A stretch of DNA of 39,261 nucleotides, taken from an uncultured Bacteroidales bacterium (GTDB taxonomy: Bacteria > Bacteroidota > Bacteroidia > Bacteroidales > Paludibacteraceae). Shown piece by piece: positions 1 to 39,261 of this stretch. The position numbers were made by a program, and so were the translations under genes. The stretch's first letter is position 1, and each line of letters starts with the position of its first letter. The stretch lies in contig CADAZU010000026.1 of assembly GCA_902792535.1 (NCBI GenBank), positions 1 to 39,261 on the forward strand. The letters are read 5' to 3'. The notes below the pieces were generated by a model. That model was given only the letters and a program-made list of their open reading frames with translations, was not told the origin of the DNA and made no database searches.

Positions 1-153
1 CTTACGCATTGCGGAGTTAGGTTTCTTCGGGGTCGTTGTGTAAACACGTACACAAACGCCACGACGCTGCGGACAGCTGTCAAGAGCCGGGCTCTTCGAT
101 TTGTCCACCAGTTCTGCTCTTCCTTTTCTAACTAATTGTTGAATTGTAGGCAT
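1..153 (-). CDS. rpsL: 30S ribosomal protein S12, N-terminal part (runs off the window)
   Basis: The minus strand from 153 to 1 gives 51 codons with no stop, starting [12 protein letters not shown] and continuing through the [13 protein letters not shown] and [13 protein letters not shown] segments typical of S12. S12 sits in the 30S decoding centre and is usually the first gene of the str operon (rpsL-rpsG-fusA). The rest lies to the left of the window. The ATG at 153-151 is the family's usual start. A strong minus-strand promoter lies at 273-304, giving a leader of about 110 nt. Identity is near certain. Confidence 0.97.
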
Positions 154-272
154 TTTGTTGTTTGTTAATTAAATTTGTTATTAAATGTTTCCATATGCTC
201 TCGCGTTTCGCGCCGCTCATTTATTTATTACATATACGTATGTGCGAGACGGCCACACGGCGAAAAAGCATG

Positions 273-304
273 CAAAAGTACTGCTTTTTTTTGACATGAC
301 CAAA
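273..304 (-). promoter_or_regulatory. Promoter for rpsL
   Basis: On the minus strand a -33 TTTG (complement of CAAA 301-304) is followed by 20 bp and a -7 TACTTTTG (complement of 273-280). The spacer carries an A-tract and AGCAG before the -7, as in most other promoters of this window. It faces rpsL. Confidence 0.75.
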
Positions 305-316
305 TTATTTCGCAAG

Positions 317-698
317 AAAATGCATTTTTTTTGCTTTTTTTACGAATTTTCGTGTTTTGGAGGCACTTATAGCCCATCGGACTTGTACGAAATGGGGTAT
401 AGTGCATACAAAACAGGGCTCTGCCCAAAAAGCAAAAAAAATGCATTTTCTCCACCTCCCCCTCTATTTCGGAGGGAACCCGCTTGCGGGGCGTGCCGAA
501 ATATTTCGCCCCCTCTGCCCAAAATTCAAAAAAAATGCATTTTGCATGATTTATTAGGCATTTTAGGGCTAATGGTTCGGAATTGCCCCCTCTATTTCGG
601 AGGGCAATAATCGACAGAGCGTAGCGGCGGAGAACCCGCTTGCGGGGCGTGCCGAAATATTTCGCCCCCTCTGCCCCAAAAGCAAAAAAATGCATTTT
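317..698. repeat. Four copies of the 12-bp palindrome AAAATGCATTTT in the rpsL upstream spacer
   Basis: Perfect copies lie at 317-328, 438-449, 532-543 and 687-698, each inside longer A/T runs. Three are preceded by CTCTGCCC plus an A-rich stretch (about 419-449, 513-543, 669-698), so the unit is longer than the palindrome. No convincing gene lies between 154 and 768: open frames here are low-complexity (KKMHFF-type) and come from the repeats. Possible roles are operators or bent DNA between the divergent promoters at 273-304 and 722-753. Confidence 0.7.
458..698. repeat. Duplicated GC-rich palindromic element (44-bp exact direct repeat)
   Basis: The 44-bp stretch at 477-520 recurs without mismatch at 633-676. 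Each copy contains CCCGC-TT-GCGGG and a larger inverted pair ATTTCGG...CCGAAAT. Upstream of each is CCCCTCTATTTCGGAGGG (about 459-476 and 587-604). The second copy has about 28 bp inserted between the two halves. It looks like a REP- or MITE-like element present twice and resembles the CCTCCC/GGGAGG family found elsewhere in the window. Confidence 0.75.
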
Positions 699-721
699 TA
701 ATTTTGAATTTTCATTTTTTT

Positions 722-753
722 CTTGCGTATTTCCCCAAAAAGCACTACCTTTG
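722..753 (+). promoter_or_regulatory. Promoter for the membrane protein at 769
   Basis: CTTG at 722-725, a 20-bp spacer containing CCCCAAAAAGCAC, then TACCTTTG at 746-753. The -7 overlaps the dyad CCTTTGC-ACCC-GCAAAGG (748-765). The same 18 bp occurs at the gap promoter (32721-32738). The start codon lies about 15 nt downstream of the -7. Confidence 0.75.
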
Positions 754-768
754 CACCCGCAAAGGTTT

Positions 769-1254
769 ATGAGCATGAAATCGCAAAATCAAATGTCTAA
801 TTTTACCCCCCCCAGTGGGAAAAATGTTCTAAAGAGCGTTAGTCTCTTTCTCCTTCTTTTTATTTTCTTTGGTGCGTACATGCGCGGCTATCAAGCCGGC
901 ATGTGTAGTTCCGGTTTCGGGAATAACACCTGCGGTGCGGCGTGCGGCACGGCGGAGCCCCGACCCGTCGAACTGACCCGATCGCTATTCTACAATCCCG
1001 ATTCGATGGCGTATTATGCCGCCGTAGCGGAGGTCAAGGACGACCCCCGTGCGCTCTTCATTGCAGGCATGGCGGCGCACCTCGCGCTCGACGACCCCGA
1101 CTACCCCAAGGACATACCTACCGTCCCCTTCCCCGATGCCGACTATTATCTTCTCCTCGCCGCCGAACTCGGCAACACGGACGCCATAACTTACATCCGC
1201 TGCCTCGACGCACACGGATGCTGGAACCATTTTGTACCACAAGAAAAGAAATAA
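769..1254 (+). CDS. Membrane-anchored small protein with one Sel1-like repeat, unknown function
   Basis: About 161 residues. The start at 769 directly follows a promoter; the frame continues upstream only into repeat DNA, and ATGs at 775 and 793 are alternatives. A hydrophobic segment (VSLFLLLFIFFGAYM, about residues 24-38) suggests an N-terminal anchor with the rest outside the cytoplasm. Several cysteines follow (MCSSGFGNNTCGAACG). The C-terminal half contains ADYYLLLAAELGNTDAITYI, which fits the Sel1/TPR helix pattern. Codon use is GC-rich, unlike the restriction gene that follows within a few bases. I do not recognise a named family; Sel1-like proteins generally act in protein interactions. 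Confidence 0.6.
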   Translation: MSMKSQNQMSNFTPPSGKNVLKSVSLFLLLFIFFGAYMRGYQAGMCSSGFGNNTCGAACGTAEPRPVELTRSLFYNPDSMAYYAAVAEVKDDPRALFIAGMAAHLALDDPDYPKDIPTVPFPDADYYLLLAAELGNTDAITYIRCLDAHGCWNHFVPQEKK

Positions 1255-1258
1255 TGCC

Positions 1259-3010
1259 ATGGATAGAATAATTATGATACAAACAGTGGGGATTAATTAC
1301 CTCACCTCCAACATTGAAAACGGAGAATTTAGCTACTCTCAAGTTATAGAGCGCCCTTTATCTGGTCATTTCAAATTAGACATTCGTTTTTTTGACAAAG
1401 AAAGCAAGACCGCGGTGCTCATAGAGACAAAGCAACGTTTTAAAGAAGAAGATAAAACTCAATTATTTGCGTACGTCGCTCTAGAGCAGGAGTATAACAT
1501 AGCCCAAAACATAGTAGCTATTTTAGCTAACACTTCGAACGATAAAATTCAAGTGTGGCAAATAGCCAAAGGAAAAGAAGCCGAACTATTGAGTGATAAA
1601 AAACTCAAATCCATGGCTGAGTATATCGAGTATTTCAAGCCTCAAAACATAAACGACAAATCTGCAGTACTTGAAAACACAGCAGAACTTAACCGCAAAT
1701 TGCATGATAATGGTATTAAAGAGAAAATTCGCAGTCAATTTGTTGGTACTTGTTTGTTGGCTCTCAAAAATGGTCTGACTTATAAAGGAATTTCCACAAG
1801 CCAAATCATCATAGGCATAAAAGAAATTCTTGGCAGAATGATTAAGGATGATAGTTCAGACAAAGCCATCAAAATTGCTATTTTACAGACGAAAGTTCTT
1901 GAAGACCATGATGTCGAAAATCTTGCTAAAGATAATTTTGTTCAATTACTTGACTACATTCAAGAAAAAATCATCCCATACATTAATGCAGCGACAAGTG
2001 AGGGACATGATATTCTTAGTTATTTCTTCACCACTTTTAATAAATATGTGCAGAAAGATGACAAGAATCAGGCTTTTACACCAAACCATATAGCACATTT
2101 TATGAGTAAAGTGGCAAAAGTATGTAAAACGTCCCACATATTAGACCCGACTTGCGGATCCGGTACTTTCTTGGTGCAAGCTATGACTATGGCTCTTAAT
2201 CAATGCGAGACAGAGGCGGAGCGCACAAATATTAAGAAGAACCAAATATACGGAATAGAAAAAGATCCTGATGTATTTGGTCTTTCCACTACTAACATGC
2301 TTATACACGGAGACGGAAATTCAAATATCCGCTGTGCGTCTTGTTTTGAGGTGGAGAAATGGATAAAAGATGCTCAAGCAGATATAGTATTAATGAACCC
2401 GCCTTATAATGCATCTAAGAGCCAAGTGCCAGAGTCTTTCGCGAAGAAATACGGTAAATCTACGACAGACCCTTCTAAAGGACTCTATTTTGTTAAGTAC
2501 ATAGCCGATACAGTAGGGAAAGGGCGTTTAGTCACTCTGCTCCCCATGTCGTGTGCCATTACTACAAATGGTATAATTGCTGACATTAAGGAACAACTAT
2601 TAGACAAACACACACTTGATGCTGTTTTCTCATTCCCTGCTGAAATGTTCTACCCCGGAGCAAGTGCAGTCGCTTGTTGTATGGTGTTTGAATTGGGACG
2701 TCCGCATAGCGATGACAAAGAAACTTTCTTCGGATATTTCAAAGACGATGGCTTTGAGAAACGAAAAGGTGTAGGTCGTGTGGACATTAAGAACAAATGG
2801 GATGAAATAGAGAAGGAATGGCTTTCGCTTTACGAGCACCGAGAGACCAAAATCGGTAAGTCTATTACCCAAAGGGTAACCGCCGAAGATGAGTGGTGTG
2901 CAGAGGCTTATATGGAAACAGACTATAGTAATTTAAGCGAAGAAGATTTCATAAATACCTTGCGCGACTACGCTGCATTCTTAATTCAAAATGAGCAAGA
3001 ACTATTATGA
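1259..3010 (+). CDS. BcgI-like type IIB restriction-modification subunit (nuclease plus N6-adenine methyltransferase)
   Basis: 583 residues from ATG 1259; the frame opens at 1232 but the first nine codons overlap the previous gene. The N-terminus has a PD-(D/E)xK-like signature: D41 (KLDIRF), then E56 and K58 (LIETKQ). A helical segment leads to an N6-adenine methyltransferase domain with SAM motif LDPTCGSGTFL (from about residue 295) and catalytic NPPY (380-383). Both activities on one chain, followed by a separate specificity subunit and no HsdR gene, match BcgI-type enzymes, which cut on both sides of their site; BcgI A is of similar length. The gene is clearly AT-richer than its neighbours, suggesting recent acquisition. 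The alternative is a type I HsdM with an unrelated N-terminal domain. The stop overlaps the next start (ATGA). Confidence 0.82.
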   Translation: MDRIIMIQTVGINYLTSNIENGEFSYSQVIERPLSGHFKLDIRFFDKESKTAVLIETKQRFKEEDKTQLFAYVALEQEYNIAQNIVAILANTSNDKIQVWQIAKGKEAELLSDKKLKSMAEYIEYFKPQNINDKSAVLENTAELNRKLHDNGIKEKIRSQFVGTCLLALKNGLTYKGISTSQIIIGIKEILGRMIKDDSSDKAIKIAILQTKVLEDHDVENLAKDNFVQLLDYIQEKIIPYINAATSEGHDILSYFFTTFNKYVQKDDKNQAFTPNHIAHFMSKVAKVCKTSHILDPTCGSGTFLVQAMTMALNQCETEAERTNIKKNQIYGIEKDPDVFGLSTTNMLIHGDGNSNIRCASCFEVEKWIKDAQADIVLMNPPYNASKSQVPESFAKKYGKSTTDPSKGLYFVKYIADTVGKGRLVTLLPMSCAITTNGIIADIKEQLLDKHTLDAVFSFPAEMFYPGASAVACCMVFELGRPHSDDKETFFGYFKDDGFEKRKGVGRVDIKNKWDEIEKEWLSLYEHRETKIGKSITQRVTAEDEWCAEAYMETDYSNLSEEDFINTLRDYAAFLIQNEQELL

Positions 3011-4194
3011 ACAGGAATAATTGGCGGTGGTTTAGGGTCGGAGATTTATTCACTCCTCAGAAATGCAAGTGCTCTAATGCTACTGAATTATTAGAGGACG
3101 GAGATGAAATCGCATATATCGGAGCAAAGAAATCTTGCAATGGTGTTATGCGTTACGTTAAGCGGGTGGAAAAATTAGTCTCTCGCGGAAATTGTATTGT
3201 TTTTATAGGGGATGGTCAAGGCTCTGTCGGGTATTGCCTATACCAGCCGGTAGATTTTATTGGCTCAACAACCCTAATTGCAGGGTATAATGAACACCTT
3301 AATCCATACAATGCCGCTTTCATAGTCTCAGTATTGGATCAAGAGCGTTTCCGTTATTCTTTTGGACGCAAGTATAAGAAAGAGGTGATAGCAAATACAA
3401 AAATACAACTTCCAGCTATAAATTTTGAGAATGGGGACTATGCTCCCGACTGGAAATATATGGAAGATTTCGTCAAAGACCAAATAATCCCTCAACTCCC
3501 AAAGAAAGCGCAAAAAGTGTGGCTACAAAAATACGACACAAAACCTATGCAGCAAGAGAAAATGAAACTTAATACAGACGAGTGGAAATGGTTTACCATA
3601 GAGGATATTTGTGAGTACCCATATAAAGCGAAAGCGTATAATGCAAACGAACTAACAGAGTGTACTAATAATTCTGAAAAAGCAATTTTATATGTTACTA
3701 GAACGGATGTAAATAATGGTTGTAAAGGATTTGTAGTAAATGAAGGTTTCGAAAATGTAGAAAGAGGTGGTGCAATTACTATCGGCGACACGACTTCTAC
3801 TATTTTCTATCAGAATAGAGATTTCATTTGCGGGGATCACATGGTAGTTTTGCGATCAAAAATTTTCAACATATACACAGGTTTATTTATAGTTGCATTG
3901 CTAAATAAAGAAAGGTTTCGATATAATTACGGTCGGGCTTTTACAATGGAGATAATTGCAAAAACTAAAATCAAACTCCCTGTAACGCCTGCCGGTACTC
4001 CGGACTGGCAATTCATGGAGGATTATATCAAGTCCCTGCCTTTCTCTAAAAACATCGAGCCAAGCAAGCCCAACGAGATCGTGGACGAGTTGATGGAAGT
4101 CAAAAAGAGAGTTATTGAAATGCAGCAACAACTCGCCGCACAACAACAAGCCAATATTAACAACTACGGCACCGTAAACATTTACGAAAAGTAA
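3007..4194 (+). CDS. Specificity (target-recognition) subunit of the BcgI-like system
   Basis: 395 residues. The start ATGA at 3007 overlaps the stop of the nuclease/methyltransferase gene, implying translational coupling. Two HsdS-like halves are visible: one begins NWRWFRVGDLF, the other EWKWFTIEDICEYPYKAK at about residue 195. Each ends in a parallel segment (KIQLPAINFENGDYAPDW and KIKLPVTPAGTPDWQFMEDY). Each half should read one part of a bipartite site. The C-terminus is a predicted helix (VKKRVIEMQQQLAAQQQ) followed by ANINNYGTVNIYEK, a motif repeated at the start of the gene at 4435. The halves look intact, so the system may be active. The target site cannot be inferred from sequence alone. 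Confidence 0.82.
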   Translation: MNRNNWRWFRVGDLFTPQKCKCSNATELLEDGDEIAYIGAKKSCNGVMRYVKRVEKLVSRGNCIVFIGDGQGSVGYCLYQPVDFIGSTTLIAGYNEHLNPYNAAFIVSVLDQERFRYSFGRKYKKEVIANTKIQLPAINFENGDYAPDWKYMEDFVKDQIIPQLPKKAQKVWLQKYDTKPMQQEKMKLNTDEWKWFTIEDICEYPYKAKAYNANELTECTNNSEKAILYVTRTDVNNGCKGFVVNEGFENVERGGAITIGDTTSTIFYQNRDFICGDHMVVLRSKIFNIYTGLFIVALLNKERFRYNYGRAFTMEIIAKTKIKLPVTPAGTPDWQFMEDYIKSLPFSKNIEPSKPNEIVDELMEVKKRVIEMQQQLAAQQQANINNYGTVNIYEK

Positions 4195-4202
4195 TCGTGC
4201 CC

Positions 4203-4421
4203 TTTAGGGCTAAGAAATAAAACCGCGGTCGCTCCGAGACCCTAAACCGGAGGACATATTTAGCGCGCAGCGCAAGATGGCATTATTCTTAACGGCAAGT
4301 CGGCAAACTTACAAGTAATGAAAAGAATACATGTCCCTTTAACCCGTGTAGCATGGGCGTGAGGGATATTCATTACAAGTTTGCCGACTTTGCCGTTTAT
4401 CCCTCACGCCTGTGCCTTTTT
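4203..4421 (+). ncRNA. Candidate structured RNA with interleaved inverted repeats ending in a terminator
   Basis: The roughly 240-bp gap after the specificity gene is dense in dyads. Helix A pairs 4292-4320 with 4371-4396 (about 25 bp, with one 4-nt and one 1-nt bulge). Helix B pairs GGCGTGAGGGAT (4356-4367) perfectly with ATCCCTCACGCC (4399-4410), followed by TGTGCC and a long T-run. The order A-B-A'-B' is that of a pseudoknot or two competing folds. Upstream, TTTAG/CTAAA (4203-4207/4242-4246) encloses GGTC/GACC (4227-4230/4238-4241). No coding potential or match to a known RNA class is apparent. It could be an attenuator for the gene at 4435, a free RNA, or a mobile-element end. Confidence 0.5.
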
Positions 4422-4434
4422 TTTTGTTTAAACT

Positions 4435-4773
4435 ATGATTGCAAACATCAACAATTTCGGTGTCGTCAACTTCTACGAAAACGGCACCTCAGCACCCCAA
4501 AAGGAACAGGCTCAGCCTGCCAACGTCGAGGAAATCACACCCGTCGAGGAAACTACTCCAAAAAAGGAGCAGGCTTACACCCCGCCGATACCGAGAGAAG
4601 GGGACTACAACGGGGTGAGAATGTATATCGAGGAGAGAAAAAAGTACGACGAGCAATTCAAGGACTTTTGCCTGCACCACAACCGCAAAGAACTATGCAC
4701 CTTCCTGACCAAGGAGTTCGGATGGTTTGTTGACGACAAATCGCTCGGCAGAAACATCCAGAGGAATATATAA
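4435..4773 (+). CDS. Unknown protein sharing an N-terminal motif with the specificity subunit's C-terminus
   Basis: 112 residues starting MIANINNFGVVNFYENG. A proline- and glutamate-rich linker follows (about 20-58), then a compact helical domain with RMYIEERKKYDEQFKDFCL and FLTKEFGWFVDDKSLGRNIQ. The first 14 residues match the last 14 of the preceding specificity subunit at 10 positions (ANINNYGTVNIYEK versus ANINNFGVVNFYEN), while the DNA differs at many positions. It begins about 14 bp after the T-run of the structured element. No catalytic motif is recognised. The shared motif suggests both proteins dock on a common partner or on each other. Confidence 0.6.
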   Translation: MIANINNFGVVNFYENGTSAPQKEQAQPANVEEITPVEETTPKKEQAYTPPIPREGDYNGVRMYIEERKKYDEQFKDFCLHHNRKELCTFLTKEFGWFVDDKSLGRNIQRNI

Positions 4774-4805
4774 TTTTTTTAGGTTTATTGCCTCATTAAG
4801 AGGGA

Positions 4806-4846
4806 TACCGCTCTGCGGTGAAGATCCGTCCTGACGGACTACGGTA
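4806..4846. other. Cluster of small perfect hairpins in the 4774-5025 gap
   Basis: Within 41 bp there are ACCGC-TCT-GCGGT (4807-4819), TCCGTC-CT-GACGGA (4825-4838) and an outer TACCG/CGGTA pair (4806-4810/4842-4846). A T-run follows from about 4879. It may be the 3' structure of the previous transcript or part of a non-coding RNA. I checked for a hammerhead core (CTGANGA and GAAA) and did not find one. Confidence 0.4.
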
Positions 4847-4899
4847 AATTCATTTATCGGTAGGCTGGCGGGGCGGATTTTTTGTTTTTTTCTTTAAAA

Positions 4900-4966
4900 G
4901 CGACACAAGCGACAACTATGCGACACAGGCGACAAAATAAGCGACATTTGTCCCTCGCAGGCGACA
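4900..4966 (+). repeat. Phased GCGACA array upstream of a promoter
   Basis: GCGACA occurs six times, starting at 4900, 4909, 4920, 4929, 4941 and 4961. Spacings are 9, 11, 9, 12 and 20 bp, close to one helical turn or two. The last copy ends about 10 bp before the -7 element TACCTTTG (4977-4984). No TTTG sits at the usual -33 position. All copies share one orientation. This is the layout of an operator or activator array bound on one DNA face. Confidence 0.65.
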
Positions 4967-4976
4967 TAAAAACCTC

Positions 4977-4984
4977 TACCTTTG
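4977..4984 (+). promoter_or_regulatory. -7 element TACCTTTG without a -33 element
   Basis: TACCTTTG followed by CACCGC, as at other promoters here. The position where TTTG should lie (about 4953-4956) reads CCTC. Transcription probably depends on a factor bound to the GCGACA array. It drives the 5026-6141 gene group. Confidence 0.65.
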
Positions 4985-5025
4985 CACCGCATTTCGGAAC
5001 AAACATCCCTCCGACTTGCGGTGTT

Positions 5026-5235
5026 ATGATTTATACTTTTTTATCTTCGGTGTTTATCGCCTTGTTTTTCGTAGTGGGGGCGATGTCCCTCTACTGCTTT
5101 TTGGAAAATTCCCAAAAACTTCTGCCCTTTGAGTGGCTTTTCTACAAGCATGTGATCGTGCTCGCGATCGTTGCAGCCGTGTGTTTCATTTTAGCCTGTG
5201 TTTTCGGCTCTCTAATCCCTGCCTGCTATGCGTAA
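5026..5235 (+). CDS. Small two-transmembrane protein, unknown function
   Basis: 69 residues starting MIYTFLSSVFIALFFVVGAM. Two hydrophobic stretches (about 4-25 and 43-65) flank a short polar loop (ENSQKLLPFEWLFYKH). First gene after the GCGACA promoter; it overlaps the HNH gene by 8 nt. It may be a membrane partner of the HNH/DUF2693 pair. The frame is open further upstream, but 5026 is the first ATG after the promoter. Confidence 0.55.
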   Translation: MIYTFLSSVFIALFFVVGAMSLYCFLENSQKLLPFEWLFYKHVIVLAIVAAVCFILACVFGSLIPACYA

Positions 5236-5872
5236 TTTCACGATCACAAGGCTGCCCGACAAAGAGCAGTCTTTCCTCCACAATAACGTCCGCGTCCACT
5301 ACGTCGGCACGTGCACGGAAACGGGCATCTCTTTCTATTGCGCCGTCACCCAAAACTACGGCGTGCGGGTCTATCCCAACGGACAGAAAGCACAACTCAA
5401 TGCGACAAAACTCGATTCGCCCAACGTCAGCAACAAGTATAATGCTGCGCGAAAACAGCGCTATTTGCTATTCCAAAACGCTTTCGGACATCACAAGTCA
5501 ATCTACGTCTCCCATGCCGTTTGGATGGCGATGGGCAGGACGATCGGCGAAGGCATGACGATGGATCACATCAACGGCTGCACGACGGATAACCGGATTC
5601 AGAACCTGCGATGTATAGATCTGAAGACGAACATGCGTGATGGCGGATTCCTGCGCAAGCTCCGTAACAAAGGCATCGACCCAACCACCGTGGACAAGTC
5701 CTACCTCTTGCGCTATTTCGCACGGATGGCGAAGATCAAAGAGACACTTATGGCGTGGCAATACAAAAACCTCGACCGCGAAGAGCTCTATTTGGTGCTC
5801 TTTATGTCTCAAAACAACCTTTTTTTTCACTTCCTTAATCGATATAAAGTAGAAATTGATTTTGACCTATGA
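5228..5872 (+). CDS. HNH-family endonuclease
   Basis: 214 residues. The HNH_3-type signature is clear: MTMDHINGC (D113, H114, N116), DNRIQNLR (D121-R128) and N135 in KTNMRDGG. In this family the His and Asn residues hold a divalent metal and cut DNA; relatives are common in phages and as homing enzymes. The N-terminal part (FYCAVTQNYGVRVYPNGQ) looks like a beta-rich DNA-binding module, and a helical C-terminal segment follows. It overlaps the upstream two-TM gene by 8 nt and the downstream gene by ATGA, so the three form one transcription unit. It could be a homing-type endonuclease or a defence nuclease. Confidence 0.75.
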   Translation: MRNFTITRLPDKEQSFLHNNVRVHYVGTCTETGISFYCAVTQNYGVRVYPNGQKAQLNATKLDSPNVSNKYNAARKQRYLLFQNAFGHHKSIYVSHAVWMAMGRTIGEGMTMDHINGCTTDNRIQNLRCIDLKTNMRDGGFLRKLRNKGIDPTTVDKSYLLRYFARMAKIKETLMAWQYKNLDREELYLVLFMSQNNLFFHFLNRYKVEIDFDL

Positions 5873-6141
5873 ACATTCCCGATTTAAAACAAGCCCTCTA
5901 CGAGGGCATCGTCCTCTTCCAGTTTGTCAAAAAGGACGGCACGCTCCGTCATGCACGCGGGACGACGTGCCCCGATCTCGTACCCACCGACGACACCCCC
6001 AAAGGCACGCGCAAGCCCGAGACACAGGCTAAGTTCGACCGCCAGACCGTCGCCTTCTATGACATCGACAAGAAAGGTTGGCGATCCATGCGCATCGACA
6101 CCATCTGGAGTTACCAACGCGCTCTCAAACTCAGCGAATAG
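5869..6141 (+). CDS. DUF2693-like SH3-fold small protein
   Basis: 90 residues: KQALYEGIVLFQFVKKDGTLRHARGTT near the start and VAFYDIDKKGWRSMRIDTI near the end. This pattern (conversion of input to output through a K-DG-R-ARGT strand and FYDxxxxxWRS) matches DUF2693/WYL_2-type proteins of Bacteroidota, found in conjugative elements and phages. Biochemical role is unknown. It is translationally coupled (ATGA) to the HNH gene, suggesting a joint function. Confidence 0.65.
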   Translation: MNIPDLKQALYEGIVLFQFVKKDGTLRHARGTTCPDLVPTDDTPKGTRKPETQAKFDRQTVAFYDIDKKGWRSMRIDTIWSYQRALKLSE

Positions 6142-6176
6142 AGCCCAAAAGAGAAAAGGAGCAAAAGAGAAATACT

Positions 6177-6224
6177 ATGCAGATGGGATATAATCTCTTA
6201 AAAAAAATATTTATTTTAATATAA
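6177..6224 (+). CDS. Possible 15-residue leader peptide
   Basis: ATG at 6177 gives 15 codons and a TAA at 6222-6224, encoding MQMGYNLLKKIFILI, which is hydrophobic at the end. AGGAG lies about 16 nt upstream, too far for a normal site. It fills the AT-rich gap 6142-6242. Without conservation evidence this is a weak call. Confidence 0.15.
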   Translation: MQMGYNLLKKIFILI

Positions 6225-6242
6225 AAAAAGCCCCTCTTATTT

Positions 6243-6614
6243 ATGGAAACGATCACAGACGCTATCGATAAGCGCTTCGGCAAATCGCTCGTCGCCTTTC
6301 TGAAATTAGTCGATCCCGAACGTAAATACCGGATCGAGGAGAACTTGGGAAAGGCATGGGACCGTCTGAGTCTCGACGAGCAGCGGAAGTTGTACTTATA
6401 CCTTCTTTACCGCCGGTGGCGCGGGCTGGACATCTACGGCGAGCCGTACTACATCATTATGAACTGCCACCCGGTGCCTTATGACTGGAACGGCTCGCAA
6501 CGATGCGCGGAACTGATCGCCGAGCGTAAAGTGCAGATCGCCAAGCACAACGGCAGTTACGGCTGGTACACCAAAGACGAAATCCGTCTGTACGGGCTGG
6601 AGGTCAAAAAGTAA
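6243..6614 (+). CDS. Unknown island protein, 123 residues
   Basis: Starts METITDAIDKRFGKSLVAFL. The middle reads LYLYLLYRRWRGLDIYGEPYYIIMNCHPVPYDWNG, followed by a basic helix (AELIAERKVQIAKHNG) and YGWYTKDEIRLYG. No signal peptide or membrane segment. Many aromatic residues and a mixed helix/strand pattern suggest a folded cytoplasmic protein. GC-rich codons match the other small island genes. I do not recognise the family. Confidence 0.55.
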   Translation: METITDAIDKRFGKSLVAFLKLVDPERKYRIEENLGKAWDRLSLDEQRKLYLYLLYRRWRGLDIYGEPYYIIMNCHPVPYDWNGSQRCAELIAERKVQIAKHNGSYGWYTKDEIRLYGLEVKK

Positions 6615-6627
6615 CTCCACAATGCGC

Positions 6628-6700
6628 AAAATTGAACATTCGTGACAACTCTTTTATCGGGGTTGTATCGTGGTTTTAACGTGGTTAAAAATTGAACATT
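6628..6700 (+). repeat. Direct repeat AAAATTGAACATT, 60 bp apart, upstream of the gene at 6702
   Basis: The 13-bp sequence occurs at 6628-6640 and 6688-6700, the second copy ending one base before the start codon. Between them CGTGGTT occurs twice (about 6669 and 6680). No TAnnTTTG promoter is visible. The repeats could be operator half-sites or the scar of a duplication. Confidence 0.5.
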
Positions 6701-6701
6701 T

Positions 6702-6941
6702 ATGAAAAAAGACGCTATTACATTCGAAACTATTTGCTCCCGGCTGGAGCGCGCTATCCATGCCGACGTAGACATGCGCGGATTGAACATCCTGCTCTAC
6801 GGCTGGCTTAAGCGGAATGGTCGGTTGGTCACCCGCCAAAGTCTCTGGGCGCGACTCAATGCCGACGGAGAGGAGTGGCTCACCCCTTACGAACTGGACT
6901 CTTTCTCCCGGTATGCCGGCTATGACCTGAGCAAAGATTAG
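6702..6941 (+). CDS. Unknown small island protein, 79 residues
   Basis: Starts MKKDAITFETICSRLERAIH and contains WLKRNGRLVTRQSLWARLNADG and TPYELDSFSRYAGYDLS. The pattern of short helices with LVTRQSLWARL and FSRYAGY would fit a small helix-turn-helix-like fold, but no named family is recognised. A terminator follows at 6965-6997. Confidence 0.5.
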   Translation: MKKDAITFETICSRLERAIHADVDMRGLNILLYGWLKRNGRLVTRQSLWARLNADGEEWLTPYELDSFSRYAGYDLSKD

Positions 6942-6964
6942 GTTTTGTCAAATTTTTGACGCGG

Positions 6965-6997
6965 GCGGAGCGGCTTTTTTGGTCGTTCCGCTTTTTT
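6965..6997 (+). terminator. Terminator overlapping the next promoter
   Basis: Stem GCGGAGCG (6965-6972) pairs with CGTTCCGC (6984-6991) with one G-U pair, followed by six T (6992-6997). The loop contains the TTTG (6978-6981) that serves as -33 for the following promoter. Confidence 0.65.
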
Positions 6998-7009
6998 GTA
7001 GTACTTTTG
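6978..7009 (+). promoter_or_regulatory. Promoter for the lysis-like gene trio
   Basis: TTTG at 6978-6981, 20 bp, then TACTTTTG at 7002-7009 and CACCCG. The -33 lies inside the terminator loop, so one 45-bp stretch ends one unit and starts the next. Confidence 0.7.
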
Positions 7010-7033
7010 CACCCGATTTAAAAAATTCGCATT

Positions 7034-7282
7034 ATGAAAGACCTGAAAGAACGTTATTTGCAGCTCATCACTGCCTTCCTGCTCGCCCTCTCCGGCGTCG
7101 CGCTCCTCTTTGTCGGAGCTCTGATCGCGCCGCAGGGAGAGATTCACGAGTCCATATTGGTGGGCTTCGGAGAGGTTGCGACGTTCGCAGGTTCGATCAT
7201 AGGCATTGACTATCATTATACATACAAAAACCGTAAGACCCATGATCAAGATCCTACTCCAACGCACCCGCCGGAAGGGTAA
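7034..7282 (+). CDS. Small two-transmembrane protein, holin-like
   Basis: 82 residues: a short charged N-terminus (MKDLKERYLQ), one membrane segment (LITAFLLALSGVALLFVGALI), a loop (APQGEIHES), a second weaker segment (ILVGFGEVATFAGSIIGI) and a charged tail. Size and layout suit a phage holin. The next gene starts inside its 3' end (41-nt overlap). Holins are too diverse for a firm call; it may be an unrelated membrane protein. Confidence 0.55.
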   Translation: MKDLKERYLQLITAFLLALSGVALLFVGALIAPQGEIHESILVGFGEVATFAGSIIGIDYHYTYKNRKTHDQDPTPTHPPEG

Positions 7283-7628
7283 AGGCGTAGTCGGCTTGAT
7301 GACGATCCCGTTCTCGCGCTTCCCCGTCAAGGAAGACGAACAAGACGCCACCGTCGCCACCCTTGAGAACGCCGACTACCTCATCCCCGCCGGAACCTAC
7401 CACCTCGTAAGGACGTTCTCGCCCAAGTTCAAAAAGCAACTGCCGCTCCTGGAGAACGTACCCGACCGCGAAGGTATTCGCATTCATCGAGGTTCGATCC
7501 CCGAGCACTCCAAGGGCTGTATTTTAGTCGATATGCGGGGCGCTGCATTGCTCGACATAGTGTTTAACCGTATTAACACCTTTTACGAAGATGAAGAAGC
7601 TTACATCCAAATCGAAGATCGTTACTAA
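7242..7628 (+). CDS. DUF5675-like protein of a lysis-like cassette
   Basis: 128 residues from ATG 7242. The core GTYHLVRTFSPKFK, LPLLENVPDREGIRIHRG and PEHSKGCILVDM matches the DUF5675 pattern, with conserved His (IHRG), His (PEHS) and Cys (GCI) that could form an active site. Such proteins occur in phages and prophage remnants; biochemical activity is not established to my knowledge. It overlaps both neighbours in other frames, as compact lysis genes often do. Confidence 0.72.
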   Translation: MIKILLQRTRRKGKGVVGLMTIPFSRFPVKEDEQDATVATLENADYLIPAGTYHLVRTFSPKFKKQLPLLENVPDREGIRIHRGSIPEHSKGCILVDMRGAALLDIVFNRINTFYEDEEAYIQIEDRY

Positions 7629-7827
7629 CCAATCTCCCTCCCTTGTGGGGAGGGTCGGGGTGGGGTTTGTGGGGCTTTTGATCCTCTTTGCGCTCGCGCT
7701 CCCTTCCTGCCGCGCATGGCGGACGGTCACCACCACCTCCACCTACACCAGCCGAAACGACTCCGCCCAGACCTCGATCTCCATCCAGACCAAGACCGTC
7801 GAGGACTACCAGGGAAAAAAGAAGTAA
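7591..7827 (+). CDS. Small lipoprotein carrying an in-frame palindromic repeat, spanin-like position
   Basis: 78 residues, overlapping the DUF5675-like gene by 38 nt. The lipobox is LPSC at about residues 37-40, after FVGLLILFALA. The mature part (RAWRTVTTTSTYTSRNDSAQ) is short and Ser/Thr-rich. Residues 14-25 (QSPSLVGRVGVG) are encoded by a CCTCCC/GGGAGG palindromic element (7633-7665) just before the hydrophobic core. An outer-membrane lipoprotein overlapping a lysis-like gene recalls o-spanins, but no i-spanin partner is evident. Confidence 0.5.
   Translation: MKKLTSKSKIVTNQSPSLVGRVGVGFVGLLILFALALPSCRAWRTVTTTSTYTSRNDSAQTSISIQTKTVEDYQGKKK
7633..7665 (+). repeat. GC-rich palindromic element, inside the lipoprotein gene
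   Basis: CTCCCTCCCTTGTGGGGAGG followed by GTCGGGGTGGGG. A near-identical copy lies at 7892-7924. It is the clearest example of the family, with stem CCCTCCC/GGGAGGG and a G-rich tail on one side. Confidence 0.8.
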
Positions 7828-7891
7828 AGCCGCAAAGGAGACACGGCTTTAAAGAATGGCTCCGTAACTACTTACTCACACCCTCGCCCTT

Positions 7892-7924
7892 TCTCCCTCC
7901 CTGCGGGGGAGGGTCGGGGTGGGG
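7892..7924 (+). repeat. GC-rich palindromic element, intergenic copy
   Basis: Same unit as 7633-7665 with CTGCGG at the loop. It occupies the gap 7828-7966 together with a short AT-richer stretch; I see no gene in that gap. Confidence 0.8.
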
Positions 7925-7966
7925 CTTTTCCCTCCAAGCGGTCGGGAGTTATGACGACCGCAAACT

Positions 7967-8308
7967 ATGTCTAAAGTAGTATTTTTGGACCCGATTGACT
8001 ACATCTCGGGCAAAATTGCGAAAAAGCATCGTACTATCTACTGCCGCAAAAAGGCTTCCGGACTGAACTACACCACCGTCCATGGCGACCGTACCACCCA
8101 GCCGAGCACGAAGGAGCTGAAAGCACGCGAGCGTTTCACCGCCGTAGCAGCGATGGTTCGGGCGCGTAAGATCGACCTGAGCAAGATCGTCACCGATCAG
8201 GAAGCCTTCCTCGCCCAGAAGGACACCGCTACCGGCGCAAAGACCATGAAGGCCTACCTCTGGCGCGTCTGCGGTCAGGAGTACGACGAGCAGCATCAGA
8301 ACGGCTAA
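7967..8308 (+). CDS. Unknown island protein, 113 residues
   Basis: Starts MSKVVFLDPIDYISGKIAKK. It continues with HRTIYCRKKASGLNYTTV and a helical region (KELKARERFTAVAAMVRARK), ending WRVCGQEYDEQHQNG. The F-DPxxYISGKI...YxR...T..ELKxRxRF pattern is reminiscent of short DUF6266-like proteins of Bacteroidota, though I cannot confirm this. Last gene of the island; a clear terminator follows. Confidence 0.55.
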   Translation: MSKVVFLDPIDYISGKIAKKHRTIYCRKKASGLNYTTVHGDRTTQPSTKELKARERFTAVAAMVRARKIDLSKIVTDQEAFLAQKDTATGAKTMKAYLWRVCGQEYDEQHQNG

Positions 8309-8320
8309 CCGCCGCGACAA

Positions 8321-8347
8321 AAAGCGTCCGAAAGGGCGCTTTTTTTT
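8321..8347 (+). terminator. Rho-independent terminator closing the island
   Basis: AGCGTCC (8323-8329), loop GAAA (8330-8333), GGGCGCT (8334-8340), then seven T. One G-U pair in the stem. Confidence 0.85.
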
Positions 8348-8418
8348 GTTTGGCACGGTATTTGCAACGATCGCTGTGAGCTCACAAAATAACATTGAAA
8401 ATTAAAACATTAAGCGTT

Positions 8419-8751
8419 ATGAAAAAGATTATGATTCTGGCGATAAGCGCCATCGTAGCCGTCAACCTGAGTGCTCAGGAGGCCAAAGCCGAAAAGGCAG
8501 AGTGCAAGAAAGAAAAGAAAGAGTGCAAACTCACACCCGAACAACGCGTTGAGCAGGATATCAAGGTTTTGAGCGAAGAACTCTATCTGAGTGAAGAACA
8601 AGCCGCCAAGTTCGCCGTTACCTACCGCGAGTTCATGGCAGCCAAAGCCAAACTGAACAAGGAGTTTGAAGGCAAGTTCGCCAAAGACCTCAACGCCCGC
8701 CAAGTGAAAGCCGTCCTCCGTTACCACGGACCCAAGCACAAAGAGCCGTGA
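8419..8751 (+). CDS. Secreted small helical protein, unknown function
   Basis: 110 residues from ATG 8419; an upstream in-frame TTG at 8395 is unlikely. Signal peptide MKKIMILAISAIVAVNLSAQ with cleavage after SAQ. The mature part is charged and helical with two cysteines (AECKKEKKECKLTPEQR), then LSEELYLSEEQAAKFAVTYREFMAAKAKL. The LTPEQR plus LSEEQAAKF pattern recalls small periplasmic helical proteins of the Spy/LTXXQ or DUF4890 type, but the match is weak. Flanked by terminators on both sides, so monocistronic. Confidence 0.65.
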   Translation: MKKIMILAISAIVAVNLSAQEAKAEKAECKKEKKECKLTPEQRVEQDIKVLSEELYLSEEQAAKFAVTYREFMAAKAKLNKEFEGKFAKDLNARQVKAVLRYHGPKHKEP

Positions 8752-8765
8752 TCTTATCGCTTCTT

Positions 8766-8787
8766 CTGCCATTAGCAATAGTGGCAG
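8766..8787 (+). terminator. Nine-bp hairpin after the secreted protein gene
   Basis: CTGCCATTA (8766-8774), loop GCAA, TAGTGGCAG (8779-8787), one G-U pair. No T-run follows, so it more likely stabilises the 3' end than terminates. The real terminator is at 8821-8849. Confidence 0.4.
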
Positions 8788-8820
8788 AGGAAGTTTCGTA
8801 TGTGAAAGCACCAAAAAGCG

Positions 8821-8849
8821 CCCAAAAGGACACTTTTGGGTGTTTTTTT
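8821..8849 (+). terminator. Rho-independent terminator
   Basis: CCCAAAAG (8821-8828) pairs with CTTTTGGG (8833-8840) around a GACA loop, followed by TGTTTTTTT. Confidence 0.85.
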
Positions 8850-8856
8850 CAATAAT

Positions 8857-8901
8857 TTTGAATTTTGAATTTTGAATTTTGAATTTTTTGTTGTACCTTT
8901 G
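8857..8901 (+). promoter_or_regulatory. Promoter whose -33 element lies in a 7-bp tandem repeat
   Basis: TTTG recurs every 7 bp (8857, 8864, 8871, 8878) within a TTTTGAA repeat. The -7 TACCTTTG is at 8894-8901. The third TTTG (8871-8874) leaves a 19-bp spacer. It probably starts the long operon from 8910 to 17158. Confidence 0.7.
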
Positions 8902-8909
8902 CAGCCGAA

Positions 8910-9395
8910 ATGAAAAAGTGGCTTTGGATCATACTAATCGGTCTCGCTCTTGCGGCGTGTAACAGACCTTCGCGCGTCGAGCAATACCGCGCTCAGAAAC
9001 ATGCGCAGGACAGTATCCGGCTGGAGGAACAGGTGCGCAGCATGGCGTTCTACCAGAGCCAGCTGGACAGCCTCATGCCCCTTGCCGACAGCCTGATGAA
9101 CGACTTCCGCTACGAGCGAAACGAGAAATACCAGGATCACGGCTTCTACGTCGTGAAGGACGGAAAACAGAAGATCAAAGGACGAAGGATCCTCGTGCGC
9201 GACGACGGCTATGAGATCCTGGTCTATCGGGACGGAAAACGGATCGAGGACGAGAAGGAGAGGAGAAAGGACGAAGGTGCTTTCGCCTTAGCCGAGCACC
9301 TGCAGATCGTCATTCGAGACATACATGAGCTGGAACACAGAATAAGAAAAACCTCATTTGAAATACAAAAATACCAAAAACGATTAACACCATGA
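8910..9395 (+). CDS. Lipoprotein, unknown function
   Basis: 161 residues. Signal MKKWLWIILIGLALAAC with lipobox LAAC (Cys17). The mature part is highly charged and helical (QAQ..RLEEQVRSMAFYQ, EHLQIVIRDIHELEHRIR), likely coiled coil, around a short strand-rich core (HGFYVVKDGKQKIKGRRI). First gene of the operon; its stop overlaps the next start (ATGA). Family not recognised. Confidence 0.7.
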   Translation: MKKWLWIILIGLALAACNRPSRVEQYRAQKHAQDSIRLEEQVRSMAFYQSQLDSLMPLADSLMNDFRYERNEKYQDHGFYVVKDGKQKIKGRRILVRDDGYEILVYRDGKRIEDEKERRKDEGAFALAEHLQIVIRDIHELEHRIRKTSFEIQKYQKRLTP

Positions 9396-9823
9396 GCGAA
9401 TCGAAATACGAGAGCAAGATCACTTCTGCTCCCTGTCCGGCAGAGGACATCTACCGGGTACTGAGTAATTTGGAGAATCTCGAACGCGTGCGCGACCTCA
9501 TTCCCCAAGACAAAATCCAAGAGATGGACATCACACCCGACCGGGTGCGGATGAAAGTAGATGGCCTGGCGCAGAAAATATCCATCGCCATCGTCGATCG
9601 GATTGAGAACGACACCATCAAATTCGGCGCGGAAGGAATACCGATGCAGGCTAATTTCTGGATCCAGCTGAAAGAACTGACCCCCACCGACACACGCATC
9701 AAACTGACCGTCAAAGCCGACATCCCCATGATGTTCAAGTTTATGATTGAGAAGAAACTGCAACAGGGTCTGGACCAAGCCGCCGACATGCTGGCGCAAT
9801 TCCCCTATGCACAATGGAAATAA
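9392..9823 (+). CDS. SRPBCC (START-like) family protein
   Basis: 143 residues. It begins ESKITSAPCPAEDIYRVLSN (the typical first strand and helix), continues with alternating strands (RVRMKVDGLAQKISIAIVDR, IRLTV-like IKLTVKADIPMM) and ends in a long helix (KKLQQGLDQAADMLAQFPYA). This is the helix-grip fold used to bind lipids or other hydrophobic ligands. Its position just before psd may point to a membrane-lipid role, which is inference. Confidence 0.7.
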   Translation: MSESKYESKITSAPCPAEDIYRVLSNLENLERVRDLIPQDKIQEMDITPDRVRMKVDGLAQKISIAIVDRIENDTIKFGAEGIPMQANFWIQLKELTPTDTRIKLTVKADIPMMFKFMIEKKLQQGLDQAADMLAQFPYAQWK

Positions 9824-9827
9824 TACA

Positions 9828-10502
9828 ATGAAAAAATTTAAAATACACCGAGAGGGACGAAATCTCATTAGCGGCACTGTCCTGCTGTTGTTTATCATCA
9901 ACGTACCGATTTATCTGTTTGTGCAGCCGCATTGGATCTTTGCCGTCACGCTGATCCTGACCGCTACGCTGCTGGTGTTTGTCACCTATTTCTTCCGAAA
10001 CCCCGTGCGCGTGCTGGAGATCGACGACCCCAATTTCATCATTGCTCCTGCGGACGGACGCGTCGTGGTGGTCGAACCCACCGAGGAGGACGAGTATTTC
10101 CATGAGAAGAAGCTGCAGGTCTCCATCTTCATGTCGCCCTTCAACGTACATGCTAACTGGTACCCCATCGAAGGAAACATCCTCGTTTCCGAGCACCAGA
10201 AAGGACATCACAAGGGGGCTTGGCTACCCAAATCGAGCAAGGAGAACGAGCGCTCTCTGGTCGTCATTGAGACGCCCAGCAAAGTGCAGATCGCCGTTCG
10301 CCAGATAGCCGGAGCGATGGCACGACGCATCGTCACCTACGCCAAACCCGGACACCAGGCGCACCGAAACACCCACCTCGGTTTCATCAAACTCGGTAGC
10401 CGCGTGGACATGTACCTGCCCCTCGACACCGAGATGTTCGTCGCCGTAGGCGAACACGTCCGCGGAAACGAAACCATCATCGGACGCCTTAGCGACAATT
10501 GA
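9828..10502 (+). CDS. psd: Phosphatidylserine decarboxylase, short form
   Basis: 224 residues from ATG 9828, five bases after the SRPBCC stop. It converts phosphatidylserine to phosphatidylethanolamine. An N-terminal membrane segment (LISGTVLLLFIINVPIYLF) and a second (FAVTLILTATLLVFVTYFF) precede the catalytic part: IIAPADGRVVVVE, VSIFMSPFNVHANWYPI, GHQAHRNTHLGFIKLGSRVD. The Gly-Ser in KLGSR is where the proenzyme cleaves itself to form the pyruvoyl group. The length fits the short Psd type of Bacteroidota. A pssA gene is often adjacent in this phylum but is absent here. Confidence 0.92.
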   Translation: MKKFKIHREGRNLISGTVLLLFIINVPIYLFVQPHWIFAVTLILTATLLVFVTYFFRNPVRVLEIDDPNFIIAPADGRVVVVEPTEEDEYFHEKKLQVSIFMSPFNVHANWYPIEGNILVSEHQKGHHKGAWLPKSSKENERSLVVIETPSKVQIAVRQIAGAMARRIVTYAKPGHQAHRNTHLGFIKLGSRVDMYLPLDTEMFVAVGEHVRGNETIIGRLSDN

Positions 10503-10547
10503 AAATGTGAAAATGTGAAAATGTAAAAATGTGAAAATGTGAAAATT
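10500..10547 (+). repeat. Six tandem 8-bp units TGAAAATG between psd and deoC
   Basis: Units start at 10500, 10508, 10516, 10524, 10532 and 10540; the fourth has A for G and the last ends TT. The psd stop TGA is the first three bases of the first unit, so the array begins at the stop codon. Confidence 0.85.
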
Positions 10548-10557
10548 GGATAATACT

Positions 10558-11436
10558 ATGAACTTTGAAGAATTATTTGCGCAGTACCCCTGCCCGTTTA
10601 CCGATGAGCAAGTGAAGGCTCTGGTAGCTGAAATCGAAGAAAAACACTTCGCTGAGAACAACAACGTAGAGGTGTGGAAAGAGTGCCTCCACCAGATCGA
10701 CTACACCACCCTCTCTGCCGACGACACGATCGCCAAAGTGGAGAAGATGGCGAACGCGGTCAATAACTTCGAACGCGACTTCCCCGGTATTCCGAACGTA
10801 GCTGCGATCTGCGTTTACCCCGCGATGGCGGAGTATGTGCGCAAGGCGCTGAAAGACCCGAAATTCAATATCGCCTGCGTCAGCGGTGGTTTCCCTGCTT
10901 CGCAGACTTTCCTCGAGGTCAAAGTGGCAGAGACCGCGATGGCTATCAAAGCCGGTGCAACCGAGATCGACATCGTCCTCTCCGTTGGTAAGTTCCTCGA
11001 GGGCAACTACCAGGAGTGCTTCGACGAGATCAGCGAACTGAAAGCGGTCTGCGGAGACAAGCACCTCAAAGTGATCCTCGAGACCGGGCTGCTCAAAACG
11101 GCAGAGAACATCTGGAAAGCGTCCATCCTCTCCATGGCTGCCGGCTGCGATTTCATCAAGACCTCGACCGGAAAGATTGCTGTCAACGCTACGCCGGAGG
11201 CAACCTTCGTTATGTGCCATGCCATCAAGGCTTGGCGCGAGAAAACGGGCGTCAAGATGGGCTACAAACCCGCCGGAGGCGTTTCCACCACAGACGAAGC
11301 CGTACAGCATTTCACCCTCGTCAAAGAGATCCTCGGCGAAGAGTGGCTCAACAACGAATCCTTCCGCTTCGGCGCTTCCCGTCTGGCGAATAACCTGCTG
11401 AGTTCGATTGTAGGAAAAGAAACAAAATATTTTTAA
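10558..11436 (+). CDS. deoC: Deoxyribose-phosphate aldolase
   Basis: 292 residues from ATG 10558. It cleaves 2-deoxyribose-5-phosphate to glyceraldehyde-3-phosphate and acetaldehyde. Schiff-base lysine in CDFIKTSTGK and the second active-site lysine in GYKPAGGVST; also VCVYP-like AAICVYPAMAEYV and GATEIDIVLSVG. The length is that of the longer DeoC class. Located between psd and the diaphorase fusion with 3-bp spacing to the latter, so probably co-transcribed. Confidence 0.95.
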   Translation: MNFEELFAQYPCPFTDEQVKALVAEIEEKHFAENNNVEVWKECLHQIDYTTLSADDTIAKVEKMANAVNNFERDFPGIPNVAAICVYPAMAEYVRKALKDPKFNIACVSGGFPASQTFLEVKVAETAMAIKAGATEIDIVLSVGKFLEGNYQECFDEISELKAVCGDKHLKVILETGLLKTAENIWKASILSMAAGCDFIKTSTGKIAVNATPEATFVMCHAIKAWREKTGVKMGYKPAGGVSTTDEAVQHFTLVKEILGEEWLNNESFRFGASRLANNLLSSIVGKETKYF

Positions 11437-11439
11437 ATA

Positions 11440-13824
11440 ATGAATAAGATTCTCTCCAAGAGATTTTTCTCAGCCAATGTAGCGGAGCTCGTTGTGGAAG
11501 CTCCGCTCATTGCTCATAGCCGCAGAGCCGGACATTTTGTGATCATTCGTGTGGACGACAAATCCGAACGTGTGCCCCTGACCATCGCCGGAGCAGACAT
11601 AGAGAAAGGTACGATCACGCTGGTCGTGCAACAAGTAGGTGCCTCCACCCATAAACTGCTGGCGATGGAACCCGGCGAGTGCCTGCACGACATCGTGGGT
11701 CCCCTCGGACGCGCTACGCGCATAGAGAAATACGGAACGGTCGTGTGCGCGTGCGGAGGCGTCGGTGCTGCGCCTATGCTCCCTATTGCCGAAGCACTCA
11801 AGAAAGCCGGAAATAAAGTCATCACAGTCCTCGCTGCACGCAACAAAGACCTTATCATCCTCAAGGATGAACTCGCACAATGGTCCGACGAACTGATCGT
11901 CATGACCGACGACGGCTCCATGGGCAAACAGGGCGTCGTGACGGTCGGCGTGGAGGAAGTGATCAACCGCGAACCGGTGAACAAATGTATCACCATCGGT
12001 CCGGCGATCATGATGAAGTTCGTCGCCCTCACCACCGCCAAATATAACATCCCCACCGAAGCATCGCTCAACACCATCATGGTGGACGGAACGGGCATGT
12101 GCGGCGCCTGCCGCGTCACGGTAGGAGGCAAGACCAAGTTCGTCTGTGTGGACGGACCTGAGTTCGACGCCCACGCAGTGGATTGGACCGAAATGCTCAG
12201 CCGAATGAAGTCCTACAAAGCCGAAGAGACCGAGGCTATGGAGAAGTATCGGAACAACCCCACCCCAACCCTCCCCTCAAGGGAGGGAATAAAGGATGCC
12301 CGCAAAGAACCTGTCTCCTCCCTTGAGCGGGTGAAGAGCTCTGCTCGATCGGACTGCCGGTGGCCGTCCGTAGAACTCGCGGGAGGGGTTTCCAAATTCA
12401 CCGGAACCGCCAAAGACCGCGTCGCCATCCCGCGTGTACAGATGCCGGAGCTGCGTCCCGAGGTGCGCGTGAAGAGCCTGCGCGAGGAGGTGAACCAAGG
12501 TCTGACCTTCGAGCAAGCCATCACGGAATCCCACCGCTGCCTCAACTGCAAGAACCCCACCTGCGTACAGGGCTGCCCGGTCAACATACACATCCCCGGA
12601 TTCATCAAGAAAGTCGAAGAAGGCGACATCCTCGGAGCAGCGGCAATTATCAAAGAGAGTTCGTCTCTCCCCGCTGTCTGCGGACGCGTCTGCCCGCAGG
12701 AGAAACAATGCGAAGCGCATTGTATCCATCTCAAGATGGGTCACCCTGCCGTCGCCATCGGCTATCTGGAGCGCTTCGTAGCAGACTACGCCAATGAACA
12801 AACAACTTCAAACTCTCAAACAGGCGAAGCCGCAAACGCAAGCGGAGCTTGCAATAAACCGGCAACGAAGATTGCTGTCGTTGGTTCCGGTCCTGCCGGA
12901 CTGACTTTCGCCGGCGACGCAGCCAAATACGGCTACGAGGTGCATGTGTTCGAAGCCCTGCACGAGATCGGCGGAGTGCTCAAATACGGTATTCCGGAGT
13001 TCCGTCTGCCGAACGCCATCGTGGACCAAGAGATCGACGGTCTGCGTGCGCTCGGCGTACAGTTCCACACAGACACCATTATCGGCAAGACCATCTCCGT
13101 CAAAGAGCTGGAGGAGCAAGGCTTCAAGGGCATTTTCGTCGGCTCGGGAGCAGGTCTGCCGCGATTCATGAACATACCCGGAGAGAACCTGAACGGCGTG
13201 CTCTCCTGCAACGAATACCTGACCCGCGTGAACCTCATGGACGCTTCGAACCCGGAGACCGACACACCGCTCCTGTACGGCAAGAACGTAGCCGTCATTG
13301 GCGGAGGCAACACCGCCATGGATGCCGTTCGTACGGCGAAACGGTTAGGCGCTGAACACGCCATGATCATCTACCGTCGCAGCGAGGAAGAGATGCCGGC
13401 GCGTGTCGAGGAGGTCAAGCATGCCAAGCAAGAGGGCATTGAGTTCATGACGCTCCATAACCCGATTGAGTACCATGCGGACGAGAACGGACGTGTCTGC
13501 GAAGCTGTGCTGCAAGTGATGGAACTCGGCGAACCCGATGAATCAGGACGCCGCAGCCCGGTCCCCGTGGAAGGCAAGACCCTCACTATTCCGGTCGATT
13601 TAGTGATCGTAGCGGTCGGTGTAAGCCCCAACCCGCTCATCCCGTCCTCCGTGGAAGGACTGGAGATCGGCAAGAAAGGCACGATTATTGTGAACGAACA
13701 AATGCAGTCCGCTATCCCGACCCTTTTCGCCGGAGGCGACATAGTACGTGGAGGCGCAACGGTCATCCTCGCTATGTCCGACGGACGCAAAGCTGCCAAA
13801 GCAATGCATGAGTATCTTTCTTAG
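11440..13824 (+). CDS. NfnAB-like fusion: NAD-binding diaphorase domain plus glutamate-synthase small-subunit-like domain
   Basis: 794 residues. Residues 1-270 are a ferredoxin-reductase-type FAD/NAD domain with a [2Fe-2S] site (C221, C224, C236). From about 320 a GltA/NfnB-like part has two [4Fe-4S] sets (C367/370/375/379 and C414/418/424/428), then FAD-binding VGSGPAGL and NADP-binding VIGGGNTAMD. In Bacteroidota this fusion is common and annotated as DHOD B NAD-binding subunit / NADPH-dependent glutamate synthase; a role in NADH/ferredoxin:NADP electron bifurcation is inferred. The linker (273-318) carries palindromic repeat DNA (NNPTPTLPSREG), and a second insert at about 453-474 is heptad-repeat derived. 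All Cys ligands are intact. Confidence 0.93.
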   Translation: MNKILSKRFFSANVAELVVEAPLIAHSRRAGHFVIIRVDDKSERVPLTIAGADIEKGTITLVVQQVGASTHKLLAMEPGECLHDIVGPLGRATRIEKYGTVVCACGGVGAAPMLPIAEALKKAGNKVITVLAARNKDLIILKDELAQWSDELIVMTDDGSMGKQGVVTVGVEEVINREPVNKCITIGPAIMMKFVALTTAKYNIPTEASLNTIMVDGTGMCGACRVTVGGKTKFVCVDGPEFDAHAVDWTEMLSRMKSYKAEETEAMEKYRNNPTPTLPSREGIKDARKEPVSSLERVKSSARSDCRWPSVELAGGVSKFTGTAKDRVAIPRVQMPELRPEVRVKSLREEVNQGLTFEQAITESHRCLNCKNPTCVQGCPVNIHIPGFIKKVEEGDILGAAAIIKESSSLPAVCGRVCPQEKQCEAHCIHLKMGHPAVAIGYLERFVADYANEQTTSNSQTGEAANASGACNKPATKIAVVGSGPAGLTFAGDAAKYGYEVHVFEALHEIGGVLKYGIPEFRLPNAIVDQEIDGLRALGVQFHTDTIIGKTISVKELEEQGFKGIFVGSGAGLPRFMNIPGENLNGVLSCNEYLTRVNLMDASNPETDTPLLYGKNVAVIGGGNTAMDAVRTAKRLGAEHAMIIYRRSEEEMPARVEEVKHAKQEGIEFMTLHNPIEYHADENGRVCEAVLQVMELGEPDESGRRSPVPVEGKTLTIPVDLVIVAVGVSPNPLIPSSVEGLEIGKKGTIIVNEQMQSAIPTLFAGGDIVRGGATVILAMSDGRKAAKAMHEYLS
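12256..12388 (+). repeat. Palindromic element pair inside the NfnAB-like fusion gene
   Basis: AACCCCACCCCAACCCTCCC then CTCAAGGGAGGGA (12256-12288) is the family unit in reverse orientation. About 25 bp later CCTCCCTTGAG (about 12317-12327) and CTCGCGGGAGGGG (about 12376-12388) bracket a further 50 bp as an imperfect inverted pair. The whole block is read in frame as the linker between the two enzyme halves. Confidence 0.75.
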
Positions 13825-15190
13825 CATATTACTCTCCGTCAACTTCCTGACGAGCCACCCGATCACAGGGCAGGCGAATATGTCTGTGCTGGTCCAGAAC
13901 CTGACGACCGGAGAAGTGATCGACAGCTACCGGGAAGACTATGTCGTGCCGCCGGCTTCCGTCATGAAACTGCTGACGACCGGAGCGGCTCTGGAGACAC
14001 TCGGACCCGGATTCCGCTTTCCGACGACCCTCGAATACAGCGGCACGATCGAGAACGGCGTGCTCCGCGGCGATCTCTATATCCGCGGAGGGTGCGATCC
14101 TTCGCTGGGCTGGAAAGGCAGAACGGCTTTTCTGGATAAATGGGTGAAGGCGGTCCAAGCCGCCGGCATCCGGCGTATAGAAGGAGCCGTGATAGCCGAC
14201 ATGACCATGCTGGACGGCGAAGCGCAGAATCCCAACTGGCTCTGTGAGGACGCAGGAAACTACTACGCACCGGGAATCTTTGCGCTCAATTACTACGGCA
14301 ACACGATGAACATTGTGCTGCAGAGCGGCGAACCGGGCAGCGTCGCCAAAGTGATCAAGACCGAACCCGCGGTGGAGGATGTCTATTTCATCAACCATAT
14401 ACGGTGCGACAAGATCACTTACGATGGCGCTTTTGTGAGCGGTCTGCCCTACAGCCGCGAGCGATACCTGACCGGAGCGGTGCCTTCCAACTTAGGCACG
14501 TTCGGCGTCAAAGGAGACCTGCCGAATCCCGGTCTGCTGCTGGCGCGACACCTGACCGCCAAACTCAAAGAAGCAGGCATCCCGACCCTGCGCGACGCGA
14601 ACTATACCGCGGACTATAACCCGCTCACGCCACCCCGGACGGAACTGTACATCCATTATTCGGAGCCGCTGTCGGAGATCATAAAGGAGACCAACGTCAA
14701 CAGCAACAACTTATATGCCGAGGCACTATTCCGCTATCTGGGCACGCGCTACACGCTGCCCGGCACGATCCACAACAGTCAGGATTTGCTGCGCGACTAT
14801 TGGCGGAAAAGAGGTGTCTCTATCCAGCGCGCGATCATCAAAGATGGCTGCGGTCTCGCGCCGCAAGATGCTGTCAGTGCCAAGACGTTTGTGCAACTGC
14901 TGACGATCATGTCCGGCAGCGAGAACAAGGACGCGTGGTTCGCTTCGCTGCCCGTTAGCGGACAAAGCGGAACACTCAAAACACTCTGCCCGCAGACCGA
15001 ATTAGAGGGACGCATTCATGCCAAGAGCGGCACGATAGCAGGAACAAAGAACTTCGCCGGATACATCGACATGCCCAACGGAGACACCTGGGTCTTCGCG
15101 ATTCTCATTAACTCCGCGCCCGGCAAGGCAAAGAATATACAAACCGTGATCCAACAATACCTGTTAGATGTATATAGAGCGCACCAATAG
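13808..15190 (+). CDS. dacB: D-alanyl-D-alanine carboxypeptidase/endopeptidase (PBP4 type)
   Basis: 460 residues from ATG 13808, which overlaps the preceding stop. Signal-like start MSIFLSILLSVNFLTSHPITG. Active-site SxxK is S51-V-M-K54 (PPASVMK), SxN is SNN in NVNSNNLYAE, and the KTG motif appears as KSG in HAKSGTIAG. Peptidase S13 enzymes trim or cleave D-Ala crosslinks in the periplasm. The Thr-to-Ser change in KTG is mild and activity is likely kept. The next gene, birA, starts inside its 3' end (23-nt overlap). Confidence 0.92.
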   Translation: MSIFLSILLSVNFLTSHPITGQANMSVLVQNLTTGEVIDSYREDYVVPPASVMKLLTTGAALETLGPGFRFPTTLEYSGTIENGVLRGDLYIRGGCDPSLGWKGRTAFLDKWVKAVQAAGIRRIEGAVIADMTMLDGEAQNPNWLCEDAGNYYAPGIFALNYYGNTMNIVLQSGEPGSVAKVIKTEPAVEDVYFINHIRCDKITYDGAFVSGLPYSRERYLTGAVPSNLGTFGVKGDLPNPGLLLARHLTAKLKEAGIPTLRDANYTADYNPLTPPRTELYIHYSEPLSEIIKETNVNSNNLYAEALFRYLGTRYTLPGTIHNSQDLLRDYWRKRGVSIQRAIIKDGCGLAPQDAVSAKTFVQLLTIMSGSENKDAWFASLPVSGQSGTLKTLCPQTELEGRIHAKSGTIAGTKNFAGYIDMPNGDTWVFAILINSAPGKAKNIQTVIQQYLLDVYRAHQ

Positions 15191-15992
15191 TACCAACACG
15201 CTCATGCGCGAAATGATCGCCAAAGGCGAATGGCAGGCAGGCGAGGAATACCTCTATACCGGCTTTCAGACTGCCGGCAGAGGACAGAGCGGCAACGGAT
15301 GGGAGAGCGAAGAAGGAAAGAACCTGCTGTGCTCCATATTATTGAGCCATCAGCCATCTGAAGTCAGCGGGGTCAGACCTGCTTTCTACCTCAATGTAGC
15401 GGTCTCCGTCGCGGTGCACAAGGTAATTCGGTCTGTACTCTGTCAGGCGGAGCCGGTCTGTACTCTGTCAGGCGAAGCCGGTCTGACGATCAAGTGGCCC
15501 AACGACATCTATTGGGGAGACCGAAAGGTCGCAGGAATATTGGTGGAGAACACCCTCGTCGGCAGCGAAGTACTATACTCCATCGCCGGAATAGGGCTCA
15601 ATGTGAACCAGACGGAGTGGCTCACCAACGCGCCCAACCCCGTCTCCATGCGACAGATCAGCGGAGAGGAGTACGACATCCATGAGTTGATGAGAGCGCT
15701 GATGGACGAGATACACACCGTCCTCGCCATGGACACGGAAGAAGTGTGGACGTATTATCGCACCCACCTCTACCGCCGCGAAGGCTTTTGGCCCTTCGTG
15801 GAGCGCGAAGTGAGTATAGCACCCACTATGAACTACTCCCCCTCTCTTGAGAAGAGGGACGGGGAGAGCTTAGAACGACCGATCTTCCTCGCGAAAATAG
15901 AAAACATACGGGCAGACGGGGAGCTGGAACTCCGGGACCAAGAAGGCAACCTGCGTATATACCACTTCAAAGAAGTGAGATACGTGCTGTAA
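15168..15992 (+). CDS. birA: Biotin-[acetyl-CoA-carboxylase] ligase with three repeat-derived inserts
   Basis: 274 residues, without the N-terminal DNA-binding domain of bifunctional BirA. Motifs: RTNSTNTLM, GRGQSGNGW (biotinyl-AMP loop), IKWPNDIYWGDRKVAGILVE, SIAGIGLNVNQ. It attaches biotin to carboxylase carrier proteins. Three stretches look foreign: SHQPSEVSG (heptads, about 15345-15370), the 25-bp tandem repeat coding for about CQAEPVCTLSGEAG (15430-15479), and PTMNYSPSLEKRDGESLE (palindromic element, 15836-15868). All lie at likely surface loops and keep the frame. Overlaps dacB by 23 nt. Confidence 0.92.
   Translation: MYIERTNSTNTLMREMIAKGEWQAGEEYLYTGFQTAGRGQSGNGWESEEGKNLLCSILLSHQPSEVSGVRPAFYLNVAVSVAVHKVIRSVLCQAEPVCTLSGEAGLTIKWPNDIYWGDRKVAGILVENTLVGSEVLYSIAGIGLNVNQTEWLTNAPNPVSMRQISGEEYDIHELMRALMDEIHTVLAMDTEEVWTYYRTHLYRREGFWPFVEREVSIAPTMNYSPSLEKRDGESLERPIFLAKIENIRADGELELRDQEGNLRIYHFKEVRYVL
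15430..15479 (+). repeat. 25-bp tandem repeat inside birA
   Basis: Two copies (15430-15454 and 15455-15479) differ at one base, followed by a partial third (GGTCTG). Because 25 is not a multiple of three, the copies are read in different frames and any change in copy number would break the gene. Confidence 0.85.
15836..15868 (+). repeat. Palindromic element inside birA
   Basis: CTCCCCCTCTCTTGAGAAGA then GGGACGGGGAGAG; core CCCTCT-CTTGAG-AAGAGGG with a G-rich tail. Same family as 27875-27909 in ribD (CCCTCTCTTGAGGAGAGGG). Confidence 0.75.
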
Positions 15993-16024
15993 TTTTTGAT
16001 TCGTAATTTTTAATTTATAATTAT

Positions 16025-17158
16025 ATGCAATCCATCATTATCACCGGCGGAGCCGGATTTATCGGAAGCCATGTAGTACGGCTCTTCGTCAACAAGTACC
16101 CGAACTACCGGATCATCAACGTGGACAAACTGACTTACGCCGGCAATTTGGCGAACCTCAAGGACATCGAGGACAAACCTAATTACCGCTTCGTGCGCGC
16201 AGACATTTGCGATTTCGACACGATCTATGCGCTCATGCAGGAGGAGCACGTCACGGGCGTCATTCATCTGGCGGCGGAGAGCCACGTGGACCGTTCCATC
16301 AAAGACCCGTTCACTTTCGCACGCACCAACGTCATGGGCACGCTCTCTATGCTCCAGGCTGCCAAACTATACTGGGAGTCCCTGCCGGAGAAATACGAAG
16401 GCAAACGGTTCTATCACATCTCCACCGACGAGGTCTATGGTGCGCTCCAACTGACCCATCCGGAGGGGATCGAGCCGCCCTTCACCACCAAGGCTTCCTC
16501 CTCGGAACACCATCTGGCGTACGGCGAGGATTTCTTCTACGAGACCACCAAATACAACCCGCACTCGCCGTACTCGGCATCGAAGGCATCGAGTGACCAT
16601 TTCGTCCGCGCCTTCCATGACACCTACGGCATGCCGACGATCGTCACCAACTGCTCCAACAACTACGGACCCTACCAGTTCCCGGAGAAACTGATTCCGC
16701 TCTTTATCAATAACATCCGCCACCGCAAACCGCTGCCTGTCTATGGCAAGGGCGAGAACGTGCGCGACTGGCTCTACGTGGAGGATCATGCGCGCGCAAT
16801 AGACCTCATTTTCCATAAAGGCACCGTAGCCGAGACCTACAACATCGGCGGTTTCAACGAGTGGAAGAATATCGACATCATTAAAACGGTGATCAAGACC
16901 GTCGATCGTCTCCTCGGTCGTCCCGAAGGCGCAGACCTCGACCTCATCACTTTCGTCACCGACCGCGCAGGACACGACATGCGTTATGCCATCGACTCCA
17001 CCAAACTGCAAAAGGAATTAGGCTGGGAACCTTCTCTCCAGTTCGAGGAAGGCATTGAGAAAACCGTCCGTTGGTATTTGGAAAACCAAGCCTGGCTGGA
17101 CAACATCACCTCCGGCGACTACGAACACTACTACGAAGAGATGTATAAAAACCGCTGA
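16025..17158 (+). CDS. rfbB: dTDP-glucose 4,6-dehydratase
   Basis: 377 residues. Extended SDR: GGAGFIGSHVVRLF (NAD binding), STDEVYG with the catalytic Asp-Glu pair, YSASKASSDH (Tyr-x3-Lys), and NCSNNYGPYQFPEKLIP for substrate. It makes dTDP-4-keto-6-deoxyglucose for dTDP-rhamnose. rfbC and rfbD lie about 13 kb away at 29891-31349; rfbA is not in the window. A terminator overlaps the stop codon. Confidence 0.96.
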   Translation: MQSIIITGGAGFIGSHVVRLFVNKYPNYRIINVDKLTYAGNLANLKDIEDKPNYRFVRADICDFDTIYALMQEEHVTGVIHLAAESHVDRSIKDPFTFARTNVMGTLSMLQAAKLYWESLPEKYEGKRFYHISTDEVYGALQLTHPEGIEPPFTTKASSSEHHLAYGEDFFYETTKYNPHSPYSASKASSDHFVRAFHDTYGMPTIVTNCSNNYGPYQFPEKLIPLFINNIRHRKPLPVYGKGENVRDWLYVEDHARAIDLIFHKGTVAETYNIGGFNEWKNIDIIKTVIKTVDRLLGRPEGADLDLITFVTDRAGHDMRYAIDSTKLQKELGWEPSLQFEEGIEKTVRWYLENQAWLDNITSGDYEHYYEEMYKNR

Positions 17159-17173
17159 TTTCTCAGCGGTTTT
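17148..17173. terminator. Bidirectional terminator between rfbB and the AraC-type gene
   Basis: AAAACCGCTGA (17148-17158), loop TTTC, TCAGCGGTTTT (17163-17173). A/T runs on both sides let it act for both convergent genes. It includes the rfbB stop codon. Confidence 0.85.
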
Positions 17174-17182
17174 TGTTTGTGC

Positions 17183-18028
17183 CTATGCATTCCGATAAGC
17201 CTTTGGGGTCACGCCGACGCGGGATTTGAAGAAGCGGTTGAAGAATGCCACATTGTCAAATCCCAGACTGAGCGCGATCTCTTTCACCTGCAGATTGGTG
17301 ATCTTGAGCTGGCTCTTGGCGTCCGTAATGATCGCCTCGATGATAATATCTCCTGCCGTCCGGTCGCCGACAGACTTGATCGTGGAGCATAGATGCGGCA
17401 AGGTCAGACGCATTGCCTCGGCATACTGGCTCACATGGTGCCACTCCTGGTAGTGCTTCAATACCAACTGGCAGTAATCCTGGTAAATCTCCGTTTTCCG
17501 ATCCAGCGGCTTCACCACATACTCATCCTGCTCATGCGCGTACTTGGCATAGCTGGTGCGCAGCAGATTGAAGACATGCACCATTTTCTCCGTGTCCAGC
17601 ATAGAGGGCTCCGCATTGAGCGCAGCTACCACCGCATCATACATCTTGCAGATCACTTGCGCATGGTTTTCACTAATACTCAGTTTGGGTGAATGGAGCT
17701 GAAGCGCCGAGAGGGACATCTTGTTGTTCACCGTGTATTTCTCAAGGAACTTACTGCCGAAAACAATCCAATAGACCAAGGCATCCTCGGAGGTCTCGCG
17801 GATAAGGAAGAAACTTCCCGGCTCGAGCAGCAACATATCGTTCGCCTTAAAATAGTAGTCCGTCACGTTGATGGTAGCGTGCGCCGTTCCACGTACCAGA
17901 AGAGCATACACACCGCACTTGATTTTACACGGATACCGACCGTACTCGTTCATCAGTTTACCACTCGCGTCGCCGATCATATAGTCGCCATAAGGGCAGT
18001 CCACAATAGGTATATTATTCTCTTTCAT
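17183..18028 (-). CDS. AraC-family transcriptional regulator
   Basis: 281 residues from ATG 18028; the frame extends to 18097 but a promoter (18055-18086) lies in that stretch. An N-terminal cupin-like sensor part (KCGVYALLVRGTAHATINVTDYYFKANDMLLLEPGSFFLI region) precedes a C-terminal double helix-turn-helix (AGDIIIEAIITDAKSQL, then VKEIALSLGFDNVAFFNRFFK and GVTPKAYR). This regulator class usually responds to a small ligand. The target is unknown; the flanking genes are convergent rfbB and divergent-free rpsT. Confidence 0.9.
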   Translation of the reverse strand: MKENNIPIVDCPYGDYMIGDASGKLMNEYGRYPCKIKCGVYALLVRGTAHATINVTDYYFKANDMLLLEPGSFFLIRETSEDALVYWIVFGSKFLEKYTVNNKMSLSALQLHSPKLSISENHAQVICKMYDAVVAALNAEPSMLDTEKMVHVFNLLRTSYAKYAHEQDEYVVKPLDRKTEIYQDYCQLVLKHYQEWHHVSQYAEAMRLTLPHLCSTIKSVGDRTAGDIIIEAIITDAKSQLKITNLQVKEIALSLGFDNVAFFNRFFKSRVGVTPKAYRNA

Positions 18029-18054
18029 CTTAATAAAAGTACTAAAATTCGCTG

Positions 18055-18086
18055 CAAAGGTACTACTTTTTTTTGATACATGCAAA
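18055..18086 (-). promoter_or_regulatory. Promoter for the AraC-family gene
   Basis: Minus strand: TTTG (complement of 18083-18086), 20-bp spacer with GCATGTATC and an A-tract, TACCTTTG (complement of 18055-18062). Confidence 0.8.
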
Positions 18087-18108
18087 TATTCGTGCATTTT
18101 TATGGCAC

Positions 18109-18140
18109 AAAAAAAAGAAGAATCACTATCGTGATTCTTC
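18109..18140 (-). terminator. Terminator of rpsT
   Basis: GAAGAATCAC (18117-18126), loop TATC, GTGATTCTTC (18131-18140): a perfect 10-bp stem, followed on the minus strand by a run of T (complement of the A-run at 18109-18116). Confidence 0.85.
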
Positions 18141-18168
18141 CGTTTGACCTAATGCGTCTCCAATCGTC

Positions 18169-18423
18169 TTACGCCATTTTGTTCACAAAGCGAGCCAGTT
18201 TCGATTTGAGATTAGCAGCTTTGTTCACATGAATGATGTGACGTTTAGCCAGCTTGTCGAGCATGGAGCTAACTTTGGGCAGTGCAGCAGCAGCTGCAGC
18301 TTTGTCAGTAGCCTTGCGCAAGTCACGCACAGCATTACGTGCGGTTTTTGCATAATAATGATTGTGTGCTTTGCGCGCTGCCGTCTGGCGGATACGCTTC
18401 AAAGAGCTTTTATGATTTGCCAT
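18169..18423 (-). CDS. rpsT: 30S ribosomal protein S20
   Basis: 84 residues: [21 protein letters not shown] at the start, basic throughout, with [43 protein letters not shown]20 binds 16S rRNA early in 30S assembly. Transcribed after tRNA-Glu, probably from the promoter at 18693-18724; a perfect terminator follows at 18109-18140. Confidence 0.97.
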
Positions 18424-18437
18424 CTTTGTTTGTTGTT

Positions 18438-18484
18438 TTGGCTGTCAGCCTTCAGCAATCAGCATTCAGCTTTCAGCGGTTCAG
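18438..18484. repeat. Degenerate 7-bp tandem repeats between rpsT and tRNA-Glu
   Basis: GCTGTCA-GCCTTCA-GCAATCA-GCATTCA-GCTTTCA-GC: six heptads with the fixed pattern GCNNTCA. The same motif recurs near 39048-39078 and, on the other strand, inside the glycosyltransferase gene (19193-19213). Confidence 0.8.
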
Positions 18485-18542
18485 TAATATCCGTTGGCAT
18501 TGAGAGGATTTGCCTCCGGACGTGACTTTAGGGAAGGTCTTG

Positions 18543-18614
18543 TAGTGCCAAGGGGAATCGAACCCCTATTGCAAGAATGAAAATCTTGAGTACTAACCGT
18601 TATACGATGGCACC
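18543..18614 (-). tRNA. tRNA-Glu (TTC)
   Basis: Minus strand 72 nt: acceptor GGTGCCA pairs with TGGCACT, D-arm with AACGGTTAGTA, anticodon stem CAAGA/TCTTG around TTTTCAT (anticodon TTC), T-arm GGGGTTCGATTCCCC. Discriminator A at 18543. CCA is not encoded (CA follows). It lies between its promoter and rpsT. Confidence 0.95.
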
Positions 18615-18654
18615 CGGAGCGGTTTCCCGTTAAACGGGAGAAGCGGCCTCCGCC
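18613..18654. repeat. 42-bp dispersed palindromic repeat, copy 1 of 2
   Basis: CCCGGAGCGGTTTCCCGTTA-type element with a CCCGTTAAACGGG core and ends GGAGCG/GCGGCCTCC. A second copy at 22505-22546 differs at only a few bases. This copy abuts the 5' end of tRNA-Glu (tRNA leader); the other follows the dnaG start region. Confidence 0.8.
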
Positions 18655-18692
18655 CCAAAGGGCTTAAACACGCTAACCGTCAAAAGCGGCTG

Positions 18693-18724
18693 CAAAGGTA
18701 CTACATTTTTTTGAATTGACCAAA
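18693..18724 (-). promoter_or_regulatory. Promoter for tRNA-Glu and rpsT
   Basis: Minus strand: TTTGGTCAATTC (its TTTG is the complement of 18721-18724), an A-tract, then TACCTTTG (complement of 18693-18700); spacer 20 bp. The rpsL promoter shares the TTTGGTCA start. Confidence 0.8.
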
Positions 18725-18739
18725 TATTTTGGTATTTTT

Positions 18740-19762
18740 TTACGATTTTTGGCATTTTTCTGCCATAAAGTGCGCCAAATACTCCTGTTCCGGCTGTCCT
18801 GAAGTGGGAATAAACTCAATGGAAGCCCCACCCGACTTCCCCATAGAGGGGAGGAGAGAGAGAGCATCCAAGTCCATAATCGTAGAATATCCGGAGCGAA
18901 AGATAATATGTTTGGCGCCCTTCAAAGCCGCCGCCAACTCTTCGTCCCCCATATAAGGCACGATGGTAATAGCTCCTCTTTTGATGCGTGTGTTGGGTCG
19001 GTTCAAGAGTCCCTGCACGATCAGCACTTTTTCTTGGGAGTCCCTGTATCGCGCTACCAACTCCCGCTCCAACATCGTCCGTTGCGGCTCCAAGCCGCTG
19101 AGTACAGCAACGACACCGTAAGTCGTTTGTGGTTTGCAGTTTGTACTTTGCGCGAACCGGCTCAACGGACCGATGTACTCGATGTTGCTGAAGGCTGATG
19201 GCTGATGGCTGATAGCCGGATGTCCCAATTCGCCACTCAGGCTCTTTTCCGGCTCCTCATAATCAGGTACCCACACCTTATTATATCGCGTGTATATGCG
19301 TGCGTGCAGGCGCGCAACGAGCGGCTCCAGCCACCGCCAGCCCTTCGGCAGAAAGATATGAAGTTGATGCGTGATATAAACGGTGATTGGGGATGAGGGA
19401 TTTGTGGTTTGTGATTGGTGACTGGTGTATAGTCCGAAACGGTTGTCGGAGACCACCATGTCGATCTTTTCTTCGCGGAGGACGGCTTGCAGCATCACAT
19501 GGTCTTTATACGCCCATGCTACCAGTTTCGGCAGCGCTTTGATCATTGCCCACACCTGCCTTTTGCCCTTGCCGTAACGCAGGTTCAAGGGAGCCAGAAA
19601 GACATACCTGCATTTCGGAAAATGCCGCCGCAGTAACGTCAGACTCATTCCGTCGCCGCCCAAGATCACTTCATTTCCTTCGTCCAGAAAACGCTGCACA
19701 AGAGGCACGCAACGGCTTGCGTGTCCCAATCCCCAGTTCAACGGTGCGACTAAGATCTTCAT
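18740..19762 (-). CDS. GT-B glycosyltransferase (MurG/MGDG-synthase-like) with four repeat-derived inserts
   Basis: 340 residues. KILVAPLNWGLGHASRCVPL is the N-terminal Gly-rich loop of UDP-sugar GT-B enzymes; the C-terminal part has VVAVLSGLEPQR, VQGLLN, HIIFRSGYSTIMDL and IPTSGQPEQEYLA, the usual nucleotide-sugar site. Substrate unknown, likely a lipid or cell-envelope acceptor. Four stretches look inserted: about 113-127 (TSHQSQTTNPSSPI), 183-193 (AISHQPSAFS), 206-214 (STNCKPQTT) from heptad DNA, and 301-315 (LSLLPSMGKSGGASI) from a palindromic element, directly before FIPTSGQPEQ. It overlaps the radical SAM gene by 4 nt. Confidence 0.85.
   Translation of the reverse strand: MKILVAPLNWGLGHASRCVPLVQRFLDEGNEVILGGDGMSLTLLRRHFPKCRYVFLAPLNLRYGKGKRQVWAMIKALPKLVAWAYKDHVMLQAVLREEKIDMVVSDNRFGLYTSHQSQTTNPSSPITVYITHQLHIFLPKGWRWLEPLVARLHARIYTRYNKVWVPDYEEPEKSLSGELGHPAISHQPSAFSNIEYIGPLSRFAQSTNCKPQTTYGVVAVLSGLEPQRTMLERELVARYRDSQEKVLIVQGLLNRPNTRIKRGAITIVPYMGDEELAAALKGAKHIIFRSGYSTIMDLDALSLLPSMGKSGGASIEFIPTSGQPEQEYLAHFMAEKCQKS
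18827..18865 (-). repeat. Palindromic element inside the glycosyltransferase gene
   Basis: GCCCCACCCGACTTCCCCAT then AGAGGGGAGGAGAG; core CTTCCCC-ATAG-AGGGGAG with the CCCCACCCGA tail typical of the family. It is read in frame as LLPSMGKSGGA. Confidence 0.7.
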
Positions 19763-20529
19763 GCGGAAATAATGACTTCGTACCCTTTTTCAATCAGCGG
19801 CGCAGCGATGCACTCCATCTCCTCGCGGGAGATCTTCTCCAGATGCTCCTCGGGCGTCTTGCGGTCGATGACATAGATCATGATCTGCTTCGGACGCAAC
19901 TTTTCCACGGCGCTATACCATGCCTCCAGCTCCTCCGGCGTCGTATTATCAATCACCAGCCCGTTGTGCGAACCACGCAGGAAACAGGTCTGCAGCGTGA
20001 AATCGCCGTTAAACACCGCCAGCCATTCCGCGATCCGCTCAACGGTCAGCCCGCTGTTCACAGGCTGGTCAATCCGCCGCATCATCTCGTCCGTTCCGGC
20101 GTCTAATTTGAGAATCCTATTGTCGCACAGACGCAGTGCTTGCACCACTTCCGGTCTGCCCAACTGGGTCGAATTGGACAGCACACTCACTTTCGCCGCA
20201 GGACAATACCTGTCCCGCAAAGCGCAAGTGTCCTCTATGATCCCCAAGAAATCCGGATGAAGTGTCGGTTCGCCGTTGCCGGAAAAAGTGATCACATCCG
20301 GAGTGGTCTCCGGCAGGATCGCGCGTAACTTCGTCTCCAATGCAGCCCGCACTTCTTCGCGTGTCGGAAGCTTGGGATGATCCACTTTCTCATTCCATCC
20401 GCACTCGCAATAGACGCAGTCGAACGTGCATAATTTATGCTCTAGCGGCATGATCTCCATGCCGAGACTGACGCCTAAACGGCGGCTATGAATGGGTCCA
20501 TATGCAATCTCTCCGAATAACATCTCCAC
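19759..20529 (-). CDS. Radical SAM protein
   Basis: 256 residues from GTG 20529 (overlapping the dnaG stop by one base); ATG at 20523 is an equally good start. The [4Fe-4S]/SAM motif is CTFDCVYCEC (C-x3-C-x2-C). SGNGEPTLHPDF and VLSNSTQL are typical of the SPASM-less radical SAM proteins common in Bacteroidota with a PIHSRRLGVSLG start. The substrate is unknown. Coupled to the upstream dnaG and downstream glycosyltransferase. Confidence 0.88.
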   Translation of the reverse strand: MEMLFGEIAYGPIHSRRLGVSLGMEIMPLEHKLCTFDCVYCECGWNEKVDHPKLPTREEVRAALETKLRAILPETTPDVITFSGNGEPTLHPDFLGIIEDTCALRDRYCPAAKVSVLSNSTQLGRPEVVQALRLCDNRILKLDAGTDEMMRRIDQPVNSGLTVERIAEWLAVFNGDFTLQTCFLRGSHNGLVIDNTTPEELEAWYSAVEKLRPKQIMIYVIDRKTPEEHLEKISREEMECIAAPLIEKGYEVIISA

Positions 20530-22496
20530 TAAACATTGATCACTCGGTTTCCGAGAATTTTACATATCTGGTTTCGCTGCTCCAGCAACTGCGGCTGGTA
20601 TGCCAATAACTGCATCTGGCGGTCTATATCATTATTCGCCTGCGCGTCCTTCAGACCCTGCTCCAGATCGGCTATCTGCATATTGATGACGGTCAGCTTG
20701 ATCTCGAACAGCAACTGCGTCACCAGCTCACCCAGCCGCGCTTCGAAATCCGGCGAAACGTCTTGGTATTTCTCGGCAATCATGTCCACCGCCATGGCGC
20801 TGATCAGTGGATCCGAATGGAATTTATAGAACGTCTCCGCCTTGAATCCCGGATCTTTGTAATGGCGTTTGAACTCGTCCATGATCGTCTGGAACACCTC
20901 GTACGGCGGCTTGATCTCATCGCCCTCCAGCGTATAAATGATCACTTCGCCGATCGTATAGACATTCCCGTCCACCTCGATCGGGCGCTCGCCGTAACGC
21001 ACCAGCAGTTGCAACAGGTTGTAATAATTCTTCTCCAACTGCGTCTGCGGAGTCACTTGCGGACGCTGCGGATGAATCGGTTTAACCGCCACTTCCGTTT
21101 GCGGCTCTTGCGGTTCCATATTCGTCTCTCCGCTCTCCGTCCGCTCCTCCTGTTTGCGGCGTTCCTCCATCCGTTTGCGGCGCAGTTTGATCACCTCGTT
21201 GGTCAGTACTTGCTCACCTATATGCAACCGCTCCGAGCAGTCTTTGATATACACCTGGCGGGTGATCATATCCGGAATGATGGCGATCGACTCGGTGATG
21301 TCTTTGATCAACGCCGCACGCTTCTGCGGACTGTCGCCTGCGTCCTTGCTCAGTAGCGCGGATTTGAAACGGATGAAATCCGTCTGGTGTTCCGAAATAT
21401 AACGGATAAACTCCGTCGAATCGTGGTTTTGTGCATAGCTATCCGGGTCTTCGCCGTCCGGCAGCAGCACTACATTGACATTGAACCCTTCCTCCAGGAA
21501 CATGTCTATACCTCGCAACGCGGCGTGAATACCGGCGGCGTCGCCGTCATAGAGCACCGTGATATTACTCGTGAACCGCTGAATCAACCGTATCTGCGGC
21601 TTCGTCAACGCCGTTCCGCCACTCGCCACCACGTTCTCGATCCCGCTCTGGTGCATGGAGATCACGTCCATCTGACCCTCCACCAGATAGCACATATCTG
21701 CACGCGAAATCGCCTGCTTGGCTTGGAAAAGGCCGTATAACTCGTTGGTCTTGGAGTAAATGATCGAATCCGGCGAGTTGACGTATTTGCCCACGTTCTC
21801 TTTCTTCTTCAGTATTCGTCCGGCAAAAGCAACCGGCTTGCCGCTCACGGTGAAGATCGGGAACATAACACGGTCGCGGAAACGATCATACAGCCGTCCG
21901 TCCTCGCTCTTGCCCACTACGCCCACACCGATCTTGGTGTCCACATCATTGACGATAAACTCCTCCTTGAATCCTTTCTCTTTCAGCGCTTTAGCCAGCG
22001 GATTTCCCTTCTCCGGCGAATATCCCAACTGAAATTTGCGGATGATATCGTCGCGCAGACCTCTCTCGCGGAAATAACCCAAACCGATGGCTTGACCTTC
22101 CGGCGTCTCCCAAAGCTGGGTCTGAAACCATTTGTTGGCAAAATCGTTCACCACGAACATGGACTCGCGGTTGTCTTGCCGTTGCTGCTCCTCCGCCGTC
22201 ATCTCGCGCTCCTCCACCTCAATATGGTATTTCTTGCCCAGCTGCTTCACCGCCTCGACGAACGTGCATTGCTCTATCTCCATCACAAACTTCAGCGCGT
22301 GTCCGCTCGCCCCGCAACCGAAACATTTGTAAATACCTTTCGACGGACTGACCGTAAAAGACCCTGTCTTCTCATTATGAAAAGGACACAGCCCAATGAG
22401 GTTCGCGCCGCGCTTTTTGAGCGTGACGTAATCGCTTACGACCTCTTCTATCTTAGCCGCAGCAAAAATCCTGTCTATCGTCTCGCGAGGAATCAT
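20529..22496 (-). CDS. dnaG: DNA primase
   Basis: 655 residues. Zinc-binding C37, H40, C58, C61 (CPFHNEKTGSF...YKCFGCG). The TOPRIM core includes CYLVEGQMDVISMHQSG and VLYDGDAAG. The C-terminal region (about 430-655), a helical helicase-binding part, is divergent, as is usual. A Gln/Glu/Pro-rich linker (RKQEERTESGETNMEPQEPQ) precedes it. Synthesises RNA primers at the replication fork. A 42-bp repeat sits just upstream of its start. Confidence 0.95.
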   Translation of the reverse strand: MIPRETIDRIFAAAKIEEVVSDYVTLKKRGANLIGLCPFHNEKTGSFTVSPSKGIYKCFGCGASGHALKFVMEIEQCTFVEAVKQLGKKYHIEVEEREMTAEEQQRQDNRESMFVVNDFANKWFQTQLWETPEGQAIGLGYFRERGLRDDIIRKFQLGYSPEKGNPLAKALKEKGFKEEFIVNDVDTKIGVGVVGKSEDGRLYDRFRDRVMFPIFTVSGKPVAFAGRILKKKENVGKYVNSPDSIIYSKTNELYGLFQAKQAISRADMCYLVEGQMDVISMHQSGIENVVASGGTALTKPQIRLIQRFTSNITVLYDGDAAGIHAALRGIDMFLEEGFNVNVVLLPDGEDPDSYAQNHDSTEFIRYISEHQTDFIRFKSALLSKDAGDSPQKRAALIKDITESIAIIPDMITRQVYIKDCSERLHIGEQVLTNEVIKLRRKRMEERRKQEERTESGETNMEPQEPQTEVAVKPIHPQRPQVTPQTQLEKNYYNLLQLLVRYGERPIEVDGNVYTIGEVIIYTLEGDEIKPPYEVFQTIMDEFKRHYKDPGFKAETFYKFHSDPLISAMAVDMIAEKYQDVSPDFEARLGELVTQLLFEIKLTVINMQIADLEQGLKDAQANNDIDRQMQLLAYQPQLLEQRNQICKILGNRVINV

Positions 22497-22504
22497 TCAG
22501 CGTA

Positions 22505-22546
22505 CCCGGAGCGTCTTCCCGTTAATCGGGAAGAGCGGCCTCCGCC
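22505..22546. repeat. 42-bp dispersed palindromic repeat, copy 2 of 2
   Basis: CCCGGAGCGTCTTCCCGTTA-type element with core CTTCCCG-TTAAT... pairing to CGGGAAG, between dnaG and the outer-membrane protein gene. See copy 1 at 18613-18654. Confidence 0.8.
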
Positions 22547-22557
22547 TAGTAGGGTTA

Positions 22558-23292
22558 TTAATCGTTGTACCATAAATAAATACCGACTTTGATATTCCAC
22601 TGATCCAACCGTCCGCGGGTGTGACGTCCGCTCACGAAATCCGCATTCCTATACGGATTCAGCAAACCGAAATCATACCCTCCGCGCAAGAAATAGCGCC
22701 TGTATTGGAATCCCGCGCCGACACCCCAGGTCACATTGAACCGTCTGAGCGCCTCGTCGTTCACCGTCGTTGTGTAAGCGCTGTTTTTGGCGCCATACGT
22801 GGTGGTAATATCGCCGGTGTTGAAATCCTGTTCACGCGTGTCCTGGCGCATCGTGAATGCCAGACCGCATTGGATCGTCGGACCGGTATAAAGCATCAGA
22901 TACGTCTCTTTGGCGATCTCAAATTTGTACTGCCAGTCCACATACACTTCCAACTCCTGATAAGTGATCAATGCACGGTCCTTCGGGTACTCGTTAAAAC
23001 GCGGATTGCGTGATTTCCAGCCGCCGTTCGACATGCCGAAGGTATAGTTCAATCCGATGGACGAACCGAAACCCTTGACATAACTCGCGTCATACACCAA
23101 ACCCACTTTGAAACCATTCAGCTTGATGGTATTTGCCAGCGAATCACTGGGGAAAGTGGTGTTCGGGCTATTCAGTCGCAATATCGGCTGAGCCCAACCG
23201 ATTTGCAATCCAAAACCCTGCTTCGGCATGTCCGCCGCACTCATCCCGATAGCCATCATAGCTACCATCAACGTCAAAAATACTTTCTTCAT
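22558..23292 (-). CDS. Outer-membrane beta-barrel protein
   Basis: 244 residues. Signal peptide MKKVFLTLMVAMMAIGMSAAD. The mature part alternates polar and hydrophobic residues in strand-length runs (GFGLQIGWAQPILRL, GFKVGLVYDASYV, GFGSSIGLNYTFGM, WGVGAGFQYRRYFLRGGYDFGL) and ends KVGIYLWYND, typical of small porin-like barrels. The exact role is unknown. It follows the OstA-like gene by 15 bp, so an envelope-biogenesis link is plausible. Confidence 0.8.
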   Translation of the reverse strand: MKKVFLTLMVAMMAIGMSAADMPKQGFGLQIGWAQPILRLNSPNTTFPSDSLANTIKLNGFKVGLVYDASYVKGFGSSIGLNYTFGMSNGGWKSRNPRFNEYPKDRALITYQELEVYVDWQYKFEIAKETYLMLYTGPTIQCGLAFTMRQDTREQDFNTGDITTTYGAKNSAYTTTVNDEALRRFNVTWGVGAGFQYRRYFLRGGYDFGLLNPYRNADFVSGRHTRGRLDQWNIKVGIYLWYND

Positions 23293-23307
23293 ATATCCTT
23301 TATCCTT

Positions 23308-24855
23308 TCAATTTTCACCTTTCACCTTCCGAAACACATCCTGCGCATCTTTCGGCCGCACTTCCTCTGCCCAGAAGAACGTAGCCAGTTTGTCGCCGCC
23401 GCTCGGAATCTGGTCCATCGGGTAAAGCACACCCGTCGTCTCCTTGGTAAACCGGATATGATGGATCTTCTGGTCCTCCATATACATCCGGATAAAACTG
23501 CTCTCGGTGGTGTTCATTCCCACGAAATCGCCGTCATCCTCTTTGGCATAATAGATCGTCAGCGCATTGCCGCTCATGTCGATAATATCCACCTCGCCGT
23601 CCTTCACATACGCCGTCACTTCCTTGCCGCCCATCTGGTTGAAATACTCCAGTGTATCGTGCATCACACACAGCGCATTTCCCACTCCGTGCATATGCTC
23701 CACAGCGCCGTTCACGATATAAATCGTCATGCTGTCGGCGGAAATCTGCTGGTTGTCGCTCCAACTGATCGGTTTGATATACAGGTGCATCGTCGAGTCC
23801 GAACCTAAATAAACCATCGAGTCGCACACCATCTGCGCATCATTCCGGTAAACCCGCACGCCGTAATGTCCGCGCACGCGACGATACGTACTGTCCGCCA
23901 TCGCCGAATCGGTATAATGCAACTCCTCTGTAAACAGCGTGTCCGCGTGTATATAAGTAATGTGCGCCGTGTCCGACCAATCCACCATCAGCGCGCTGTC
24001 CGTCGCATACCCCTTGCTGTCCTCTTCCCACATCTGACCGTACTGTCCGTACAGCGTCGCCTCGCGCGTCGAATCGCGCATCTCCATGTCGCCCAGCACT
24101 TCGCCGAAACCGATTTTCTTGTCGTAATAAATGGTGTCGCCGGTCATCAGCCGCCCGTCTTGGTGGTGAATCACAGACCGCTCCAGCAACATTGAACGCT
24201 CCGTTTCGGTATTGTACCACCCCTGCGAAGTGTGAATATCCGTCTCTTCCTCGTAAATGATCTCCGTCGGGCTTACAATATCTGCTATCTTCGTCGCCGT
24301 GTTATACAGTAGCGTGTCGCTCGTCAGCACAAAACGCTCGTTCACCAGTTTCACCTCTTTGCTGAAGATCGCCTGCTTGCTGTCCGGACGGTAATTACCG
24401 CGCACGGAAGTCAACGTATTCAGCGAATCTTTCACCTCGCCGCCTGTGAAATAATAAGCCACTCCGGCGGCGCGGTCGTAGTTCAGACTATCGGTCGTCA
24501 GCACCGTCGGGTTCTCGTCCTTGCGACCGTGAATCAACTTCACATGCCGACGCAAACGAGCTAACTTGGTGTTGCCGTCGTAGAACAACTTATCGCCAAA
24601 ACCCTCCAGTGTGTCGCCTTGCACCATCCGCACATGACCGAAAGCGTCAAACGAATTGCTCTGCTCGTAGAAATACGCGCTGTCGCAATACATCAGCGCA
24701 TTCTCATGCCGGAACATCACATTCCCTTTCAGTATCTGCGCATCGGCGATCCGCTCCTGGTCAAACTGCAAATTCTCCGCCCGCTCCAGATACACCATCG
24801 TCTGGGAAATTGAAAATTGAAAATTGAAAATTGAAAGGACTACAAGCCCCAGCAA
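23308..24855 (-). CDS. OstA-like (LptA/LptD N-domain) envelope protein with a repeat-derived signal peptide
   Basis: 515 residues from a TTG at 24855; no in-frame ATG precedes it before a stop. The signal peptide MLGLVVLSIFNFQFSISQ is partly coded by 7-bp repeats (24808-24836). The body has OstA-type repeats: QILKGNVMFRHENALMYCDSA, DTLEGFGDKLFYDGNTKLARLRRHV and many DSxxY/GxV repeats. OstA-like proteins carry lipopolysaccharide across the periplasm; in Bacteroidota a protein of this length is usual. Starts 20 nt after the SurA-type gene stop. An in-frame ATG at M20 (MVYLERAEN) would remove the signal, so TTG is preferred. Confidence 0.85.
   Translation of the reverse strand: MLGLVVLSIFNFQFSISQTMVYLERAENLQFDQERIADAQILKGNVMFRHENALMYCDSAYFYEQSNSFDAFGHVRMVQGDTLEGFGDKLFYDGNTKLARLRRHVKLIHGRKDENPTVLTTDSLNYDRAAGVAYYFTGGEVKDSLNTLTSVRGNYRPDSKQAIFSKEVKLVNERFVLTSDTLLYNTATKIADIVSPTEIIYEEETDIHTSQGWYNTETERSMLLERSVIHHQDGRLMTGDTIYYDKKIGFGEVLGDMEMRDSTREATLYGQYGQMWEEDSKGYATDSALMVDWSDTAHITYIHADTLFTEELHYTDSAMADSTYRRVRGHYGVRVYRNDAQMVCDSMVYLGSDSTMHLYIKPISWSDNQQISADSMTIYIVNGAVEHMHGVGNALCVMHDTLEYFNQMGGKEVTAYVKDGEVDIIDMSGNALTIYYAKEDDGDFVGMNTTESSFIRMYMEDQKIHHIRFTKETTGVLYPMDQIPSGGDKLATFFWAEEVRPKDAQDVFRKVKGEN
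24808..24836 (-). repeat. 7-bp tandem repeat coding the OstA signal-peptide core
   Basis: Plus-strand GAAAATT repeated about four times (read on the minus strand as TTTTCAA). It encodes SIFNFQFSI in the OstA-like protein. Confidence 0.85.
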
Positions 24856-24875
24856 CCTAATACTATGTCTCCTTT

Positions 24876-26204
24876 CTACTCAAAATCGCAGCCTTGCCAT
24901 TCGGGCGAAATCTGTACGAACGTCGCCTTCTGCTTCTTCAAGATCCATTCGTGGATAAAATCGGCACTCAGCTTCTGCTCCAGCATGCCCTTAATCGCCT
25001 GAAAATCGTCCGTCAGATTCGCGCGGTGTACATCCGTTTTCTTCTTCACACGCACGATCGCGCAAACCTCGCGGTTCTTCGTCTGATCCATCATCACAAA
25101 CGGCTGCGACACATCCCCTTCGTTCAGATTGTAAATCTGCTTCGCGATCTCCGGCGCCAGATCTTGGTATTCGAACTTACTGCTACCCGTGTTCGGGTTG
25201 ATCATCAGACCCGCATTCATCACCGTGTTCTTGTCTTGCGAGAAACGAAGCACAGCTTGTTCGAACTGCAAACTGTCGCTCTCTATCAAACCTCGTATCG
25301 TATCTAACTTATTGATTGCGTTGATCTTATCGGTCGCACTAATTCTCGGTCTTAACAGAATATGCCGGCAGTTGATGCGCTCGCCTTTCTTCTCTATCAG
25401 CTGAATAATATGGTACCCGTATTCGGTCTGCACGATTCGGCTCACGCGCTTCGGGTCGTTCAGGTTAAACGCCACGTCCGCGAACTCCGTCACCAACTGA
25501 CCGCGACCTACAAAACCCAGCTCGCCGCCCCTTTTGGCGCTCTCCGTGTCCTCCGAATAAAGGCGCGCTAACATGCTGAAATCGGCTGTCCCGTTTTGCA
25601 CACGCTCCGTGAACTCACGCAGCCGCTGTTTGATGCGCTCCGTCTCTTCCGTCGGTACAGGAGGCTCGAAACTCAAAATCTGCACTTCCACTTGTGCCGG
25701 CATCATCGGAATCGAATCCGCAGGAAGCGAGTTGTAATACCGCCTAATCTCTGCCGGAGTCGGCTTGATATCAGAGGTCAACTTCTGCTGCATCTGCTGA
25801 ATGATCATCTGGTTGCGAACGGTTGTCATCATCTCCTCCCGGATCTCGCTGCTTGGCTTGCGGAAATATTCCTCCATCTTCTCTTTCGATCCGATTTGGT
25901 TGATGTAGTAATTCAGTCGCATATCTACTTGGTGGCTCACGCTCGACTCGTTCGCTTCCACCGAATCGATGAGCGCTTGGTGCAAAAATAACTTCTGTAC
26001 AGCCATCTGCTCCGGAATGACGCAATACGGATCGCCTTTGATCTGTTGACCCTCATATTGCGCGCGCAGACGTTCTTCTTCTACTTCGCTTCGCAAAATA
26101 GCCTCATCGCCCACTACCCAAATCACTTCGTCTATCACGCCCTGCGCTCTCAACGCCGATATCGAACCAATAGACAATAAAAATATATATATATACTTTT
26201 TCAT
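24876..26204 (-). CDS. SurA-type periplasmic peptidyl-prolyl isomerase
   Basis: 442 residues from ATG 26204 (the frame continues upstream into repeat DNA). Signal peptide MKKYIYIFLLSIGSISALRAQ. A SurA-like N-domain (VIDEVIWVVGDEAILRSEVEEE), then two parvulin/PpiC domains: one with ARLYSEDTESAKRGGELGFV, and INCRHILLRPRIS with RFSQDKNTVMNAGLM. SurA chaperones outer-membrane proteins. It sits between a PpiC-like lipoprotein and the OstA-like gene, a common envelope cluster in this phylum. Confidence 0.92.
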   Translation of the reverse strand: MKKYIYIFLLSIGSISALRAQGVIDEVIWVVGDEAILRSEVEEERLRAQYEGQQIKGDPYCVIPEQMAVQKLFLHQALIDSVEANESSVSHQVDMRLNYYINQIGSKEKMEEYFRKPSSEIREEMMTTVRNQMIIQQMQQKLTSDIKPTPAEIRRYYNSLPADSIPMMPAQVEVQILSFEPPVPTEETERIKQRLREFTERVQNGTADFSMLARLYSEDTESAKRGGELGFVGRGQLVTEFADVAFNLNDPKRVSRIVQTEYGYHIIQLIEKKGERINCRHILLRPRISATDKINAINKLDTIRGLIESDSLQFEQAVLRFSQDKNTVMNAGLMINPNTGSSKFEYQDLAPEIAKQIYNLNEGDVSQPFVMMDQTKNREVCAIVRVKKKTDVHRANLTDDFQAIKGMLEQKLSADFIHEWILKKQKATFVQISPEWQGCDFE

Positions 26205-26225
26205 AATCTGTCCCTTCTCCTCCTC

Positions 26226-26253
26226 TCCTCCCTTGAGGGGAGGTCGGGTGGGG
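26226..26253. repeat. Palindromic element between the two PpiC/SurA-type genes
   Basis: TCCTCCCTTGAGGGGAGGTC then GGGTGGGG. It nearly fills the 53-bp gap between the lipoprotein stop (26258) and the SurA-type start (26204), so it is transcribed in the operon and may form a hairpin between the two genes. Confidence 0.8.
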
Positions 26254-26257
26254 TTAT

Positions 26258-27106
26258 TCAATAAAACTTTACCTTCTGCTTTTGGATCGCCTCGTTATAC
26301 AGCCGCTCGCGTTCCTTGTTCAAAAACTCCACCTGCCGAGCACTCAGCACGATCTTTTCTATCGTCGGACGGGCATACTCGATCGGCATTTTCTCGCCCG
26401 CTAACTGTTTCTCCGTCACCTGCAGAATATAGGTCTTCAGGCTGTCGCTCACCTCGATCTGGTTCTTGCTCTTCAGCTCTGCCTCCATCGCGCTACGGCT
26501 CAACGGAATCTGGCTCATCAACTCGCTGGTCGTCTTCCATCGGTCGTCAAATAACTCATATCCGTTCGCGCTCTTGTACGCAAATTTCTCTATCTCATCC
26601 ATCTTCCCTTTGCTCATCCACCCGCGCAACTTAGCAATATCTTTTGCGTCTTTGGGCACAACTACCAGCATTCCTTTCACCACACTCTCTTCCAGCACAA
26701 ACTGCTCCGGCATCTGTTCGTAAACCTGCATCACAACCGAATCCGGCACCACTTTAGGCATTTTCCGCTCCACTAAATATTCCTCGTACGCCTGCACGTA
26801 CAACATTCTTCGGTACTCTTCCACCATCTCATCTATCTTCTTCGTCCTTTCGCCTTTCATTTTCATCCTTCCCTGCGCTTCTTCATACACCAACTCGTCC
26901 TTTGCCCATTGACTCACATATTGCTGTACTGCCCTCAGACTGTCCTCCGCACTCATGCCAAGCGTCAGCGAATCCAAAGTCGAACGGTATAGATACACAC
27001 CGTTCACTTCTACCGCCGCACCACTCTGAGCTTTCTTCTCGTACGCCGCACAACTACTCAACAAAAATCCTGCCAATAGGAGCAAAAGAATCTTATTCTT
27101 TTTCAT
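26258..27106 (-). CDS. PpiC/SurA-like lipoprotein
   Basis: 282 residues from ATG 27106; ATG 27118 is possible. Signal MKKNKILLLLLAGFLLSSCAA with lipobox LSSC. The mature part is helical: EVNGVYLYRSTLDSLTLGM like a SurA N-domain, KDELVYEEAQGRMKMKG, VLEESVVKGMLVVVPKDAKD and C-terminal IEKIVLSARQVEFLNKERERLY. It lacks a clear parvulin active site, so it is probably a SurA-like chaperone rather than an isomerase. First gene of the minus-strand envelope cluster; promoter at 27136-27167. Confidence 0.8.
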   Translation of the reverse strand: MKKNKILLLLLAGFLLSSCAAYEKKAQSGAAVEVNGVYLYRSTLDSLTLGMSAEDSLRAVQQYVSQWAKDELVYEEAQGRMKMKGERTKKIDEMVEEYRRMLYVQAYEEYLVERKMPKVVPDSVVMQVYEQMPEQFVLEESVVKGMLVVVPKDAKDIAKLRGWMSKGKMDEIEKFAYKSANGYELFDDRWKTTSELMSQIPLSRSAMEAELKSKNQIEVSDSLKTYILQVTEKQLAGEKMPIEYARPTIEKIVLSARQVEFLNKERERLYNEAIQKQKVKFY

Positions 27107-27135
27107 AAATCTGCACATTATTCCAATTTCGGGCA

Positions 27136-27167
27136 CAAAGGTAATACATTTTTTTGAAATATGCAAG
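27136..27167 (-). promoter_or_regulatory. Promoter of the envelope-protein cluster
   Basis: Minus strand: CTTG (complement of 27164-27167), CATATTTC, A-tract, TACCTTTG (complement of 27136-27143); spacer 20 bp. It could serve all genes down to 18740. Confidence 0.78.
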
Positions 27168-27217
27168 AAATTCTATTTTTTAATGCTTTTTTTTCGTCAA
27201 AATAATGCACCTCTTTG

Positions 27218-27321
27218 TATTATATACATAGTATATAATACTGTATAGTGTGAAATGCACAATTTAGTGCGTGATAAGTGCGTGATAAGTGTGTGATAAG
27301 TGCGAGATAAGTGCGAGATAA
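27218..27321. repeat. AT-rich palindrome and five 11-bp tandem repeats
   Basis: TATTATATAC-ATA-GTATATAATA (27218-27240) is a perfect 10-bp dyad flanked by two AATGCAC copies (27203-27209 and 27254-27260). Next come five 11-bp units GTGCGTGATAA, with variants GTGTGTGATAA and GTGCGAGATAA, starting at 27267, 27278, 27289, 27300 and 27311. The repeat period is close to one helical turn. There is no gene in 27168-27359. Confidence 0.75.
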
Positions 27322-27359
27322 TTGGGGTACATTGCTATGAGATGCAGAATTATTGCAGC

Positions 27360-28472
27360 TCAAGGATTAAGTATCGTGTACATCTTATGCCCGTCGCAGC
27401 ACTCATACCTCTCCGGCAAACTGATCTCTGGAGCCTTCACTCCCTCGCCGATAGTGATCTCCGGCGCTACTTCCACATGTATCTCATCCCATACACCGGA
27501 CGCCAAAATAGAGTTCAGCAGCGTCGTACCGCCTTCCACCAAAATGGAATGAATACCTCTCTCTGCCAGATCCGCCAACACATAATCCCACTCCGTCCGC
27601 TCGCGATAGACAATAACCGGATCTATTCCCTTATATTCGCTCTCGGTAGGTGCAAAAATCCTCGATTTCATCGGCAGTTTTCCGTGTCTGTCAACCGTCA
27701 CACGAATAGGATTTCTTCCCTCCCAATGAGTGTTCATTAGACGCGGGTCATCCAGCAAAACGGTATTCGTCCCAACCATAATTGCCATATTCTCCGCACG
27801 CATTTTATGCACTAACCTCTTCGTCTCCGCCGTCGATATAGCCAACGCTCCATTTAAATGATGTTGCGCACCGTTCTCCCTCTCTTGAGGAGAGGGCCGG
27901 GGAGAGGTTTCCCTCCTCCTGTCTATAAACCCATCCGCCGTTTGTGCCCATTTCAAGATCACGTAAGGACGTTTCTTCTCATGCAGACACAGAAAACGCT
28001 TGTTCAACTCGCGGCACTCTTTCTCCATCACACCCACTTCCACTTCAATCCCTGCCTCGCGCAACATCTGCACACCTTTGCCTGCCACTAACGGATTCGG
28101 ATCCAACATACCCACAACAACGCGCCCCACACCTTTCTCAATAATCAACTTGGCGCAAGGAGGTGTCTTTCCATAATGCGAACAAGGCTCCAGACTCACA
28201 AACAGCGTACACTCCGACAAATTGATATCCCGATATTCCGATTGCTCGAAATTCCGGAAACAATTCACCTCAGCGTGCGGTCCTCCGAACCGCTCATGCC
28301 ATCCCTCAGCAATAATTATCCCCTCATTTCCTCCCGTTAAGGGTCTTCCCCCCTGCATGGGGGGACAGAGGGGGGCGACCAACACCGCTCCCACCATCGG
28401 ATTCGGCGCAACAAAATACTCGCCTCTACGGGCAATTTCGATACAACGGGCAATATAATTTGCGTATTCCAT
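27360..28472 (-). CDS. ribD: Riboflavin biosynthesis deaminase/reductase with two repeat-derived inserts
   Basis: 370 residues. Deaminase domain: zinc site H66-A-E68 (GGPHAEV), C97 and C106 (PCSHYGKTPPC). Reductase domain: YVILKWAQTADG, NTVLLDDPRL, ILVEGGTTLLNS. It acts in two consecutive steps of riboflavin synthesis. Residues about 34-51 (PLCPPMQGGRPLTGGNEG) lie between GAVLVA and IIAEGWH, where relatives have only a few residues. About 188-208 (ETSPRPSPQEREN) lie after DGFIDRRR. Both are coded by CCTCCC/GGGAGG palindromic elements. Zinc ligands and reductase motifs are intact. Confidence 0.94.
   Translation of the reverse strand: MEYANYIARCIEIARRGEYFVAPNPMVGAVLVAPLCPPMQGGRPLTGGNEGIIIAEGWHERFGGPHAEVNCFRNFEQSEYRDINLSECTLFVSLEPCSHYGKTPPCAKLIIEKGVGRVVVGMLDPNPLVAGKGVQMLREAGIEVEVGVMEKECRELNKRFLCLHEKKRPYVILKWAQTADGFIDRRRETSPRPSPQERENGAQHHLNGALAISTAETKRLVHKMRAENMAIMVGTNTVLLDDPRLMNTHWEGRNPIRVTVDRHGKLPMKSRIFAPTESEYKGIDPVIVYRERTEWDYVLADLAERGIHSILVEGGTTLLNSILASGVWDEIHVEVAPEITIGEGVKAPEISLPERYECCDGHKMYTILNP
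27875..27909 (-). repeat. Palindromic element inside ribD (reductase part)
   Basis: TCTCCCTCTCTTGAGGAGAG then GGCCGGGGAGAGGT; core CCCTCTC-TTGA-GGAGAGGG with G-rich tail. It is coded as the SPRPSPQERE stretch. Confidence 0.8.
28329..28377 (-). repeat. Palindromic element inside ribD (deaminase part)
   Basis: Core CCCCCC-TGCAT-GGGGGG in 28348-28364, preceded by TCCTCCCGTTAAGGG and followed by GACAGAGGGGGCG. It sits in the strand-loop just before the IIAEGWH segment. Confidence 0.75.
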
Positions 28473-28490
28473 TTATTTTTTGTAATTTTG
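28459..28490 (+). promoter_or_regulatory. Promoter for prmC (near-leaderless)
   Basis: TTTG at 28459-28462, 20 bp, TAATTTTG at 28483-28490, then CAGCCG. The likely transcription start (about 28496-28500) is at or next to the TTG start codon 28499. The -33 lies within the ribD start region. Confidence 0.7.
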
Positions 28491-28498
28491 CAGCCGAT

Positions 28499-29392
28499 TT
28501 GAAGAACCTGATAACACATATTGCCTCCCGACTCCAAGACGTTTACCCTGCCGACGAAGCAGAAGCTTTGGCGTGGTGGATTGCCGAAGAATTGACCGGG
28601 CGCACTCGCACCGAACTGCTTTTCGACTGCAAAAGTACTACAAATTTTCCACATTTGCAAATCGGAGACCCCTTTTTAGAGCAAATTATTGCACGTTTGT
28701 TGCATTTTGAGCCGATTCAGTATATTTTCGGGCACACAATCTGGAACGGTCTGGACCTCAAACTCACCCCTGCCACACTCATTCCCCGCCCTGAAACCGC
28801 GGAATTAGTAGAGCGCATCAATAATCTTCAAATCTTTAAATCTTCAAATCCTCAAATACATCTGTTGGATGTCGGAACCGGTTCCGGCTGTATTGCTATC
28901 GCGCTCAAAAAAGCGCACCCGGAATGGCAAGTTACCGGCATAGACATCTCCCCTGAAGCCGTCGCGGTAGCAAAAGAAAACGCACTCCGAAATAACGTAT
29001 CTGTAAACTTCCAAGTAGCCGACATTTTCTCCGATGGAATCGAACAAACTTTCAACGTAGTTGTCTCCAATCCTCCCTATATCTGCGAAAGCGAGAAGAA
29101 AGACATGCGCCCGAACGTACTGAACCACGAACCCTCCTCTGCGCTCTTTGTGCCCGATTCCGATCCGCTCCTCTTCTACCGCCGCATCGCTACTCTAATC
29201 GCAAATCACAAATCACAGATCACAAATTCCTCCCCCTTTAGGGGGACCGAGGGGGCTTATCTCTTCTTCGAAATCAACGAATCATACGCCTCGGAACTAT
29301 CCGCCATGCTCGGCGGATTAGGCTATACCGACATCCTAATAACAAAAGACATCTATGGCAAAGACCGAATTATCGAAGGCAGAATGGCTTAG
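28499..29392 (+). CDS. prmC: Peptide-chain-release-factor glutamine N5-methyltransferase with two inserts
   Basis: 297 residues from TTG 28499 (MKNLITHIASRL); the upstream TTG 28460 is inside the promoter. Motifs: QYIFGHTIWNGLDL, IPRPETAEL, LLDVGTGSGCIAIAL (SAM), SNPPYICESE (catalytic NPPY). It methylates the GGQ glutamine of release factors. A heptad stretch at about 28826-28862 encodes LQIFKSSNPQI just before LLDVGTGSG. A second block at about 29202-29256, heptads plus a palindromic element, encodes NHKSQITNSSPFRGTEG before YLFFEIN. Both are in frame and at domain edges. recX starts within its 3' end. Confidence 0.93.
   Translation: MKNLITHIASRLQDVYPADEAEALAWWIAEELTGRTRTELLFDCKSTTNFPHLQIGDPFLEQIIARLLHFEPIQYIFGHTIWNGLDLKLTPATLIPRPETAELVERINNLQIFKSSNPQIHLLDVGTGSGCIAIALKKAHPEWQVTGIDISPEAVAVAKENALRNNVSVNFQVADIFSDGIEQTFNVVVSNPPYICESEKKDMRPNVLNHEPSSALFVPDSDPLLFYRRIATLIANHKSQITNSSPFRGTEGAYLFFEINESYASELSAMLGGLGYTDILITKDIYGKDRIIEGRMA
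28630..28661 (-). promoter_or_regulatory. Promoter for ribD inside the prmC coding region
   Basis: Minus strand: TTTG (complement of 28658-28661), 20-bp spacer, TACTTTTG (complement of 28630-28637). It faces ribD and lies about 158 bp upstream of its start, so the ribD leader would be antisense to the 5' end of prmC. Confidence 0.65.
29228..29256 (+). repeat. Palindromic element inside prmC
   Basis: TTCCTCCCCCTTTAGGGGGA then CCGAGGGGGC; core TCCCCCT-TTA-GGGGGA. It follows heptads of the ATCACAA type, so both repeat types share one insertion site. Confidence 0.75.
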
Positions 29393-29804
29393 TAAAGCAG
29401 AAGCCTATTGCGCACGCGCAGAGCATTGCGCAGCAGACGTTCGCCGGAAACTCTTCGAATGGGGAGCACCCGAAGAAACCGAAGAAGGACTAAATCTCTT
29501 CGATTTCATCGAGCAAAAACTCTATGAGAATGACTTCTTAAACGATGCCCGTTTTTGCCATGCGTATGTCCATGACAAGGTCGAATACCAATCTTGGGGA
29601 AGGCTCAAAATCCAAGCAGGACTACAAGCTCTCCAACTACCCTATTCTGATATATACGAATCCCTCAAAAGTATCGATGAAATCGCGTATTTTCGCAATT
29701 TGCGCAAATTAATTGCCTCGCGCCCAAACGACCCGGAAGAGAAACTACTCCGTTTCCTCTTACAACGCGGATTTACGTACGACGAGATTAAAAATTGCAA
29801 ATAA
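29355..29804 (+). CDS. recX: RecX-family regulator
   Basis: 149 residues, overlapping prmC by 38 nt. Helical repeats typical of RecX: AEAYCARAEHCAADVRRKLFEWG, FIEQKLYENDFLNDARFCHAYV, WGRLKIQAGLQALQL and EEKLLRFLLQRGFTYDEI. RecX binds and usually restrains RecA filaments. recA is not in the window. Length is normal. Confidence 0.88.
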   Translation: MAKTELSKAEWLSKAEAYCARAEHCAADVRRKLFEWGAPEETEEGLNLFDFIEQKLYENDFLNDARFCHAYVHDKVEYQSWGRLKIQAGLQALQLPYSDIYESLKSIDEIAYFRNLRKLIASRPNDPEEKLLRFLLQRGFTYDEIKNCK

Positions 29805-29805
29805 A

Positions 29806-29837
29806 TTTGCGTATGTCGCAAAAAAGTAGTATCTTTG
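29806..29837 (+). promoter_or_regulatory. Promoter for rfbC-rfbD
   Basis: TTTG at 29806-29809, GCGTATGTCGC, A-tract, TATCTTTG at 29830-29837; spacer 20 bp. The -33 lies just behind the recX stop. Confidence 0.78.
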
Positions 29838-29890
29838 TACCCGCTTTTATAAATCGTACATCGTAAATCGTAAAAATCGTAAATAATTTC

Positions 29891-30439
29891 ATGGATATTA
29901 TCAAAACTCCCATCGAAGGGCTCTTGGTGATTGAGCCGCAGGTTTTCAAGGACGCACGCGGATATTTCGTAGAGACATACAACGAAAAGCGTTACCGCGA
30001 GGCGGGCATTGAGGCGGCATTCGTACAGGACAACCAGTCTTGTTCGTCTTACGGAGTGGTGCGCGGGCTGCATTTCCAGCGCCCTCCTTATACCCAAGCC
30101 AAACTCGTTTCTTGCACCGTTGGAAAAGTGCTGGACGTAGCCGTGGACTTGCGCAAAAACAGCCCCACTTTCGGCAAATGGTTTAGCGTCGAGCTGAGCG
30201 AAGAAAACCATCGACAGTTCTATATCCCTCGGGGATTTGCGCATGGCTTCTCTGTCCTCAGCGAGAAAGCTGTTTTCTCCTATAAATGCGATAACCTCTA
30301 CCATCCCGAGGCGGACGGAGGACTGCTCTTGAGCGACCCGGATCTGGCTATCGATTGGCGAGTGCCCGCAGAAGCACGTATCCTCAGCGAAAAAGACACC
30401 AAACACCCGCTGATGAGCGAGTTCGCAAGTCCGTTCTAA
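29891..30439 (+). CDS. rfbC: dTDP-4-dehydrorhamnose 3,5-epimerase
   Basis: 182 residues. Cupin-fold epimerase: FKDARGYFVETYNEKRY, QDNQSCSSYGVVRGLHFQ (active-site His in RGLHFQ), GKVLDVAVDLRKNSPTFG, YIPRGFAHGFSVLSEKAVFSY. Third step of dTDP-L-rhamnose synthesis. The leader (about 29853-29886) has tandem ATCGTAA-type repeats; rfbD follows 52 bp later across another heptad block. Confidence 0.96.
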   Translation: MDIIKTPIEGLLVIEPQVFKDARGYFVETYNEKRYREAGIEAAFVQDNQSCSSYGVVRGLHFQRPPYTQAKLVSCTVGKVLDVAVDLRKNSPTFGKWFSVELSEENHRQFYIPRGFAHGFSVLSEKAVFSYKCDNLYHPEADGGLLLSDPDLAIDWRVPAEARILSEKDTKHPLMSEFASPF

Positions 30440-30490
30440 TCTTCAAATTCTCAAATCTTCAAATTCTCAAATCTTCAAATCTTCAAATAA
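30438..30490 (+). repeat. 7-bp tandem repeats between rfbC and rfbD
   Basis: About seven AATCTTC/AATTCTC heptads in a row (TTCAAAT and CTCAAAT alternate). The same unit recurs at 31349-31370 after rfbD and inside prmC (28826-28862). Confidence 0.85.
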
Positions 30491-30491
30491 G

Positions 30492-31349
30492 ATGAATATC
30501 TTAATCACAGGCAGTAATGGTCAATTGGGTAATGAGGTGCGCGTATTGAGCGCAACACACCCGAAACACACCTATTTCTTTACGGACATCGTAGAATCAG
30601 AGGGCGTACAAGCGCTGGACATCACCGACAAAGCCGCAGTCTCTGCTTTCGTTCAAGAACACGAGATTGATCTGATCATCAACTGCGCCGCATATACCAA
30701 CGTGGACAAAGCGGAGGAAGACGAAGTGACGGCTATGAAAATCAATGCCGAAGCGCTTTCTGTATTGGGCAACCAGGGAATACGCGTGATTCATATCTCT
30801 ACCGACTACGTCTTCTCCGGAGAAGAACATATCCCTTGTCGCGAAACAGACCCCGTAGCGCCGCGTACCATCTATGGAATCACCAAATACGAGGGAGAAA
30901 AACGTCTTCTGGCTTCGTGCCCGGAAGCAGTCATTCTCCGCACGGCATGGCTCTATTCCTCTTTCGGTAATAACTTTGTTAAGACCATGATGCGTCTGGG
31001 TAAAGAGCGCAAAGAATTAGGAGTAGTCTTCGACCAAATCGGCACGCCGACTTATGCAGCCGACCTCGCTTGGGCAATTTTCACGGTTATCGAAGCGTCG
31101 GTATGGCATCCCGGAATATACCATTTCACCAACGAAGGAGTCTGCTCATGGTATGATTTCACGATCGCCATCCTGGCTTTGGCAAATATCACGGAATGTC
31201 AAGTCCGCCCGATTTTATCGGAAGAATATCAATACAAAACCCCACGGCCGCACTATAGCGTACTCGACAAATCGAAGTTCAAAAAGACATTCGGCGTCGC
31301 GATACCTTATTGGATGGACGGATTGCATCGGTGCATGCAGAAAATGTAA
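30492..31349 (+). CDS. rfbD: dTDP-4-dehydrorhamnose reductase
   Basis: 285 residues. NAD(P)-binding ILITGSNGQLGNEVR, STDYVFSG, YGITKYEGEK (Tyr-x3-Lys) and LRTAWLYSSFGNNFVKTM. Last step of dTDP-L-rhamnose synthesis. Paired with rfbC; rfbB is distant and rfbA is not seen, so the pathway is split. Confidence 0.96.
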   Translation: MNILITGSNGQLGNEVRVLSATHPKHTYFFTDIVESEGVQALDITDKAAVSAFVQEHEIDLIINCAAYTNVDKAEEDEVTAMKINAEALSVLGNQGIRVIHISTDYVFSGEEHIPCRETDPVAPRTIYGITKYEGEKRLLASCPEAVILRTAWLYSSFGNNFVKTMMRLGKERKELGVVFDQIGTPTYAADLAWAIFTVIEASVWHPGIYHFTNEGVCSWYDFTIAILALANITECQVRPILSEEYQYKTPRPHYSVLDKSKFKKTFGVAIPYWMDGLHRCMQKM

Positions 31350-31378
31350 ATCCTCAAATCTTCAAATCGTAAATCATC

Positions 31379-32089
31379 ATGCGTGATACCCTGAATTTCT
31401 TAGCCGAACTGGCGCTCAATAATAATAAGGAGTGGTTTGATGAGAACCGCGCTTGGTATCAGGCATGCCGCGAGCGCTACATCGCCTTCTGCACGGAATA
31501 CCTCGCGCGCTTGGCAAAACTCGATCCGGCTTTGGCACCTCTTCAACCCAAAGACTGCATCTGGCGCATCAACCGTGACATCCGCTTCTCGGCGGACAAA
31601 CGACCCTATAAAGAATGGTTCGGGTGTTTCCCAGCTGCCGGTGTACCGGGGAAACCCAAGACGTGGGGAAAGAAATCCATGCGCGGTGGATACTACGTAC
31701 ACATCCAACCCGGTCAGTGTATGTTCGCAGGTGGTATTTGGGATCCCTCCAAAGAACTGCTCCAAGCGCTCCGCACGGAGATAGAAGCCAACTACGAAGA
31801 GGTGGAAGCAATCATGGCTTCCAAACAATGGAAGAAATATTTCGCACAGGATTTTGATCCCTATTGGGGACAATTGAAGAAAGTACCTGCGGGCTTTGAC
31901 CCGGACTTCAAGCACCCCGAATGGCTCAAGCACAAGACCTATACGTTCTCCGTCATGCTGAGTGACGAAGAAGTATGTTCGCCCGATTTCATCGACAAAA
32001 TAACGGAGATCGCTAAGGCGGCTAAACCGATGAATGACTTCCTTAATTACACCTTTGAGGAATACGGCGAATTCCCCAGCAGGTGCTAA
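31379..32089 (+). CDS. DUF2461-family protein
   Basis: 236 residues: FLAELALNNNKEWFDENRAWY, CIWRINRDIRFSADKRPYKEWFG, GGYYVHIQPGQCMFAGGIWDP and HPEWLKHKTYTFSVML are the hallmarks of DUF2461 (TIGR02453). Function is unknown although the family is widespread. It sits between rfbD and tRNA-Arg with a short heptad spacer upstream (31349-31378). Confidence 0.9.
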   Translation: MRDTLNFLAELALNNNKEWFDENRAWYQACRERYIAFCTEYLARLAKLDPALAPLQPKDCIWRINRDIRFSADKRPYKEWFGCFPAAGVPGKPKTWGKKSMRGGYYVHIQPGQCMFAGGIWDPSKELLQALRTEIEANYEEVEAIMASKQWKKYFAQDFDPYWGQLKKVPAGFDPDFKHPEWLKHKTYTFSVMLSDEEVCSPDFIDKITEIAKAAKPMNDFLNYTFEEYGEFPSRC

Positions 32090-32102
32090 AGCAAGAGCAC
32101 GC

Positions 32103-32177
32103 GGTCTGATAGTTCAATGGATAGAACGGGGCTCTCCTAAAGCTCAAATGCGGGTTCGATTCCCGCTCGGATCACCA
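32103..32177 (+). tRNA. tRNA-Arg (CCT)
   Basis: 75 nt including CCA (32175-32177). Acceptor GGTCTGA/TCGGATC with two wobble pairs, anticodon loop CTCCTAA (anticodon CCT, codon AGG), T-arm CGGGTTCGATTCCCG. It starts 13 bp after the DUF2461 stop. Unlike tRNA-Glu here, its CCA is encoded. Confidence 0.93.
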
Positions 32178-32212
32178 ATTACCAAGGACAAACCACAAAG
32201 GACCAATTACTA

Positions 32213-32635
32213 ATGACCAATCCCAAATCCCCCATTTTTCCTGCCCTCGCGGTAGATGCTGCTTGTTCCGGCAACCCGGGTGTCATGGAGTTCCGCGGCG
32301 TGATAGCCGATACCGGAACCGAGGTCTTCCGTCGCGGTCCGTTCGTTCAGGGAACCAACAACATCGGAGAGTTCCTCGCTTTGGTATTGGGATTGGCGTA
32401 TATCAAGAAATACAACCTCCCTTGGGTGATCTATACCGACTCCGTCACCGCGCTCGCGTGGGTACGCCAGAAACGATGCAAAACCAAGATCGAATGGAAT
32501 GCCTCCAACCAGGACTTGTTCTTCATGGTACGCAAAGCGGAGATGTGGCTGCACGATAACACATGGACCACTCCTATCTATAAATGGGACACCAAAGCAT
32601 GGGGAGAGATACCTGCCGACTTCGGTCGTAAGTAA
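32213..32635 (+). CDS. RNase H family protein
   Basis: 140 residues. RNase HI-like residues: D15 (VDAACSGNPG), E53 (NNIGEFLAL), D76 (YTDSVTALAW), and D136 in GEIPADFGRK as the likely fourth. It has the Bacteroidota RNase HI form that ends KWDTKAWGEIPADFGRK. Degrades RNA in RNA-DNA hybrids. The preceding bases (32178-32212) are AAGGACCAATTAC-type repeats. Confidence 0.88.
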   Translation: MTNPKSPIFPALAVDAACSGNPGVMEFRGVIADTGTEVFRRGPFVQGTNNIGEFLALVLGLAYIKKYNLPWVIYTDSVTALAWVRQKRCKTKIEWNASNQDLFFMVRKAEMWLHDNTWTTPIYKWDTKAWGEIPADFGRK

Positions 32636-32696
32636 TGCAAAGTCAGCTTTTTTGATAAGCAGAAATAACAAAATTAAGATTTTTATACGATTTATT

Positions 32697-32726
32697 TTTG
32701 TATATCGCAAAAAAAGTGTACCTTTG
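32697..32726 (+). promoter_or_regulatory. Promoter for gap
   Basis: TTTG at 32697-32700, TATATCGC, A-tract, TACCTTTG at 32719-32726 (18-bp spacer). The dyad CCTTTGC-ACCC-GCAAAGG (32721-32738) spans the -7 and the probable start site. Confidence 0.8.
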
Positions 32727-32791
32727 CACCCGCAAAGGTTAAGAGAGACAAACACAATTAATACACAAATAACTTAAATTATTCTACAATT

Positions 32792-33859
32792 ATGACAAAA
32801 GTAGCTATTAACGGCTTTGGCCGTATTGGTCGTCTGGCATTCCGTCAGATGTTCGAGGCAGAGGGTTACGAGGTTGTTGCTATCAACGACTTGACCAGCC
32901 CGAAAATGTTGGCACACCTCCTGAAATACGACACCGCTCAGGGTGGTTTCGCAGGTAAGTATGGTGAGGGCAAGCACACTGTTGCTTACAAAGATGCTGT
33001 TCTCGCTGAGGATGGTAAGACTGTTGTTACTCCGGGTTCGATCACGGTGGACGGCAAAGAAATCACTATCTATGCTAAGCCGAATGCAGCTGAGCTGCCT
33101 TGGGGTGAGCTGGGTGTTGATGTAGTGCTCGAGTGCACCGGTTTCTATACCTCCAAAGCTAAAGCTGAGGCACATATCCAGGCTGGCGCTAAGAAAGTAG
33201 TTATCTCTGCTCCTGCAGGTAACGACCTGCCGACCATCGTTTACAATGTAAACCACAAGACCCTGACTCCGGCAGACAAAGTTATCTCCGCAGCTTCTTG
33301 TACGACCAACTGCTTGGCTCCGATGGCTGCAGCGCTGAATGCCTATGCTCCGATCCAGAGCGGTATCATGTCCACCATCCACGCTTACACCGGCGACCAG
33401 ATGATCCTCGATGGCCCGCAGCGTAAGGGTGATCTCCGTCGTAGCCGTGCAGGTGCGCAGAACATCGTTCCGAACAGCACCGGTGCTGCTAAAGCTATCG
33501 GTCTCGTTATTCCTGAGCTGAACGGCAAACTGATCGGTTCTGCACAACGCGTTCCGACTCCGACCGGTTCTACTACGATCCTGGTAGCAGTTGTTAAGGG
33601 TAAAGACATCACCAAAGAGGGTATCAACGCTGCTATGAAAGCTGCTGCTAACGAGTCCTTCGGTTACAACGAGGATGAGATCGTTTCCAGCGATGTTATC
33701 GGCATGAAGTTCGGTTCGCTCTTCGACGCAACCCAGACTATGGTTGCTAAGATCGACGAGGACACCTATCAGGTACAGGTTGTTAGCTGGTACGACAACG
33801 AGAACAGCTACACCAGCCAGATGGTTCGTACAATCAAGTACCTCGCTGAGCTCCACTAA
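32792..33859 (+). CDS. gap: Glyceraldehyde-3-phosphate dehydrogenase
   Basis: 355 residues. NAD-binding [15 protein letters not shown], active-site [41 protein letters not shown] and SWYDNENSY. Glycolytic oxidation of GAP to 1,3-bisphosphoglycerate. Codon use differs from its neighbours (many GCT, GGT, GTT), the usual mark of very high expression. It has its own strong promoter and a terminator. An antisense open frame covers most of it but looks like a shadow. Confidence 0.98.
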
Positions 33860-33868
33860 TCAGGCAAT

Positions 33869-33923
33869 CCGCCATGCATGGCGGGTAACAAAATAGACGT
33901 CCGTTCGGGCGTCTATTTTTTGT
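33869..33923. terminator. Terminator region between gap and the HMA-protein gene
   Basis: A perfect 16-bp palindrome CCGCCATGCATGGCGG (33869-33884) is followed by AAATAGACG (33891-33899) pairing with CGTCTATTT (33910-33918) and a T-run. A/T runs on both sides allow action in both directions for these convergent genes. Confidence 0.85.
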
Positions 33924-33945
33924 TGTGCTATGCGTGCGCGTGTAT

Positions 33946-34308
33946 TTAATAAGGAGTGGACGCGCCCGTCTCTGCATCGGTCTTGTCTGATTTTTGAGGG
34001 CTGACGGCTGACTTCGGCTGGCTGACCACTTCCGCCGGCTTATGAATCTTCTCGAACGCCTTCAGCAGCGTCGGCACATCTGTCTTGTTGGCATCAAAAG
34101 TGACGGTTACCGTCTTGGTCTCCAGATCACAAACGATGTCTTTCACGCCTTTCTCAAAGGCGATATTTTTCATGATCTTGTCGCAGCAACCCTGGCAATG
34201 CAGATCGCAAGAGAGCACAACTACCTGCTTATTCGCCTTGGCGAAACACGCTGAATACTGAAAACCGAAAACGGACAGCAGCAATACTATAAATAGATAT
34301 CTTTTCAT
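33946..34308 (-). CDS. Secreted heavy-metal-associated (HMA) domain protein
   Basis: 120 residues. Signal peptide MKRYLFIVLLLSVFGFQYSACFA. HMA core VVVLSCDLHCQGCCDKIMKNI with a C-x3-C-x2-CC metal site, then VKDIVCDLETKTVTVTFDA and LLKAFEKIH. The tail (VVSQPKSAVSPQKSDKTD) and part of the signal (FGFQYSA) come from heptad-type DNA. Likely binds Cu(I), Hg(II) or a similar soft metal outside the cytoplasm. It lies 26 bp downstream of feoB in the same direction, so probably co-transcribed. Confidence 0.85.
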   Translation of the reverse strand: MKRYLFIVLLLSVFGFQYSACFAKANKQVVVLSCDLHCQGCCDKIMKNIAFEKGVKDIVCDLETKTVTVTFDANKTDVPTLLKAFEKIHKPAEVVSQPKSAVSPQKSDKTDAETGASTPY

Positions 34309-34334
34309 AATTGCATTTATTATAGTTTATCTAG

Positions 34335-36023
34335 TTATACTAGTAGTGATCCGATCTGATAGACGAGGAACGACACCAACCATGCCAAACCCAAACTATG
34401 GAATACGGTGAACCATGCCCAGACCTTGCCTGCCTCTCTTCGCAGAGTAGCGATCGTCGCCACGCAAGGAAAATAGAGCAGCACGAATAGCAGGAAGGAG
34501 AACGCCGTAAGCGGCGTAAAGCCCGCAGTGGCAATGTCTCCGCCATAGAGGATCGCGAGCGTGGACACGATCGCTTCTTTAGCCGGTAGTCCGGTAAGCA
34601 GACAGACGGACATCTTCCAGTCAAATCCAAGCGGCGCGAGAACCGGCGAAACCGCTTTGCCTATTGCCGCCAGATAGGAGTTCTCGAGGTCGTTGAGATC
34701 CTGCGAGGGGAAGTATTCAAGTGCCCAAATGATAATTGACGCCCAAAGAATAACGGTACAGATCTTTTGAAGGTAGTCCTCCACGCGCTCCCATATATGC
34801 GCCGCCGTGACTCGCGCCTTAGGCAAACGGAATGTCGGCAACTCGTTTACCGAATCGTCTTTCTCCTGCTTGAACCAAGGGGTTTTCTTCATCACAAACG
34901 CAAAGAGCACCGACAAGCATATACCTATCGCGTAGAGCGAGATCATAACGAGCGCTTTGTGGTCTGCAAAGAACGTGTCCACAAAGAGCATATATACCGG
35001 CAGCCGCGCCGAACAGGACATGAAAGGCACCATCAGCATCGTCAGCACGCGATCTTTCGGGTTATGTATATCCCTCGCCGCCATGATCGCCGGTACGTTG
35101 CATCCGAAACCCATCAGCATCGGTACGAACGAACGGCCGTGCAGTCCGATACGGTGCATGATTGTATCCATGATAAACGCCTCGCGCGCCATATAACCGC
35201 TGTCCTCCATCAGCGAGATGAAGAAGAACAGGATGATGATATTCGGCAGAAAAGCGAGCACCGCTCCAACGCCCTGCAGCACTCCGTCTATCAGCAGCCC
35301 GCTGAACCAGCCGTCCGCCATGTGGGCGTGCGCCGTTTCGCAGAGCCAGTCTATGCCGGCAGCGATCCAATCCTGGGGATAAGCGCCCAGCGTGAACGTA
35401 CACCAGAACACAAAATAGAGCACCGCCATCATAATCGGGAAACCAAGCCAAGGGTTGGTTAGCACCTTATCTATCTTCTCCAGCCGCGTCTGGTGCGCAT
35501 CATTAGGCGCGTGGGTCAGAGTCTGCGTCAGCACACCATGTACGTACGCCCGATATGCCTCGTCATCTGCCCGATCGCGCAAGTGGTAGATAGGGTGCGC
35601 CGTAGAAAGCGGCTTTGCCGCTGTATCCTCTATTAATGCCAGACACTCCTCCAATCCGTAGTTCTTGCGAACGGACACACGGCAAGTCGGAACACCGATC
35701 AACTGCTCCATCTTCGGTATATCCAGCGAGTGGTCGGTAGCCAGCAGCAGGTCATATCGACCGATTGCCAGCACGATCTTCTCATGCTCATCAATGATAT
35801 GCGGTGTCAGCAGCAGCGACTCCTCCAAGCGCGTAGAGTCCAATACCTGAAGCACCACATCAAAGGTATGACCATGCAATTCGTCGGGGTTGTGTACCTC
35901 GACAAAATGCATGTCTCTTGAACCTTGTTCCGCCAAGGTCTGCAAGGCTTGAGAGAGGGACGATTTGCCGCTCTGCGGAAGCCCTATAACCGCTATTTTG
36001 ATTGGTGATTGGTGATTTGCCAT
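34335..36023 (-). CDS. feoB: FeoB-type iron transporter with a shortened, degenerate GTPase domain
   Basis: 562 residues; typical FeoB is about 700-800. The P-loop is kept (GLPQSGKSS, residues 14-22). The usual switch I and DLPG region is reduced to NPDELHGHT (47-51) and the NKxD motif reads GRYD (88-91). G5 SVRK is near normal. The membrane part is intact: GFGCNVPAIMAAR and PFMSCSARLPVY (first Gate), GLPAKEAIVSTLAILYG (second Gate). The N-terminal NHQSPIK is coded by 7-bp repeats. No feoA is present; a secreted HMA protein follows. It may have lost GTP control or carry a different metal. Confidence 0.9.
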   Translation of the reverse strand: MANHQSPIKIAVIGLPQSGKSSLSQALQTLAEQGSRDMHFVEVHNPDELHGHTFDVVLQVLDSTRLEESLLLTPHIIDEHEKIVLAIGRYDLLLATDHSLDIPKMEQLIGVPTCRVSVRKNYGLEECLALIEDTAAKPLSTAHPIYHLRDRADDEAYRAYVHGVLTQTLTHAPNDAHQTRLEKIDKVLTNPWLGFPIMMAVLYFVFWCTFTLGAYPQDWIAAGIDWLCETAHAHMADGWFSGLLIDGVLQGVGAVLAFLPNIIILFFFISLMEDSGYMAREAFIMDTIMHRIGLHGRSFVPMLMGFGCNVPAIMAARDIHNPKDRVLTMLMVPFMSCSARLPVYMLFVDTFFADHKALVMISLYAIGICLSVLFAFVMKKTPWFKQEKDDSVNELPTFRLPKARVTAAHIWERVEDYLQKICTVILWASIIIWALEYFPSQDLNDLENSYLAAIGKAVSPVLAPLGFDWKMSVCLLTGLPAKEAIVSTLAILYGGDIATAGFTPLTAFSFLLFVLLYFPCVATIATLRREAGKVWAWFTVFHSLGLAWLVSFLVYQIGSLLV

Positions 36024-36045
36024 CGGTAATTAAATTTTGCGGGTG

Positions 36046-36077
36046 CAAAATTACTGCTTTTTGACGACATGTGCAAT
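36046..36077 (-). promoter_or_regulatory. Promoter for feoB
   Basis: Minus strand: ATTG (complement of 36074-36077), CACATGTCGTC, A-tract, TAATTTTG (complement of 36046-36053), spacer 20 bp. The start codon lies about 22 nt downstream. Confidence 0.72.
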
Positions 36078-36083
36078 CCCCAA

Positions 36084-37526
36084 TTATAGGGATTTTAGCG
36101 TTTGGCAGAGCCAAGCGTAGCACCGCTCGGTAGAAGGAATCGAAAGACGCTCCTGAGGCGAGTGAACGCCATACATTTGCGGACCGATGGACACCATATC
36201 CAGATACGGATATTTCTCCAGGAACAGACCGCACTCCAGCCCGGCATGGATTGCCAAGACTTTAGGCTCGGATTTGAAAAGATTTACATAGGCTTTCTTG
36301 ACCACCTCCAAGAGCGGCGAATTGGTATTCGGCGCCCAGCCTGGGTAACCGTCTCCGTGGGTCACTTCGTCGCACGCCATAGCCAGAGCCTGCTCTACGA
36401 CCCATTTGAGGTGGTGCTTGGACTCCTCTTTGGACGAACGCTGCGAGGTATTGATTTCTACATAACCTTCCTTCATTTTGATCGAGGCGAGGTTGGTGGA
36501 GGTCTCTACGAGCCCGGGGATGTCCCGGCTCATAGCGATCATACCGTGCGGGCACTCGCAGAGCGCCATGATAAGCCGATACGCCTTCTCGGCAGGGATG
36601 AAACACTTCGGCATGTCGGTCGTCTCCAGTTCCAGCCGCATGTCTTTTTCCACCTCGCCGAAGACGCTCTCCATCTGCGCGACAAATCTATTCCACTCAA
36701 TGCGGATCTGCTCTTTGTACGCCATCGGAACAGTAATCACTGCCTCCGCTTCGCGGGCAATTGCATTGCGCAGGTTTCCTCCGTTGATCGAAGCGATCTG
36801 TACCTCCGTCTGCGGCAGTATTCGCGCCAAGAACCAGACGATCAGTTGGTTCGCGTTCGCGCGACCTTTGTTGATGTCGTCACCCGAATGGCCACCCTGC
36901 AATCCCGTCACAGAAAGCCGGATGGCTATTTGAGATTTGAGATTTGAGATTTGTGATTTATCTATTGCCTCATAGTGCATCTTCGCAAGCGTGTCTATAC
37001 CGCCGGCGCAACCGATGAAGATCTGACCGTCGTCCTCGGAGTCCAAGTTAATGAGTTTCTTATGCTGCAACACACCGTCCTGCAGCTTCATCGCACCGGT
37101 GAGTCCGGTCTCTTCATCCACGGTGAATAGGCACTCAATCGCCGGGTGTTGCAGATCCGGATCCGTGATAGCCGCCAGCGCCATGGAGATACCGATACCG
37201 TCGTCTCCGCCAAGGGTCGTACCTTTGGCTTTGAGCCACTCACCATCGACATACGTCTCGATCGGATCGGTCATAAAATCGTGAGCGACATCGCCGTTCT
37301 TCTCGCATACCATGTCCATATGAGCCTGCAGGATGACTCCCTCATGATCCTCGTATCCGGGCGTGGCGGGTACACGCATGATCACATTCATCGCTTCGTC
37401 GGCGAAACACTCTATACCATGAGCTTTAGCCCATTCTTGCAGCCAGCGGCTGATTTGCTCCTCATGCTTCGAGGGACGCGGCACTTTGCATATCTCAGCA
37501 AAGATGTCAAAGACTTTATTCTTCAT
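36084..37526 (-). CDS. pepD: Cytosol non-specific dipeptidase (M20 family)
   Basis: 480 residues. Metal-site motifs: LQAHMDMVCEKN, TTLGGDDGIGISMA, FTVDEETGLTGA, and a late HAGLECGLF. Cleaves dipeptides such as Xaa-His in the cytoplasm. An in-frame heptad block (36930-36960) gives SQISNLKSQIAIR near residue 191-203, at the start of the lid domain. It overlaps the MATE gene by 11 nt. Possibly co-transcribed with the MATE gene from 38986-39017. Confidence 0.93.
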   Translation of the reverse strand: MKNKVFDIFAEICKVPRPSKHEEQISRWLQEWAKAHGIECFADEAMNVIMRVPATPGYEDHEGVILQAHMDMVCEKNGDVAHDFMTDPIETYVDGEWLKAKGTTLGGDDGIGISMALAAITDPDLQHPAIECLFTVDEETGLTGAMKLQDGVLQHKKLINLDSEDDGQIFIGCAGGIDTLAKMHYEAIDKSQISNLKSQIAIRLSVTGLQGGHSGDDINKGRANANQLIVWFLARILPQTEVQIASINGGNLRNAIAREAEAVITVPMAYKEQIRIEWNRFVAQMESVFGEVEKDMRLELETTDMPKCFIPAEKAYRLIMALCECPHGMIAMSRDIPGLVETSTNLASIKMKEGYVEINTSQRSSKEESKHHLKWVVEQALAMACDEVTHGDGYPGWAPNTNSPLLEVVKKAYVNLFKSEPKVLAIHAGLECGLFLEKYPYLDMVSIGPQMYGVHSPQERLSIPSTERCYAWLCQTLKSL

Positions 37527-38943
37527 TATTCTCTATTTTTAATTCGTAATTCTTGATTTTTAATTTCTTATATTGCCTATTGAATCGTATATGGAACAAG
37601 ATAGCAGGAATGACGAGCGCGATGACGAACGCCATCCACATACCTTTGGCACCGAGTTCAGCAGGGAAAGTCAGGTACAATCCCAACGGCAGCGCAACGC
37701 CTATATACGCAAAGAGGGCAATCCGCATCGGTACGCGCACATCTTGAATACCTCGCAGCATCGCTGCTCCGATACATTGCAGACCATCGGCATATTGGAA
37801 GAGCGCACCGAAAATCAGCAGCGTCGAAGCAATCTCTGCTACCTGCGGGTCGTCGGAGAAAATATACGGGATCTGATACCGGAAAAAGAACATGATGGAC
37901 GCGCCGATGGTATTCATCAGCAGGCATAGATGGATAGAGGCACGACTCGCCATACGCACGGCGTGCAGGTCACCTTTTCCGAGCTGGTGGGAGACACGGA
38001 TGGTCGTAGCCGCTCCGATACCTTGCGCCAGCATGAAAGTCAAGTCGCACATCTGGTTCGCTATATGGTGCGCCGCCAGCGCTTCCTTACTGATCCAGCC
38101 AATGATAACAAACGAAGCCGTGAAAAGGAACGCTTCGGCAAAGGACTGCAATCCGATCGGTGCACCGATAGCTATCAGACTCTCCACTTCGCGGCGGCTG
38201 ACAACTGACTTCTGTCGGCTGAGGGCTAAATAACGCCGCCATTCCGGCTTAATCACCATTGCCGCCAAGAAACAGACAGGCATCAATGCTCGCGAGATCA
38301 GCGTAGCCCATCCTGCGCCTTCCGCTCCCATGGGCGAAAAGCCCCAGTGACCAAAGATAAACACCCAGTTCAGTACTATATTCAAGAGGTTGCAGCCCAA
38401 GGTGATTCCCATCGCCACCATGGTATTCCCCAACCCCTCCAGGTATTGCTTGAAGAAACAGAAGAGCAGGAAGGGGATGATAGAAAGCACTATTAGAATA
38501 TAGTACGGTCGGGCGCACGCGATGACTTCGGGTTCCTGACCAAACGCGTCCAGATAAGGGATACAAGGAGCCAGCAAGAGCAAAGCAAAGAAGCACATGA
38601 TTGCCGTGAAGACCAAGCCGTTAACGAGATACGAAGCGATCTGCTCGTGTTTATGAGTGATCTCTTCCTCTGTTGTTCCGGTTTGCATCAGTTTTTCCAG
38701 CCGTCCGTGCGCATGCCCCACCAGCGGTGTGACACCCATCAATGCACCCATAGCAAAGACCATGACGGTAAAGAAGATAGCGTTGGAGAAACTGACCGCC
38801 GCCAAATCCGCCGTGCTGTAGTGCCCCACCATGATACTATCCGCCAAGCCCACCATGGCGGCGCCTAACTGGGTGAACATCACCGGCATCGCCACCTTGA
38901 GGTTGCGTTTATAATAGGGCAGATATGAAGAAAAACTATACAC
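37516..38943 (-). CDS. MATE-family multidrug/cation exporter
   Basis: 475 residues from GTG 38943 (MYSFSSYLPYYKRNLKVAMPVM); the frame reaches a TTG at 38986-38988 but that codon is the -7 element. Twelve hydrophobic segments, with ADSIMVGHYSTADLAAVSF near the start and QLGAAMVGLADS, typical of NorM/DinF-type Na+- or H+-coupled exporters. The C-terminus (KKLKIKNYELKIENNEE) is coded by heptad repeats and overlaps the start of pepD. Confidence 0.9.
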   Translation of the reverse strand: MYSFSSYLPYYKRNLKVAMPVMFTQLGAAMVGLADSIMVGHYSTADLAAVSFSNAIFFTVMVFAMGALMGVTPLVGHAHGRLEKLMQTGTTEEEITHKHEQIASYLVNGLVFTAIMCFFALLLLAPCIPYLDAFGQEPEVIACARPYYILIVLSIIPFLLFCFFKQYLEGLGNTMVAMGITLGCNLLNIVLNWVFIFGHWGFSPMGAEGAGWATLISRALMPVCFLAAMVIKPEWRRYLALSRQKSVVSRREVESLIAIGAPIGLQSFAEAFLFTASFVIIGWISKEALAAHHIANQMCDLTFMLAQGIGAATTIRVSHQLGKGDLHAVRMASRASIHLCLLMNTIGASIMFFFRYQIPYIFSDDPQVAEIASTLLIFGALFQYADGLQCIGAAMLRGIQDVRVPMRIALFAYIGVALPLGLYLTFPAELGAKGMWMAFVIALVIPAILFHIRFNRQYKKLKIKNYELKIENNEE

Positions 38944-38985
38944 TGGTGATTGACGATTGACAATTGGTGATTGGTAATCGGACTG

Positions 38986-39017
38986 CAAAGGTACTGCTTT
39001 TTCGCGACATATGCAAA
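38986..39017 (-). promoter_or_regulatory. Promoter for the MATE-pepD pair
   Basis: Minus strand: TTTG (complement of 39014-39017), CATATGTCGCG, A-tract, TACCTTTG (complement of 38986-38993); spacer 20 bp. The leader of about 36 nt holds ATTGGTG-type heptads. Confidence 0.78.
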
Positions 39018-39046
39018 AAAAAGCGCCCCGAAGGACGCTTTTTTTC
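39015..39046 (-). terminator. Terminator of the partial gene at the right edge
   Basis: On the minus strand GCGTCC-TTCG-GGGCGC with a C-A mismatch, flanked by A and T runs. It immediately precedes the -33 region of the next promoter. Confidence 0.75.
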
Positions 39047-39071
39047 AGTTTTCAGCATTCAGCTGTCAGCA

Positions 39072-39260
39072 TTACAGCTTCGAGGCTTTGTATTTCATCT
39101 TCTTCGGAAAGTTGAAGTGGTAAGCCACTTTCACTCCCGCGTCGAAGAAACCGAGCTTGTCCGTGTATGCATGCGTGGCGGACAATACCTCCAGTTGCGC
39201 CTTGGAGTCATTCGTCGGGGCTGTCAGATTGAACAGACCTTCCGAATTCGGGGTGTTCTT
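39072..39260 (-). CDS. C-terminal part of an unknown protein (enters from the right edge)
   Basis: Minus-strand frame open from the window edge to TAA at 39074-39072, 62 residues. It contains NLTAPTNDSKAQLEVLSATH and AGVKVAYHFNFPKKM and ends YKASKL. The alternating pattern AGVKVAYHFNF could be a terminal beta-strand of an outer-membrane or secreted protein, but the fragment is too short to name. Heptad-type repeats (GCNNTCA) lie over and after the stop. Confidence 0.6.
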   Translation of the reverse strand, partial: KNTPNSEGLFNLTAPTNDSKAQLEVLSATHAYTDKLGFFDAGVKVAYHFNFPKKMKYKASKL

Positions 39261-39261
39261 G

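Follow-up and report, generated by a model that had tools for sequence, protein, structure and literature searches.

A short palindromic repeat lying in frame within conserved protein genes of a Bacteroidales genome

Protein-coding palindromes have been described from Rickettsia and Wolbachia and, as far as the accessible text of the source goes, the Rickettsia palindromic elements (RPE) measure 105-146 bp and are recorded in 19 reading frames, with one host protein tested (PMC2229807). Intragenic GTAG/CGTC REPs, according to the available part of a second source, occur in a range of species as hairpins within ORFs, with dimers and with DNA-repair genes among their hosts; CGTC repeats are reported there from Bacteroidetes too, and most REPs lie between genes (PMC3733652). 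In subclass 2.4 tnpAREP, a group abundant in Bacteroidetes, REPs are described in the accessible portion of a third source as lying in frame in a variable peripheral region of the transposase gene (PMC6006769). A literature search, conducted mostly without subscription papers, turned up no report of elements of this kind within genes of Bacteroidales. Here we report an element, E1, that has the traits of a protein-coding palindromic element: it is a multi-copy, dispersed palindrome and it is found as an in-frame extra in conserved genes.

The window, by which we mean the whole 39,261-nt stretch of Bacteroidales DNA that was analysed, had been said in a preliminary description to carry nine related GC-rich hairpins, seven of them inside genes and all of these in frame, resembling RPE. 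All nine hairpins are present, exactly where they had been placed or within ~15 nt. The stem pattern CCTCCC...GGGAGG with up to 3 mismatches matched 10 times (at 8 places, two of the palindromes being hit on both strands) where 0.30 matches were expected, and 0 of 100 shuffles reached 10 matches; the tail, which had been offered as a second family mark, is present but on its own much weaker (20 matches against 8.19 expected). The features are listed below, with bit scores from R1, a covariance model built from 19 E1 copies of the same genome.

7632..7668, minus strand: E1 short element between the stop at 7628 and the next frame (61.7 bits)
7891..7927, minus strand: E1 short element in a doubtful 87-aa frame (50.9 bits)
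11440..13824, plus strand: host gene, NfnAB-like fusion (Pfam Fer4_20, Pyr_redox_2, DHODB_Fe-S_bind; orthologues L094-L173)
12255..12291, plus strand: E1 short element in the interdomain linker of the NfnAB-like fusion, in frame as NNPTPTLPSREGI (58.1 bits)
12315..12391, minus strand: E1 long form (E1 arms plus a ~50-nt core), in frame as SSLERVKSSARSDCRWPSVELAGGV, inverted relative to the 12255 copy
15168..15992, plus strand: host gene birA (Pfam BPL_LplA_LipB)
15836..15872, minus strand: E1 short element in birA, in frame as YSPSLEKRDGESL (45.4 bits)
18740..19762, minus strand: host gene labelled glycosyltransferase in the preliminary description, no Pfam family at E 1e-5
18823..18858, plus strand: diverged E1 in the 18740..19762 gene, in frame as SLLPSMGKSGGAS (12.5 bits, E 0.046)
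26223..26256, minus strand: E1 short element in a 53-nt gap between two genes (35.7 bits; ORF table)
27360..28472, minus strand: host gene ribD with two inserts (Pfam; alignment to solved RibD)
27874..27910, minus strand: E1 short element in ribD, in frame as ETSPRPSPQEREN (56.9 bits; orthologue table)
28344..28376, minus strand: GC-rich hairpin of diverged type in ribD, in frame as PPMQGGRPLTGGNEG (no R1 match)
28460..29392, plus strand: host gene prmC (Pfam; alignment to solved HemK/PrmC)
28814..28865, plus strand: 8-nt tandem array in prmC, in frame as NNLQIFKSSNPQ; congeners hold palindromes or other arrays at that site
29198..29227, plus strand: tandem array (AAATCACA-like) directly 5' of the prmC palindrome
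29228..29259, minus strand: diverged E1-like hairpin in prmC, in frame as SSPFRGTEGA (10.4 bits, E 0.19)

R1 matched six of the nine hairpins strongly (35.7-61.7 bits; 7632, 7891, 12255, 15836, 26223 and 27874), five of these six having been in its training set, and two weakly (18823 and 29228); the hairpin at 28344 was unmatched and is therefore of a diverged type. Six rather than seven of the nine are well supported as lying in genes (12255, 15836, 18823, 27874, 28344 and 29228), because the copy at 7633 is intergenic, that at 7892 falls in a doubtful frame with neither a Pfam match nor a coding signal by the whole-frame codon score, and that at 26223 sits in the 53-nt gap, where reading it would require translation to begin at a TTG upstream of MKKYIY. 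All six supported in-gene copies keep the frame, as had been claimed. The long form at 12315-12391 had been overlooked.

Orthologue alignments showed that the host proteins have additional residues, in loops or linkers, at every in-gene site of the window. No aligned orthologue without the repeat had those residues, and short loops or different inserts stood in their place; for more distant Bacteroidales this comparison covers the NfnAB-like gene. The 12255 copy is absent from all 22 aligned NfnAB-like orthologues. Of six BirA orthologues, four show a short loop at the insert site and two have different residues there, and the product of the 18740..19762 gene is 8 residues longer than three orthologues at its insert. 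E1 matches were found at the ribD site 28344 in five congeners, and the prmC hairpin at 29228 is common to congener G083 and missing in most others. Clean, element-sized insertions, which had been predicted, were often not seen, because adjoining residues also differ and the gain in length varies (~6 residues in BirA relative to the nearest orthologue, 8 in the 18740 gene). In structure models pLDDT falls below 50 at residues 275-315 of the NfnAB-like protein, around the 12255 insert, and at residues 219-236 of BirA, between strands, with low-confidence stretches also outside inserts. DNA alignment to named relatives gave no counterpart at 7633 or 7892 and a noisy result for the NfnAB linker; protein alignments were used in its place.

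In its short form, mostly 34-37 nt, E1 consists of a 7-bp hairpin (stem CCCTCCC/GGGAGGG) and a C-rich tail. The 2.37-Mb draft genome holds at least 69 copies at E<0.01 by R1 (150 of 500 candidates scored, and 26 of 95 matches left out for E of 0.01 or more), and the E1 pattern with up to 3 mismatches gave 17 matches in this genome against 0 for the reversed pattern. Among the 49 copies of 37 nt, stem pairs are kept in 46 to 49, with two-sided changes from C-G to T-A in 14 copies at one pair and from T-A to C-G in 6 at another. Copies lie on either strand, at times as inverted pairs, which were found in RecF of G083, G065 and G034 as well as in the window (12255/12315-12391). A G-quadruplex motif is present in 20 of the 69 copies by motif check, and an Rfam scan of the window matched two tRNAs only, leaving the elements unmatched. 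Across 36 congeners the distribution is patchy (0 to 90 copies). In named relatives, the 28 loci searched out of 80 held no R1 match, and the nearest named genomes therefore give no support at those loci. In a set of 30 loci, L280, L286, L290 and L292 were scored for a different copy from the one that fetched them, and L286 is the copy of L266 again.

The long form, found in 14 of 61 genomes of the genus (reversed-pattern control 0), measures ~79 nt and combines the arms of the short form with a near-invariant core of ~50 nt that contains two further hairpins; it exceeds the short form by 45 nt, or 15 codons. In the core hairpins both partners have changed at three pairs (GAGC/GCTC to GGGC/GCCC, and outer and inner C-G to T-A), and three of the core pairs fail to form in 3 to 7 of the 15 distinct sequences.

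Frames of 150 aa or more contain 54 of the 69 copies of this genome, much the same share as for random positions (81%), so copies are not mostly outside genes genome-wide. Since neither this nor the orthologue comparison spoke against it, the proposal of palindromic elements in frame in conserved genes, resembling RPE, is supported. Under the stricter whole-frame codon score 48 of the 69 are coding, slightly below the 81% of random positions (P 0.02; this and the following P values are approximate because E1 copies are not independent). The sequence family is not restricted to this lineage: in seven genomes of other Bacteroidales families, 33 copies were retained (the 6 weakest of 39 matches left out) and only 3 of them lie in long frames, against 72% of random positions, so that the in-frame share differs strongly from that of the present genome (Fisher 2.8e-11). 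A 40-codon flank score was discarded as too weak (random positions 59%, elements 25/69) and replaced by the whole-frame score and the plain frame rule; the three differ. Loci L320 and L336 were not scored as coding, although their hosts were read as AroA-like and RnpA-like. All copies that can be assigned to a gene keep its frame throughout, which holds by the calling method because a gene-breaking copy would score as non-coding; TGA-less loop variants in the 'opp0' reading are likewise forced by frame calling and were excluded as evidence. Pro-Pro occurs in 5 of 48 readings where 13.75 would be expected (P 0.00026), a shortage that suggests selection on the inserted peptide and would fit selection against harmful readings rather than for peptide function.

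A Pfam family was assigned to 43 of 46 scanned hosts (all 48 coding hosts except two IleRS), and hosts named through Pfam or solved homologues include IleRS, RibD, PrmC, BirA, DapA, KsgA, TatC and GlmS. Alignments at eight sites and in RecF revealed extra stretches in the host proteins, with E1 at the aligned sites in loops or interdomain linkers; relative to solved homologues, extra stretches were seen in DapA (both forms), HisRS of G021 and RibD. Common inserts at common sites were found in IleRS (G000/G065), RibD (G000/G083) and RecF (G083/G065/G034), G083 being a close congener with the same repeat in RibD and PrmC. In three hosts (C2:64340, C25:3262 and C51:2044) E1 directly follows a hydrophobic N-terminal stretch that looks by eye like a signal peptide.

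E1 is probably a non-autonomous, REP-like palindromic mobile element. From these comparisons of sequence we infer that it has been mobile and that the inserted peptides are expressed. An enzyme supplied in trans would move the hairpin at the DNA level, and insertions would land almost anywhere; those that break fold or frame would be lost, those read through in an open frame at a tolerant loop would persist as peptides, and these would later erode through substitutions and minor in-frame changes. Inspection by eye of E1 flanks and of the RecF sites showed no target-site duplication of the kind that marks a MITE, and no exact empty site was found.

It is somewhat unlikely that general loop growth by slippage, template switching or ectopic conversion, with the palindrome as one of many sequences acquired and no mobile element involved, explains the pattern. 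Such growth would account for the short tandem arrays of many units held by the same loops in congeners (40 of 168 loops; 12 of 180 sequences were not located and were left out), for residues beside the insert that are remodelled along with it, as at the RecF sites (6 of 30 loci without search motifs left out), and for the short and long forms held by two congeners at one RecF site with the same flanks. However, unrelated genes and different species carry the same defined unit, with conserved ends and a covarying stem; 19 of 38 long-form copies, drawn from several genomes, agree at every position of a 46-nt stretch of the core; and in other families the palindrome is also found dispersed outside genes, at times in pairs.

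A canonical GTAG REP system, in which REPs are moved by a dedicated RAYT transposase of the same genome, is improbable. Short hairpins in tens of copies, some as inverted pairs, are what it would produce, and in 40 of 61 genomes of the genus the REP transposase family finds matches with E no higher than 0.001; yet only G009, itself without an R1 match at E up to 0.001, exceeds the family cut-off, and the present genome (completeness 82.65) has five sub-threshold matches only. The foot motif and the neighbourhood weaken this explanation further: none of the 49 copies of 37 nt (20 of other lengths left out) has a GTRG (GT[AG]G) foot on either strand, with CGTC at the hairpin foot in 3 of these 49 on one strand and 0 on the other, and 35 loci around Y1/RAYT-like matches in this genome and congeners held no clear R1 match (best 13.8 bits, E 0.058, and 9.4 bits, E 0.98). 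Nor is E1 in this genome a REP in the broad, mainly extragenic sense, given its share in long frames; the related copies of other families are mainly extragenic in that sense.

Recruitment of the inserts for a function, be it as RNA hairpin, docking peptide or part of a signal peptide, is very improbable: the hairpin is kept by two-sided changes and follows the hydrophobic stretch in the three hosts mentioned, but at a given loop the insert differs or is missing among congeners, the hosts are unrelated proteins, and both orientations and all six phases are used in coding sequence. An assembly or binning artefact, or repeats in frames that are not genes, is hardly credible, since even in a draft of 84 contigs, whose metagenome origin we infer from the nearest named relatives, the same inserts recur at the same sites in separate genomes (IleRS, RibD, RecF), nearly all scanned hosts have a Pfam family and reversed-pattern controls gave 0.

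Returning to the mobile element, a wider and tentative reading, which we rate a little below even chances, is that in this genus surface loops of housekeeping proteins are common landing pads on which unrelated repeat families (short and long palindromes, tandem arrays) swap by species, that repeat DNA is one of the main sources of variation among loops of the core proteome and that coding sequence, far from being a barrier, is the principal habitat of the element; if so, the sequence of a loop would be set by the last repeat to land. Host proteins, many of them housekeeping, would carry extra peptides in loops and linkers, and odd repeated peptides in such genomes can, as a warning, belong to real genes. 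With ~60 congeneric genomes and several sites per protein, the tolerance of essential enzymes to inserts of ~12 to 28 residues becomes measurable by frequency, place and reading, and the long-standing question of mobile DNA as a supplier of new protein segments directly testable. A natural comparison is offered by a single sequence family that is largely extragenic in some lineages and largely intragenic in another.

By description, E1 is like RPE in being a dispersed palindrome found in frame in conserved protein genes as well as between genes, and differs in host and size (Bacteroidales; mostly 34-37 nt, or ~79 nt, against 105-146 bp), as far as the accessible text of the RPE source extends (PMC2229807). 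About three quarters of E1 copies lie in long frames and sister species fill the same sites with other repeats, which we set beside RPE as differences. The RPE-like idea extends here to a very different bacterial branch, Bacteroidales whose nearest named relatives are metagenome-derived, one of them from goat reticulum. With intragenic REPs, as presented in the available part of the source, E1 shares hairpins within ORFs, dimers and DNA-repair genes among its hosts; unlike GTAG/CGTC REPs, it carries neither tag as a rule and has a high in-gene share (PMC3733652). As in subclass 2.4 tnpAREP, repeats lie in frame within a gene, but there, according to the accessible portion of the source, the host is the transposase gene itself, whereas E1 occupies unrelated genes with no such transposase beside it in the examined loci (PMC6006769).

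All nine hairpins claimed for the window were found. They belong to a palindromic element family, E1, with a CCCTCCC/GGGAGGG stem, a C-rich tail and a short form of mostly 34-37 nt. The stem pattern has 10 matches at 8 places in the window (0.30 expected), the tail pattern alone being less distinctive (20 matches, 8.19 expected). A covariance model (R1), as proposed in the preliminary description, was built from 19 own-genome copies and scanned; six of the nine hairpins matched strongly, two weakly and one (28344) remained unmatched. That seven of the nine lie inside genes could be upheld for six, all in well supported genes, the hairpins at 7633 and 26223 being intergenic and that at 7892 falling in a doubtful short frame. 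Near the contig start the window also carries two 59-nt direct repeats (476-534 and 632-690; 95% identical, 156 nt from start to start).

Protein alignments revealed extra residues at the element in IleRS (two sites, 30 genomes), RibD (two sites), PrmC, BirA, the NfnAB linker and the gene at 18740. The insert is common to some close congeners, others having a short loop or other content. Clean element-sized insertions, as had been foreseen, were thus seen only in part: residues are added at the sites, but the gain is not always of element length, with about 6 residues gained in BirA compared to its nearest orthologue and 8 in the 18740 gene. Compared to solved structures, both forms are extra in DapA (the short one at 72-83, the long one at ~193-221), HisRS of the congener G021 contains a long form as an extra stretch, and RibD gives two gaps. 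A Pfam family was found in 43 of the 46 hosts scanned among 48 coding copies, the other two copies being in IleRS; hosts by domain include RsmH, Dus, KsgA, LpxD, CCA/polyA polymerase, RibBA and TatC, as well as BirA, GlmS, DapA, SpoU, Ham1 and TsaD. As read from the Pfam tables, in 20 of the 43 hosts the copy falls within the best matched domain stretch, and in 10 it separates two domains with matches (e.g. RibBA, DAHP synthase-chorismate mutase, GlmS). In AlphaFold models, the BirA insert (residues 219-236, seven rows) is placed in a loop and, like the NfnAB linker insert (residues 275-315, 29 rows), has a pLDDT below 50, which is compatible with loops but no proof of them, since other segments of both models are equally low. 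In three own-genome proteins (L054 2466-3059, L056 1337-2572, L079 777-2117) the element directly follows an N-terminal hydrophobic segment that looks by eye like a signal peptide and whose end the element may form. The host gene at 18740-19762 has three more repeat-like inserts beside the palindrome, of which SHQSQTTNPSSPI is missing from three orthologues, AISHQPSAFSN and STNCKPQTTYG being variable.

In the own genome draft (2,374,475 bases, 84 contigs, the window being contig C26, completeness 82.65), R1 gave at least 95 matches at E ≤ 1, at least 69 of them below 0.01, both lower bounds as 150 of 500 candidates were scored. Under a plain rule (open frame of 150 aa or more, copy 25 aa or more from both frame ends), frames contain 54 of the 69 copies, compared to 81% of random positions (P 0.54); under a codon-scored rule 48 of 69 are coding, again compared to 81% (P 0.02), and of 30 loci rows from four rich congeners 18 are coding, compared to 76.5%. 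With in-gene shares this near to random, genes are avoided by E1 at most mildly. If two thirds of genic insertions broke the frame and vanished, arithmetic gives an expected share of ~59%; the actual share is higher, and the excess may stem from faster decay of intergenic copies. Most readings through E1 are open, with 35 to 64 of the 69 copies open in any one reading, and the coding copies use these unevenly (18, 13, 10, 3, 3, 1). Pro-Pro, which slows ribosomes, occurs in 5 of 48 coding copies compared to 13.75 expected if each copy were equally likely to use any of its open readings (P 0.00026). We infer that harmful readings have been removed; another cause of the uneven readings, e.g. an insertion preference, may also apply.

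By the NfnAB-like protein, the nearest named relatives are genomes from metagenomes that bear the label uncultured Bacteroidales, and one of them, from goat reticulum, is labelled Paludibacteraceae; identity to loci L094-L101 is 84-88% over the best segment and 86-90% in an alignment of seven of them. Occurrence is patchy, with 0 to 90 R1 copies in each of 36 congeners and no R1 match in the 28 loci searched of the named relatives.

A long form, 45 nt longer and present in the window at 12315-12391, retains the arms of E1 on either side of a core, CGGGTGAAGAGCTCTGCTCGATCGGACTGCCGGTGGCCGTCCGTAGAAC. The own genome contains 10 matches to this form and is one of 14 genomes, among the 61 of the genus, that carry it; the reversed control gave 0. 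An identical stretch of 46 nt is shared by 19 of the 38 distinct copies, and 18 of 30 loci are coding compared to 69% of random positions. In the two inner hairpins of the long form, three pairs have changed on both sides, and three other pairs are unpaired in 3 to 7 of the 15 distinct sequences. Judging by its peptides, RecF of G083 holds five inserts, of which two are of the long form. One site in RecF is occupied by the short form in G083 and by the long form in G034; the flanks are the same and the lengths differ by 15 codons. Judged from these sequences, either form can therefore take the place of the other, or derive from it, at a given site.

The window also carries short repeats of another kind, two of the five lying in frame in prmC:

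28814-28865, 29198-29227, 30429-30496, 10494-10554 and 27266-27331: short tandem arrays, 8- or 11-nt units

In congeners such arrays occupy some of the protein loops that the palindromes also use. For IleRS, PrmC and RibD together, six loops were sought in 30 genus genomes each, own included, and 168 of 180 were located. Of the 168, 40 contain a tandem array (period 7-15 nt), a feature of 0.3-2.8% of the control segments taken from these loci, and 14 contain E1, scored as a simple match of 23 or more of 34 letters; arrays were absent from one of the six loops examined. RecF has the same mixture. Array units vary from one species to another, and certain units turn up again in genes that are not related: GTCAACCGACG is found in IleRS of G007, G022 and G035 and, judging by the peptide, also in the NfnAB linkers of L096, L098 and L101. 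Because the loops carry both arrays and E1 and units recur in unrelated genes, we keep open the reading, slightly on the doubtful side, that they are landing pads for several repeat kinds.

Across the order, R1 matches (E up to 1e-4) were obtained in at least 31 of 295 genomes and at least 26 of 183 genera, a lower bound as 23 candidates were scored per genome. From seven of these genomes, which represent five other families, 20 stretches were picked among the best matches listed; long frames contain 3 of their 33 copies, compared to 72% of random positions. The in-frame share thus contrasts strongly with that of the own genome (Fisher 2.8e-11, too small a P as copies within a genome are related). 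Some other-family copies form inverted pairs; in G234, from another family, the two members of such pairs are ~71 nt from each other and sit outside long frames, several copies being almost identical (L294, L296, L297).

E1 displays dispersal, structure, patchiness and in-frame placement of the copies called coding. It would be moved in trans by an enzyme, and a sieve would keep only tolerated sites. No RAYT (the REP transposase) or other gene was tied to E1 in the loci examined, and flanks and RecF sites yielded no exact empty site or target duplication. Y1-like proteins (L019-L023, L205-L233), many of ~350-450 aa, are present in 40 of the 61 genus genomes, and almost all score below the REP transposase family cut-off; some of their genes, by eye, adjoin restriction-modification genes, and the fetched loci had no clear E1 copy beside them.

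In-frame palindromes in Rickettsia genes are treated in a review (PMC2229807), and two further papers deal with intragenic REPs in many species (PMC3733652) and in-frame REPs in tnpAREP genes (PMC6006769). This case is not described in the parts seen of PMC12306157 and PMC5771137, and among the records listed in our literature search none reports such elements for Bacteroidales. Unlike GTAG and CGTC REPs, E1 as a rule lacks their tags. It works like the Rickettsia palindromic elements, the likeness being one of behaviour.
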